Assembly: GCA_021018995.1 (NCBI GenBank) | Contig: CM037590.1 | Span: 105,401,097 to 105,465,096 of the forward strand | Reading direction: 5' to 3' | From: Chloranthus sessilifolius | Taxonomy: Eukaryota; Streptophyta; Magnoliopsida; Chloranthales; Chloranthaceae | DNA length: 64,000 bases | Shown: positions 1 through 64,000 of the stretch, one piece after another | Numbering within the stretch: the stretch's first letter is position 1 | Layout of the letters: every line of letters begins with the position of its first letter | Translations under genes and position numbers: made by a program | Notes under the pieces: model-generated | Database searches by the model: none | Seen by the model: the letters and a program-made list of their open reading frames with translations, nothing else | Told to the model about the DNA's origin: nothing

Positions 1-2
1 AA

Positions 3-986
3 TCACCAGAAAGGGAGGACCACTTGATAAATCTTCAGAAGCTATTCAAGAGGTTGAGAAAGTACAGGTTATGGTTGAACCCCCAGAAGTGCGCCTTTGG
101 TGCTACGTCAGGAAAGTTGTTGGGCTTTATTGTCAGCAGGAGAGGGATCGAGGTCGATCTGACCACGATCAAGGCCATCACTGAAATGCCGCCACCGCCT
201 ACAGAGAAGGAAGTCAGAGGCTTTTTAGGCAGAATCCAGTACATCAGCCAATTCATCGCACAGTTAACTTCGATATGCACACCAATCTTCAAACTACTGA
301 GAAAGGACTCACTGGTTGAATGGAATGATGACTGCCAAGCTGCATTCGACAAGATTAAGGGTTACCTCCTGAAACCTCCGATATTGGTACCGCCTGTACC
401 TGATAGACCTCTGATAATGTACCTATCAATGACAGAGTTTTCCATGGGCTGTGTGTTAGGACAGCATGATGAGACAGGAAGAAGAGAGCAGGCCATCTAT
501 TATCTAAGCAAGAAATTCACTGATTACGAGACGCACTATTCTCATCTGGGGAAAGCATGCTTGGCGCTCGTTTGGGCTACTCAAAGACTTCGGCACTACC
601 TGTTATCCCAAGCCGTCCTACTTCTAGCACGGATGGATCTGCTAAAGTACCTATTCGAGAAACCTGCACTCACTAGTAACCTGATGGAATTTGACATTAC
701 TTATGTCACCCAAAAGTCAATCAAGGGGCAGGCACTCGCTGATCATCTTGCTGAGAACCCTATGCCGGACTATGAGCCTCTAAGGATCGAACTCCCCGTT
801 GAGGACATTCTGTTCATGACTGATGAGGATACAGAGGAAACAGAGGAGTCCTGGGTAATGCACTTTGATGGAGCAGCGCATGTTGAGGGCCAAGGAGTTG
901 GCGCCATTCTTATCTCGCCACGAGGATCACATGTACCCATCTCAATCAAATTGAACTTCCCATGCACCAACAATATGGCCGAGTAG
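3..986 (+). pseudogene. Pol fragment: RT C-terminal part, RNase H, start of second RNase H
   Basis: The frame is open from the window edge to a stop at 984-986. It begins in the RT palm/thumb (NPQKCAFG, LLGFIVSRRGIEVD), continues with the connection region (GFLGRIQYIS) and the retroviral-type RNase H (Y.LSKKFTDYETHYSHLGKACLALVWA). It ends inside a second, archaeal-type RNase H beginning at WVMHFDGAA (about 853-880). The YxDD catalytic box lies upstream of the window. The RNase H segment reads LLARMDLLKYL where many relatives have a D-P-L type motif, so activity is doubtful. A single lost base near 985 breaks the frame after NNMAE; the protein continues in the next frame. Confidence 0.85.
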
Positions 987-1551
987 AGGCACATGCTACT
1001 GGTTTCTGATGGCTCTTGATCTAAATATAACTCGCCTTAGAGTCTTTGGAGATTCACAGTTAATTATATGCCAGACCAACGGAGATTGGAAGACCAAGGA
1101 TGAGAAACTGATCCCATACCATGAACATCTTGAGGATCTAATAACCTGCTTTGAGGAGGTCACCTTCTCCTATGTGCCACGAGCAAGAAATCGGTTTGCT
1201 AATGCCTTGGCCACCCTGGCCTCTATGGTTGAGATTCCATACGGAGTTGTGATGAAGTCGATCATGATAGAGCAGAGGGACGAACCGACTTTCTGTCACC
1301 TGATCGAAGGACCTACAGAGTTAGATGATGAACCACCCTGGTCCTCGGACATCAAGAATTTCCTCGAGACCCGAACTATCCCAGAAGGAACATCGAAGGT
1401 AGACAGACGCACCATCCTGCGATTGGCAACGAACTACGTCATCTGCAGTGATCTCCTGTATAGACGGTCTCACAACAATATTCTGCTCCGATGCCTAACC
1501 TGGAAAGAGGTGGTTGAGATCATGAAGAGATCCATGAAGGAGTCTGCGGGG
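987..1551 (+). pseudogene. Pol fragment: archaeal-type second RNase H and linker to integrase
   Basis: Continues the second RNase H in another frame: ALDLNITRLRVFGDSQLIICQ carries the conserved GDSQL acidic motif, and RARNRFANALATLASM matches the C-terminal helix with its N-x-x-A-D/N-A-L-A pattern. The D usual in R-x-x-N-x-x-A-D is N here (RFANALA), a change in a key position. The rest (to about 1545) is the linker into integrase. The frame breaks near 1552, inside the integrase zinc-binding domain, so the next stretch is read in a third frame. This accessory domain is typical of the Tat group and helps exclude Athila and chromovirus origins. Confidence 0.82.
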
Positions 1552-2588
1552 CACACGTCAGTGGACACATGCTTGTGAAGAAAATTCTAAGGCAAGGATA
1601 CTTTTGGACCACTTTGGAGACCGATTGCTGCAAGCACGTGCAGAAGTGCTACAAATGCCAAGAGCACTCCAGTCTAATACACGCTCCGGCCATTGACTTG
1701 CACAGCATGGCCACTCCTTGGCCGTTCGCCACCTGGGGTCTCGACGTCATTCGCAAAATCAATCCTAAAGCTTCCAACAGGCATTAGTTCATCCTCGTCG
1801 CGGTAGAGTATTTTACGAAGTGGGTAGAGGCAGCCTCCTACACAAGCATTAAGGCTAGTCATGTTGAGAAGTTCATCAAGAACAACATCATTTGCAGATT
1901 CGGCGTACCCAAAGATATCATCACTGATAATGGCACTAATTTCGCTAATAGGCGCATCCGGGCCTTGTGTGAGCAGTTCCAGATCAAGCATCATCGACCA
2001 TCCCCATACAGGCCTCAGACGAACGGAGTTGTAGAAGAGGCCAACAAAACTCTAATCCGCATCCTAGAGAAGATGGTAGTTACTTACAGAGATTGGAACG
2101 AGCAGTTACCCTTCGCACTTTGGACCTATAGAACGTCTATCCGTACCGCAACAGGGGCAACACCATTCTCCCTTGTGTATGGGACTGAGGTCGTGCTACC
2201 CGTTGAGGTCGAAGTACCATCGCTCCGTATCCTTTTGGAATCCCATCTACCTGAAGCTGAGAGAGAAAGAGCCCGTTTTGAGCAGTTGGATTTAATTGAC
2301 GAGAAAAGACTCCTAGCCTTGTGCCACACCCAAATCTATCAGAGGAGAATTGCACGTGCTTACAATAAGCGCGTCCGCGGCCGAGATCTGTAGGTAGGAG
2401 ACACTGTACTGAAGAAAATTTTCTTGTTTCTCCACGCCGATCCAAGAGGGAAGTTTAGGCCAAATTGGGAAGGACCCTACGTCATCGAAGAGGTTTTTCC
2501 AGGATACGCCGTTCTCCAATCCACCATGGACGGAGACCACTTTCCTGAGCCCATCAACGCTGGATACCTCCGTAAGTTCTACTCATAG
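1552..2588 (+). pseudogene. Pol fragment: integrase
   Basis: The HHCC zinc-binding domain is visible as H-x3-H (AHVSGHM, about 1553-1573) and C-x2-C (CYKCQ, about 1647-1661). The DDE core follows: D in WGLDVI (about 1737), D in ITDNGTNF (about 1920) and E in NGVVEEANK (about 2024-2050), then the LWTYRTSIRTATGATPF region. The C-terminal part ends RKFYS and stop at 2586-2588. Two in-frame amber stops interrupt it, at 1785-1787 and 2391-2393; both fit single-base changes from sense codons in relatives. No chromodomain follows, as expected for Tat. Integrase would join the element's cDNA to nuclear DNA. Confidence 0.86.
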
Positions 2589-3230
2589 GTCTTGGGACAA
2601 GGTGAGTTTTGATAAAAGTAGATGCATGACTGCTTCAGGACCCCATAGAAGAGGCCATCATTTCAAAGACAAGTAGCCTAAAAGAAATATTCCCTGAAAA
2701 CCTTCACCCTTTTCACTACACACGTCGGGCCAATAACCATTTCTTTCATATACCCCTCCCAAAATTCCAGAAAAAGAGAAAAGAGAAGAGAGGAAAAATC
2801 CAAACCAAAAAAAAGAAAAAGAGAGAGAAGAAGAAGAAAGCAAAACCCCAAAAAAAAAAGAGGGGGACCAGGACTAAAAAAAAAAAAAAAAAAAGGGAGA
2901 GAAGTGATTGGGGCATGTACCATAAAAATGCCTTTGGAAAGAAAGAGGAGTCACCAAATTCACTCAAAGCTTAGATCCAAATTCCCAGAAAAACCCAACT
3001 TGTTTGAACCCCGGTCACATTACAACCCGGAAGAAAGCCCTCTTTAAGGTCCACAAGCTGTCATAACATCTACTGCATCAGAACAAGCTGAGTTAACAAA
3101 CCACACATAACTTCATTCAGCCGGCTATGACGGAATCGGCGCCCATGTCATGGCCTTCTGGTTCAAAAAAAACAAAAAAATAAAATAAAATAAAATAATA
3201 AATAAAAATAATTTGAGTTCAAAGCAAGAT
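2589..3230 (+). other. Start of Tat1 3' non-coding region, purine-rich
   Basis: No coding sequence is supported. The stretch 2755-2900 is almost pure purine on this strand (AAAAGAGAAAAGAG-type runs and a long A run at 2875-2894), and 3165-3215 is A/T simple sequence. Open frames on the opposite strand here are F/L/S-rich translations of the purine tract and are not genes. Confidence 0.6.
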
Positions 3231-3233
3231 GGA

Positions 3234-3414
3234 CGTGGTGAAAACCCGCAAGGGCACCACGGGTAAAAACAACGAACTCATGCGGACCAGGTGAAAACCT
3301 GAAAGGGCACCTGGGGTAAGAAAGCGAACCCATGGACGTAGTGAAAACCCGAAAGGGCGCTATGGTTAAAAACAGGGATGACGGGCATGGCGAAAACCCG
3401 TCTTGGGCGCTATG
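3234..3414 (+). repeat. Four tandem two-part hairpins with covarying stems
   Basis: Four copies, spaced 49-53 bases apart, share one design: a 7-bp outer stem, an unpaired AAAA on the 5' side, a 3-bp inner stem (CCC or CCT with GGG) and a short loop. Copies are 3234-3261 (CGTGGTG with CACCACG, loop GCAA), 3287-3314 (CCAGGTG with CACCTGG, loop GAAA), 3337-3364 (CGTAGTG with CGCTATG, loop GAAA) and 3386-3414 (CATGGCG with CGCTATG, loop GTCTT). All seven outer pairs form in every copy, counting G-U, although bases at positions 2, 3, 4 and 6 differ. Three loops are GNRA tetraloops. This suggests selection for RNA structure; the role is unknown. Confidence 0.75.
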
Positions 3415-3729
3415 AGCAAAAATGTCAAGAAAAGAGAGATTAGGAGAAGACCTGTTCTGGCCCGCCCATTTCAGTTTGAACCCCTTGAGCTCCTTTCCCC
3501 CCTTTGATGGGCCACTCATGTGAATTGGATCAGATCCCGATCAAGTATGTCATCTCTACCGCAGCGTCTGATGCATGACCAAAGGGGAAAGACAGAAGAC
3601 TAGACCAATCCCAGGGAAGCTGACCTTCCCACATTTAAAGGAAAAAAACCTGTATCTCATGAACAGGGTTCGACCATGCTAAAAAAAAAAAGACCCACTG
3701 GTTTAGCCTTGTAACTACCGACATCACAA

Positions 3730-4820
3730 AAGACCCAAAGGGAGAAAATTTCAAAAAAGATAATAGATTTCCCTTTTCCATAAAAAGCCCCACACTGTGG
3801 AGGAGAAAATTTTTAAAAAGATAATAGATTTCCCTTTCCCATAAAAAACCCCACATTGTGGAGGAGAAAATTTCAAAAAAGATAATAGATTTCCCTTTCC
3901 CATAAAGAGCCCCACACTGTGGAGGAGAAAATTTCAAAAAAGATAATAGATTTCCCTTTCCCATAAAGAGCCCCACACTGTGGAGGAGAAAATTTCAAAA
4001 AAGATAATAGATTTCCCTTTCCCATAAAGAACCCCACACTGTGGAGGAGAAAATTTTAAAAAAGATAATAGATTTCCCTTTCCCATAAAAAACCCCACAC
4101 TATGGAGGAGAAAATTTCAAAAAAGATAATAAATTTTCCTTTCCCATAAAGAGCCCCACACTGTGGAGGAGAAAATTTCAAAAAAGATAATAGATTTCCT
4201 TTTCTCATAAAGATCCCCACACTGTGGAGGAGAAAATTTCAAAAAAGATAATAGATTTCCCTTTCCCATAAAAAACCCCACACTGTGGAGGAGAAAATTT
4301 CAAAAAAGATAATAGTTTTTTCTTTCCCATAAAAAGCCCCACATTGTGGAGGAGAAAATTTCAAAAAATATAATAGATTTCCCTTTCCCATAAAAAGCCC
4401 TACACTGTGGAGGAGAAAATTTCAAAAAAGATAATAGATTTCCCTTTCCCATAAAAAGCCCCACACTGTGGAGGAGAAAATTTTCAAAAAAGATAATAGA
4501 TTTCCCTTTCCCATAAAAAGCCTCACCCTGTGGGGAAGAAAATTTCAAAAAAGATAATAGATTTCCCTTTTCCATAAAAAGCCTCACACTGTGGGAAAGA
4601 AAATTTCAAAAAAGATAATAGATTTCTCTTTTCCATAAAAGCCTCACACTGTGGAGAAGAAAATTTCAAAAAAGATAATAGATTTTCCTTTTCCATAAAA
4701 GCCTCACACTGTGGAGGAGAAAATTTTAAAAAAGATAATAGATTTTCCTTTCCCATAAAAACCTCACACTGTGGGGGAAATTTTTTTGAAAAGATGATAG
4801 ACTTTCCTTTTCCATGAAAA
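3730..4820 (+). repeat. 61-bp tandem repeat array, about 18 copies
   Basis: A unit of about 61 bases (AAAGATAATAGATTTCCCTT, then TTCCCATAAARAGCCCCACA, then CTGTGGAGGAGAAAATTTC) repeats about eighteen times. The GGAGAAAATTT landmark recurs at about 3741, 3801, 3862, 3923, 3984, 4045 and onward to about 4773. Each unit contains the short inverted repeat CCACA-C-TGTGG. Copies at the 3' end (after 4520) diverge more. Tandem repeats between pol and the 3' LTR are characteristic of Tat/Ogre elements. Because 61 is not a multiple of three, the reverse strand looks open in long stretches, but those frames merely cycle through the repeat. Confidence 0.9.
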
Positions 4821-5138
4821 GCCTTACGTTGCGAGACGTATGAAAGAAAAAGTCGAAAAACAAATAAAATATATGTATGTATAGATTTCATTCCATTTCT
4901 TACAGTATTACGTGCCGAGTGTCACGTCCTAAAAAGATAACGACATGACACACTTTCTATTTTTCTGCCTTCTTTACAAGTAAAAACCAAAAAAATATAT
5001 ATATAACAAAAACAACAAAAAAAGAAAATAACCCAAAAAGAGATCTCTGTTATGGGGCATCGGCCCCCTTCTGTGTATATGATCTATGGTATGTACAGGA
5101 ACAGGTCAGGGGCAGGAACCGCGCTTTAAAGCACTGAT
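4821..5138 (+). other. Tat1 3' non-coding spacer
   Basis: AT-rich spacer after the tandem array with short A/T simple repeats (about 4990-5030). No gene or clear structure seen. Confidence 0.5.
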
Positions 5139-5336
5139 CTATGTAACGAGAGAGTCCTCACGGGCATTCCGATCAGACAACCACCTACCATGAAGACTCT
5201 TCTGCCGTCTTCGCGAAGCGTCAGCTGTACTACGAGATTCAGTCAAAAGCCCAGTCAATCGAAGAACCTCACTCTCAGCCTTAGCAGCTCTCACCTCCGC
5301 AATCTCGGCTCTGGCCCTTTGTATGCCCCATATCAA
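5139..5336 (-). pseudogene. Possible antisense ORF remnant, coiled-coil-like
   Basis: A short minus-strand frame reads RARAEIAEVRAAKAESEVLR and continues with LTGLLTESRS, an alanine/glutamate-rich heptad-like pattern expected of a coiled coil. Tat-lineage elements are known to carry extra ORFs between pol and the 3' LTR, some antisense, and this is the right place for one. A stop lies just upstream in the same frame, no ATG precedes it and only about 65 residues remain. It could be a chance open frame; the helical composition is the only support. No function is claimed. Confidence 0.35.
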
Positions 5337-7161
5337 GGCTCAGCCCCTCTTAGAAACCCACGTATCACCAGGCAAAGGTGCACGCATCCCCAAATGGCCC
5401 TTCGAGTTCCCTTCGATTGGCCCAAAGGGACCGTGCTACGATAAATGGATCTAGATCTGTAGGCGCCCAGCTAATGCGCCCACAAAATCAAAAAAGAAAA
5501 GAGAGAAAAAAAAGAAGAAAGAAAATGTTGAAAGTGACACCACTAAATTAATTTGGAATGATCGGGTCCACCCGAAAGTTCTCGAACACCCCATACCTGA
5601 TCCGGCAGGAAAATAAACTTATCCATCACCGGTCACTCCTAGAAACACACACCTAGCCCCAGATCTTCCCCAGCAGAAGTCGAGGCCTGATCCGGCAGGC
5701 AAACCAAGGACCCATCACCGGAATGCACACGTCCCTAAGGTGTATCAACATGGCAAGTTGATTCACCTAAAGATACGTGCAGAAATAAAAGCAGTTTGAG
5801 CATGCTCAGTCTCAAACTGACATGAAAAAGGAGAAGAAGAAAAAAGAGAAGAAAAAAAAAGGAAAAAGAGAAGAAATAACAACCTGTTGTCACATAGTGA
5901 AAATCCTGAGTAGGTTGACCCCACCTTCCAAGCATTAGCTCTGATCATCCACTTACGGATCTATGTTGACCAAGGGTATACCCGACTTCAGACCATTCAA
6001 AAAGTCTATTGTCAGTTGAAACTGACCTGTCAAAAATGAAATTACAACCGACCAAACTATGTGCAAACATACAGACCGAAGGACTCTTTCCCTTTTATTT
6101 CCTTTTACACAGGCTTAAAACCTGTATAGGCACGGTGTCCCTGTTGAATGTACGCACTTACATCTGGGTATCCGTAGGATGGTCGTTTGTCCTCGTAAAT
6201 TGTACCTTAGGGTCGAGGCTTCCGTTCGCGCCTATTTTGCTGCTTATCGCCCCTGATGGGTGTCTGTCTGTACATAGTTAGTAAGATGTGATTTCATTAG
6301 GGATGGAGGCTAGAATTAGCCATCTCTTTTGATGGATGTTTGGTTCTAGCCCGATCTTTTTTAGCTTTGTCTCGAGTTAAGGCACTCCGGTTCATGTGGA
6401 TCAGGAGCACCTCACCACTAGAACATACACATCCCTGAGGTGTACCTATCCCCGACAGAGCGCACGCACTCTTAAAGCGTATCAACTGACATTTGATCCA
6501 CTTAAAGAGTTGTGCAAAAATAAAGTTGCCAGAGGTCCATGAGCTTTGCGTAGAGGACTCGAAACAAAAAAATTCGGAAAAAGGAAACTCAAAAAAATTC
6601 ACTCAGAAAATGGGCATGCATTCCCAAGAAGTGTTGCGACATCAATATTTGCTTCACTCGAGTAAAGTATGCTAAAATAACCTCGAGGTTGATGGGTTCG
6701 CCCAAAGACTCCGAGCCTTACCTAGGAAAGGGCACTCGTGGCCAATCCAGTGGAGCTGTCAATATCCCACAGGATTGGACGCATTGTTTAGGCCTTCGCT
6801 TTGCGTGCTTCGCATCAATTCTGAAGCATAGATCGATCATCCCGTTTCATGAGCTGTCTGGTTCAGATTAATACTCAACATCAAAAATCTATAATTTCCC
6901 TCAAGAAGTGGACGATATCCCGGCTAGCGGGCTTACACTTTCTGTGAACATCGCAGTTATGCCCAGTAATGTCTCAATGCGCTTGGGGACTGTTAGCACT
7001 GAGGTACGGACGATATCCTGAAATGAGAGGGCTTACGTACACTCCTCATCACCATGGATGTTTGAGAATTGACTTGAACCAGCCGGACCCATCAAACATG
7101 CCTTGGACCTCTTCGGATGTCTCTTGTCTTTGGCATCCGATCATTAGTGATCGAATACCAC
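5337..7161 (+). other. Tat1 3' non-coding region with dispersed direct repeats
   Basis: No supported gene. Phrases recur: CCTGATCCGGCAGG followed by CCATCACCGG (about 5597 and 5687); a block with CCCTAAGGTGTATC and TTGATTCACCTAAAGA (about 5735-5790) resembles CCCTGAGGTGTACC and TTTGATCCACTTAAAGA (about 6433-6510); GGACGATATCC occurs near 6910 and 7011. These look like decayed duplications inside the element tail. A purine block occurs at 5820-5880. Confidence 0.5.
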
Positions 7162-7170
7162 AGAGGGGCA
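7162..7170 (+). other. Polypurine tract of Tat1
   Basis: AGAGGGGCA immediately precedes TC and the LTR start TGTAGACACCC at 7173. Position and composition fit the plus-strand priming site. Confidence 0.6.
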
Positions 7171-7560
7171 TCTGTAGACACCCAAATTCGGCCCAAGGCC
7201 CGATCAGTCTGTACTCCGAGAGAGATGTATCCCTGTGCTTCCGATGGCACCCCTAAACCCTTAGGAATCTACCCTGAACCCTTAGGAATCTACCCAAACC
7301 CTTTAGAACCATTCCCCAACCCTTAGAGATCACCCCTAAACTTTAGAATCCCTTCCCAGACCTAACTTAAATCCTTCTGAGCAGTTGATGGGAGGAGAGC
7401 TATATAATTTCATACAGACCATTACCACAGATGAGCCATATACCATTGGAAGGAGGACATCTCCAGCTTTCCAACAAGCCAAAGATCACCTGATTTGGAG
7501 CTACGGTTCAAAAGTTATGGCCATTTGAAGTTTCACATAAAATCATAGACTTTTGTTCAG

Positions 7561-7773
7561 GCGTGTATATTACATACGCCCAGCCATTTTTGGCCCCATT
7601 TTGGGCAAGTGTATACTATATAAGCCTGACATTTTTGGGCCAAATTTGGCCGGGCGTATATAATATATACGCCCAGTATAGGTGGGACCCACCACGGGCT
7701 TCATCTTCCCAAAGCTCCCCTAATTTTCATGGCATTCACTGTTCCTAAACTGGGCGTATATAATATATCGCCC
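7561..7773 (+). promoter_or_regulatory. Palindrome cluster in Tat1 LTR U3 (GCGTATATA type)
   Basis: Four copies of one inverted-repeat motif: about 7561-7582, a degenerate one at about 7604-7626, a perfect copy at 7652-7674 (arms GGGCGTATATA around one central A) and a near copy at 7752-7773. They lie about 390-600 bases from the LTR start and 270-480 upstream of the TATA box. The related LTR at 47502 has an unrelated palindrome at the same place. Confidence 0.75.
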
Positions 7774-8042
7774 GACTTAGCTCGATGGCTCATCTGTTAT
7801 TTCGCCATCTGGTTTGACCCTTTGACCATCCCCTTGGTTAAGGTGGGTGTCTTGAGGTTGGTTGTACCCCCTTTGAGCTTATTGGCAACCCTTAAGTCAT
7901 CCATGGTCTCACCCCATCATCCGCCATTAAAATCAGTTTCCCAAAAGCCTAGGACCTTGAAAACCTAGAAAACCTTAGATGGGGGATTACCTAATTGCTA
8001 AACCAATTATCTCTTAAGTAAGCCCCTAACCCACCTCTTCTC

Positions 8043-8050
8043 TATAAATA
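8043..8050 (+). promoter_or_regulatory. TATA box of Tat1 LTR
   Basis: TATAAATA inside CTCTATAAATAGAGAGG, about 870 bases into the LTR; the counterpart in the other Tat LTR is at 48342-48349. Confidence 0.65.
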
Positions 8051-8519
8051 GAGAGGCCCCCCTCTTCCCAAAGGGTTGAAAATTTGGTTGAAAGGTTAGA
8101 GAGTGCTTAAGAGAAAACCCTAGTGAGAAAAATGCCAATATTTTTCCAGAATTCCAGCATGCATATTCCATCTATTTCAGTCCATTTCCACCATTAGATC
8201 ACTCCCTTTAGCTAAAGCCTAGCCTTTAGCCTCACCCTATACTTCCTATTTTATTGAATCCTAGTGTTAGAATCCATTTCCATACCGTTTAAGCCATTGG
8301 AAGCATGCCAAAGCGAAGATCTTCCACGGTGCAACAAGGGCCCGTGAGCTCCGGCTCACCCCTCTCTTCCTCTACCTTCTTGGTGTCTCCTCCGTCCAAG
8401 GATTAAAGCCGTTACGCCACCAAAATTTCAATTTGGCTCAAAGCTTGATAGGACCGTATTGCCTTCGGGCAAAGGGAAACTCCGCCCTTTTTAGTTTCAT
8501 TTTTGGCCATAGATAGAGA

Positions 8520-8562
8520 CCGCTACATGCGGGTTGATCGGGTGCCTAAACCCTTCCCGATC
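8520..8562 (+). promoter_or_regulatory. Two conserved hairpins in the transcribed part of Tat LTR
   Basis: CCGC (8520-8523) pairs with GCGG (8529-8532) around TACAT, and GATCGGG (8536-8542) pairs with CCCGATC (8556-8562). The other Tat LTR keeps both stems (48840-48882) while the loops differ. Location downstream of TATA suggests an RNA element in R/U5, perhaps for packaging or dimerisation; the role is inferred only. Confidence 0.55.
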
Positions 8563-8751
8563 GATAACCGAAGCCCCTACCCTAGAGCCTTTGGCAAAGA
8601 CCGGTAAATCAGAGTCATATTTAGCACTTCGGTGCTCAAAATATAGATTTGAAGGTTTCCCGGGTCACCAAAAGCTCCGGGTGGCGACTCTACATTTCAT
8701 CAATGGCGAGTGCATCGCCGCGACGGGTTCGAGAGGATCCATGGTCGCACA

Positions 8752-9019
8752 ATGTCGGAATCGGTGAACAAGGCTCCATCGATAATGTACTCGTACTCAA
8801 ACTCATTTGTGGCCCACCATAATTTAGTTGGGGCAAATTTCCAGGTGGTGGGGGTGGGGGCGACGATTCGCGTGATGACGCGTCCGTCAAGTAAGAGGAA
8901 TCTGATGTGGATGGTGATGATGATGATGAAGGTGTAGGTGGTGGTGGCGCGGTGTTCTTACGCCGAACCGATAGCTTGGAGGTAGCTTTCTTAGAAGCTA
9001 ATCTAGTTTTAGGTGGCAT
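8752..9019 (-). pseudogene. Extra ORF (ORF2-like) of the Tekay-like element, N-terminal part
   Basis: ATG at 9017-9019 opens a frame of 89 codons before the Tat1 insertion. The start MPPKTRLASKKATSKLSVRR is strongly basic, suggesting nuclear localisation, followed by proline/serine-rich low-complexity sequence and LPQLNYGGPQ. A TATA box (9264-9271) and a telo-box-containing leader (9091-9099) precede it. The layout matches ORF2 of the Athila-like elements here (MAPK-type basic start, low complexity, own promoter with the family's LTR motif). The conserved part, if any, lies beyond the insertion, so family membership is unproven. It could instead be a host exon, but its position right after the chromodomain argues for an element gene. 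Confidence 0.5.
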
Positions 9020-9550
9020 TGTGGTCTAAAATTAAGAAAACTAAAAAATCTAGGGCTGCAACAACTCAAATTGAAAGGAAAAATGAAAAACTAGGGTTTA
9101 TCGTAAGCGTTCGATCCGAATAGTTAGGTTTTTGATCCACAAAGCCTTCGAATCCTCGCGGTTTTGGTAGCCAAGGAGAGGAGAAAAACTGGCGCCCAAA
9201 CAAAAGAAAAATAAAAAAATAAACAAACTGAAATTTGAATGGGAAGAAAAATCCCAAATCTGGCTTATATAGGCAAAAATTGATTGATCGGTTTCAAAAA
9301 TCGATTGATCGAGTTTTACAACTTAACATTAGCTTCGCGAAATCGATTGATTGATTAATCGATTTCTAAAATTGATTAATCGAATTGAGCTCGATTAATC
9401 AAAATTTAATGCTTCTAAATTTCTAGGTTTTGCATCTCACTAGCGTGTGCCAGTCGTTCGATCGAACAAAATTTATTGATCAAAATCCAAAATCGATCGA
9501 TCAATTTGGAAATCGATTAATCGGTTTTGACAGAAAGTTAAAAAAAAATT
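9020..9550 (-). promoter_or_regulatory. Internal promoter with ATCGATTGATCG motif array
   Basis: Reading toward the extra ORF: an array of about ten ATCGATTGATCGA-like motifs (9280-9530, for example AATCGATCGATCAATTT near 9491), a TATA box TATATAAG (minus strand of 9264-9271), a leader of about 215 bases with AAACCCTAG (9091-9099, a telo-box common in plant leaders), then ATG at 9019. The same motif array is in this element's LTR at 18785-19095, and in both places the array ends next to a CAGAAA phrase. Confidence 0.6.
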
Positions 9551-9781
9551 ATACTTTTTTTTATTTCCCTTCACTTCCTTCTATTTCCTTGTCAGTTTGC
9601 TTTTGATTTTGTGGAGCATATATTGATCATCCATTTCAAGATGCGATTACCATTAAGCCATGCATGAATCGCACAACGATACATTTAATCATTTCTTGAA
9701 TAAGTTGGCCTAAATGCTCAACTTTTGATTACATAAACGGTTCCAACTTACAAACATACATGTGAAGATACAATTAGTCTC
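9551..9781 (-). other. Spacer between chromodomain stop and internal promoter
   Basis: Contains a minus-strand purine run (about 9553-9590, GAAGGAAGTGAAGGG) that could be a polypurine tract or a relic of one, but no LTR start follows it. Nothing else recognised. Confidence 0.4.
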
Positions 9782-10062
9782 TCAATTCTCAGTAAACAAG
9801 TCCGGATACTGCTCTTTCACATCCGTCTCTCGTTCCCACGTAGCTTCTTCAGCCGGATGATTCTTCCATCGAACAAGCACTAAAGGAATCACTTTCATGT
9901 GCAACACATATTCCTTTCGATCCAATATTTCCGCCGGTTCCTCTATCATGCTCATATCTTCGTGCATTTCCAAAGGTTGACCTCCCAAGATATGGGGAGG
10001 GTCATTCACATACTTTCTGAGCATAGAGACGTGGAAGACGTTGTGTACCCGATCAAATCATG
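9782..10062 (-). pseudogene. Pol C-terminus with chromodomain
   Basis: The frame reads VHNVFHVSMLRKYV, the end of integrase, then a linker and a chromodomain: PAEILDRKEYVL, VLVRWKNHPAEEATWERE, YPDLF, stop at 9782. The W-x-x-H and EEATWE motifs are diagnostic of chromovirus integrase tails. Chromodomains are thought to guide integration to chromatin carrying particular histone marks. The domain itself is intact over about 50 residues although upstream integrase is broken. It contrasts with the Tat1 and Athila elements, which lack it. Confidence 0.85.
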
Positions 10063-11331
10063 GAGGTAATCCAACGCGATACGCTACCTCACCTACACGA
10101 CCCAAAACCTCAAAGGGTCCAAGGTAACGGGGACTCAACTTGCCTCTCTTTCCAAATCTCATAACGCCTTTCATAGGCGATACTTTCACAAACACATGCT
10201 CGCCAACAGTGTAGTCCACACTCGTTCTCTTGATATCGGCATAGCTTTTCTGTCTGCTCTAAGCCGACTTAAGTCTCTCTTTAATCATACGGACCACGAT
10301 AGCGTTATCTTCAAGTAAATCCGGTCCCAAAACAAACTTTTCACCGATTTCTTCCCAATTGATAGGCGATCTACATCGCCTCCCATAAAGAGCTTCGTAC
10401 GGTGCCATTCCAATACTTGTTTGGAAGCTATTGTTGTATGTAAATTCGATCAACGGTAGGTGTTGATCCCATGATCTTTGTAGTTCAAGCATACACGCTC
10501 GAAGCATGTCCTCTATTACTTAGTTCACCTGCTCTGTTTGCCCATCGGTTTGCGGATGAAAAGTTGAACTGAAGTCTAATCGTGTACCCATGCCTTCCTA
10601 AAACTTCTTCCAAAACTTTAAAGTGTATAACGGGTCACGATCTGAGACAATGCTACTAGGATTCTCATGCAGACGTACGATGCCATTCCAATGTTCGTTT
10701 GGAAGCTATTGTTGTATGCGAATTCAATCAACAATAGGTGTTGATCCCATGATCCTTATAACTCAAGCATACACGCTCTGAGCATGTCTTCTATCACTTA
10801 ATTCACCTGCTCAGTTTGCCTGTCGATTTGCGGATGGAAAGCCAAACTAAAATCTAATCGCACACCCATGCCTTCCTGAAACTTCTTTCGAAGCTTTAAA
10901 GTGTATAATGGGTCACAATCAGAGACAATGCTACTAGGAATCCCATGTAAACGTATAATCTCCTTCATATATAATTCCGCGAGTCTTCCTGTTGTGTACA
11001 TCATGTTATAAGGCAAGAAGTGTGTTGACTTGGTTAGTCGGTCCATGACTACCCAAATGGCATTGTATTTTTTTACTGTACATGGTAGTCCAACAATGAA
11101 GTCCATAGAGATTGATTCTCATTTCCACTCTAGTATGGATAGAGGCTGTAATAACCCAGCAGGATGTTTATGATCGACTTTCACCTGCTGACATGTCAAA
11201 CACCGTGACACATACTTGGCCACGTCTTGCTTTAAATCTCTCCACCAGTAATTTTTTCTCAAGTTTTGATACATTTTTGTGCTACTAGGGTGGATCACAT
11301 ATTTCGACTTGTGAGCCTCATCAAGTATAGT
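10063..11331 (-). pseudogene. Integrase remnant with a 278-bp internal tandem duplication
   Basis: Order on the minus strand: HHCC zinc-binding region (DEAHKSKYVIHP and CLTCQQ, about 11300-11180), catalytic core MDFIVGLP (first D, 11106 downward), VSDCDP (second D; usually SDRDP) and FHPQIDRQTEQVN with the catalytic E, then LIEFTYNNSFQTSIGMAPYE and YGRRCRSP. The segment 10681-10958 is repeated as 10403-10680 (both begin GCCATTCCAAT and run to the ATGGGATTCC/GAGAATCC region), with visible divergence, so part of the core is present twice and the protein is disrupted. Frameshifts and stops occur near 10520 and 10800. Confidence 0.8.
10403..10958 (-). repeat. Tandem duplication inside integrase, 2 x 278 bp
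   Basis: Copies 10403-10680 and 10681-10958 align end to end: GGAAGCTATTGTTGTATG, GATCCCATGATC, ACCCATGCCTTCCT and GAGACAATGCTACTAGGA recur at a constant offset of 278. They differ at roughly one site in ten by eye, so the duplication is old. It repeats the integrase stretch around the third catalytic residue. Confidence 0.85.
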
Positions 11332-12790
11332 TTACCGCAGATTGGCATCATCTGGAATACAAAGACGGCCCTTGAACAATAAGGAACCATCTTCTTTTAC
11401 TGAGAACTCTAGTTTGGTGCCTTCCATCACATCTTGGCGAATCTTGGTTAACTCTATGTCTCTCATCTGTAGCTCGTGGATATGCTCAAGGATCATAGGT
11501 CTCATTGATATGTTAGCTACGAAGGCTCCAGTAGCTTGCACCTCAATATTTGCATCATATAATGACAGATCTTCAAATAATTTCCATCTGTGCATCCCCA
11601 TGATCAGATTAGCCAACTGAGTTGAACCCTTCTGACTAAAGGCATCGACTACCACATTAGCCTTGCCTGAATGGTATTGTATAGAGCAATCATAGTCTTT
11701 GAGAAACTTCATCCATCTGCGCTGCCTCATATTCAACTCTTTTTGTGTAAACAGATACCTAAGGCTCTTATGATCGTTGAAGATCTCAAAGGTCTCACCG
11801 TATAAGTAATGTCTCCAAATCTTCAACGCAAATGTGACCACTGCTAGTTCCAAGTCATGTGTCAGATAGTTCTTCTCATGATCTTTCAGCTGGCTCGACT
11901 CGTAAGCTATCACCTTCTTGTGTTGGTTGAGCACACAGCCCAAACCATTATGCGACACATCACTATATATCGCAAACCCTCCACTGCTTGAAGGAATTGC
12001 TAACACTGGAGCTGAAGTGAGTCTCTTCTTGAGTTCTTGAAAACTCTTTTCACATGCTTCACTCAACTCAAATCTTGCATCGTTCCTTGTAAGTCTCGTA
12101 AGGAGTCCCGATATTTTAGAAAACCCCTCTACAAAATGTCGATAGTAGCCAGCTAGACCAAGGAAACTACGGATGTCGGTCACCATCTTTGGTTGTTCCC
12201 AATTTACCACTACTTCAATCATAGCCTGATCTACTGTGACACCTTCCTTTGAGACCACATGTCCTAAAAAGCTAATTTCTTTCAATTAAAACTCGCACTT
12301 ACTGAGTTTGGCATACAGTTGGTATTCACGTAAGGTTTATAGAGCAACTCTCAAGTGTTCTTCGTGCTCCTTCTTCGACTTGGAATATATCAGGATGTCG
12401 TTAACAAATATTACGACACAAGAGTCCAAGTGCAATTTAAAAACTTGATTCATCAAATTCATAAATGATGCCAGTGCATTTGTCAAACCAAATGGATATC
12501 GATTCTTGATGCTCAATTTGTTTAATTGGTGATAGTCAATGCACAGTTGCATTGACTCATCATTCTTCTTTACAAACAAGACCAGTGCTCCCCATGGAGA
12601 TACACTCGGTCATACAAACCCCTTATCCATGAGTTCTTACAATTGTACGTTCAACTCTTTCAACTCAGCAGGAGCCATCTTATATGGTGCTTTAGAAACA
12701 GGCTCCGTCCCAGGTGCTAAGTCAATAGCGATTTCCACTTCCCTATCTGGAGGTAATCCTGGTACTTCCTTCATAAATATATCTTCAAAT
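11332..12790 (-). pseudogene. Reverse transcriptase-RNase H remnant with deletion in the RT palm
   Basis: RT starts near [39 protein letters not shown] is followed directly by [14 protein letters not shown]. In relatives about 55 residues, including the KIDL-x-SGYHQ block with the first catalytic aspartate, lie between; the junction is near 12495. The YxDD-type box reads VNDI in FVNDILIYS rather than IDDI. The connection ([20 protein letters not shown]) and RNase H ([45 protein letters not shown]) follow to about 11650, where the usual DHK-type motif is kept. The copy is therefore catalytically dead. A stop and frameshift occur near 12615 and 12290. Confidence 0.85.
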
Positions 12791-13350
12791 TCTCGCACAA
12801 CAGCTATCTCTGAGATGATATTCTTCCCTTCCTTATCTTCCTTCAAGAATGCCAAGTAACCACTGCACCCCTTTCTGATCAAACACTCGACCCTAACTGC
12901 AGAAATAAGTGGCATAAACGTTGATCTCTCTCCTTGAAATAAGAACAATCTCCTTATATTAGGTCGGAAGATGACAACCTTGTTCTTACAATCTACCATC
13001 GCACAATATTGTGACAACCAGCCCATACCAAGGATCACGTCGAATCCTTGCATGTCTAACAAAATCAAATTCATCGATAGTTCAAAGTCATATCTGTCCC
13101 TGATGGTCACTATCACCGATTTACAAACCCATTCTGTATCGACTGATTTCCCAATCAGGATCGATACCGCTAAGAAAAAATCCAACCTCTCCGGGTTGAC
13201 CTTCATCTTCTTTGCGAAATGAGGAGTAGTAAATGAGTGGGTAGACCCCGGGTCTATCAATACCCTCGCCTTACAAGTTAAGTCACTCCCCTTGCCGTAC
13301 ACTTCTAAAGTACCTATAAGGCATACATATTTATATACATAGCACACCAT
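12791..13350 (-). pseudogene. Retropepsin-like protease region and RT N-terminal linker
   Basis: The frame reads ARVLIDPGSTHSFTTPHFA, the chromovirus retropepsin active-site pattern (D-P-G-S/A-T-H-S-F), then LNLILLDMQGFDVILGMGWLSQYCAMVDC, including the ILGMDWL-like hydrophobic motif that is typical at the end of the protease. The frame stays open from 13350 into the RT start near 12640. The protease would release gag and pol domains in the particle. Confidence 0.82.
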
Positions 13351-13499
13351 ATATATATCAAAATTTATGGACGAGAATCAATCTATTCTACTTCTTACAT
13401 GAATGCGCCTTCTCTATCTAAAACTTTCAAGAATTGAAATTCTTTATTTAAAAGAAATCTCACCTTGGATCATATCGGTGGTATTGTGTGCTTCCTGAG

Positions 13500-14847
13500 C
13501 TATAACTGAGTAGGTTCTTCTTTGTACAACCGGCTTCCTTGCTTGAATAGGTCATGGCATTGAAACAGAAGCCGTCTTCTCCTTAGCCATTTTAGGGCAT
13601 TCTCGGATGATGTGGCCCACCTTTCCACATTTATAGCAACCCTGAGTACCCCTTCTGCACTTAGCTATTTTATGAGACTTGCCACACTTAGCATAAGTCT
13701 CCACTGTAGTCGACGCTACTCATGAGAAACCCTATGTAACTGCTGCTCCAGTGATGGTAGCAGGGCTCTCATATCTTATCGGCCTCCCTGACACAAGCAC
13801 AGGTAGTCTCTGATAGTTTGTTTGCTGTGCTGGTCTAACATACCCAGGTTGGAACAGTTGCCTCTAAATATTCGGTGCTACTAATCACGGCTTTTTGTTC
13901 ACCGGCTCGTAGTTCCCAACTTTACTCTGATCTGCTCTTCCTCTGCCTGACTGATCTCTTCTTCTATATCTGTCTTCATTTTCCTCTTCAATAACCAAGG
14001 CTCTGCTCATGACCTCTCCATAGGTCTTCAACTCAAATGCCGCTACTTTTCCCCTGATGTCCGGCCTCAAGCCGCGTTATAGTCATTTTTCATTCATTAG
14101 ATCCGTGACTATAAAATTAGGAGCAAAGCGAGCAAGCCTCATAAACTCAACCCCATACTCTTTAACTGTCATTCTTCCCTGCTCGAGTTGTAAAAATTTT
14201 ACTTCCATCTGATTTTGTATAATTTTAGGAAAGTACTGCTTGTTAAATTCTTCGACAAACTCATCCCACGTCCAGGGCAATCCTGGGGTCTCCTGATCCC
14301 TAGTCCTAGAAACGGACTCCAACCAAGGGCCTGCCTCCCCATCAAGCATGTAAGCTGCCCATCTGACACTCTCATCTTCTGTGCATGTAAACACGCTAAA
14401 CACCTTCTCCATCTTGCTCAGCCAATTTTCTGCATCAATTGGCTTTGCTTGTCCTAAAAAGCTCGGAGGACGCATCCTCCTAAACTCTACAAATGCTGAA
14501 GGCACTGACGGTGTAGGACCTACTGGAGGTGTAGGTGGCTGATGCTGCACATTGGCATTGTGAGCTACCAAGGACGTTGCTTGTTGAGCCATGGCATTTG
14601 CCATGGTTTCCATAGTATGCATCATCTGCTGATGCTCTTCTCTCTCCTCATTTCTTTCTCTAACTCTTTCATGTTCTCTCTGCTCTCAATACTGACGATC
14701 TCTATCCTAATTCTCTACCTGGCCACTACTCCCTGGGGCCTCTCTATTCCCTATCAGTACCCTATTCGAAGCCGAGACAAAATCATCTCCGCTTTGTAAG
14801 TTTCTGTCATAACCGCCCTGAGGTCGTTCCCTTCCTCTAGAAGACAT
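13500..14847 (-). pseudogene. Gag remnant with zinc knuckle
   Basis: A likely start ATG is at 14845-14847 (MSSRGRERPQGG), followed by an arginine/glutamate-rich stretch broken by two stops. From 14625 the gag core is readable: FRRMRPPSFLG, AENWLSKMEKVF, CTEDESVRWAAYMLDGEA, WTWDEFVEEFNKQYFPK, a retrotransposon gag domain. After a break near 14083, DIRGKVAAFELKTYGEVMSRA and a basic linker lead to a CCHC knuckle CYKCGKVGHIIREC (about 13648-13605, C-x2-C-x4-H-x4-C). Gag would form the particle and the knuckle bind RNA. Stops and frameshifts make it non-coding today. Confidence 0.85.
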
Positions 14848-14890
14848 AACAGTCTGCACATGAAACCATAGTTTCATTAGCAGAAGTCTC

Positions 14891-14908
14891 TATGCTCTGA
14901 CAGAACCA
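14891..14908 (-). other. Primer-binding site of the Tekay-like element (decayed)
   Basis: Minus-strand TTGGTTCTGTCAGAGC resembles the initiator-tRNA-Met site TGGTATCAGAGC used by Tekay elements, with extra or altered bases in the middle. It lies between gag and the LTRs, which fixes element orientation. Confidence 0.5.
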
Positions 14909-14913
14909 AGACT

Positions 14914-17324
14914 TGTCGGAATTCTAAAAGAAAGTGAAGACCCAACTTCTAGCACCTAAATTTAGAGAGAGAAAATAAAGACCCAACCTTTAGCACATAA
15001 ATTTAGTGAGAGAGAGTAGTAAGGAGAGTTTTAGAGAGAAACTCTCAAGAGCTTCCTCTTCTATTTGTTATATATATATATATAGGTGAGTTCTCCGACA
15101 ACTTGTTACCGTCGGATGTGATCAATCGGCGATCGCCCAACCAAACATTTTAGGTGTCAACCATTCTAATAAGTTTCTTTTGGCACATGATGTTATAATG
15201 GATGCATGTCGTACCAATGGTCCAACGCAAATCCCATATAGTCCTTGATTCAAGAGAAAGTAAAATATTAATATACGAAGCCTTATGAGCCCTATTTGGA
15301 AAAAGTTCTAGAGACGAAACCCCCTTAAAATTGTCCCAACTTTCAATCCAACATGGTATGTGTTCGGCCCAAAGTAAGACCCGTCAAATTGGGTCGGGAA
15401 TCACAACTCATTTAATAAACGGGACATGTTTGGGTCTTGGGCCCTTGATCTAAACTCAACCCAACTCGATTAACAACTAATTAGCCCAAGCGGACCCATT
15501 ACTGCCCACTTATATAATTATTATAATGGCTATTGTAATAGTTACCCACTTTGGCCATTTGAGTTATGGCAGTGATGAATCCATGAATCGATTGAGAAAT
15601 GCAACACACTAATGACAATTACTTAGTTCCTATTATTTGATTGGTTGAGTTATATGAAACATTATTATCTCCTTCTAACATAGTCAAATTTTGAGTCGTC
15701 CCCTTTTTAACTCTGTATTTAACCTGGTACTATTTCGTTACAAGTGCTTTATTCTCTGATGTTCATGTCAATGCTCTTTATGAATACGTAATGTTTAGGG
15801 TGCATGATAGTTTCCTTTCTGTATATGTTCACCATCATCATATGACATTCATCATGTAGAAAATCACGATAAGGCATATGCATATAAGTTAAGAATAAAA
15901 TATGACACATGATGTAAGCCTTCGCCACGGTGGGGTTTCTTTCATGATCACGTGGAACTTGGAATGTAGGCGTCCATGTACGGATGGAACCGCTCTATGG
16001 TGGTATGGGATACCACACGAAGTACATCCAGGTTACTACGGAACCCGCCCCTTGGAAAGCGTTGTTTAGTAAAGCCTATCACACTATGGCCCATTCTAAT
16101 TAAGTTTTAAGTGAAAATGAGAAGTGAATATGTTCAGATACATGTATGTTAAGAAAGTGGGGACTTAAGCCCACACAAATATGAAATCGGGGAGGGGACC
16201 TAGGCCTAGAACTGAACAATGATATTATATATAAGACACCCTGTGAAGGCAAGCTAAACATGAATTAAGTTCTACACGTGCCATACCTTACGAGCCACCG
16301 TAAGGGTTCAACGTCTGTAGCCGAGACGGGTCTTAAGGACATTATAGCTTTATCTCAAACTAAGGGGACATTGTGGTTACTATCCCGGTAACCTCATCTG
16401 GCTGGATGATAGTTTATGTTATGATATGGAGGTTAGGTGGTTATCTACACGTGGACCTCGCGTGATAGGCTCGAGCAGCAATCCTGACACAAATTGTTTA
16501 AATAAGATAAGGTACGAAGTATGTTGTATAGGCGTATGGAGTAGTTAATAAGATTTACGATACGTCACGTATGCTCAGTTGATGAGACAAATAGGAAAAG
16601 AGATAAGAAAATTAGAAGCATCATGTACCCTTCATTTTATAATATATTTTTTTTTCAGTTGGATTATGATATGTTATGAGTTATGGATAATTTGGTCATT
16701 TTATTTAAATGCGGATTTATTTTCAAAATACATTACAACTCAAGCGATTGCACACACGATCACCTGAGTAAGTTATGGTGGATCGATTGTACAACCCGCT
16801 GAGTTTATGCGACTAAGTAAACTCACCCCACTCCCAAAATCTAACAGTTTCAGGTGAAGATTCTGCTTATCCCGTCCTTGATGATACGGAAGCTGCTGAT
16901 CAGGAGACGGGTCACATAAACGAGGACGTCGGCTACCACCAAGATGAGAATGTAGACCCGACAAACTTTTACAAACATTGAGAGCCTTCTACTCTAGTTT
17001 TTCCTTTATTTCTTGGGAGACATGTTTTAGCCTTGATACATTTTTGTAAGTTTATGTTTGGGATCTTTTTACCCTATGTGAAACTGGTTTGATTTTATAT
17101 CCTAGATCCATGGTTAGGATTAAGTACTTCATTAATGTTGTCTATATTTTTTGCTGTTAATTTATAAGTCATTTATCTTTTAATGTTATCTTAAATGCCT
17201 CAATTCATATGCTAAGTCAATTTATAGATTATGTGTATGTCTGCTTATCGCCTTAACCAGCGTGCGATATCATAACATGAAATTTTAGGCCCTCAATATC
17301 GGGTAAGGATTTTGGGTCATGATA
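14914..17324 (+). repeat. Solo LTR, Tekay-related, plus orientation
   Basis: Starts TGTCGGAATTC and ends GGGTCATGAT(A), about 2.4 kb; relatives end GGGTCGTGACA. Five bases AGACT precede it (14909-14913) and AGACT recurs at the other edge (17324-17328), a target-site duplication, though the last A overlaps the LTR end. Removing it rejoins the Tekay 5' LTR (17328 onward) to its PBS. Internal phrases such as GATACCACACGAAGTAC (about 16010) and an acidic reading frame ending NFYKH (about 16855-16980) support plus orientation. No internal element sequence accompanies it. Confidence 0.65.
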
Positions 17325-17327
17325 GAC

Positions 17328-19708
17328 TGTGACAGCCCAGATTTCGGCACCCTGAAACCCGTTCCATCAGCATAACCCTCAAGGTCGTGCCTCATAAGCC
17401 TGCATGAAACATTGGTATAACCAAGCAACAATAAAGCATAAGAACTAAATCAAACTAAATTTCCAGTTCTATATATATATAACCATCAAAATAAGTAATC
17501 CAAAAGATGGTTCTAGTCTCATGCCAACGCATGAGAAAAAGAACTCACCTGAATCATCAGTGACGACACAACAGTCACTCTGGATGGTTCGTCAAAAGAA
17601 TATATCATTGTTTAATTAAATTTTCTCAAAAATAGCTTAACATACTAAGTCGTACAGTACTCTCACAAAACTAAATCAAAGTATGCAGGGGTCCTTTAGA
17701 AGAAGTCCTCGGGAGGGGGCTCCAACTCCTCCTCAGGCACGTAATCCGAATCCTCCGGATCTATGCCTCCCGAAGTAGTAGCAGTCGCAAGCACAAGGCC
17801 TGTGACATATAGTCTAAAGGATTAGCTACATCATAGCTCAATAGGGAAACAACTGAATGAACATACAAGTTAATCTCTCACATGTATTCCATGATATTTA
17901 GCAGCATGATGTATAAATGAATTAGCTAGAAAAGCAATTTAAATGACTGAAAAGATGCTCTGGATGTTATGGTTACTTTACATATTTTCATTTGTTCTCA
18001 ACTTGCTCATATAAGACAATGATTTAGCCTAAAGACTTAAATCATAACTTAAATATTCCCTGATTTACTATAGCATCGGGCACTCGATGGAACACCCTCC
18101 ATCGTCATCTAATCAAATCATTTTCATATCCTTTTTTATTCATTCAATACTACCCAGGTCCCTTTCTCCTAGGCGACAGGGTTTCAGTCTCATACATACA
18201 TACATACATCCCTGGGATGTGCAACAAGTGTACGGATTGGCCGTCGTACCAGTCACAGATATTCTGTCGAGTCAGTCGTGGATATCCCATCACGTCGGTG
18301 GAGTATTCTACAAACCTTAAATATCAAAAGTGCACTACATATAGTTATTCACCGTGTGATTGTGCTAAATATATTATATTAGGCCTTATCAATTTTCATT
18401 CACTTTGCTTTACATTTTCACATACATCCCTGGAATGTCCAACTCAATGCATCACACAGATGCCCTTATCATATTCACATCCCCTGGGGACGTCACATAC
18501 TAATTTTCTTATTTAGTGTTCACTCACACACACCCTTAAGATTCACATTTTTGATACATAAGTATTCATTTTTATATCACTACATACATGCTCTTGCTAT
18601 TAAAATACATGTTCAAGGCGTTCCCTACTTCACGTGTTTAAATTTCTTAAGTGTCAAGTCCAAAGCGTTTCCCGTGCTCACATTCACTTATATGACTTAT
18701 GGTACATCATAGCATAAACAAAGCATCAAGAAAGATGCATAAAAGAGGGTACAAAACCCTCCTAGAACCCCAAAGTTTAAAATAAAAGCCAACAGAAACT
18801 GCTCAAATTGATTGATTGATCTCCAAAATCGATCAATCGAACTCCCAAAATTGATTAATCGATCCCAAATCGATTAATGGAAATTCTGAAATCAATTGAT
18901 CTATTTCTCAAATCGATCAATCGGATTGCCACTTGGAGTGCTCAAACGATTAATCGAAATCCACAAATCAATTGATCGATTTGAAATCGATCAATCATTT
19001 TTGGGCAATTTTGCCCGGCTAACTTCCAGGCCAAAATCGATCAATCAAATTTTCAAATTGATCAATCAATTTTTCAAATCGATCAATCGATTTGGTCAGA
19101 AACCCATCCCCTTGCGGGCATTTCTTATAGCTTTCCTCTCTTTCATTTCTCCTTTCTTTTCTATATTTTTAATTTGCCATTTAACCAATCTATCCTAGAG
19201 TTAATGCACAACAACATATTCATTAAAATCCAACAAAAACTCACCTGAAATCAACCCTTGGTTGATTCAATGGTTTAGCTCAAAGGTTAGGGCTCCTAGC
19301 TCCAACTTCAACGAATTCCAATGCGTCATCTCTAGAGTTAATGCTTGAGCACGCCTTCCAATTCAAATCCACACTAACTCTCTTTACCATTTACTCTCCC
19401 CCTTCCTCTAAACTCTCTCTCTCTCTCTCTCTTCTTAGCTCTCTTCACCAATCTAAGCTTAATAGAAATAACTTCTCCTAAGTTATTTGCTCATTTTTAA
19501 CCCTTCAAGCTTTGGTGTAAAGCACATACACCAACGATAGGTATATGTGATCTCCTACTTAACTCTTATACTACACATACATGCTTATTAACATCAAACT
19601 AAGCTGAAACATAGTAATCAAGTTGATTTTTCACTTGGTCAAACCTATGACCATTTGGGCACGCATCTCAAGGACACTATTCAATGCCAAAATTTTGGGG
19701 GTGTTATA
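17328..19708 (-). repeat. 5' LTR of the Tekay-like element
   Basis: On the minus strand it starts TATAACACCCCCAAAATTTT (canonical TGTAACACCCC) and ends GGGCTGTCACA, 2.38 kb. After removal of the solo LTR it abuts the PBS through GTCT. The minus strand carries a short acidic frame (DPEDSDYVPEEELEPPPED, about 17790-17700), similar in style to the one in the solo LTR. A TATA-like run lies at 17469-17482. The motif array is at 18785-19095. Confidence 0.7.
18785..19095 (-). promoter_or_regulatory. ATCGATCAATCGA motif array in Tekay LTR
   Basis: About fourteen degenerate copies, for example AAATCGATCAATCGAACTC (near 18825), AAATCGATCAATCGGATT (18910) and CAAATCGATCAATCGATTTG (19075), separated by 5-20 unrelated bases. 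It sits 600-900 bases from the LTR start, in U3. The same motif lies upstream of the extra ORF at 9280-9530. Confidence 0.75.
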
Positions 19709-22134
19709 TAAAGAGAGGAAGTTTAGGTGTCTCACAAACTAACCTAAAACTAAGAAAAAATAGAAATAAAAACTACAGCTAAAAGGAAGGGGAAAAGAAG
19801 ATGGATGTAGTGTGAGAAAATAAAGTAAAATGATGAAGAGGTAGACAGCTAAGGTTAAACCAGTTATGCAACTCAGATCTAGAAATGGAAGTGTAGCAGT
19901 CCTTCACTTGGCTACAAGCACAAGTGCAAGGTATAAGAATCTAAATCAACCCATACCACTTAGACTGCTCTTAAGCCTATAATCTGTCCACTTAAATGGT
20001 CACAGACTATCCAATAGAGATGGTCAAATCCCATTGATTAACTCAGAAATCTGACTCAACCCAAAAGAATAGATTGATCTTAAGGCTATACTCTGCCCAC
20101 TTAAATGGTCACAGACTATCCAATAGATTTACTCCATTCAATGAATTAAATCAACCCATGAAAACCATTGTAGACACTATGTTTGTAAGGTACAAGCTCA
20201 TGCATTCATATGAGCAAACAGATCTAGGAAACCAGGTGGAAACCACAAGGAATCTCAGGCTGAATGGAGACTTAAGCTCAGCTGGTCATTGGTACAAAAG
20301 GCCTGTAATGACCTAGCTTACAAGTCTGCAATCACTATAAAACTTAGATCTAACCTCTGATAATGGTGATGCAAAACAGAGGAGAGTTTGAGTCTGCACA
20401 ATCTCTCACAAGGTTACAAGCCCAAGTGCAGAGGATAAGAATCCATCTCAGATCTGTGAGGAAGACCTTCCTTAAGGTTATAGTCTGTCCACTCAAATGG
20501 TCACAGACTATCCTAGAGGCTACCTTCCACACAAGTGATGAGACAGAACACGAAAATTGCTGCTGCCACCATGGTTGCAAGGCTACAAGATCAGGCAACC
20601 ATGGGAGCATCAAATCTATAAAGATCTGTGTAAAAAACATAGGTAAAATACAAATTTAATAGAGCTTTAAACATGACACTTCATTGATTAACAAGGGAAC
20701 TTATAATGATGGCCCTCAAGGCAGCAACATGTGCAAACCCCAAAACTGCTCTTTATCCTTAAACAAAACCCATTACATTACATGAAATAAAACCTAGCTA
20801 TTACATAGAACCTAGCCCAGCATTGCTGTTGTACTAGGGTAAGAAGAAAAGGGAAAAAGAAAGGAGAAAATAAAATCCTAACCCTAAAAAAAAACCTAAT
20901 TTGAGCTAGCTATCCTGGCTATTTACATAACAGGCATATTTTTCTATTTATATAATCCATAGAACACATTACAAGCTTTAGCCAATAAGAAACAAGGGTG
21001 AGGATGTGTAGAGTTGATTTCATGGCCAATCTGTGACCCTTGGATGCTTTGGGAAGTGTGGGACATTGGGATGCATGCCCTAGAAGGTGTGAAATACCCA
21101 AAATATCCTTGGGTGCTGAAATTGACTGCTGGAATTCATGCCTCGCGTAGATGACAGTTTCAAGTATGCACCTCGCTAAGATCTCGCTAGGATCTCGCTG
21201 GGCTGTAACTTCATAAGTTTAATCTCACTGGGATCTCACTGGGTTGAAATGCTTCAGGCATACACCTCGCTAGGCTCTCACCAAGTTGAAAACAACCTTG
21301 TCAGGTTCTCGCCAGGTTTAAAATAGCCTCGTCAGGTTCAAAATACAATATTTTTCACCTCGCCAGGTTCAAATGTAACACAAGATAAATAGATTAACGC
21401 AACGTGTACCAACGCAACACAACACTTTAGCCAGCATAAAATGGTGTAGACTTAAGCAGCTGACGAGGATGATTTTCTTGATGAAGAGCGCTCGCGAGGA
21501 TGATTTCGTAGTTGGAGGATGCTCACAAGGTTGAATTGAAGCGCGCGGGGTCTAGCTCGTATGGATGAGTTACTTCTGAAGAAGAGCTCGCGAGGTTCAT
21601 AATGTAGGTAGCTTCAAGGCTAGCGAGGTTCCTCGACAAGTTGGAATTGTCTTTGAAGCATGCGAGATCTACACGAGGTTTGCGCGAGATGTCGTCTTGA
21701 AGCTCTTTTGCCACTGAGCTGCGCGAGAACTGCGTGATCGATTTAAGTGTTGCAGGCTTGTAAAGTTCACTACAGGTTTAAGTGAACCACTTGAGGACTC
21801 ATTTTTGGTGCTCTGCTGCTATTCATAGTCTGCTACAGCAGCCTCCTCTCTTTAGGTCCACCATCCTTTCATCCTCTTGACTTCTAGGACCCACTTAGGC
21901 ATGTAATATGGTCACCATGGTGTGTGCCACCATGGTGTATCATCGGTTCTTACCTCGGCTCTCAGACTTAGCATTAAAAACTCTCTTCTTTGGCTCTAAA
22001 AAGCATGGACTGCAGCTTTAAGATCTATTTTCCTGCTACCTATAAAACACACTTAAAACACATTATTAATATGATCAAAGGTCCATCAAAGGCTAGGTTG
22101 AGGAGTGAAAAATGATATTTTTTAGTGCTCAACA
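19709..22134 (-). repeat. 3' LTR of minus-strand Athila-like element (Athila1), truncated by Tekay
   Basis: The minus-strand start is TGTTGAGCAC at 22134, preceded by the PPT; the plus-strand Athila LTR starts TGTTAAGACC. The TATA box is the reverse complement of 20946-20955. Phrases such as TGGTCACAGACTATCC occur three times (about 20001, 20109, 20494) and match the plus-strand LTR near 52315 and 52740 in reverse. The distal end is missing because the Tekay-like LTR begins at 19708. Its U3 motif (CTCGCTAGG/CTCGCGAGG, 21130-21745) differs from that of this element's other LTRs. Confidence 0.8.
21130..21745 (-). promoter_or_regulatory. CTCGCTAGG/CTCGCGAGG motif array in Athila1 3' LTR
   Basis: Recurrent ATCTCGCTAGGATCTCGC, CTCGCCAGGTT, GCTCGCGAGGATGATTTC, GCTCGCGAGGTTCA and GCGCGAGA phrases across 600 bases in U3. 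The central CG lies in a palindromic context (CTCGCGAG). Confidence 0.7.
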
Positions 22135-23640
22135 CACCCCAAACCTAATCTTTGCTAGTCCTCGAGCAAAGGCAAAATTAAAAATAACAGAAAATGCCAC
22201 TTTCGTAGGGAGCATGGATGCATTTAGCATATGCACCAAGCCTTTTAAAACAGTTAACAATAGAGCATTAATGACAAAATAGAATTTAATGAATAAAACT
22301 TCACTCCACAACCATTCTTTAAAAAGCAAAGGAAATTATAGCAGCAATGCATGCTATTAAAAGTCAAAGTCAGCATGTAATGCATCACCACCATTCAATT
22401 TACATCAGAAATACAATGTGCACAAATCAGCACTAAGTTCACTAGAAATTCAAAAATTATGTGTGCATACAACCCCAATGAGATTAAAATTTAGACCCAA
22501 TCCTTACCGGGGTTATCTCTCAATAATGAAAATTCAAGGGTGTTCAATTTCTCACAGCTCAAGATCAGTCATAGCCTCCAAATTGGACTGCAACCATGAG
22601 CATGGGCATTGCATCTAAGTTCTAACATCCTCAACTATTTTCACCATAGATTAGGCAACTCCGCATCTCTACATGAAAACTCATTTCATCTAGGATCATC
22701 AAGGTCTTTATGGTGGGTTGTAATGGGGCTTATGGGCGAGGTGTATAAAGAATGAAGGGGGGGTACAAAGGATCAAAATTGAGAAATCAACAAGGTAGGG
22801 AGTGATTCATGACTTCACAATCTTCATTTCAGCACAACTTCATCTTCCTTGATATTTTCTAAAGTTAAAGTGGCCAGCTTCTTCTCCTTCTTCTAAGTTC
22901 TAGATGAAGTAGTTCTCTTGACTTCTCTTCTATTTTTCTTTTCTTTTATAGATATATATTTTTTAAAATTTTGGCGATGGATTGCCACACATAGCCACTA
23001 CTACACTGCTATTTTTCAGTAGCTTTTCTTCTCCTTCCACCAAATATTGAACCTAGCCTACCTATCTTCAACTTCTACTCCTTTACCTCTTGAATTCTTA
23101 GAGTGAGGGCAAGGTTGAATCAAGTCAAACAGGTTTAGGTGTAAGTACTCTGGTGTTTGTCAAAGAAAAATAGGATTCAAGGCTCAAAGAGTATAAACAA
23201 AGGGCAGTTTCGAAAAGGGAAAATTAAGATCAAACTGTCCAATTGAAGGCCTTAATTCATTTCCTTAGTGTCATGAGTGTTGTCAATCTAGTTTGATTTG
23301 GAGGTGCCTAACTTCTAATGAAAAGTATTTGAATTAATCAGTCCTTAAAGTAGAAAAAATGCCAAAACACTCTTCAAAAAAGAATTGGCTAGGCCCAAAT
23401 CTCACTATGTATGATCCTCATATTAACTCATGGGGTGCATTTGTACCTTTTTCTTTCCTCTCTAGTTCACTAAGTGCTAACTGAAAAAACTTTCTGATAT
23501 TAGTTTCATGGTGGTGCTAAAATTTTCAAAGATTTTCAGTTTTAAAAGTTTGTAAAATTTTTTAATTTTCACAAATTTCCTCATTTTCGGGTTAGGTGAG
23601 AATTGACTTTATTCATTCCAATTAAATCGCACACTGCTGC
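22135..23640 (-). other. PPT and conserved 3' non-coding block of Athila1
   Basis: Minus-strand GGTTTGGGGTG (22135-22145) is the polypurine tract at the LTR. The block upstream of it aligns with those at 30348-31980, 35640-37282, 40916-42432 and, in reverse, 60036-61662: AAAATGCCACTTTYGTAGGG, TGCATTTAGCATATGCA, CCATGAGCAT, AACTTCTAGTGA and TTCACTAAG phrases keep order. No coding sequence is evident. Its conservation over about 1.5 kb without an ORF is notable. Confidence 0.7.
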
Positions 23641-23659
23641 ATGTTAGGTTGGAGATCTC

Positions 23660-24373
23660 TCCTCATTATTGACTCCCCAGTCCCCACAATGCCTTGAGTG
23701 AGGTGTCGAGCCATTTCTTTGAAGGAGGCATTCTCAGGTGCAGCCGGGCCATAAACTGGATCAAAAATAGAAGGGACCCTAATGCTATCCCTATATCTCT
23801 ATAGTCCACCACCAACACTGTATGATCAATCAGAATGACAAGGCATGGTTCAATTGAATCTGGCTTGGTTTGTTTCATGAGATTTTGATACTACAACTTA
23901 ACTAACCTTGGGTAAGATTTTTCATTCAGTGGGCTCAACATGGGTGTCAGGCTGGCCTTCACCAAATAATTCAAAGTACCCTGACACTCCTCTACCTTAG
24001 AGAAATAGGGGGTGTCAACAATAGTCTCTGGGATCAGACCTAATGCATCCACAAATTCATTGGGTGTGGATCTGAGCAAATGGACTGCAGGATCCAATTT
24101 AGGGTCAGGCTCAGCCTCAAGAATTTTAGGCACAGGGCTAGGTTGGGTCTCAGGGGTCTCCTCCCCAATGTCTTCACTGATTTAGGCCTTCTTAGATTTC
24201 TTGGCCTTTTTAGTTTTAACAATTTTCGCAGCTTCATCCATGACAACCTTCCTTTTTACAGGTGGGGTTTCCTTAGGCTTAGTGGTTTGCCTACTGGACA
24301 TTCTAGTGGCTTTGGTGGCAGATTTAGAAGGCACTTTGAAAAGATTAGCCAAGGTGTCCTCTTGACCAGCCAT
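23660..24373 (-). pseudogene. ORF2 N-terminal remnant of Athila1
   Basis: ATG at 24371-24373 begins MAGQEDTLANLFKVPSKSAT, then a lysine-rich stretch (PPVKRKVVMDEAAK, KTKKAKKSKKA) resembling nuclear localisation signals. After a stop it continues KILEAEPDPKLDP, FVDALGLIPETIVDTPYF and SYPRLVKL, the last matching AYPRLVQLFY in the plus-strand ORF2 (near 56290). The putative domain (plant transposon protein type, by the YPRLV motif) is only partly present; the frame ends near 23666 and the remaining roughly 1000 codons are deleted, joining directly to the 3' non-coding block. Function is unknown. Confidence 0.6.
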
Positions 24374-25440
24374 TACTCAATCAACACAGTATCAATTACC
24401 ACTAATTCAATAGAAAATACCACAAAGACCTCTTAAATGCTCAAATGACCCAGACAAACTAAGGATTGCAATGCCAAGCTTGGAAATCATAAAGAGAAGC
24501 TGAAGAATTTACCAGTAGTAGACTAGGATTTCTCAGATCACATTGTGCACAGTGCCAAATCAACTCAGACTAGGTGCAAAATGTCACCGTGAATAAATTA
24601 AAGCAATTAGAATAGTGGCAATGTGTTTAGAGTAGCAACCAGTGAGGTAGAGAGAGAGAAAGAAAAATGGAAAGATCGCCAGAGCAAATTTAAAATGCAA
24701 AGAGAAGCTGTTGAATGGTAAAAATGGAGTTGTCATTAGGTTACAAACAATGGGGAACGAGCTTCGACAGGATTGGGGCAAGTCGTTGACAAGTTGATGC
24801 ATCCTGTTGAGAAGTGCAAAGTGACAGATCCTCGCGAGAGGTCCACACAATCCTGTCGATGAGTTCAAGAAGACAGAAGCCAGCTTTTCAATAGGTTCAT
24901 TCCATCCTGTCTATAGGTTCATGGTTGCAAAGAGAGTCATTTCGAGAGGTTCATAGAACCTCTCGACAGGTGCTTTAAATCCAACACGTGAACTTCTCGA
25001 TAGGTATTCTGAAACTATCGAGAATTCAATTAAAGCCAACAGATCCTGTCGAAACCTTCACAGATCCTCTCGATAATCAACTTTGCAACTTCAGAACCTG
25101 TCGAGAATTAATTCACACCTCTCAACAGCTTCTAGATCTTGTCGAAATGTAAACTGGAAACTCTCAGAACCTGTTGACAAGTTCATAGAACCTATCGACA
25201 GGTTATATTTCAGTTGAAATAGACTTATATTCAGTTCCCAGTTCATTCCCTAACAGATTTGACACTCCAACTCTGCTCACTTCATAACTTTGACTCATTT
25301 TCCTACCTGAGGTACTAACACACATGGAAAATTTATGTACAATGCCTAAGAGAATTGAAACAAGAACAGAAAAAAATTAGCAAAAATAAATACCCAAAGA
25401 CATAAGTTATTATGCATACTATACATTTGTTGAAACTCAG
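24374..25440 (-). promoter_or_regulatory. Internal promoter region with TCGACAGG motif array upstream of ORF2
   Basis: About a dozen CCTGTCGA/CCTCTCGACAGG-type motifs at 24830-25205 (for example GAACCTCTCGACAGGTG at 24956). The same motif fills the LTRs at 28323-46117 but not this element's own 3' LTR. Downstream (minus) are a weak TATA-like ATTTTAAATT (about 24690), a decayed telo-box-like AAATCCTAG (about 24525) and the ORF2 ATG at 24373. No protein-coding potential seen in 24874-25440. Confidence 0.6.
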
Positions 25441-25442
25441 CC

Positions 25443-26762
25443 ATGTCATGGAGGTTCATGATAACAGATGGTCAGTACAGGCTCCTCCACATTTTCAAAA
25501 ATATTCCCAACATGGTCACAAAGATCATTATAGTGCAACAGCTTAGGCAAAGCCTCTTTCGCCAGCACATCAAAAACATCAATGAAAAAATAATGTTCAT
25601 TATCCACGCAAGGCTGATTGGCTGCATTGTATACATTCAATTTAACATTCATGTTGCCAAAAGATACCTCCATTTCTCTTGATCTATACTAAATACAAGC
25701 ATTGGCAGTAGCCATGAAGGGTCTGCCCAAAATCACAGGAAAAGAGGTGGTGCACTTGCTTGGCTCTCTATCAAGAACTAGAAAATCTACTGGATAGAAA
25801 AATTTATCAACTCAAACTAACACATCCTCTATCATTCCCACAGGCCTCCTTTCAGATCTATCTACTAGTTGTAGCACCACATGTGTGGGCTTCAATTCTC
25901 CCAAGCCTAACTTCTCATAAACAGAATATGGAAGTAGGTTTACACTAGCTCCTAGATCTAATAAGGCCTTCTCAATAGTATGATCCCCGATGATGCGGGG
26001 GATTGTGGGAACTCTAGGGTCTTGAAGCTTGGTTGGAGTTGCAATAGACAATACTTGGTTCACTTTCTCAGCACAAAAGACCTTGGATAAGTGTATCCTA
26101 GACTGTCTTTTGTGGGTGCACAAGTCTTTCAAAAAATTTATATAGGCTGGAACTTGCTTGATGGAATCAAGTAAAGGCAAGTTGATCTTTACTTGTTTGA
26201 AAGTTTCCATCATCTCCTCAACCTTAGCATTCCCCTTGTCAAAAGGAGAAGATTCTTTCAATGCATTAGGAAATGGCAAATGGGGAACTGTCCTCCCATT
26301 TGCAGCCTTAGCAAGTTCATCAAATTTTTTATTATTTTTGTTTTCAATTTTTTGTTGGGGCACATCACTCCCCTTATTTTTCAAATGTTGCTCCTGCTGC
26401 ATATTCTCATGGGTTGCATCTTCATTCTCTGTACTTTTCTTCTCAGGCTCATTACCAACTTGGTTATCCACCAGCTTCCCACTCTTTAAGGTGGTGACAG
26501 ATTTTACTTCCTCATGGGAAGAAGTCTCACTAAAGATGTACTGCCCCTTTGGATTGTTCATGGATTGACTGGGCAGTCTCTCTTCTTCTCTCCTAGCAAA
26601 AGAATTAGATAGCTGACCAAGGTGGTCCTCTATCATCTTGATGCTTTGACTGTGGGAGTTAACAGTTTGAGATAAGGGGCTCAAATTCTGTAGTGAAGCC
26701 AGAACTTGCTCTTCAAATGTGAGGGACCTAGAGGGTGTTGGGGCTGGTTCACTTTGAAGCAC
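25443..26762 (-). pseudogene. Gag C-terminus and protease region of Athila1; RT onward missing
   Basis: An open frame of 316 codons (26762-25812) covers LQNLSPLSQTVNSHSQSIK, RLPSQSMNNPKG and LPFPNAL, then KTTL-equivalent sequence ending in the Athila protease signature ALLDLGASVNLLPYSVYEKL and GLGELKPTHVVLQLVDRS. DLGAS replaces the D-S/T-G-A of most retropepsins, as is usual in Athila. After a stop near 25811, EVSFGNMNVKLNVYNA to LPKLLHY (25673-25446) is the stretch that normally leads into RT. RT, RNase H and integrase are absent; ORF2 promoter sequence follows. Confidence 0.85.
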
Positions 26763-27860
26763 AGATTACACTATTGGCTAAGCCATAGGTTGTTGGTATT
26801 GGGGCCTTGGGAAATAATTCTTCTAGTATGACTGGCCATTCCTATAGGGCATAGACTGTAATGGCTGCTGCTGGTTTTAAAAATTATCTTGTCTCAACCT
26901 CAAGTTGGGGTAGTTTCTCCAATGATAGCTAGCAGTAGGCTGTTGTCCTTAGGACTGAGCAGCAGTCACATGTTCCATCACAAAATCTAGAAATTGAGTA
27001 GCTGAAGGATATTCCTCAAGGGATTGAGTGGGGGGCTGGCATATGACACATGCCTCCTCTACTTTAGCAACCATTGGAGACTGCATTGCTCCCATGAGCT
27101 TATTAAACTTTTGGGTCAGGTTGTCCACTTTCCTCTCTAAATCATTATGTCTACTCACCTCATACATTTTCCCTCTGGTAGTATTTTCTCTTACCAATCT
27201 AGGGGACTCAACATCTCTTGCCCAAGTCTCCCTTTGTATGGAGTTTTCACTGATGATATCAAATAACTCTCAAGCCTCATCTGCTGTCTTGTGGAGGTAT
27301 GTACCACCACAAGAAGAATCAACCATAGCCCTACTTTTAGGATCAATTCTTTGATAGAAATTTTAGACAAGTTGCCATTCAGGAATCTGATGATGGGGAC
27401 ATTACTTTAGAAGTTCTTTAAATCTCTCCCAGGCTTGGTGAAAATCTTTAGTTGGGGGTTGAGCAAATGAGATAATGTTATTCCTCAACTGACTTGTTTT
27501 AGATATTAGGAAAAACTTGGCCAAAAATTGATATTGAAGATCATTCCGGGACTGAATACTATTGTTTGGAAGCATTGGCAACCAAGTTCTGGCTCTATCC
27601 TTTAGTGAAAAAGGAAAGAGTCTCAACCTGATTGCTTCCTCCCCCAAACCTACAATTTTGAATGTAGTGCGTAGTCCCAAAAATTCATCAATATGCTTAT
27701 ATGGGTCTTCTTTGCTCAGGCCATGGTATGAGGGTAACATCTGTATAATAGAAGACTTGATCTCTTAGTTCCCTTGGACAGCAGGGAATTGAATGCAGAA
27801 GGGAGAATTGTAAACCCCTGGTGCATTGAATTCCTTTAAAGTCCTAGGTTGCTCACCCAT
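26763..27860 (-). pseudogene. Gag remnant of Athila1
   Basis: ATG at 27858-27860 reads MGEQPRTLKEFNAPGVYNSP, matching the plus-strand gag (MGEEQPRTLKELNALDNYNS). The retrotransposon gag domain is clear in 27740-27402: GLSKEDPYKHIDEF, RLRLFPFSLKDRARTWL, SFAQPPTKDFHQAWERFK. Downstream the frame is broken by several stops that look like CAA/CAG to TAA/TAG changes. The zinc knuckle (about 27060) reads CVICQPPTQSLEEY: the histidine and last cysteine of C-x2-C-x4-H-x4-C are Q and Y, while the plus-strand copy keeps them. Not functional now. Confidence 0.82.
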
Positions 27861-28296
27861 TGCAGAAATCTCATAATCAACTAAAGGTGTGTATATGGTT
27901 TACTTAGGTCTAAGAAGTCTTTCAACTTCAAGATCTAAGGGAGCAATCTCAAGATTAAGAGATCTCCTCCCTAGCATACACACAGCAGAAACCAAATACA
28001 AAGCTGAAAAACACAGCATAAAATTCAATCAAAATAATCACAAAATACAAAACTAATGCTGTAAATCTACAAAGCTACAAATCTAAAATTATAAATAAAG
28101 TTAAGAGATGCAAACTTAAGCAATTCTTGTTCTTCCAAATGATATAGAGCTCCTCTTAGCTCCACAGATCCATATCTGAAACAGAGTGAAACTACAACAA
28201 AAACTACAACAGTAAATAATCAAATACTTAATAGTCAATGAAAAATCTAAATATAAAAATGAGAAAACTTAGATCTACCACTTTTAAAAACATAGT
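27861..28296 (-). other. Athila1 leader between PBS and gag
   Basis: AT-rich, no ORF supported; corresponds to the untranslated leader of the element (compare 53298-53640 in the plus-strand copy). Confidence 0.5.
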
Positions 28297-28314
28297 TCCC
28301 CGATAGCGACGACA
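28297..28314 (-). other. Primer-binding site of Athila1, decayed
   Basis: Minus-strand TGTCGTCGCTATCGGGGA matches the plus-strand element's PBS TGGCGCCGCTGTCGGGGA at all but three bases, each an apparent C-to-T, G-to-A or G-to-T change. This tRNA-Asp-type site is the Athila norm. The LTR edge CAACA-AGTTTTT is shared by both. Confidence 0.7.
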
Positions 28315-28322
28315 AAAAAACT

Positions 28323-30347
28323 TGTTGTTCTGCCCACCTTGCAATTATTATATGATTAAAACAGCATATTAACTGCACAAATTACAGCAATGTTGAATCA
28401 AGGCAAGCAGCCGGTCCTACAAGAATCAAGGCTGTTGTAGCAAGTTTTAAAAGATAAGTAAGGGTATGTTCACAGGGAAATGTGTTCTAAAGGATGGTAA
28501 ATCTCCAAATCTATGATAGATCTGGCACTCTATCCTAGTTTAAACTAAACTAAAGCAGGAAAGAGGAGAGGTTTGATGGTTTTGTCACTTTAACTACAAA
28601 TTACAAAAGATAAATACTCTTGATCCAAATGAAGCAATCCTAAGGCCATGATCTGTCAACTTTAATGGGCACAGACCATCCCAGAGATTGTTCCACTCCA
28701 AGGATCTTAATTAGAACAGGAAAGCTATTGTAGATGCTGCGAATGCCAGGCTACCAGCTCCCCATTTTTTGCTGACATCCCCAGGAGTATCTGACCCAGG
28801 GAAATCAAATACAAAAAAGTAAAATGTAGATCAAAATCACCTTTAAAATCCATAATTACATTGTGATCATAAAACTTACAATCCTATTGTACTCAGATCT
28901 GCAATCTGTTCAACATACAATCCTTTATAAGCCTTTGAAACTCTCAATTTATAGCTCTAGACCTCACCCTAACTACTGAGAAGAGTTTAGTCACTCATGA
29001 TTTGCTAAAGAGAGAATGGGAGAAGGAGGAAGAAGGAGGGAGAATTTGGAGGGAAAAATATGGATCTCGCGCTAAGCTCTGGTTCTCTCAAATTTTGGAT
29101 GGTTGTTCTGTATTTTCTTCAAGCTTTTATACTCTCCTCCTCTATCCTCAGATCCGTTTTAGGCAATCAGAGCGCAAGGGAATAATTTTGTTATTATGGG
29201 CTTCTGATGTGGCTGATTTCTCTTCTAGAAGCTCTCTCCCATTGGCTCTCAACTGCCAAATACAAGTGAAGTAGTTAGGGTTTTTATGCATGCCCAACTA
29301 TGTGCCAAAAATACCCTCAAGGGTCGTAAAAATGCATTGGAACTCGTGCACAGAATTTTAGAAGTGGTAGTTGCTAGAGAAACACGCTGAGAAGTTGCCA
29401 AAATGAGTGTCGAGAGGTTCAGGGAACCTCTCGACAGGTTTTGGGTCTGCTTTAGGTTCACATTAGCAGGTTGCATTGGCTTTCGACAGCTTCACAGATT
29501 TCTCGATAGGATTGAAGTAGCTAGTCAACAGGATTGAAGTAGCTCTCGATAGGATTGAAGATTCCTCGACAGGTTGATGAGGATCCTGTCGACAGCTTGG
29601 GAGAACATCTCGAGAGGTTGCTATGAACTTGTCGATAGGATTGAAGGCTTATTTCTTCATTTTGTCCAGTTCCTCACTCATCCTCTTGGCAGGTTATAGA
29701 CAATCCTATCGACTTGTTATACATTCTCCAGTGAAGTGCTCGACAGGTTAGCTCAATCTTCGCGAGAAGGAATCTAGCTTCAAGTAAGTTGTCGATAGAT
29801 TATCTTGCACTACTCGACAGGTTCAGTTGAACCTCACAATAAGTATCTGGAACCTCTCGACATCTTCTGTACCTTGAAGTATCCTCTTGACAGGATCTAA
29901 AGTTGCATCTCCAACCTCTCGGTGGGTATTAGAACCTCTTGAGATCTTCATCTCTTCCCTCAGTACCTCTCGATCGCTTCATTCCTTGCTCTCAGAACTT
30001 CCCAACAGGTGCTGGGGAGCTCTTAATAGTTTCATGGAACCTCACGACTGCTTATTTTAAGTGCTTTCACAGCTGGTACACATCTTGAGTGTGTTGTTCT
30101 TCCATTGTTCAACACTCAGCAACCCCTTAGTAGGTTCAACTTTCTTCCTTGCAACTAGACTTGGTCTCAGGCCTTTCCAAATGGGTAGCACAGTGCTTCT
30201 TGGGCTCTTTTAAGTGGAAGTCTATATTAAGCTTGCAATTTATTATCTAACTATAAAATATACTCAAAACACATTATTAGTCAGCTCAAGGGTCCACCAA
30301 AGGTCAGGTTAGAAGGTGAAAAATGGAATTTTTCACTACTTAAGACA
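28323..30347 (-). repeat. LTR U0 (5' LTR of Athila1, first of the tandem array)
   Basis: Minus strand: starts TGTCTTAAGTAGTG at 30347 and ends AGAACAACA at 28323, 2.03 kb. TATA (TATAAAAG) is the reverse complement of 29124-29131. The TCGACAGG array lies at 29405-30060, in U3. Compared with U1-U3 it lacks about 200 bases between 28620 and 28660 (sequence present at 33725-33950). It is followed upstream not by unique DNA but by another PPT and internal fragment. Confidence 0.8.
29405..30060 (-). promoter_or_regulatory. TCGACAGG motif array in LTR U0
   Basis: About two dozen sites such as GAACCTCTCGACAGGTT (29425), GATCCTGTCGACAGCTT (29583) and ATCTCGAGAGGTT (29608), roughly every 20-35 bases. 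Many are perfect palindromes around TCGA. Equivalent arrays: 34705-35345, 39983-40620, 45180-45820. Confidence 0.8.
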
Positions 30348-31981
30348 CTCCCAAACCTAAGCTTTGCTAGTCCCTGAGCAAAGGAGAAAGTAAAAACAAT
30401 TATTGAAAATGAAAATGCCACTTCTGTAGGGAACACAGATGCATTTAGCATATGCATCAAGCCTTTTAAACCCTTAGGTGATCCCTAGTGGAGGAGTGAA
30501 GTCTCCTAAGGATTTACAGTGAAGTTACCCTCAAACTTCTCCAATAAAATCAGTTAATAACAGTGCAACATGTTAAAATAAAATTTAAGCAATATAAAAT
30601 TCATTCCACACCTTGTCCATTCAGTTTTAGAGGATTCTCAGCAAAAACAAGACAGTTTAAAACTAAAATTCTCCTATAATTACTTCACAATCAATCAGCT
30701 CATGTCAAGGTATTTTGTATGAAAATTAATGCACAGCTTACCCTCAAATTGAGAATCATGTTCAAGTAATGTCCCCATCAATCCTACTTTCAGACCCAAA
30801 GCACACCAGGGATGTCTCTCTCAATAAAGTAGAAGGGCGTATCAATTCACACAGCTCAAGAGCAGTTATAGCCCTCAAATAGGACTGCAACCATGAGCAT
30901 AGGCATTGCTCCAATTTCTGAAATTTTCTAACTCTTTTCATCATAGATTAAACAGCTTGTCATCTCCACATGACAGCTCAATCCATTTTCAGATCTGTAA
31001 GGTCTTTTTAATGGGTTGTAATGTGGCTTATGGGTGAAGTTTATAAAGAATAAAAGGGTGGAATGGGATTCAAAATTGAGAAATTATAGTAAAGTAAGGA
31101 GGTGACATGTACACCTTCTTCATTTCTGCACAGTCTTCATCTACTTCTTGAATTTTCATATTTGATGTGGCCAGTTTCTAATCTTTATTTTCAAAATATC
31201 AAATGAAATGACTTCTCTCTTATTGCTCTTTTGTTTTGCTTTTTATATTTTTCTTTTCTTTTTGTATGCTTTTTCTCTTTCATTTTTTTTTCTATATTTC
31301 TTTTCATTGGCTGAAATGTCACAACTATACTTCTAATACACAACTGCCATCAAATGTGTTTTCTTCTCTTTTAACCTACTGTCTAGCCTTGCTCCTTTAA
31401 CCTCATTTCTCCTTCCATTTCCTGATTTCTCAGATTGAGGGTGAACTGAAGCAAGTCAAGAGGTTTTGGGTTCAACTTTTCTGGTTTTCATCAAAGAAAA
31501 ACTGAGAATTTCAAGGCTCAAAAAGTGTGTATCAAGGACAGTTTAAAGGTTGGAAATTTTTAAGTTCAACTATCCAATGGATGGCCTTACTTCATGTCCT
31601 AAATGTCATGAGTGCTGTCAAACTGTTTCAACTTGGATTTGCCTAACTTCTAGTGAGCAGAGGTAGATCCAATCAGTCCTTGGAGCATAAAAAATTACCA
31701 AGACACTCTTCAAAGAAAAAATTTTCAGGCCCAAATCTCACTAGGTATGGTCTTTCATTAGACTTCTGGGGTATATCCTCACAATTTCCTCTCTTCTCAG
31801 GTTCACTAAGCATTGCTTTTTGCAGAATTCTTGACATTTGCTTCATGAAAATGTTAGAACTATCACATGTCCCAGTTTTAAAAAGTTTTAAATTTCCTCT
31901 ATATATAAAATATCAGGTGCGAAATTATTTTACTTCCTCAATTTCTATTAAAACCTTGCTGCACTACCATTAACTACACAT
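30348..31981 (-). other. PPT and conserved 3' non-coding block, array unit 0
   Basis: Minus-strand TTAGGTTTGGGAG ends at the U0 LTR start. The block aligns with 22135-23640 and with the reverse of 60036-61662. No ORF; T-rich run at 31230-31310. Confidence 0.7.
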
Positions 31982-31995
31982 TGGCAGACCTGCCA
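31982..31995 (-). promoter_or_regulatory. Stem-loop at ORF2 3' end, next to a purine tract
   Basis: TGGCAG and CTGCCA pair around two bases, next to minus-strand GGTTTGGGAGTG. Recurs at 37283-37296 and 42433-42446; altered but still pairing at 46144-46158 and 60017-60035. Confidence 0.55.
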
Positions 31996-32261
31996 CACTC
32001 CCAAACCTATGAGGAGTAGTGTCCTCACTGCTTGAAAGACAAAGGGATGAGCAGCAAGAGAAAAATATAGACAGAAAAATAAGGAAAGCAAAATACAGAA
32101 ACAAAATGAGAAAAAGAAAACAGACAATAAAACAGAAAGGCGGCAAGAAAATCATAGTAAAATAGAATAAAGAGAAATCTATTGATGAGACAACAATATG
32201 GACAATGTAAAGGAAAGTGCTGCATAAGAGAATATGCCCAAATGATCCTAACTATACAACT

Positions 32262-33419
32262 CTAATCATCAGACTCCTCTGTAACCTCGGGTGGATCTTT
32301 GAATCGTTTGCCCTTATCTTCCCTCCTAGCAGCAGCAATGGATTGGGACCTTGTGGAGGAAGTTTTTCTAGTCCTGGATGTGGTTTTCTTTGGAGCGTGA
32401 GGCTTAGGCTTGGAAGGGGGCTCCTTAAATTTGATGTCAGGCTTGACTTTGCTAGGCACCTTTGGTGGAGGAGCTGTTTCTAAGGGAGGTGCATCAGGGT
32501 TTAATTCTTTGGAAAGAGCCTTAGCTAACTCCCTGTCAGTCTTTGCAGTTAAGTCCTTCGGCATGGCTGTAATAGTCATCTGATACTTCTGAACTTTGTC
32601 CTATGTTACCCTCAGCTGTGCCTGCAGGGCCTTTATCACATCCTCCTGGCCCTCAACTCTAGTCTTCTCTTGGTTGTATTGCACAATAATTTCCTGCCAA
32701 TCCTTCTTTATCTCTTTCTTCTCCAGCTTGTAAGTCACTTGTAGGAATTTGATGTGATCAAGTAGAGGCTGCCCACAGTAGTTCTCAGTTCAGCCATGCC
32801 TCAAAGTACATCTCTCGTAAAATAGGCACTGGATTGCATGGCTCAGAAGAATGTACAGTAAGGAGGCATGGGGGTAGAAGAAGCAAGTAAGATGGGCTGA
32901 TCAGCAAGGAAAGTAGGGTCATCCAGCTGTGGAGGGGGAATGGATGATGGCATAGGTGGGGTAGAAGGAAAGGAAATGGGCTGGGAAAATCAACCTCAGG
33001 TGGAAGGTCGGTTTGGGTGGATTTATTGGTAAAGGCAGGGAGAGGAATTTTGGGGAAAAGGTCAGTTGAGATTAAGGGGTGTGGAGAAGGTGGGGCAGTG
33101 GTGATGTGGATGGGTGAAGGGATGTCAGGTTGTTTGGCTGGTCGGGTTAAAATTTGTAAAGTGGAATTGATGGCGAGAACAGTGGAAGGAATGGAGACTT
33201 GGTTTTGGAGTGTGGAGTTCATGGCTTGAAGTGCAGCCTCAATTGATGATTGGATTTGGGTGTTGGCTAGCACTTGGGATTGGAGGGAAAGTAAAAGGTT
33301 TAGGATTTGAGATAAAGGATTTGGTGTGACAGGGGCTATGGGTTGGATTGGGGGAATTGGTTGGAAAGAGGAAGTGTGGGTATGGTCACAAGGTGGGGTT
33401 GATGAGGGCTTTCATAGCT
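32262..33419 (-). pseudogene. ORF2 C-terminal remnant, array unit 0
   Basis: Minus strand begins at the junction with LTR U1 (33419). Proline/serine/threonine-rich sequence carries the repeated phrase NKSTQTDLPPEVDF (compare NTSTQTDPIPFPS in the plus-strand ORF2), preceded by an SLQSQ-type coiled-coil stretch (LANTQIQSSIEAALQAMNS). It ends with KDLTAKTDRELAKALSKEL, a lysine/proline-rich tail and DPPEVTEESDD, stop at 32262. Frameshifts split it near 32790 and 32580. The first roughly 400 codons of ORF2 are missing because the LTR is joined directly. Confidence 0.65.
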
Positions 33420-35639
33420 TATTATTCTGCCCACCTTACAATTATTATATGATTAAAACAGCAAATTAACTGTACAAATTACAGCAATATTGAATCAAAG
33501 CAAGCGGCCAATCCTGCAAGAATCAGGGCTGCTGTATCAAGTTTTAAAAGGTAAGTAAGGGCATGTCCACAGGGAAATGGGTTCTAAAGGATGGTAAATC
33601 TCCAGATCTATGGTAGATCTAGCACTCTATCCTAGTTTAAACAAAACTAAAGCAGGAAAGAGGAGATGTTTTATGGTTTTGTCACTTTAGATACGAATTA
33701 CAAAAGATAAATGCTATTGATCCAGATCTAATCAAACCTAGAGATCAGTGGAGATATAGAAAGGATGAAAAATCAAAAGGGTGAGAACAGCAGCTAGGAG
33801 TCCTCGTCTTTTACTAAAAATCAAAGGAATCAATGGCAGTGCATAGCATAGATTTGCTACAATCCTCCATCTGGCTACAAGCACCCCATTTCTAGCAGAT
33901 GCAAGGTATAAGAATTCAATTTTGACCAAAGAACTGAAGCTATCCTAAGGCTATGATCTGTCCACTCTAATGGTCACAGACCATCCCAGAGATTGTTCCA
34001 CTCCAAGCATCTTGATTAGAACAGGAAAGCTATTACAGATGCTGCGAATGCCAGTCTACCAGCTCTCTATTTGTGGCTTGCATCCCCAGGAGTATCTGAC
34101 CCAGGGAAATCAAATACGAAAAAGTGAAATGTAGATCAAAATCACCTTTAAAATCCACAATTACATTGCAATCATAAAACTTACAATCCTATTATACTCA
34201 GATCTGCAATCTGTGAAATATACAATCCATTACATGCCTTTGAAACTCTCAATTTATAGCTCTAGACCTCACCCTAACTACTAAGAAGAGTTTAGCCACT
34301 CATGATTGACTAAAGAGAGAATGGGAGGAGGAAGAAGGTGGGAAAATTTGGAGGGAAAAATATGGAACTCGCGCTAAGCTCTGGTTCTCTCAAATTCTGG
34401 ATGGTTGTTCTATATTTTCTTCAAGCTTTTATACTCTACTCTTCTGTCCTCAGATCCATTTTAGCCAATCAGAGCACAAGGGAATAATTCAATTTTTTGG
34501 GCTGCTGATGTGGCCGATTTCTCTTCTAGAAGCTCTCTCCCATTGGCTCTCAACTGGCAAATACACAGGAAGTAGTTAAGGTTTCCATCGTGTCCAACTA
34601 TGTGCCAAAAATACCCCTAGGGGTCATTGAAATGCCTTGGAATTCATGCACAGAATTTTGGAAGTGGCAGTTGCTAGAGAAACACGCTGAGCAGTTGCCA
34701 AAATAAGTGTCGAGAGGTTCAGGGAACCTCTCGACAGGTTTTTGGTTACTTTAGGTTCACATCGATAGGTTGCAATGGCTTTCGACAGCTTCATAGACTT
34801 CTCGACAGGATTTAAGTAGCTAGTCGACAGGACTGAAGTAGCTCTCGATAGGATTGAAGATTCCTCGACAGGCTGATGAAGATCCTGTCGACAGCATGGG
34901 AGAACATCTAGAGAGGTTGATGTGAACTTGTAGATAGGATTGAAGGCTTATGTCTTCCTTTTGTTCAGTTCCTCACTCATCCTCTCGACAGGTTATAGAC
35001 AATCCTGTCGACTTGTTATACATTCTCTAGTGAAGTGCTTGACAGGTTGTCTCAATCCTCGCGAGAAGGAACGTAGCTTCAGGTAAGTTAACGATAGGTT
35101 ATCTTGCACTGCTTGACAGGTTTAGTTAGACCTCGCGATAAGTATCTGGAACCTCTCGACGTATTTTGCACCTTGAAGTATCCTCTCAACAGGATCCACA
35201 GTTGCATCTCTAACCTCTCGGTGGGTGCTGAAATCTCTCGAGATCCTCATCTCTTCCCTCAGTACCTCTTGATAGCTTCATTCCTTGCTCTCAGAACTTC
35301 TCGACAGGTGCTGGGGAGCTCTCGATAGCTTCATAGAACCTCGCGACTACTTATTTTCAATGCTTTCACAACTGGCACACATCTTGGGTGTGCTGTTCTT
35401 CCTTTATTCACCACTCAGCAACTCCTTAGTAGGTTCAACTTTCTACCTTGTAGCTGGACTTGGTCTCAGGCCTTTCCAAATGGGTATCACAGTGTTTCTT
35501 GGGCTCTTTTAAGTGGAAGTCTGTATTAAGCTTGTAATTTATTGCTTAACTATAAAATATACTCAAAATACATTATTAGTCAGCTCAAGGGTCCACCAAA
35601 GGTTAGGAGGTGAAAAATGGTATTTCTCACTGCTTAACA
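33420..35639 (-). repeat. LTR U1 of the tandem array
   Basis: Minus strand: starts TGTTAAGCAGTG at 35639 and ends AGAATAATA at 33420, 2.22 kb; the last CA has become TA. TATA is the reverse complement of 34426-34433. The TCGACAGG array is at 34705-35345. The adjoining sequence at 33419 is ORF2, not PBS and gag. Confidence 0.8.
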
Positions 35640-37282
35640 CGCCCATAAACCTAAGCTTTGCTAGTCCCTGAGCAAAGGAGAAGGTAAAAACAATTATTAA
35701 AAATGAAAATGCCACTTTTGTAGGGAACACAAATGCATTTAGCATATGCATCAAGCCTTTTAAACCCTTAGGTGATCCCTAGTGGAGGAGTGAAGTCTCC
35801 TACGGGTTTACAGTGAAGTTACCCACAAAAGGCTCCAATAAAATCAGTTAATAACAGTGCAACATATTAAAACAAAATTTAAGCAATATAAATTTCATTT
35901 CACACCTTGTCCATTCAGTTTTAGAGGATTCTTAGCAAAAACAAGACAATTTAAAACTAAAATTCTGTTGTAATTAGTTCACAATCAATCAGCTCATGTC
36001 AAGGTATTTTGTATGAAAATTAATGCACAACTTACCTACAAATTGAGAATCATGTTCAGGTAATGCCCCCATCAATCCTAATTTCTGACCCAAAGCTCAC
36101 CATGGTTGTCTCTCTCAATAAAAGTAGAAGGGCGTATCAATTCACACAGCTCAAGAGAGTTACAGCCCTCAAATAGGACTACAACCATGAGCATAGGCAT
36201 TGCTCAAATTTCTGAAATTTTCTAACTCTTTTCACCATAGATTAAACAGATTCTCATCTCCACATGACATCTCAATCCATTTTCAGATCAATAAAGTCTT
36301 TTTATTGGGTTGTAATGTGGCTTATGGGTGAAGTTTATAAAGAATGAAAGGGTGGAATGGGATTTAAAATTGAGAAATTATAGTAAAGTAAGGAGGTGAC
36401 ATGTACACCTTCATTTCAGCACAGACTTCATCTACTTCTTGAATTTTCATATTTGAAGTGGCCAGTTTCTAATCTTCTTTTTCAAAATATCGAATGAAAT
36501 GACTTCTCTCTTATTGCTCTTTTGTTTTGCTTTTTCTATTTTTCTTTTCTTTTTGTATGCTTTTTCTCTTTCTTTCTTTTTTTTTCTTTTTTCTATTTTC
36601 TTTTTCATTGGCTGAAATGCCACAATTGTACTTCTGATACACAACTGCCATCAAATGTGTTTTCTTCTCTTTTAACCAACTATCTAGCCTTGCTCCTTTA
36701 ACCTCACTTCTCCTTCCATTTCCTTATTTCTCAGATTGAGGGTGAACTGAAACAGGTCAAGAGGTTTTGGGCTCAACTTTTCTGGTTTTCATCAAAGAAA
36801 AATTGGGAATTTCAAGGCTCGAAAAGTGTGTATCAAGGGCAGTTTAAAGGTGGGAAATTTTTAAGCTCAACTATCCAAGGGATGACCTTACTTCATGTCC
36901 TAAATGTCTTGAGTGCTGTCAAACTATTTCAACTTGGATTTGCCTAACTTCTAGTGAGCAGAGGTAGATCCAATCTATCCTTAGAGTAGAAAAAATTACC
37001 AAGACACTCTTCAAAGAAAATTTTTTCAGGCCCAAATCTCACTGGGTATGGTCTTTCATTAGACTTCTGGGTTATATCCTCACAATTTCCTCTCTTCTCA
37101 GGTTCACTAAGCATTGATTTTTGAAGAATTCCTGACATTTGCTTCATAAAAATGTTAGAACTATCACATGTTCTAGTTTTAAAAACATTTAAATTTCCTC
37201 TATATATAAAATATCAGGTGCAAAATTATTTTATTTCCTCAATTTCTGTTAAAACCTTACTGCACTACCATTAACTACTCAT
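35640..37282 (-). other. PPT and conserved 3' non-coding block, array unit 1
   Basis: Same content and order as 30348-31981. The purine tract at the LTR edge reads TTTATGGGCG, a decayed form. T-rich run at 36520-36610; C run at 37299-37306. Confidence 0.7.
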
Positions 37283-37537
37283 TGGCAGACCTGCCACACC
37301 CCCCCCAAACCTATGAGGAGCAGTGTCCTCACGCCTTGAAAGACAAAGGGATGAGTGGCAAGAGAAAAATATAGACAGAAAAACAAGGAAAGCAAGCAGA
37401 CAATAAAACAGAAAGGCAGCAAGAAAATCATAGTAAAATAGAATAAAGAGAAATCTATTGATGAGACAACAATATAGACAATGTCAAGGAAAGTGCCCTA
37501 CAAGAGATTATGCCAAAACGATCCTAACTATACAACT

Positions 37538-38696
37538 CTAATCATCAGACTCCTCTGTTACCTCGGGTGGATCTTTGAGTCCTTTGCCCTTATCTTCCCT
37601 CCTAGCAGCAACAATGGATTGGGACCTTGTGGAGGAAGTTTTTCTAGTCCTGGATGTGGTTTTCTTTGGAGGGGGAGGCTTAGGCTTGGAAGGGGGCTCC
37701 TTAAATTTGATGTCAGGCTTGACTTTGCTAGGCGCCTTTGGTGGAGGAGCTGCTTCCAAGGGAGGTGCTTCGGGGTTTAGTTCTTTGGAAAGAGCCTTAG
37801 CTAACTCTCTGTCAGTCTTTGCAGTTAAGTCCTTCTGCATGGCTGCAATAGTCAGCCCATACTCCTGATCTTTGTCCCGTGTTACCCTCAGCTGTGCCTG
37901 TAGGGCCTTTATCACATCCTCCTGGCCCTCAACTCTAGTCTTCTCTTGGTTGTATTGCACAATAATTTCCTGCCAATCCTTCTTTATCTCTTTCTTCTCC
38001 AGCTTGTAAATCACTTATAGGAATTTGATGTGATCAAGCAGAGGCTACCCACAGTAGTTCTCAGTTCAGCCATGCCTCAAAGTACATCTCTCGTAAAATA
38101 GGCACTGGATTGCATGGCTCAGAAGAGTGTACAGTAAGGAGGCATGGGGGTAGAATAAGCGGGTAAGATGGGCTGATCAGCAAGGAAAGTAGGGTCATCC
38201 AGCTGTGGAGGGGGAATGGATGATGGCATGGGTGGGGTAGAAGGAAAGGAAATGGGTTGGGAAAAATCAACCTCAGGTGGAAGGTCGGTTTGGGTGGATT
38301 TATTGGTAAAGGTAGGGAGAGGAATTTCGGGGAAAAGGTCAGCTGAGGTTAAGGGGTGTGGAGAAGGTGGGGCAGTGGTGATGTGGATGGGTGAAGGGAA
38401 GTCAGGCTGTTTGGATGGTTGGGTAAAAATTTGTAAAGTGGAATTGATGGCGAGCACAGTGGAAGGAATGGAGGCTTGGTTATGGAGTGTGGAGTTCATG
38501 GCTTGAAGTGTGGCCTCAATTGATGATTAGATTTGGGTGTTGGCTAGCACTTGGGATTGGAGGGAAAGTAAAAGGTTTAGGATTTGAGGTAAAGGATTTT
38601 GTGTGACAGGGGCTATGGGTTGGATTGGGGGAATTGGTTGGAAAGAGGAAGTGTGGGTATGGTCACAAGGTGGGGTGGATGAGTGCTTTCACAGCT
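37538..38696 (-). pseudogene. ORF2 C-terminal remnant, array unit 1
   Basis: The best preserved copy. An open frame of 158 codons (38014-37538) begins YKLEKKEIKKDWQEIIVQYN, continues VIKALQAQLRVTRDKDQEYG (coiled-coil-like heptads), then DLTAKTDRELAKALSKEL, a K/P-rich tail (KEPPSKPKPPPPKKTTSRTR) and EVTEESDD with stop. Upstream, 38499-38119 gives the P/S/T-rich part with NKSTQTDLPPEVDF. The parts are separated by a stop near 38015. The same LTR junction as in units 0 and 2 truncates the N-terminus. No enzymatic motif is visible. Confidence 0.68.
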
Positions 38697-40915
38697 TATT
38701 ATTCTATCTACCTGGCAATTATTATATGATTAAAACAACAGATTAACTATACAAATTATAGCAATGTTGAATCAAGGCAAGCAACCAGACCTGCAAGAAT
38801 CAGGGTTGTTGTATCAAGTTTTAAAAGGTAAGTACGGGTATGTCCATAGGGAAATGTGTTATAAAGGATGGTAAATCTCCAGATCTATGGTAGATCTGGC
38901 ACACTATCTTAGTTTAAACTAAACTAAAGCAGGAAAGAGGAGAGGTTTTATGGTTTTGTCACTTTAGATACAAATTACAAAAGATAAATGCTATTGATCC
39001 TGAGCTAATCAAACCCAGAGGTAAGTGGGGTTATAGAAGGGATGAATAATCAAAAGGGTGAGAACAGCAGCTAGGAGTCCTTGTCTTTTACTGAAAATCA
39101 AAGGAATCAATGGCAGTGCATAAGATAGATTTACTACAATCTTCCATCTGGCTACAAGCACCCCATTTCTGGTAGAGGCAAGGTATAAGAATTTAATTTT
39201 GAACAAAGAACTGAAGCTATCCCAAGGCTATGATCTGTCCACTTTAATGGTCACAGACCATTTCAGAGATTGTTCAACTCCAAGGATCTTGATTAGAACA
39301 GGAAAGTTATTACAGATGCTGCGAATGCCAGTCTACCAGCTCCCCATTTGTGGCTTGCATCCCCAAGAGTATCTGACCTAGGGAAATCAAATACGAAAAA
39401 GTGAAATGTAGATCAGAATCACCTTTAAAATCCACAATTACATTACAATCATAAAACTTACAATCCTATTATACTTAGATCTGTAATCTGTGAAATATAC
39501 AATCCTTTACAAGCCTTTGAAACTCTCAATTTATAGCTCTAGACCTCACCCTAACTACTGAGAAGAGTTTAGCCCCTCGTGATTGACTAAAGAGAGAATG
39601 GGAGGAGGAAGGAGGAAGAATTGGGAGGGAAAAATATGGATCTCGCGCTAAGCTCTGATTCTCTCAAATTCTGGATGGTTGTTCTATATTTTCTTCAAGC
39701 TTTTATACTCTCCTCTTCTATCCTCAGATTCATTTAAGCCAATCAGAGTGCAAGGGAATAATTCTATTTTTTGGGCTGCTGATGTGGCCGATTTCTCTTC
39801 TAGAAGCTCTCTCCCATTGGCTCTCAACTGGCAAATACACAGGAAGTAGTTAAGGTTTCCATGTGTGTCCAACTATGTGCCAAAAATACCCCTAGGGGTC
39901 ATTGAAATGCCTTGGAATTCATGCACAGAATTTTGGAAGTGGCAGTTATTGGAGAAACATGCTGAGAAGTTGCTAAAATGAGTGTCGAGAGGTTCAGGGA
40001 ACCTCTCGACAGGTTTTGGGTCTACTTTAGGTTGACATAGATAGGTTGCATTGGCTTTCGACAGCTTTGCAGACTTCTCGACAGGATTGAAGTAGCTAGT
40101 CGACAGGACTGAAGTAGCTCTCGATAGGATTGAAGATTCCTCGACAAGTTGATGAAGATCCTGTCGACAGCTTGGGAGAACATCTGGAGAGGTTGATGTG
40201 AACTTGTAGATAGGATTGAAGGCTTATGTCTTCCTTCTGTCCAGTTCCTCACTCATCCTCTCGACAGGTTATAGACAATCCTATTGACTTGTTATACATT
40301 TTGCAGTGAAGTGCTCGACAGGTGGGCTCAATCCTCGCGAGAAGGAATGTAGCTTCAGGTAAGTTGTCGATAGGTTATCTTGCACTGCTCGACAGGTTTA
40401 GTTAAACCTCGTGATAACTATCTGGAACCTCTCGACATCTTCTATACCTTGAAGTATCCTCTCGACAAGATCCACAGTTGCATCTCTAACCTCTCGGTGG
40501 GTGCTGAAATCTCTCAAGATCTTCATCTCTTCCCTCAGTACCTCTTGATAGCTTCATTCCTTGCTCTCAGAACTTCCCGACAGGTGTTGGGGAGCTCTCG
40601 ATAGCTTCACAGAACCTTGCAACTACTTATTTTCAATGCTTTCACAGCTGGCACACATCTTGGGTGTGCTGTTCTTCCTTTATTCACCACTTATCAACCC
40701 CTTAGTAGGTTCAACTTTCTTCCTAGTAGTTGGACTTGGTCTCATGCCTTTCCAAATGGGTAGCAAAGTGTTTCTTAGGCTCTTTTAAGTGAAAGTCTGT
40801 ATTAAGCTTGCAATTTATTGCTTAACTATAAAATATACTCAAAATACATTATTAGTCAACTCAAGGGTCCACCAAAGGTTAGGAGGTGAAAAATGGTATT
40901 TCTCACTGCTTAACA
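38697..40915 (-). repeat. LTR U2 of the tandem array
   Basis: Starts TGTTAAGCAGTG at 40915 and ends AGAATAATA at 38697, 2.22 kb on the minus strand. TATA is the reverse complement of 39700-39707, array at 39983-40620. It is close to U1 along its whole length. Confidence 0.8.
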
Positions 40916-42432
40916 CACCCATAAACCTAAGCTTTGCTAGTCCTTGAGCAGAGGAGAAAGTAAAAACAAATATTAAAAATGAAAATGCCACTTTTGTAGG
41001 GAACACAGATGCATTTAGCATATGCATCAAGCCTTTTAAACCCTTAGGTAATCCCTAGCGGAGGAGTGAAGTCTTCTAAGGGTTTTGCAGTGAAGTTACC
41101 CACAAACTTCTCCAATAAAATCAGTTAATAACAGCGCAGCATGTTAAAACAACATTTAAGCAATATAAAATTCATTCCACACCTTATCCATTCAGTTTCA
41201 GAGGATTCTCAGCAAAAACGAGAAAATTAAAAACTAAAATTCTGCTGTAATAAGTTCACAATCAGTCAGCTCATGTTAAGGTATTTTGTATGAAAATTAA
41301 TGCACAGCTTACTCTCAAATTGAGAATCATGTTCAGGTAATGCCTCCATCAATCCTAATTTCAGGCCCAAAGCTCACCAGGGTTGTCTCTCTCAATAAAA
41401 GTAGAAGGGAGTATCAATTCACACAGCTTAAGAGTAGTTACAGCCCTCAAATAGGACTGCAACTATGGGCATAGGCATTGCTCCAATTTCTGAAATTTTC
41501 TAACTCTTTTCACCATAGATTAAATAGATTCTCATCTCCACATGACAGCTCAATCCATTTTAACAGTCTTCATCTACTTCTTGAATTTTCAGATTTGAAG
41601 TGGCCAGTTTCTAATCTTCTTTTTTAAAATATCGAATGAAATGACTTCTCTCTTATTTCTCTTTTGTTTTGTTTTTTCTATTTTTCTTTTCTTTTTGTTT
41701 TGTTTTTTCTATTTTTCTTTTCTTTTTGTATGCTTTTTCTCTTTTTTATTTTTTTTTCATTGGCTGAAATGCCACAACTATACTTCTGATACACAACTGC
41801 CATCAAATGTGTTTTCTTCTCTTTTAACCAACTATCTAGCCTTACTCCTTTAACCTCACTTTTCCTTCCATTTCCTGATTTCTCAGATTGAGGGTGAACT
41901 GAAATAGGTCAAGATGTTTTGGGTTCAACTTTTCTGGTTTTCATCAAAGAAAAATTAGGAATTTCAATGCTCAAAAAGTGTGTATCAAGGGTAGTTAAAG
42001 GTGGGAAATATTTAAGCTCAACTATCCAAGGGATGACCTTACTTCATGTCCTAAATGTCTCTAGTGCTGTCAAACTGTTTCAACATAGATTTTCCTAACT
42101 TCTAGTGAGTAGAGGTAGATCCAATCAATCCTTAGAGCAGAAAAAATTACCAAGACACTCTTCAAAGAAAAAATTTTCAGGCCCAAATCTCACTGGGTAT
42201 GGTCTTTCATTAGACTTCTGGGGTATATCCTCACAATTTCCTCTCTTCTCAGGTTCACTAAGCATTGATTTTTGAAGAATTCCTGACATTTGCTTCATGA
42301 AAATATTAGAACTATCACATGTTCCAGTTTTAAAAACTTTAAATTTCCTCTATATATAAAATATCAGGTGCGAAATTATTTTATTTTCTCAATTTCTGTT
42401 AAAACCTTACTGCACTACCATTAACTACTCAT
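40916..42432 (-). other. PPT and conserved 3' non-coding block, array unit 2
   Basis: Same block as units 0 and 1. About 80 bases corresponding to 36285-36415 are missing near 41560, and a TTTTGTTTTG-type T-rich segment is duplicated near 41660-41720. Confidence 0.7.
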
Positions 42433-42712
42433 TGGCAGACCTGCCACCCCCCCAAACCTATGAGGAGCATTGTTCTCACGGCTTGAAAGACAAAGGGATG
42501 AGTGGCAAGAGAAAAACATAGAGAGAAAAACAAGGAAAGCAAAATACACAATCAAAATGAGGAAAAGAAAGCAGACAATAAAACAGAAAGGCAGCAAGAA
42601 AATCATAGTAAAATAGACTAAAGAGAAATCAACTAATAAGACAACAATATGGACAATGTCAAGGAAAGTTTTCTACAAGAAATCATGCCAAAAAGATCCT
42701 AACTGTACAACT

Positions 42713-43864
42713 CTAATCATCTGACTCCTCTATAACCTCAGGTGGATCTTTGAGTCCTTTGCCCTTTTCTCCCCTCCTAGCAGCAGCAGTGGATTGGGAC
42801 CTTGTGGAGGAATTTTTTCTAGTCCTGGATGTGATTTTCTTTAGAGGGGGAGGCTTAGGCTTCGAAGGGGGCTCCTTAAATTTGATGTCAGGCTTGACTT
42901 TGTTAGGCGCCTTTGGTGGAGGAGCTGTTTCCAAGGGAGGTGCATCAGGGTTTAATTCTTTGGAAAGAGCCTAAACTAACTCCATGTCAGTCTTTACAGT
43001 TAAGTCCTTCTGCATGGCTGCAATAGTCAGCCTATACTCCTGAACTTTGTCTTGTGTTACCCTCAGTTGTGCCTGCAGGGCCTTTATCACATTATCCTGG
43101 CTCTTAGCTCTAGTCTTCTCCTGGTTGTATTGCACCATAATTTCCTATCAACCCTTCTTTATCTCTCTATTCTCCAGCTTGTAAGTCACTTGTAGGAATT
43201 TGATGTGATCAATTAGAGGCTGCCTCACAGTGGTTCTCAGGTCAGCCATGCCTCGAAGTACATCTCTCGTAATATAGGCATTGGATTGCATGGCTCAGAG
43301 GAGTGTACTGTAAAGAGGCATGGGAAGTAGGTAAGATGGGCTGATCAACAAGGAAAGTAGGGTAATCCAGCTGTGGAGGGGGAATGGATGATGGCATGGG
43401 TGGGGTAGAAGGAAAGGAAATGGGCTAGGAAAAATCACCCTCAGGTGGAAGGTCAGTTTGGGTGGATTTATTGGTAAAGGTGGGGAGAGGAATTTCGGGG
43501 AAAAAGTCAGCTAAGATTAAGGGGTGTGGAGAAGGTGGGGCAGTGGTGATGTGGATGGGTGAAGGGATGTCAGGCTGTTTGGATGGTTGGGTTAAAATTT
43601 ATAAAGTGGAATTGATGGCGAGTATAGTGGAAGGAATGGAGGCTTGGTTTTAGAGTATGGAGTTCATGGCTTGAAGTGTGGCCTCAATTGATGATTGTGT
43701 TTGGGTGTTGGCCAGCACTTGGGATTGGAGGGAAGGTAAAAGGTTTAGGATTTGAGGTAAAGGGTTAGGTGTGACAGGGGCTGTGGGTTGGATTGGGGGA
43801 ATTGGTTGGAAAGAGGAAGTGTGGGTATGGTCACAAGGTGGGGTGGATGAGTGCATTCATAGCT
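42713..43864 (-). pseudogene. ORF2 C-terminal remnant, array unit 2
   Basis: Minus-strand frame from the U3 junction: HSSTPPCDHTHTSSFQP, LPSLQSQVLANTQTQSSIEA, then P/S/T-rich sequence and the tail APNKVKPDIKFKEPPSKPKP to EVIEESDD, stop at 42713. Several stops and frameshifts (near 43650, 43435, 42975) make this more decayed than unit 1. HTHTSSFQP aligns with HAPTSPFQPVPSSSHTP of the plus-strand ORF2 (about 57560), which locates the truncation point. Confidence 0.62.
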
Positions 43865-46117
43865 TATTATTCTGCCCACCTTGCAATTATTATATGATTT
43901 AAATAGCAGATTTACTGTATAAATTACAACAATGTTGAATCAAGGCAAGTAGCCAGTCCTGCAAGAATCAGGGCTGTTGTAGCAAATTTTAAAAGGTAAG
44001 TAAGGGTATGTCCATTGGGAAATTGATTCTAAAGGATGGTAAATTTTCAGATCTATGATAGATCTGGCACTCTATCCTAGTTTTAACTAAACTAAAGCAG
44101 GAAAGAGGAGAGGATTTATGGTTTTGTAACTTTAGCTACAAATTACAAAAGATAAATGCTATTAATCCTGATCTAATCAAACCCGAAGATAAGTAGAGAT
44201 ATAGAAGAGATGAAACATAAAAAGGGTGAGAACAATAGCTAGGGGTCTTGGTCTTTTACTAAAAATCAAAGGATTCATTGGCAGTGCATAGGATAGATTT
44301 GCTACCATCGTCCATCTGGCTACAAGCTCCCCATTTTTGGCAGATGCAAGGTATAAGAATCCATCTGGCTATAGATCATAGCCTTAGGATTGCTTCAGCA
44401 GAGAACTGAAGCAATCCTAAGGCTATGATCTATCCACTTTAATGGTCACAGACCATCCGAGAGATTGTTCCACTTCAAGGATCTTGATTAGAACAGGAAA
44501 GCTATTGCAGATGCTGCGAATGCCAGGCTACCAGCTTCCCATTTCTGGCTGGCATCCCCAGGAGTATCTGACCCAGGGAAATCAAATACGAAAAAGTGAA
44601 ATATAGATCAGAATCACCTTTAAAATCTATAATTATATTACAATCATAAAACTTACAATCCTATTGTGCTCAGATCTGCAATCTGTACAACATACAATCC
44701 TTCACAAGCCTTTAAAACTCTCAATTTATAGCTCTAGACCTCACCCTAACTACTGAGAAGAGTTTAGCCACTCGTGATTGGCTAAAGAGAGAATGGGAGG
44801 AGGAAGAAGGAGGGAGAATTTAGAGGAAAAAATATGGATCTCGCGCTAAGCTCTGGTTCTCTCAAATTCTGAATGGTTGTTCTATATTTTCTTCAAGCTT
44901 TTATACTCTCCTCCTCTGTCCTTGGATTCATTTCAGCCAATCCGAGTGCAAGGGAATAATTCTATTTTTTGGGCTGCTGCTGTGGCCGATTTCTCTTCTA
45001 GAAGCTCTCTCCCACTGGCTCTCAACTGGAAAATACACGTGAAGTAGTTAGGGTTTTCATGCATGCCCAACTATGTGCTAAAAATACCCCCAGGGGTTGC
45101 TAAAATTCTTTGAAACTCATGCACAAAATTCTGGAAGTGGCAGTTGCTGGAGAAACACGCTGAGAAGTTGCCAAAATGAGTGTCGAGTGGTTCAGAGAAC
45201 CTGTCGACAGGTTCTACGTCTGATTTAGGTTCACATCAGCAGGTTGCATTGGCTTTCGATAGCTTCGCAGACTTCTCAATAGGATTGAAGTAGCTAGTCG
45301 ACAGGACTGAAGTAGCTCTCGATAGGATTGAAGATTCCTTGATAGGTTGATGAAGATCCTGTCGACAGCTTGGGAGAACATCTCGAGAGGTTGATGTTAA
45401 CTTGTCGATAGGTTTGAAGGCTTATTTCTTCATTCTGTGTAGTTCCTCACTCATCCTCTTGACAGGTTATAGACAATCCTGTCGACTTGTTATACATTCT
45501 CCAGTGAAGTGCTCGACAAGTTGGCTCAATCCTTGCGAGAAGGAACATAGCTTCAGGTAAGTTGTCGATAAGTTATCTTGCACTGCTCGACAGGTTAAGT
45601 TGAACCTCGTGATAAGTATCTGGAACCTCTCGACATCTTCTGTACCTTGAAGTATCCTCTCGACAGGATCCACAGTTGGATCTCCAACCTCTCGGTGGGT
45701 GTTGGAACCTCTCGAGATCTTCATCTCTTCCCTCAATACCTCTCGATAGCTTCATTCCTTGCTCTTAGAACTTTCCGACAGGTGTTGGGGAGCTCTCGAA
45801 AGCTTCATGGAACCTCACGACTGCTTATTTTCAGTGCTTTCACAGCTGGCACACATCTTGAGTGTGTTGTTATTCCTTTGTTCAGCCTTAGCAACCCCTT
45901 AGTAGGTTCAACTTTCTTCCTTACAGTTGGACATGGTCTCAGGCCTTTCCAAATGGGTAGCATAGTGCTTCTTGGGCTCTTTTAAGTGGAAGTCTGTATT
46001 AAGCTTGCAATTTATTGCTTAACTACAAAATATACTCAAAACACATTATTAGTCTACTCAAGGGTCCACCAAAGGTCAGGTTAGGAGGTGAAAAATAGTA
46101 TTTTTCACTACTTAACA
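43865..46117 (-). repeat. LTR U3 of the tandem array
   Basis: Starts TGTTAAGTAGTG at 46117 and ends AGAATAATA at 43865, 2.25 kb. TATA is the reverse complement of 44898-44905, array at 45180-45820. It contains a 28-bp perfect inverted repeat (44371-44433) absent from U0-U2. The flanking sequence at 46118 is not the usual PPT block. Confidence 0.8.
44371..44433. repeat. 28-bp perfect inverted repeat, 7-base spacer
   Basis: Left arm 44371-44398 and right arm 44406-44433 are exact reverse complements (core CATAGCCTTAGGATTGCTTC); the spacer is CAGAGAA. The right arm is ordinary LTR sequence (compare 33940-33960); the left arm replaces unrelated sequence in the sister LTRs, so it is an inverted copy inserted next to its source. 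Confidence 0.9.
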
Positions 46118-47039
46118 CTACACTAGAGTTAACTATTCCATTCGCAGATCTACTCTGCCACACCGCCAAACCTAAGTTAAATAGTGTCCTCACTGTTTCA
46201 TGCAACATGTGTATAGGGGCAGCAGGGAAACAATAGACAGACACCCTAAATTATAGTAGAAAATGATGAAAAAGCTAAACAAAAATTCAGCAAATTAAAC
46301 TAGGAAGAGAAAAATAGATGGTATATACAAGTGTGACACTACAAGAACAACACTACAACATAAAATACTAAAAACAAAAAGTAAAAACAGCATAAATGAA
46401 ATTAAAAGCAGCAGATATAGACAAAACAAAAACTAACTAAATACCTAAAAACAGAGAAATCCTAAACCTAACTACCTAACATGATCTAGGTATGAATCAA
46501 AATGATGGCAAAAAATTTCAGCATTGAAAGTACACACATTGGAAAGCAGGATTCATACAAAAAAATTAGATCAGACCACATAATATATACAAACAATCCG
46601 GATGGGGGTACATGAATTACAAAATTTTTAATTTCCCCATCCGGACTCAACTGAATTGGAAAGAACTATGAAATCAAAAATTAAAGGTCATACCTTTGGT
46701 TTTGCAACAAACCTAAATTCTTCCTTTCAGTAGATATTCAGTTGCATGAGAGATGCAGAGAGCAGCTCTAGCTCATGGCAGGTGGATAAGCAATAAAAAG
46801 GCAGTAATGGTGCCTTAGATGTTCATTCTTCATTAAATTCATCAAATTCCTCACCCCAAGTGTGACAATTTGAGTGAGGAATTTCCACTATCTCATCAAC
46901 ACAGCAACTGAATATGGTAAAAATTTTCTTTTATTTTTTCATTTTTAAATTTTTTTATAGTTTTATATTTTTTTCATTTTTTTTTTCAATTGGCACTCAA
47001 CAACCCTATTTTATTCAGCTTCTGTCCTTATGCACACTC
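46118..47039 (-). other. Athila-like internal fragment with large deletions
   Basis: 46118-46200 resembles the ORF2 3'-end block (stem-loop GCAGA/TCTGC at 46144-46158, AATAGTGTCCTCACTG) joined almost directly to the LTR U3 start, so the 1.5-kb block present in other units is missing. The rest is AT-rich with no ORF; a perfect 11-bp inverted repeat lies at 46597-46645 and T/A runs at 46920-46990. Confidence 0.5.
46597..46645. repeat. 11-bp perfect inverted repeat, 27-base loop
   Basis: TCCGGATGGGG (46597-46607) and CCCCATCCGGA (46635-46645) would form a GC-rich stem in an otherwise AT-rich stretch. Confidence 0.85.
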
Positions 47040-47501
47040 GCTTGGCATCACTACAATCTTGGGTAGCCACCTCCTTCCATTCCTCGAGGCATTGATTGAC
47101 TTAGTTTCTTCATGACTTGAAGAAGCTCCATCAATCAAATATACTCCTCATGGGTTGTTCACTGTTTGGCTCGAGAGCTGACCCTCTTCCCGTCGTGTTA
47201 GAGCATTTGAAATATGATCAAGCTGGTCCTCAATTCCTCTGATGCTCTGTGTGTGGGAATCCACAATTTGTGCAACGGGGCCTAGGTTTTGAAAAGAAGA
47301 CAAAACCTACTCTCCTCAAAGGAGGGGACTCTAGGGTACTGGGGTGCTACAACTAACTGTCCTGGCTAGGAGGGCTGCTGAGAAAATTGTTGTCCTTGTT
47401 CATGACCTTGGTAAGACTGCTGATTAGTATTGTAGGGCAAAGCCTGCTACTGCTGGGTATAAGCCGAATCAGCTTGTCTCCACCTCAGATTTGGGTGGTT
47501 C
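47040..47501 (-). pseudogene. Athila-like gag C-terminal fragment, cut by Tat2
   Basis: Minus strand from the Tat2 edge reads NHPNLRWRQADSAYTQQ, then NQQSYQGHEQGQQFSQQP, VVAPQYPRVPSFEE and a decayed QLDHISNAL-type stretch. It aligns with HPNLRWRQDNYMQPQQ and SFKDQVLTSLQNL of the plus-strand gag (about 54760-54990). Internal stops (for example QQ-stop-QALP) and a frameshift near 47300 are present. The upstream gag half would be on the far side of the nested insertions, outside the window. Confidence 0.7.
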
Positions 47502-47888
47502 TGTAAACACCCAAATCTGGCCCAAGGCCCGATCGAAATACATTTCGAGAAAGGTGTGCTTTCGAGCTTTTGATGGCATGTATGGAACCTTTAGGAACCA
47601 CCCTAGAACCCTTTCAAACCCTTTTGAATCACCCTAGATCCCATAAGAACCTGCCCCGAACCTTTAAAAATCAATCCCAACCCTTAGAACCCGTTCTGAA
47701 CCTAAACCTAACCTTCCAAAACCTTGGAAAAGGGTGTAGTGCACCAGGACTAGCTACGGGCTTCTACTATGATCGAATCTCACACCATTGAAAAGTAGAG
47801 GATGTCAGCTTTCCAACGGTCCAAGGATCACCCCAATCGGAGTTGTACATCAAAAGATACGGTCGCCCCATTGCCAGTTATAATTTTG

Positions 47889-48060
47889 CCTGGCACAACT
47901 ATTAGTTGCGCCAGGTCACTTCCCCCAGAAATTAAGCCTGACGCAACTAATAGTTGTGCCAGTTTTAAATGTGGACCCCACCCTCGCGAGCCAACTTTCA
48001 AGCACTGTTCAGCACTGTTTTACTATACATTTGCCTGGCATAACTATTAGTTGCACCAGG
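47889..48060 (+). promoter_or_regulatory. Palindrome cluster in Tat2 LTR U3 (TGGCGCAACTA type)
   Basis: Three copies of an inverted repeat with arms CCTGGCRCAACTA and TAGTTGYRCCAGG: 47889-47915, 47937-47962 and 48034-48060. They occupy the slot that holds GCGTATATA palindromes in the Tat1 LTR. Four more copies lie in the leader at 49811-49954. Confidence 0.8.
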
Positions 48061-48839
48061 CATATGAACAGTAATCATGTTTTTTTGCCTCGAAATTCAT
48101 GATTGGGGTTTGACTTATTGACCACCTCGACCTTTGGGGTGTGTTTTGATAGTTTTATTGCACCCATTCACTACCTATTTGCAACCCCTTAAGTGTCTTA
48201 AGGCCTCACCCCATCATCCACCATTGGAGGACCTTTTCACATATTTTAAGGCTCTAAAAACCCTAGGAAACCTTAGATTTGAGATAACCTAATTGCTAAC
48301 CCCAATTAGCACTTAAGCAGTCTCCTAACCCACCCATTTCCTATAAATAGACCCCCCCCCCCTTGGATTAAGGGTTGAGAATTTTGGCCTAAGAGAGAAA
48401 GATCTTAAAGTAAAAAGATTTTTCTCCCTTTGGTGCACACTTCCCATACAAATTCCAGATTTTAAAAAGCTCCCTTAGACCTTAGCATTTCATTAAAAGC
48501 CTTTAGGTTAGGTGTGTGTATTCCCTTAGCCTTCCCTCTCTACCTCTTAGCTTCAAGCCTTAAGAGTTAGAATCCCTTTTTCCACCATTCAAGCTTCAAA
48601 AGCTCATCAAAGCAAGCCACGCAAGGCTCTCCTACGGTGTTACAAGGGCCCGAGGGCTCCGGCTCTCCCCTTTCTTCTCCTATTTTTTTTTGGCTTTTCT
48701 CATCCTCTCATCTGTGCCATTACGCCGCTGAATTTACGGTAGGAACGGAGGGGCACAAATAGGATTCTAAGCCCTTTTAGGCAAGAGGAAGTCATTTTTT
48801 TTTCTTTTACTTTATTTTAATTTTGGCCATTAGTAGAGA

Positions 48840-48882
48840 CCGCGTTAAGCGGGTTGATCGGGTGCCTAACAGTTTCCCGATC
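48840..48882 (+). promoter_or_regulatory. Two conserved hairpins in Tat2 LTR
   Basis: CCGC/GCGG (48840-48852, loop GTTAA) and GATCGGG/CCCGATC (48856-48882). Same stems as 8520-8562 in Tat1 with changed loops. Confidence 0.55.
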
Positions 48883-49071
48883 GATAACCGAAGCCCCTAC
48901 CCAAGAGCCTTTGGTGTGGACCGAATTCAGAGTCATATTTGTGGCACTTCGGTGCTTATAAAAATGATATAGGTATCTCGGTACACCAAAAGCTCTAGGT
49001 GGTGACTCTATATTTTTGCAAGCGAGCGCATCGTCACAACGGGATCGTCAAAAATCTCACGGTTGCACAGA

Positions 49072-49089
49072 TGGCGACTCTGCTGGGGA
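49072..49089 (+). other. Primer-binding site of Tat2
   Basis: TGGCGACTCTGCTGGGGA begins two bases after the LTR end GCACA. This fits the tRNA-Arg-type PBS reported for Ogre/Tat elements. Confidence 0.75.
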
Positions 49090-50441
49090 GAGCTTGTAGA
49101 GCTTCTCCTTAAAATTTGGCCCTTTGTTTTTTATTTTACTAACCATTTTTGCTATTTTTTTTACTTTTTTTTATTTTTCTCACCCCTACTTTTCCGTCAT
49201 TTATGAGCCTTAGCCAATTGGCGGGCCTACTTACGCATTTTCTTTTAATTACCTTTAAATTTCTATCATTTAAAGTGCCTTAGCCTATTGGTGGGCCTAC
49301 TTGTGCACTCATATCCCAACAGTGGACGCCGGCCCGTAATGGCGGCACGGGATCATCACCCCCGGTCTTTGAACTAAAGAAAACTTCCAAAAGAAAAAGC
49401 TTTGAAAAAAAAATTAAAATTGAATCAAGAATAGGGAGCTTAATTATTTAGTTTTCATGGGGTAGATTTTTAAAAGGGTTGAGTTTAGGCACACATACAA
49501 CTACCTAGGTCTTAGTATGGCGGCCGCCCCTAGTGGTGATGATCAAGAAAAGTCCCAGCCCACCTAGTATCTGAGAAGGTTCTTGCGCCAAAGGTATATC
49601 GGGTGGGTTCCCATTCCAAAGCTTAAAACCCTTGGGGAGCGCACTAGCGAGTTATACCGGACTCAAATCCTTTAGGCGCGGTGAGGAGAGAATCGATCAC
49701 AAGAAACAGCTCAGTTCCCGGAAGCCTAGCTTTCACAAAAACCAAAAAAAGAGACTCATTTTGGGTGTTGTATGCTGCTGTCATATACATTTGGAGTCCC
49801 ATTTTAGCTTGGCGCAGGTATTAGTTGCGCCAATGCAAAAATATGGAATTTATAACTGTTAGTTGTGCCAGCTTTAAATCCTCAAATTTTACCTTAGTTG
49901 CGCCAGTGTAAAAAGGAGGTCCTGCTACCTGGGCGCATGTATTAGTTACGCCAGGTCTGTTCTGGACAGCAGCTGCCTGAATCTGTGGCCTTTGTCACCT
50001 CCCGAATCTCCCGATCAGTGTGCTTAGTGCCTTGTTTGGGCCCCGCCATCTCCGACACCCAATACGCCCCCGCTGGTCAAAAGAGGGCAACTTCTTTTTA
50101 GCTCATTTCGAAAGATCGGGTTATTTACCTTGATTTTTGTGCCTTCAATAGATCAAAGGTTTTCCTTCGATTCTTTCAAAGTGCGTCGGAATTATCGCCA
50201 CTGGTCTTGAATTAGGGTACGAGAGCCACCCGAAAAGGCAATTCCAAGGCCTCGGAACCTTTGTTTTTCAAAAACTTTTTTCCAAAAATCAAAAAATAAA
50301 AAAGTAAATCAAAACCCAAAAAAAATAGTTTGTGGTGCCGGCACAACGGCATCATCTTGCCCTCCACCGCCCTGTAGGGAAAGAAGGAGGAGGATTTTTG
50401 GGCCTTATCCAAGGCACCCTTACCCAACCCGTTCCCGTAGA
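49090..50441 (+). other. Tat2 untranslated leader
   Basis: No convincing ORF; ATGGCGGCCGCC at 49517 opens only 16 codons. A duplicated phrase GCCTTAGCCNATTGGYGGGC (about 49206 and 49270) with CTACTTRYGCA lies near the start. Four LTR-type palindromes are at 49811-49954. A/T-rich with a G/C-rich stretch near 49320-49370. Confidence 0.55.
49811..49954 (+). promoter_or_regulatory. Internal palindrome cluster of the Tat2 type
   Basis: GGCGCAGGTATTAGTTGCGC (from 49811), a half copy ending TTAGTTGTGCCA (to 49870), CCTTAGTTGCGCCA (49892-49905) and GGGCGCATGTATTAGTTACG (from 49931). This is the motif of the Tat2 LTR, 740 bases downstream of the LTR end. Confidence 0.75.
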
Positions 50442-50676
50442 ATGTCGTGGGTAGTGGACCCGGCTTATGCCAATCCCAACTCATCCCCGCCACCTTCTCC
50501 AACCTACACTAATTCGGGAGAAGGTTTTTCCACCATCCCCCTCACCTAATCACCCTTTCTCGTTACCATCCTGTTTGGCGCCCCCATATTCCCAACCACT
50601 ACCCCCCAAAATATCCAAAATCAACCCCCCCATTCCCCATCTTTTACCCAAACCATGCCCATTCTCCCTCCCATAT
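50442..50676 (+). pseudogene. Tat2 gag-like N-terminal fragment
   Basis: ATG at 50442-50444 opens MSWVVDPAYANPNSSPPPSP, followed by a proline/threonine-rich frame with one stop (after FSTIPLT) and PPHSPSFTQTMPILPP up to the Athila insertion at 50677. Proline-rich N-termini are common in Tat-group gag proteins, but the conserved gag domain would lie further downstream, beyond the insertion, so identification rests on position and composition. Confidence 0.4.
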
Positions 50677-50874
50677 TGTTAAGACCTGAAAAGTACGACT
50701 TTTCACCCCTTAACTTAACCTTTGATTAGACCCTTAGCCATCTAATAAGTTCTTGTTAAGTGTTTTATGTAGGTAATAATCAATAGTGAAATAAGGCCAG
50801 GAATCCTGCTAAGGAGCTTGTTTTGGCACCACAAGTCCCTCAGAAGGATGAACTCTGAATCCAGACCTGAAATG

Positions 50875-51600
50875 AGCCTCGCGCAGCTGACCCAAGCTTT
50901 AGAAGATTCAGGAGAAATATGCCTCGCACAGTCCAACTGAGCTTCCCAAGACTTTACAAACAACTTCTCGCACAGTTGAGTGACTGAAGAGCTTCAGAAG
51001 CATAAACTTGCGCAGCTCTCACGAAGCTCAAGAGTAGAACACATCATGCAGTCTCGTGTAGTTCAAAGCAGACCTCTCTCAGCCTCGCGCAGTTTGCTCA
51101 AAATGGCTGAGGAGAGAGAGCTTCAGAAGACGCTTCACGCAGTAGCCGCGGGATGCAAATTTCAGAAGAGAACTCCTCGCGTAGTTCTCGCGCTATTCAA
51201 GAAGAAAGCATCCTCGCGAAGACAGAGCCATCCTCACGAAGATCAATTAAGACATGAACCTCGCGCAGTTCAGAACTCATTAGAGCCTCACGAGGAAACT
51301 CGCGAAGTCCATTGAAGAGAAGTGCTCGCGAAGTTCTCGCGCTATTCAAATCCATCCTCGCGAAGATCAACCCAGAGAATGCACAGCTACCTCGCGACTG
51401 TGTGAACTCCAACCCCGCGACATCTAAGGCTTTGATGTCTACACAACCTCGTGAAGCCCAATCCAGCGAGAGCGCAATTCTCTATCGCGCGACTGCCTGA
51501 AGAGCAAACCAAGGCAACCTCGTGACGGTTGAAGCTTCAATGTCAAACCATCCTCGTGAAGAGCAAGAGCTACCACGCGACAAGTCTGGGAAACAATAGC
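50875..51600 (+). promoter_or_regulatory. CTCGCG motif array in Athila 5' LTR
   Basis: About thirty sites such as CCTCGCGCAG, TTCTCGCGCTATTC, CTCGCGAAG, CCTCGCGAC and GCGAGAGC, spaced roughly 20-40 bases and mostly followed by pyrimidine-purine phrases like CAGTT or AAGTTC. Many include the palindrome TCGCGA. The array recurs in the 3' LTR (61862-62585) and upstream of ORF2 (55500-55720). Confidence 0.8.
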
Positions 51601-51795
51601 TACCTAGCAAAGCTCTGAACTTCAACTTTCATCTCTTCAATAGAGGACCTTCTGGGAATTTCCAGTGATTAGGGCACACACTCCCACGATTAAATCTCTA
51701 TGCACACGCCTCGAGGCATCCAAGGATCACTATTAGACCATGTGGCATCATTAAAATTAGGGTTTCCTAACCCTAATGCGCCTCCACACCACTGC

Positions 51796-51803
51796 TATAT
51801 AAA
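51796..51803 (+). promoter_or_regulatory. TATA box of Athila LTR
   Basis: TATATAAA in CTGCTATATAAACCC, 1.1 kb into the LTR; repeated in the 3' LTR at 62692-62699. Confidence 0.7.
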
Positions 51804-53278
51804 CCCATACTTAGCTTAGGTTTAGACATCCTGGAAAATCTTAGAAATCTTAGAACAAATTTGGGAACACGTCTCATCTCTTAGAGATTTGATCTGAGAT
51901 CGTTTTTCTTTTCTTTTGTAGCTGTAAGTAGTTTTCTTTTTCTTTTACCTTCTCTCCATAGTCCAGACTTGTCTTATGCATTTTGAACTAGTTTAATGGA
52001 AGTTTTGTAATAGGATTTGTACTTTATGGGATTTGTGTTTGAATGTGATCTGCTCTGTGCAAAGCTGCTGCCTTGTGATCCGCCATTGCTTTGGCTGTGA
52101 TTCAAAGCAATGGAGGACTGATTCTAAGGGCCACTTAGATCCAAGTGACCTGTGTGTCTGGGCTATCATGGTCATATACAGCCTTAGCCCCACCACAGGA
52201 CCCACTGGATCTGAAATCCCCATGGGAGCTTGAGCTGGTAGCCTTGTGACCATGGTGGTGGCAGCGATATTCTTATTTTGTCTTGGGCTCCGTGAGGAGG
52301 ATGGCTTCTGGGATAGTCTGTGACCATTCAAGTGGACAGGTTATAGCCTTAGGGTGATTCTAATCCACTGATCCAAGATGGATCCTTCTTCTTTGCACCT
52401 GAGCTTGTATTTGCCTGGTGGGAGATTGTACAGAGGCAGACTCCCCTATATTTGTATAGATCTGCTATTAGATGTTAGATCTGATCTGGTTATAGAGATT
52501 GTAGGCTTGTGACTGGACAATTGTAGCCTCACTCAAGCAATGGACAACTAGATCGAAGGTTGTACTCAATCTCTTGCTGTTCTATGTGTCTGGGCTATCA
52601 TGGTCCTATACAGCCTTAGCCCCACACATAGAGCTTTAGAAGTTGAGGTTCCCTATGGATTCTTTAGCTGGTAGCTTGGATGAAATAGTGCCTACAATGA
52701 TTAACTTGTTTTGATCCATCCCTGGATTGTGGTTCCCCTATGGGATAGTCTGTGACCATTTGAGTGGACAGGTTATAACCTTAAGGGATTGAATCATGGC
52801 AGAGAGATGGGTTGGATCCTTTCTCCTCAGTGGTGATAACGTAGCCATTGGACAGGATTTCTATAACATCAGATCTGAATCTGAGTTACAAAACTCCTCT
52901 GATCTAGGCTCAATAACATACTTCTCACCCTTTTATATTTATTTTTCACACTCCATCCATCCTCTCAACCCTTTCTGTAGTTCAGACATTAGGCTACCTT
53001 AGGATCTGTAAACTAAGTGACCTTAAACTCCCTTCCCTTAAGGCGCGGATCAGTGAGTCGATCTGGAGGGACTACTAAAGATGGCTCCCTTGGAGCTATA
53101 GATCATCTTTCCCTGTGGGAGAAACTCTTACTTATCAAAACTTGCCACAATGGACCCTGTATCTTGCAGGTCTAGGACTCCCCAGTTGTGCTGATTTCAT
53201 CCCCTGTTTTATTTTGATTTTAAATTTCTTTTACCACAAACAAATAAAGAAAGCACAGCTGGGGTAGCAACAAGTTTT

Positions 53279-53296
53279 TGGCGCCGCTGTCGGGGA
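53279..53296 (+). other. Primer-binding site, Athila tRNA-Asp type
   Basis: TGGCGCCGCTGTCGGGGA follows the LTR end CAACA by AGTTTT. This is the standard Athila PBS with minor change. Confidence 0.85.
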
Positions 53297-53640
53297 GAGT
53301 TGATCTATTAGTAGACCCTAAGTTTTTATAGTTTTATTATTCTTTGGTAGTGAAGAATAATTGATACTGCTGATGCATTTGTGAATTTTTTTTGCAGATC
53401 TAGACAGCATTAGTGAAGGACAGTTGGACTGCAATTGGAGCTTCGCTACCTCTGTTTGCAAACTCTCTAACTTTTAAAACTCTGTCTATCTTTCTTGAAA
53501 ATTCTCTAGCAGTATCTAGGATAGTTGTAAATGTATTCTTTGAATAGCTGTAAATTAGTTAGATAAAATTTGTTAATTGTAAAGTTATTCATTTGCAATG
53601 GGCCTGCAAGAAGCTCTCCTTGTTGTTGGTGTGCTTGTAT
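53297..53640 (+). other. Athila leader between PBS and gag
   Basis: T-rich untranslated leader; no ORF of note. Confidence 0.5.
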
Positions 53641-55177
53641 GCTAGGGAGGAGATCTCTAGCCCTACTTTAGAGCCTCTTAACCCTGAGTTAGAAAGGGGA
53701 AGGAGACTTAGAAGAGACAGGCACACCACAGGAGAGCCCCCAAGTGAATCTGTGACAGCAAATATGGGTGAAGAACAACCCAGAACTCTCAAGGAGTTGA
53801 ATGCTCTGGATAACTATAACTCCCCTTTTAGCATTCAATTCCCTAATGTTCAGGGGAATTATGAAATAAAAACTTCAATCATCCAAATGCTGCCCTCTTT
53901 CCATGGGCTTAGTAAGGAGGACCCGTACAAGCATATTGATCAGTTCTTGGCCTTGTGCACCACTTTTAATATCACTGGTTTGGGACCTGAGGCTACTAGG
54001 CTCAGACTCTTTCCCTTCTCTCTGAAGGATAGGGCTGTGACTGTTGACCACTCTTCCCAACAATAGCATTGCTTCATGGAAAGACCTGCAGACCAAGTTC
54101 CTGACCAAGTTCTTCCCTGAGACCAAAACTAGCCAATTGAGGAAGACAATTCTTGCTTTTGCCCAAGCCCCAACTGAGGATTTTAATCAAGCCTGGGATA
54201 GGTTTAAGGAAATGCTCAAACAATGCCCCCACCACAAGATCCCAGACTGGTAGCTTGTTCAAAGCTTCTACAATGGGATTGATGAAAAAAGTAGAGATAC
54301 GGTTGATGCCTCTTGTAGTGGCACTTACATGCACAAAACTGCTGATGAGGCATGGGAATTGTTTGAGGTGATTAGTGAAAATGCTTTTCAAAAGCTATCC
54401 TTGGAAAGAACTAGTCAGGAGTCTGAGTCAAAAGTGGGGCCTGCTACATTGACAAGAGGAAACGTTTGTGAGGTGTCTGGGAACAATTACCTGCAGCTGC
54501 AGATGGCAAACCTCTCTATGAAGTTTGACAAATTACTGACTGTGATGCAACCCAGAAGGGCTGCTCATGTGGCGGACGCATGTCTGATATGCCAATCCCC
54601 ACAGCACATAGTGGAGGAATGTCCATCTGCAGAGCAATATCCTGAATTGGTTTTAGAACATGCTACTGCTGCTCAATCTTATGGCCAGCAACAATCTGAG
54701 GGCTACAATAGACAGCCATATGGATACCAGCACCAAAATGCTGGTTACCAATGGAGAGACCACCCAAATCTGAGGTGGAGGCAAGACAATTATATGCAGC
54801 CCCAACAGATGTTGGTTATACCTCAAAGGCCACAGCAACAGTTCAATCAAGGGAATGCCCCTAGGTCTAACTTCCAGCACCATCAGCAACCCCATCAGCA
54901 ATAAAATCAATTGGTCTTACCCCCATCTCAACCCAGACATACTTCTTTCAAGGACCAGGTCTTGACCTCACTACAAAACCTGGGTTCCTTGGCTCAGACT
55001 GTGAATTCTCATGGTCAGAGCATCAAGAAGATGGAAGAACAAATTGGCCAACTAGCGAATACCTTAGCCAAAAAAGAAGAGAGAAGGCTGCCCAGTCAAC
55101 CAGTGGTTAATCCCAAGGGCCAATTTTTGATTGGTGAAGGATCCTCAAACCCTGAAGGGGATCTTTCATTGAATTGA
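53641..55177 (+). pseudogene. Gag of the plus-strand Athila-like element
   Basis: Reads PNPELERG-like sequence, then MGEEQPRTLKELNA (ATG 53764), QMLPSFHGLSKEDPYKHIDQ, RLRLFPFSLKDRA (gag domain), TKFFPETKTSQLRKTILAFA, FNQAWDRFKEML, DEAWELFEVISENAFQ, an intact CCHC knuckle CLICQSPQHIVEEC (about 54583-54624) and a glutamine-rich tail. The frame shifts near 54037, and stops occur at 54251-54253 and 54902-54904, each consistent with a CAG/CAA-to-TAG/TAA change. The frame ends at 55177 after GEGSSNPEGDLSLN, where the protease should begin, so pol is cleanly missing. Confidence 0.85.
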
Positions 55178-55992
55178 TGCTAAGAACTGTGCACTTTGTA
55201 TGTTATGTACTTTACTGTTTATAGGAATTTTTAGTGATCCTGTTGGAGTCTGAGTTTAGTGCTTTATGCCTACTTTTATTCCTGTTCCCTTTGATTGATA
55301 ATTTCAAGTGATTGAATGATGATGGTATTGTTTGAATGCTTTCCATGATGTGTGAATTTAATGCTTTGAGAGTATGAGAATTTTTGAATGTTTTGTAATG
55401 CTTATGGGTGTCCCTGGAAGAGAGCCTGTGAGAGCATCCACCCACAAAACAAAGGTCAAAAGGCTGACTAGTGGGTGTGTGAATTCTGACTCTGCTAAGC
55501 CATCGCGAGGTTGTGAAAATTTGGTTTGGTTTCCTCTTATGCAGTTCATAAAGAATTACTTTGCTTTGCTGTCGCGAGTTTCAGATATAGTTGTGTGGGC
55601 TTCCTCGCGCAGTTTAAATGAACATCCAATCTCGCGACCCATTCATGCTTATCAAGCGAGCGGATATTTTTAAAGCACGCCAAGCCTCGCGATATTTAAA
55701 ATCCTACCCCGCGCTGCTTTTCTTTACTGCTTTCTCTTTCCTCTCCTGCCAGCGAAACCCTAGCTCCCACTCCTCTCAATCTCTCTCCTCCAGCATCCTG
55801 TCTATAGTTCATCGCTCACTTTGAAATTCTAGATTTTTGTTCTTAAAGCTTCCATCAACAGTTGCCCCCTACTAGGAGCTCCTACGGTCTACCGTACATC
55901 AAATTGAACAGAACCCTAACTTTTAGGGTAAGACTCAGCTCTTAATTTTTTCTTTCAAAATTTCAACTGCACACTCACCAAGGAGAATCTTA
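55178..55992 (+). promoter_or_regulatory. Internal promoter-like region with CTCGCG motifs upstream of ORF2
   Basis: Contains CATCGCGAGGTT (55502), GTCGCGAGTTT (55570), CCTCGCGCAGTTT (55603), TCTCGCGACCC (55629), CCTCGCGATATTTAAA (55685, overlapping a TATA-like ATATTTAAA) and CCCCGCGCTG (55709). A pyrimidine-rich leader follows with a telo-box AAACCCTAG at 55755-55763 and CTCTCAATCTCTCTCC, then the ORF2 ATG at 55993. The motifs equal those of this element's LTRs. Confidence 0.65.
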
Positions 55993-58900
55993 ATGGCTCC
56001 TAAAAGTGCACCTGTGAAGAGAGCTAGGGACCAGGCCACCGTGGAGCCTGCCCCTAAGAAAGCCAAGTCCTCTACGGCACAATAAAAAGGGAAGGAGGTG
56101 GTTCCTGAGGTGGCTGAACAAACACCTGATTACTCTACACCCTCTGAGCTCCTCATTTCCGTTCCCTTAGAGCCTGAAGCCATTTTTGATATATCTTTCT
56201 TTGAAACTGAGCCGTTGTCAGCACCTGCCATTGAGTTCTTGGGCAAGGCTGGTTTGATCCCCTTGATGAAAATGATTCCTGCACTAGCCTACCCTAGGTT
56301 AGTGCAACTCTTTTACCATCCTTAGGGTCGAGGCATACACACATGGGCAGCCAGCTTCCTTGTGTTAGTTGACAATTTTGAGATGCTACTCATTAGCGTT
56401 GATTCTTTGAAGTCATGGGCATCTCTGCCATTTTTTATCCCAACTGTGGTTATGGTTCCCCTGTGAGTGCCCCCATTGACACCATTGCACAGGCCCTTAC
56501 CAGAGGTTTGAACGCCACAGGGGACTCCATCAGAAAAAGAGATTTGGATCCTAAATTGTTGTTCATTGATCAAGTGCTGAGGAAGAATATTTATTGCTCC
56601 GGCCATCAGCAAGAGAGGAGGATACCAATTGCTGATGCTCTCTATTCCTTCTCTCTGGGCCATGGATTTAATGCTGTATGGTTGATTTTTGAGGCCATGA
56701 AGGATATGATGGTGAAGCTCGGGCTGCAAAAGAAGATCCACACTCTCCCCTATGGAAGACTCATCACCAAATTACTTCTGAGGGGAGGGTACAAGATACC
56801 AGTGGGGGAGTTATCTGCTGACCTCACTCCCACCACTTTTGCCAAAAGACAATGGGGGATCAGCAGGAGTCTGATGGATCCTGAGAAGAAGAAGAAGGCT
56901 GAAGCTCAGGTTGTTTCTGAGCAAGGAGAGGGAACTGCTGTGGTAAAGGACACCCCTGCCCCCAAAAAGAAGGCTAAAGCCCCTGCTCCAAAGAAGGTGG
57001 TGCAAGCTTCTGTCACCTCTGCTTCTGCAGCAATACCTCCATCCACCACACTTGCCCCTCCATCAGTTTCTTTGCCTATTCCATCTCTCCCTTTCCCTCT
57101 CTTATCTCCCTTTTCCATTCCACCTCCCCCTATGATTCGTTCCTGGGTGGAAAGTGTTAAACCCCATGACAACACTCCCCCTTCACCCACCTTACCTCAA
57201 TACACAGCCCTAGTATCTCCAACATCATCTGACCTAAACCCTGACAGCCCTCCCCTGGTATCCTACATTAAAAAGAAGACCTCTCATACAACCCCAGCCA
57301 GATCCTTACCTCAACCAACCACCCCTATCATTCCCACAGATACCCCACATATTGACCCAGCCACCATCCCAACCATCCCTACCTCACCTCCACTCCCAGA
57401 CCTTGACTTTAACCTAGCCACTACTTCCGGATATCAGGCCTTCATGACTACCTTGCTTGATACCCTGCCAACCCATGATATCCCTCTCCCAGATTCCCCA
57501 CTCCCTTCACAACATCACTCACCAGACCTTTCATCTTCTCCCCCTACAACTTTCCATCATGCCCCCACTTCTCCTTTCCAACCTGTTCCCTCCTCTTCTC
57601 ATACTCCACCCCAACCAACCTCAGATACCCTTACCCATATCCTTTCCTTAATACATGACATCCAGAACCAGCTATCCACCACAACACAAACCCAAGACCA
57701 AATGCAAACTGACATCACCAACATAAAATCCACCCTTCAAAAATTGACAAACCCACCCATCTCTACACAACCTCCTACCACCTCCCTCATCCAGCCCCCT
57801 TCCACCTCTGACTCCACAGTGCAACCAGAACTCACCCCAATTGACTTACCTACACCCTTCACCCTCCAAGACACCATACCCCACCACTCCTTCCCCACTC
57901 TACCTATCCTTCCCCCACTCATATTACCTCCACCACAATTTACCAACACTTCTACCCAAACAGACCCCATTCCTTTCCCATCCACCCTTCCCATTCAACC
58001 CCACATATTTGTAACCCCACCACTTCCATTTCGACCCTTCACCATTTCATTTTTCCCTTACCCAAAACCATTCACCTCCACTAACCATCCTTCTTTTACT
58101 TTTCCACCCATGTCTTCCATTCCACCCCTTATCCTACCCCCTCCTCAATTCATTGACCATTCAACACAGACTGCCCCAGCCACTTCCACCCCTCCTCTAG
58201 ACTTCATCACTACAGCCTCCACTTTACCCCACTAGGATCAATCACCTTCTACTTCTTCCACTCCATTTCTACCAATCTTACCCAGACACTCCTATTACAC
58301 CCCTCCCTACTTCGCCCTCCTCCATGCCATGAGGGACAATGCCTATATCAAGAGGGATGTCCTGAGGGGCATGGCACAACTTCGCCAATCCATTGAGTCC
58401 CCTTGGCTGCAGAAGCTGAGTGACTTGAAGCTTGCTCACAGCGAGCAGCTGAGAGATATTTCCAAGGGGTGGGAGCCAATTTTGGAGACACTCAATGCGA
58501 ACAAGGCTGCGACAACTTACTACAGAATGACTACGAAGATGGAAAAAGCCAATGCTGAAATGACAAAAAAGAAAGCCAGGTTGTTAGAAAGGAAACTGAA
58601 TAATGCTCAGGAGATCAACAAACTCAGTAAGGAGCTTTCAGATACCAATCTCCTATATGCTACCAAGAAAATTGAGATTTTGGAACAAAGGGTGCCTTCC
58701 TACTATCCCAACCAATTCAGGCCACCCCTCTCGCCACAACACCCCCTGAGGCCCCATCTTCCTCCACACAACCAAGCCCAACTTCTTCCACTCCCTCTGC
58801 CCCTACACCTACACAACCTGTTCCCCCACCTCCCTGACCCCAACTCCATGCCTCCTCCTGCTCCTACTCAAGTTCCTGCTCCTGCTAAAGTCCCTACTCC

Positions 58901-59776
58901 AGCTCCTGCTCCTATCTCAGTGCCTCCCCCTGTTTAATCTCCTGCCCCCAAAAGAAAATGGACTCCTTCCAAGAAACCTCCCACCTCCAAAAGAGCCACT
59001 GCAGTCCAAAAAGGAAAAAGGCCAGCCCCTCCATCCCCACCTCCAAAGGTCACCAGAGCTTCTGCTCAGGATGATCCCCATGGTCGCCTACTTTCCAAAG
59101 AGGAACGCAGACAGGCTGCTGCTGCCCTTGGATTGGATCCCACTGAGCTTTTTCCTTCTGACTCAGACTCTGATTCTGCACCACCTATGGATCCCAGTGC
59201 CAAGACTCCTATTGATGCTCCTTCATCAAGCCCTGCTGAACAAACCTATCCTCCGAGAAGGAAAGTTACAGCTAAAAGAACTTCTCACACTGCTGTCTCT
59301 CTAAAAATTAGAAAAGAAACATCTGCCCAGTCTGAGGAGGCACCACCAATGAGCCAGCCAGTGAAGGGGAAGAGCCCTGCCATTCCTGCAGCAAAGGAAC
59401 AAGAAGTCTTTTGTGGCTACCCCTAAGCTTGACAAAGGGAAAAGTCCTCTCCTGCCTCAGGTGAAAGAAAAAGATAAATCCCCTGTTGTCCCTCCTGAGC
59501 CAGAACAAGCCCAATCCCCTCTCATTTCCCTCACCGGCCTGGAAGGGCCCAAAAGGGAAGAGTCCCAAAGGAAAAAGTCCTATCAAATCCCCTGAGCCAA
59601 CCACAGATAAATCTTCAGAGATCCCTCCTCAACCAAAGACAAGAAAAATGAGGGTCAGGGCACCAACCATACCCAAAACTGTTGCCCAAAGAAAGGAAGA
59701 GAGGGAATGAAAGAAAAAAGAGGAAGAGGCTTACCTTCAAGAGCATGCCAAGAAGATGGGTTGGGACAAGTTTTGA
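55993..59776 (+). pseudogene. ORF2 of the plus-strand Athila-like element
   Basis: ATG at 55993-55995. The N-terminus is basic (MAPKSAPVKRARDQ, PAPKKAKSS). A globular region follows: LIPLMKMIPALAYPRLVQLF, then, after a stop (56323) and frameshift, IDQVLRKNIYC, ADALYSFSLGHGFNAVW, LPYGRLITKLLLRGGYKIP, resembling the domain labelled putative plant transposon protein. Residues beyond are P/S/T-rich for about 400 codons (STQTDPIPFPS), then a coiled coil (KMEKANAEMTKKKARLLERK), another proline-rich stretch, an acidic SDSDSDS segment and a K-rich tail ending KKMGWDKF. Stops also at 56083, 58233, 58935 and 59708; frameshifts near 59410 and 59500. Original length about 1260 codons. No catalytic motif is seen. 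Confidence 0.75.
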
Positions 59777-60004
59777 TCCAGACTCTGATTAGATTGTACC
59801 TAGGATTTTTTCTGTTTCTACACTCTGTTGCTTCTATTTTCTTTTAGTTTGTACATTTCTCATTTTTAATAGATTTTCCTCTTTTGTCATTACTATTTTG
59901 CTTTGTCTGTTGTGTGTTTTGTTCAATGTTATTTTCTTTTCTTTTTACCCTCAATAAATCTGCTGCAAATTCACTTTGAATCAGTGAGGACACTGCTCCT
60001 CATA

Positions 60005-60035
60005 GGTTGGGGGGTGTGGCAGGCAGACCCTGCCA
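60005..60035 (+). promoter_or_regulatory. Purine tract and stem-loop after ORF2
   Basis: GGTTGGGGGGTG followed by TGGCAGG (60017-60023) pairing with CCTGCCA (60029-60035). The same arrangement ends ORF2 in the minus-strand units, with compensating arm changes. Confidence 0.55.
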
Positions 60036-61651
60036 ATGGAATAGTTAGCCTAAGTGCAGCAGAGTCATCTGAGTAATATGGAAATGGATCTATGTTCACT
60101 TAAGAATCATGACAAATAAGAAATTTAAAGTTTCTGCAAACTTTAGACATTATAAACTTTTAATATTTCACATTTTCATGATGATATCACCAAGGAAACT
60201 CACTTGTATCAGCACTTAGTGAATCATTAGAGAGAGAAAAAGGTGAGGACATACTTAAAAGTTCAAAGGAAGACCATAACCAGTGAGAATTGGGCCTATA
60301 AAAAATTTTTCCATCCTTTGAGGAGTGACTAAGGCAATTTCTTCTAGTTCTAAAGATTTGGTCGAAACGTGCTCACTAGAAGTTAGGCAACTCCAAGTTG
60401 AAACAACTGACAGCACTCATGAGATTTAGGAAAGGATCAAGGCCTTCTCTTGGACAGTTTGAGCCTAATAAGACCAACCCTAAAGCAACTGCCCTTGTCC
60501 ATACCCCCTTTGAGCTTTAAATCCTGAATTTCTTTAAAATACACCTGAGTACTTGTACCTGAACCTATGAACCTAATTCAGTCTACCCTCACTCTGAGAA
60601 TTCAGAAGGTAAAGGAGAAAGAGTTGAAGATGGACTAGCTATGGTCAACATTAGGTGAATGGAGAAGAAGTATCTCAAAATTCTGACAGTATGGTAACTG
60701 AGAACATGGTGGCATTTCAGAAAAGTAAAAATAAAAATAAAAGAAGAAATTTCATCAAAAAGAAACAAAAATAATAATGAAGAGGAGTATGAGAGGAGTC
60801 AAGAGGATCTTTCTTTTGGAAAATCAAAATCAAGAAGAGAAACTGATCACTTCAAATATGAAAATCTCAAAGAAGAAGAAAGGAGCTAAAATCAAGAAGG
60901 TGAAGTCATGAATCACCTCTTCCACCTACTGATTTCTCAATTTTGAACCCCTTTTCAACCTTCCATTCTTTTTAACCCCACTCCATAAGCCACATTCCAG
61001 CCCTTGTGATCCAAAGTTGAGTGAGCTGTCATGTGGAGATAAAGAGTTATCCAATCTATGGTAAGGATGTGTCAATGATGTCAGCACTTGAGAACTCTGC
61101 CTATGCTCATGCTTACAGACCCATTTGGGGGATGTAACTGCTCTTGAGCCTGAGAGAAAATGAACCCCTCAACAAGACCCTTATGAGAGTATGCCCTGGA
61201 AAGTTTTGGGTATGATCTTGACTGCATTATGTATGACCTATAACCTAATTTTTAATCTGATGATGAGCTCAGTGTTGGCATACACTTGTGCAGTTTTCTG
61301 TGGTTGTAAATTGATTGGAAATGTTGTGCATTCATGAGAAGTTTATGCTATTTAAATTACTGTGCAACCAATGGATTAAATTTCTTTTATGTTTACTGAT
61401 TCAAGAGTAAACTAAGTCTGCTCCTTGACTGCTCACTTGATGATATTGCACTTTTGTTAACTGTTTCATTGAGAAGTTTATGGGTATCTTCACTGAAAAC
61501 CCTCAGGAGACTTCACTCCTCCACTAGGGATCACCTAGGGGTTTAAAAGGCTTGGTACATATGCTAAATGTATCCATGCTCCCTACGAAAGTGGCATTTA
61601 ATTTTTGTAGTAGATTTAATGTAGCTTTGCTAAGGGACTAGCAAAGATTAG
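60036..61651 (+). other. Conserved 3' non-coding block of Athila
   Basis: Reverse-orientation equivalent of 22135-23640 and the unit blocks. No ORF. Shared phrases include AGAAGTTAGGCAACTCCAAG, GCCTATGCTCATG, GGTTTAAAAGGCTTGGTACA and GTAGGGAG-type ends. A-rich stretch at 60720-60780. Confidence 0.65.
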
Positions 61652-61662
61652 GTTTGGGGGTG
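61652..61662 (+). other. Polypurine tract of the plus-strand Athila-like element
   Basis: GTTTGGGGGTG directly precedes the 3' LTR start TGTTAAGACC at 61663. Confidence 0.75.
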
Positions 61663-64000
61663 TGTTAAGACCTGAAAAGTATCACTTTTGATCCCTTAAC
61701 TTAACCTTTGATTAGACCCTTAGCCACCTAATAAGTTCTTGTTAAGTGTTTTATGTAGGTAATAATTAGCAGGGAAATAAGGCCAGGAATCCTGGTAAGG
61801 AGCCTATTTTGGCACCAGAAGTCCTTTAGAAGGATGAACTCTGAATCCAGACTTGAAATGAGCCTCGCGCAGCTGACCCAAGCTTTAGAGGATTCAGGAG
61901 ATATATGCCTCGTGCATCCAACTGAGCTTCCCAAGACTTTACAAACAACTTCTCGCGCAATTGAGTGACTGAAGAGCTTCAGAAGCACAAACTCGCACAG
62001 CTCTCGTGAAGCTCAAGAGTAGAACACACATCGTGCGCCTCGCACTAAATCAGACTCTCTCACCTCGCAGCTTGCTTAGAACGGCCGAGGAGAGAGAGCT
62101 TCAAGACGCCTGCAATCGTCAAAGAGTCGTGGATGCAAATTTTAGAAGAGAACTCCTCGCGCAGTTCTCGTGCTATTCAAGAAGAAAGCATCCTCACAAA
62201 GACAGAGCCATCCTCATGAAGATCAATTAAGACATGAACCTCGCGCAGTTTAGAACTCATTAGAGCCTCGCGAGGAAACTCGCGAAGTCCATTGAAGAGA
62301 AGTGCTTGCGAAGTTCTCGCGCTATTCAAATCTATCCTCGTGAAGATCAACCCAGCGAATGCGCAGCTACCTCGCGACTGCGTGAATTCCAACCCCGCGA
62401 CATCTGAGGCTTTGATGTCTACTCAACCTCGCGAAGCCCAATCCAGCGAGAGCACAATTCTCTACTGCGCGACTGCCTGAAGAGCAAACCAAGGCAACCT
62501 CACGACGATTGAAGCTTCAATGTTAAACCATCCTCGCGAAGAGCAAGAGCTACCATGCGACAAGTCTGGGAAACAATAGCTACCTAGCGAAGCTCTGAAC
62601 TTCAACTTCCATCTCTTCAGCAGAGGACCTTCTAGGAATTTCCAGCAATTAGGGCATGCACTCCCACCCTAATGCGCCGCCACACCACTGCTATATAAAC
62701 CCATACTTAGCTTAGGTTTAAACATCCTGGAAAATCTTAGAAATCTTGGAACAAATCTGGGAACACGTCTCATCTCTTGGAGATTTGATCTGAGATCGTT
62801 TTTCTTTTCTTTTATAGCTGTAAGTAGTTTTTTTTTTCTTTTTCCTTCTCTCCATAGTCCAGCACTTGCTTGCTATGTCTTTGTATACATTTTGAACTAG
62901 TTTAATAGAAGTTTTGTAATAGGATTTGTACTTTATGGGATTTGTATTTGAATGTGATCTACTCTGTGCAAGGCTGCTGCCTTGTGATCCGCCATTACTT
63001 TGGTTGTGATTCAGAGCAATGGAGGACTGATTCTAAGGGCCACTCAGATCCAAGTGACCTGTGTGTCTAGGCTATCATGGTCATATACAGCCTTAGCCCC
63101 ACCACAAGACCCACTAGATCTGAAATCCCCATGGGAGCTTGAGCTGGTAGCCTTATGACCATGGTGGTGGCAGTGATATTCTTGTTTTGTCTTGGGCTCC
63201 GTGAGGAGGATGGCCTCTGGGATAGTTTGTGACCATTCAAGTGGACAGGTAGGTTATAGCCTTAGGGTGATTCTAATCCACCGATCCAAGATGGATCCTT
63301 CTTCTTTGCACCTAAGCTTGTATTAGCCTGGTGGGAGATTGTACAGAGGCAGACTCCCCTATATTTGTATAGATCCGCTATCAGATGTTAGATCTGATCT
63401 GGTTATAAAGATTGTAGGCTTGTGACTGGACCATTGTAGCCTCACTCAAGCAATGGACAGCTAGATCGAAGGTTGTACTCAATCTCTTGTTGGTTATATG
63501 TGTCTGGGATATCATGGTCCTATACAGCCTTAGCCCCACACATAGAGCTTTAGAGGTTGAGGTTCCCTATGGATTCTTGAGCTGGTAGCCTGGATGAAAT
63601 AGTGCCTATAATAATTAACTTGTTTTGACCCATCCCTGGATTGTGGTTCCCCTATGGGATAGTCTGTGACCATTTGAGTGGACAGGTTATAACCTTAAGG
63701 GATTGAATCATAGCAGAGAGATGGGTTGGATCCTTTCTCCTTAGTGGTGATAACGTAGCCATTGGACAAGATTTCTATAACATCAGATCTGAATCTGAGT
63801 TACAAAACTCCTCTGATCTAGGCTCAATAACATTCTTCTCACCCTTTTATATTTATTTTTCACACTCCATCCATCCTCTCAACCCTTTCTGTAGTTCAGA
63901 CATTAGGCTACCTTAGGATCTGTAAACTAAGTGACCTTAAACTCCCTTCCCTTAAGGACTGCCAAATCTGTAGTCAGACCTAGAGGGACTACTAGAGAGG
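61663..64000 (+). repeat. 3' LTR of plus-strand Athila-like element, runs off the window
   Basis: Matches the 5' LTR from its first base; 2338 bases are inside the window, so about 260-300 more should follow. Relative to the 5' LTR it lacks about 83 bases after ACTCCCA (near 62666; compare 51687-51770) and carries an extra AGGT at about 63249. The motif array is at 61862-62585 and TATATAAA at 62692-62699. Several CG sites of the array have become TG or CA. Confidence 0.88.

Follow-up and report, generated by a model that had tools for sequence, protein, structure and literature searches.

Sireviruses, which are Ty1/copia retrotransposons, carry in the upstream half of their LTRs numerous palindromic boxes that differ from one element to another and have a CG in their core (Bousios et al. 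2010, PMC2829016). According to the available text of that paper, linker copies of the boxes lie upstream of the ENV-like gene (77/79), the boxes constitute CpG islands, an internal promoter is suggested, and classic retrotransposons are described as lacking them (PMC2829016). The arrays reported here are, therefore, not the first case of element-specific palindromes, and the statement in a preliminary description of this locus that no such system was known for LTR retrotransposons has to be withdrawn, the Sirevirus boxes being present both in the LTR and directly before ENV. Among the additional ORFs of Athila, Tekay, and Retand elements, some are reported, in the portions of the literature consulted, to have nuclear localisation signals or possible DNA binding, and Del LTRs contain CpG islands (PMC7264820, PMC11728184, PMC11963269, PMC4029996). 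A 2026 paper speculates that factors encoded by LTR retrotransposons might act like VANC (PMC12844716).

The window, i.e., the whole 64-kb stretch of DNA analysed, contains four U3 arrays and four internal arrays near the positions first reported, each U3 array consisting of an element-specific palindromic motif repeated upstream of a TATA-like box (motif models, TATA scan). The Athila and Tat labels are assumed here, from structure and the preliminary description. The motifs are built on TCGA, CGCG, or ATCGAT cores, or on GGCG...CGCC arms; they had been called CG-centred, which does not hold for the Tat motifs, as these carry their CGs in the outer arms. When LTR-derived motif models were scanned over the window, the top cluster outside U3 was the cognate internal array in all four cases, weakly so for the plus-strand Athila. 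Sites observed and expected in the internal arrays with the cognate PWM were 9 and 0.11 (Tekay), 15 and 0.20 (Athila-A), 3 and 0.12 (plus Athila), and 3 and 0.08 (Tat2). Shared 8-mers between each U3 and its own internal array gave z values of 12.0, 15.7, 6.4, and 10.6, respectively, against at most 2.5 for non-cognate pairs and at most 1.4 for four control regions. The corresponding 7-mer values were 5.1-13.1 for cognate pairs and at most 3.3 for non-cognate pairs. In other family members, U3 and internal arrays agreed in motif type in 6/6 full-length Athila-A copies, 8/8 Tekay pairs, and 3/3 Tat2 copies. Each internal array thus carries the motif of its own family's U3 array, and family-specific motifs cluster in the non-coding DNA of these elements.

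The minus-strand Tekay element, which encodes a chromodomain and a Ty3-type gag, has an array of ATCAATCGATTGAT / AATCGATNNATCGATT in the U3 of its 5' LTR (18785..19095, minus strand; 12 PWM sites vs 0.14 expected; de novo EM). The same motif is repeated upstream of ORF2 (9270..9530, minus strand), an array found in 17 of the 17 relatives fetched, and a TATA-like box, TATATAAG, lies immediately downstream (9264..9271, minus strand; TATA scan). The additional ORF, in sense orientation and 3' of pol, is represented by its 5' part with a basic N-terminus (8752..9019, minus strand), broken by the Tat1 insertion; it has 40 scored loci in the genome, including itself, the other full-length ones being 79-90% identical.

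In the minus-strand Athila element, the 5' LTR (Athila-A LTR1) carries a U3 array of AACCTnTCGAnAGGTT at 29400..30060 (24 sites vs 0.33 expected), and motif and spacing analysis delimited the U3 arrays of LTR2 (34680..35380), LTR3 (39950..40660), and LTR4 (45150..45860), all on the minus strand. The LTR1 motif recurs in the pre-ORF2 array (24813..25205, minus strand); the ORF2 itself persists as an N-terminal remnant with a lysine-rich start and a stop inside (23891..24373, minus strand). This copy is chimeric: its 3' LTR (from about 22138 downwards) comes from a different family, LTR-B, whose U3 array (21150..21800, minus strand; motif models, spacing analysis) is of the AACCTCGCGAGGTT type and does not match the internal array, so that the sharing proposed for this element holds for the 5' LTR but not for the 3' LTR.

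The plus-strand Athila has CTCGCGA-type U3 arrays in its 5' LTR (50875..51600; 22 sites vs 0.36 expected) and 3' LTR (61850..62620), and an internal array (55500..55720) upstream of the ORF2 region (55993..58235, all plus strand), in which a basic N-terminus from 55993 is interrupted by stops and an open frame at 56415-58235 gives a sub-threshold PF20167 match. The recurrence of U3 motifs inside the elements is clear for Tekay, Athila-A, and Tat2, but weak by PWM for this Athila: its best bin holds 3 sites while simulated maxima reach 4, and the plus and LTR-B models score the array alike (3 sites each), although the 8-mer test favours the plus motif. A further Athila (locus L040) has CTCGCGA-type sites in both places, as judged by eye, and CpG-rich windows nowhere else in the locus; its U3 and internal arrays have 16 8-mers in common, ranking third among the window pairs of the locus, and de novo EM scores were negative. 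As first described, three additional ORFs of Athila and Tekay have lysine/arginine-rich N-termini; a homologue search with the additional ORF (ORF2) found none.

The Tat elements constitute the cleanest case of U3 and internal motifs going together. The U3 dyads of the Tat2 5' LTR, TGGCGCAACTAWTAGTTGCGCCA (47889..48060, plus strand; motif model, PWM), had initially been written as GGCGCAACTATTAG, which has no exact match; the true unit is a dyad of ~23-25 bp, about TGGCGCAACTA-W-TAGTTGCGCCA. The same motif forms the internal dyads (49810..49954, plus strand; 8-mer test; 3/3 relatives fetched), and these follow the PBS, within the 5' leader, and do not precede an extra ORF, unlike the internal arrays of Athila and Tekay. 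A second Tat LTR, Tat1 (about 7171-8752), was missing from the preliminary list and has a different dyad, GGGCGTATATAATATATACGCCC; its U3 array (GGGCGTATATAWTATATACGCCC; 3' LTR, 7557..7776, plus strand) occupies a place equivalent to that of Tat2. The position of a Tat1 leader array was predicted outside the window, and the 481 bases then fetched (locus L074) hold four copies of the Tat1 dyad at intervals of 47-48 bp, the spacing of Tat2 leaders. Array places and leader spacing are, thus, common to Tat1 and Tat2, and the inner half-sites differ in both arrays. Genome-wide, matches to a Tat1 21-mer number 21,234 on the forward and 21,120 on the reverse strand, as against 2 and 0 for its reversed control; the 21-mer being near-palindromic, these counts overlap and represent a minimum of about 21,000 near-exact sites. 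The first 100 places listed are exact matches throughout; they include 24 pairs 46-49 bp apart and 22 pairs at 1,839-2,091 bp, matching the U3-to-leader distance, and no pair between 250 and 1,750 bp; these pairs overlap and are non-independent. This joint switch of the word in both places, seen in a single pair of related families, is a hint that both arrays are read by one protein. Together with the agreement among the Tekay and Athila-A copies examined, it supports the earlier proposal that LTR and internal copies evolve together.

The arrays also look like binding sites, as had been surmised. Of the 11 arrays, 7 show a best period of 10.4-10.6 bp, close to a 10.5-bp grid, with p <= 0.016 across periods of 8-16 bp; the 11 are partly non-independent, and the L022 b arrays hold recent tandem duplicates. 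Athila-A is phased at 10.6 bp in both the LTR1 U3 (R 0.68) and the internal array (R 0.72), with random-like spacers (identity 0.19-0.42 at repeat lags). Tekay phasing depends on a motif register picked after the first register gave p 0.62 over the range, and the best period in single Tekay copies varies from 10.0 to 10.8. Over the same range, periodicity is not significant in the Tekay internal array or in either L040 array, and the plus Athila U3 has no 10.5-bp phasing (R 0.26; p 0.28); the Tat dyad spacing of 47-48 bp corresponds to non-integer helical turns. Variation among the four Athila-A LTRs is lower in half-sites (10.4%) than in spacers (19.5%; Fisher p 0.005); the plus Athila LTR pair offers no such support (9.8% vs 8.6%), as expected of neutral decay after insertion. 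The arrays have CpG-island character, judged from CpG o/e rather than formal CpG-island calling (0.55-2.58 in ten arrays; 0.05 and 0.07 in two coding stretches), and CpG retention is not limited to the array in Tekay, where the remaining LTR has an o/e of 0.72. A scan of seven LTRs (six LTR types) with a loose pattern, and with no chance control, placed a TATA-like box about 200-290 bp below the U3 array in each. The arrays were said to be shared with internal promoters; the arrays themselves are present, and the internal promoter is putative, with a clear TATA box directly below the internal array in Tekay only (9271), only a TATTTAAA in the plus Athila, and none in two of the four.

The reading favoured here, with a probability of roughly 0.7, is that the clustered sites of each family are bound by a single sequence-specific factor, probably a dimer, that acts on the LTR and on an internal promoter. 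One cluster lies in U3, above the TATA box of the LTR. The other lies inside the element, which in Athila and Tekay means before the additional ORF and in Tat means within the leader. Because the same factor must use both, a change in its specificity would entail a change in both clusters, leaving families with different words at equivalent places. The factor would most likely serve to activate in concert, or to shield locally from silencing, the LTR promoter and an internal promoter driving the additional ORF. Protein binding, the promoter role of the internal arrays, and the identity of the factor are all inferred. In the preferred version, which we hold tentatively, at about one in three, the additional ORF would encode the factor, in a circuit like that of foamy viruses, where Tas acts on an LTR and an internal promoter. 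The tas gene of foamy viruses lies downstream of the internal promoter. Ty3/gypsy-encoded proteins would, on the same tentative footing, recognise the family dyad in both promoters and coevolve with the two arrays as a family password.

A serious competitor, somewhat short of even odds, is that host transcription factors bind the arrays, each family having adopted a different one that both of its promoters need. The motifs loosely resemble what we take to be plant transcription factor sites (CGCG boxes, HD-ZIP-like CAATNATTG, ARF-like TGTCGA), and the position of the U3 arrays upstream of TATA-like boxes fits as well, as does the recovery, mainly, of stress-factor sites for Sirevirus boxes in PLACE, in the available text (PMC2829016). 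It is the Tat pair that weighs on the other side, since with places and leader spacing kept and inner half-sites different in both arrays, one drifted factor seems easier than a swap of unrelated factors. An element-encoded protein that binds the arrays and strips DNA methylation from its own family only, like VANC, seems unlikely. VANDALs likewise have family-specific short motifs clustered in non-coding DNA (PMC5735166, consulted in part), the arrays keep CG while two coding stretches are CpG-depleted, three additional ORFs have basic N-termini, and methylation drops near the edges in a sunflower Athila clade (PMC12844716). The sites here are, however, dyads, and 'palindrom' does not occur in the available text of PMC5735166; moreover, array CGs decay, with TG/CA at 21 of 35 CG positions in another Athila-A copy and a central CGCG that differs at 27.8% between the plus Athila LTRs.

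A role of the dyads as RNA hairpins, in packaging, in dimerisation, or as siRNA-producing foldbacks, is improbable: when each array stretch is compared with 25 dinucleotide shuffles, 7 of 10 do show better folding (z -4.3 to -7.1), but there is no excess folding in the plus U3 (z -0.1), plus internal (-0.7), and Tat2 internal (-0.6) arrays, and the helical-turn spacing counts against it because such spacing matters for DNA, not RNA. Slightly less probable still is an origin without function, the internal array being a duplicated piece of LTR or both arrays being products of tandem-repeat slippage. Recent tandem duplicates (L022) and short tandem repeats found by TRF in several U3s agree with this, as does mean LTR-internal spacer similarity above shuffles (of 18, Athila-A 6.61 vs 5.60 +- 0.10; Tekay 7.55 vs 6.00 +- 0.19). 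Yet similarity within the LTR is raised too (6.13 and 7.47), which points to motif edges; the best LTR-internal pairs score no higher than the 95% maximum of the shuffles (of 18, 12 vs 12 and 12 vs 13), Athila-A spacers are random-like at repeat lags, and the Tat1 and Tat2 motifs differ in both arrays despite constant leader spacing.

One element keeps its word in two arrays that are kilobases apart, and sister Tat families have other words at the same two places; self/non-self recognition by plant LTR retrotransposons through a DNA-binding protein is, therefore, directly testable. A family password, if real, would give each family its own feedback switch or escape from silencing with less cross-activation of relatives. 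It would also offer a candidate job to poorly understood additional ORFs (env-like and others), and may help to explain methylation differences between clades of one lineage.

Among known systems, an element-encoded factor of this kind would resemble foamy virus Tas, an element-encoded transactivator acting on the LTR and internal promoter of one retroelement; judging from the parts of the sources consulted, that is an animal retrovirus with a demonstrated transactivator (PMC8670036, PMC4929722), whereas the factor here is putative, and of such a circuit the elements show a motif common to U3 and internal array, the internal promoter being presumed. VANDALs similarly have short motifs in non-coding clusters that differ between related families, but they are DNA transposons without LTRs, and VANC binding is known and tested, as far as these sources were available (PMC5735166, PMC10398659). 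The consulted portions of the additional-ORF literature contain no link from these ORFs to a motif common to LTR and internal DNA (PMC7264820, PMC11728184, PMC11963269, PMC4029996), and they place the sunflower Tekay aORF at the 5' side, unlike the ORF here. The Sirevirus CGG-CCG core is not among the cores of the motifs here, the Tat array lies in the leader instead of before an ENV-like ORF, and the hosts are Ty3/gypsy Athila, Tekay, and Tat elements; neither a joint motif switch between sister families nor helical spacing was found in the available text of PMC2829016. As far as seen, these two features and the occurrence in three Ty3/gypsy lineages are new. The likeness to Sireviruses lies in U3 palindrome arrays, CpG-rich arrays, a motif also clustered before the additional ORF in Athila and Tekay, and resembling words such as CGGTCGACCG and ACAATCGATTGT in Table 3 of that paper (PMC2829016, available text), and the 2010 observation is thereby extended to three Ty3/gypsy lineages.

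The preliminary description had claimed that the short motif clustered in the U3 of an element recurs inside the same element, and this holds for the elements that we take to be, as it did, of the Athila, Tekay and Tat lineages. Motif models were obtained by running palindromic EM on each U3, giving ATCAATCGATTGAT for Tekay, AACCTnTCGAnAGGTT (24 sites) for Athila-A, the family of the four minus-strand tandem Athila LTRs, a AACTTCGCGAAGTT-like motif for the plus-strand Athila, and AACCTCGCGAGGTT for LTR-B, the 3' LTR of the minus-strand Athila. The long Tat dyads were missed by this procedure (negative scores); they were read from the sequence as TGGCGCAACTAWTAGTTGCGCCA for Tat2 and GGGCGTATATAWTATATACGCCC for Tat1, and were scored by their number of mismatches, with a Markov model as background. 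Outside the U3s, each of the four families with an internal array in the window has its best 250-bp bin in that array, and the cognate diagonal is clear in a model-free k-mer table. For the plus Athila, the best bin holds three matches, which is not above the simulated maximum (up to 4). In the motif-by-region table, most matches in the Tekay and Athila-A internal arrays come from their own U3 model, and the plus and LTR-B models tie in the plus Athila internal array, with three matches each. The LTR-B and Tat1 models, which have no internal array of their own in the window, do best in those of other families: LTR-B has its top bins (3) in the internal arrays of both Athilas, minus and plus, and Tat1 its top bin (2) in the Tat2 leader, the region after the PBS. 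The outer arms are common to both Tat dyads, which is why the Tat2 model also has three matches in the Tat1 U3.

The window lies in a genome of 2.17 Gb, that of a plant to judge from its elements, and consists of nested LTR retrotransposons. The Tekay element, on the minus strand and with the 5' LTR at its right-hand end, is assigned to Ty3/gypsy by Pfam (gag, protease, RNase H, chromodomain). Its additional ORF (start 9019, minus strand) is broken up by the insertion of Tat1, whose 3' LTR (about 7171-8752) carries its own dyad and was absent from the preliminary description. A same-strand match to the Tekay LTR (92% identity) is found some 11 kb beyond the left edge of the window, and Tekay relatives have this ORF about 2 kb ahead of the 3' LTR and an LTR-to-LTR distance of about 10 kb; the arrays at 9270-9530 and 18785-19095 are therefore most likely parts of a single element that Tat1 has split. 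The Tekay pol region also contains a 278-bp stretch in tandem duplicate (10396-10955, 85% identity).

The four Athila-A LTRs stand in tandem at about 28.3-46.1 kb (28321-46118), in units of 5.2-5.3 kb. Downstream of LTR1 come a decayed PBS and gag; the LTRs of units 2-4 run straight into ORF2, the extra ORF. The tandem array probably spread following a deletion, since PBS, gag and the pre-ORF2 array are absent from these three units. The minus Athila at 19700-28600 has an Athila-A 5' LTR and an LTR-B 3' LTR, and has lost most of ORF2; its differing 3' LTR rules out a clean single family, and the copy is, judging from its sequence, a chimera formed after insertion or a recombinant. To the right lie the 5' LTR of Tat2, the second Tat of the window (47.5-49.06 kb), and the plus-strand Athila (50677-64000). 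The latter has gag-like and ORF2 frames at 53563-59426; the frames examined there showed neither reverse transcriptase nor integrase.

Copies elsewhere in the genome retain the pairing. The Athila-A search scored the best 40 of 1,853 candidates, and 20 stretches were retrieved. Six full-length elements were picked by two same-strand LTR matches 10.7-14.3 kb apart, and all six contain 14-17 internal Athila-A sites, clustered some 5.7-5.8 kb ahead of the 3' U3 array; at L011, four LTR-B-type sites overlap this cluster. The other 14 stretches were guessed from one side of the LTR; a further cluster was present in six (L018, L019, L020, L022, L027 and L028), some clusters being other LTRs, and absent from eight. 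A CTCGCGA-type cluster at L016 was rejected as a mismatched internal array; it is most likely the U3 of another element, as it comes shortly after an LTR-start match. The Tekay motif is present ahead of ORF2 in 12/12 diverged relatives of that frame (79-90% identity). After the addition of five more internal and nine U3 regions, U3 and internal motifs agree in all eight elements with both parts among the matches listed, as they do for the presumed 3' LTR of the Tekay element in the window. All Tekay copies carry one motif, and this is therefore a test of retention, not of switching. The pre-ORF2 region of the plus family was hit in four of eight guessed stretches, with CTCGCGA-type sites (one being cut off); these are near copies (94-96% identical) and thus not independent tests. 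L040 is an Athila whose 3' part matches the plus element at 78% identity over 1.8 kb. CTCGCGA-type sites can be seen by eye at both array positions, the only parts of the locus with CpG-rich windows. Its EM scores are below zero, and its two arrays have only 16 8-mers in common, which ranks third among the window pairs of that locus.

The two Tat families provide the test of switching. Their LTRs are partly alignable, but the dyads that occupy the corresponding place differ. The Tat2 dyad occurs in U3 and leader in the three further elements retrieved (among 40 matches listed), with a leader spacing of 47-48 bp; the best Tat1 match in Tat2 leaders, reached in two of the three, has as many as 7 mismatches. 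The position of the Tat1 leader array was predicted beforehand by arithmetic from the Tekay and Tat2 layouts, and one 481-base stretch outside the window was taken. It contains four Tat1-type dyads (2, 4, 2 and 3 mismatches; spacings 48, 47 and 48), versus 8-10 mismatches to the Tat2 motif, and these align one for one with those of the Tat2 leader. Alignment identity is 23/45 in the inner cores and 200/346 outside, which does not set cores apart from flanks, so the claim rests on motif matches and spacing. On these, LTR and internal motifs differ together in this one pair of families, as had been proposed. Genome-wide, the Tat1 21-mer has 21,234 forward and 21,120 reverse matches with up to two mismatches; the reversed control has 2 and 0. 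The 21-bp core thus occurs at no fewer than about 21,000 near-exact sites. Among the first 100 exact sites listed, which share one chromosome, separations of 47 bp and of about 1.9-2.0 kb recur, as predicted from U3 and leader arrays.

Site spacing bears on what maintains the arrays. Athila-A spacings are mostly 20-23, 30-32 or 52-54 bp, near-integer numbers of 10.5-bp turns, and LTR-B arrays and other Athila LTR arrays in L022 behave likewise. Against jittered spacings, 7/11 arrays have a significant best period of 10.4-10.6 bp (p <= 0.016 over 8-16 bp), although the 11 are partly interdependent, two from L022 hold recent tandem duplicates, and significance in the Tekay U3 depends on a register chosen when a previous one had given none over this range. 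The best period falls short of significance in the plus U3, both L040 arrays (internal and U3) and the Tekay internal array. Athila-A spacers have no repeat identity at site lags; spacing kept while spacers are random-like suggests selection on spacing, as for proteins bound on one DNA face. Old duplication is a less likely source of the kept spacing. LTR block duplication as a full account was rejected, as the best spacer pairs are not above the null, though means are raised. CpG o/e is 0.55-2.58 in ten arrays versus 0.05 and 0.07 in two coding stretches; outside arrays it is 0.20-0.21 in Athila LTRs and 0.72 in the Tekay LTR. Across six Athila-A copies, arrays have an o/e of 0.61-0.72 and the remaining sequence 0.06-0.11. 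The central CG changes fastest between copies, so what keeps CpG in the arrays seems to be selection from one transposition to the next, and not durable protection of old copies.

A putative dimeric DNA-binding factor acting on both clusters would account for the dyads, their spacing, their position upstream of TATA-like boxes, and the switch of motif. RNA structure as the single explanation was rejected by fold tests of arrays against shuffles. The factor may be element-encoded or host-encoded. The placement of the internal array just upstream of an extra ORF with a basic start, described for three of four cases, is borne out for Athila and Tekay, where additional ORFs with lysine/arginine-rich starts follow it, and this would favor an element-encoded factor; nevertheless, the Tat internal array sits in the leader, and ORF2 has no match to any DNA-binding family in Pfam. 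The only match of note among ORF2 pieces was PF20167, below the cut-off (E 0.0012). The protein search, with 1315 candidates, gave no match at E <= 0.001, and no relative was found in viral contigs scanned with four proteins. PF20167 may be carried by other elements too, because four of five loci selected by it have no similarity to the elements of the window and were left out, one being like its Athila. Genome-wide, the best 150 of 13,856 PF20167 candidates were scored, many with 395-residue open frames.

Bousios 2016 is reportedly a paper on the maize Sirevirus palindrome. In the open-licence literature, no paper was found on self-recognition through an env-like transactivator and its binding sites in plant LTR retrotransposons. 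VANC-like factors in LTR retrotransposons are suggested rather than demonstrated in PMC12844716. Without a visible reverse transcriptase or integrase, the plus Athila resembles the pol-less Athila families of Arabidopsis, as described in PMC2410132. The Tekay additional ORF here (8752-9019) is in sense orientation, 3' of pol and has its own TATA-like box, whereas that of sunflower Tekay is placed at the 5' side in PMC11728184. The preliminary description knew of no such system in LTR retrotransposons; this does not stand, as the same layout, with element-specific palindromes, is described for Sireviruses in PMC2829016. The arrays reported here are an extension of that finding and not the first case.
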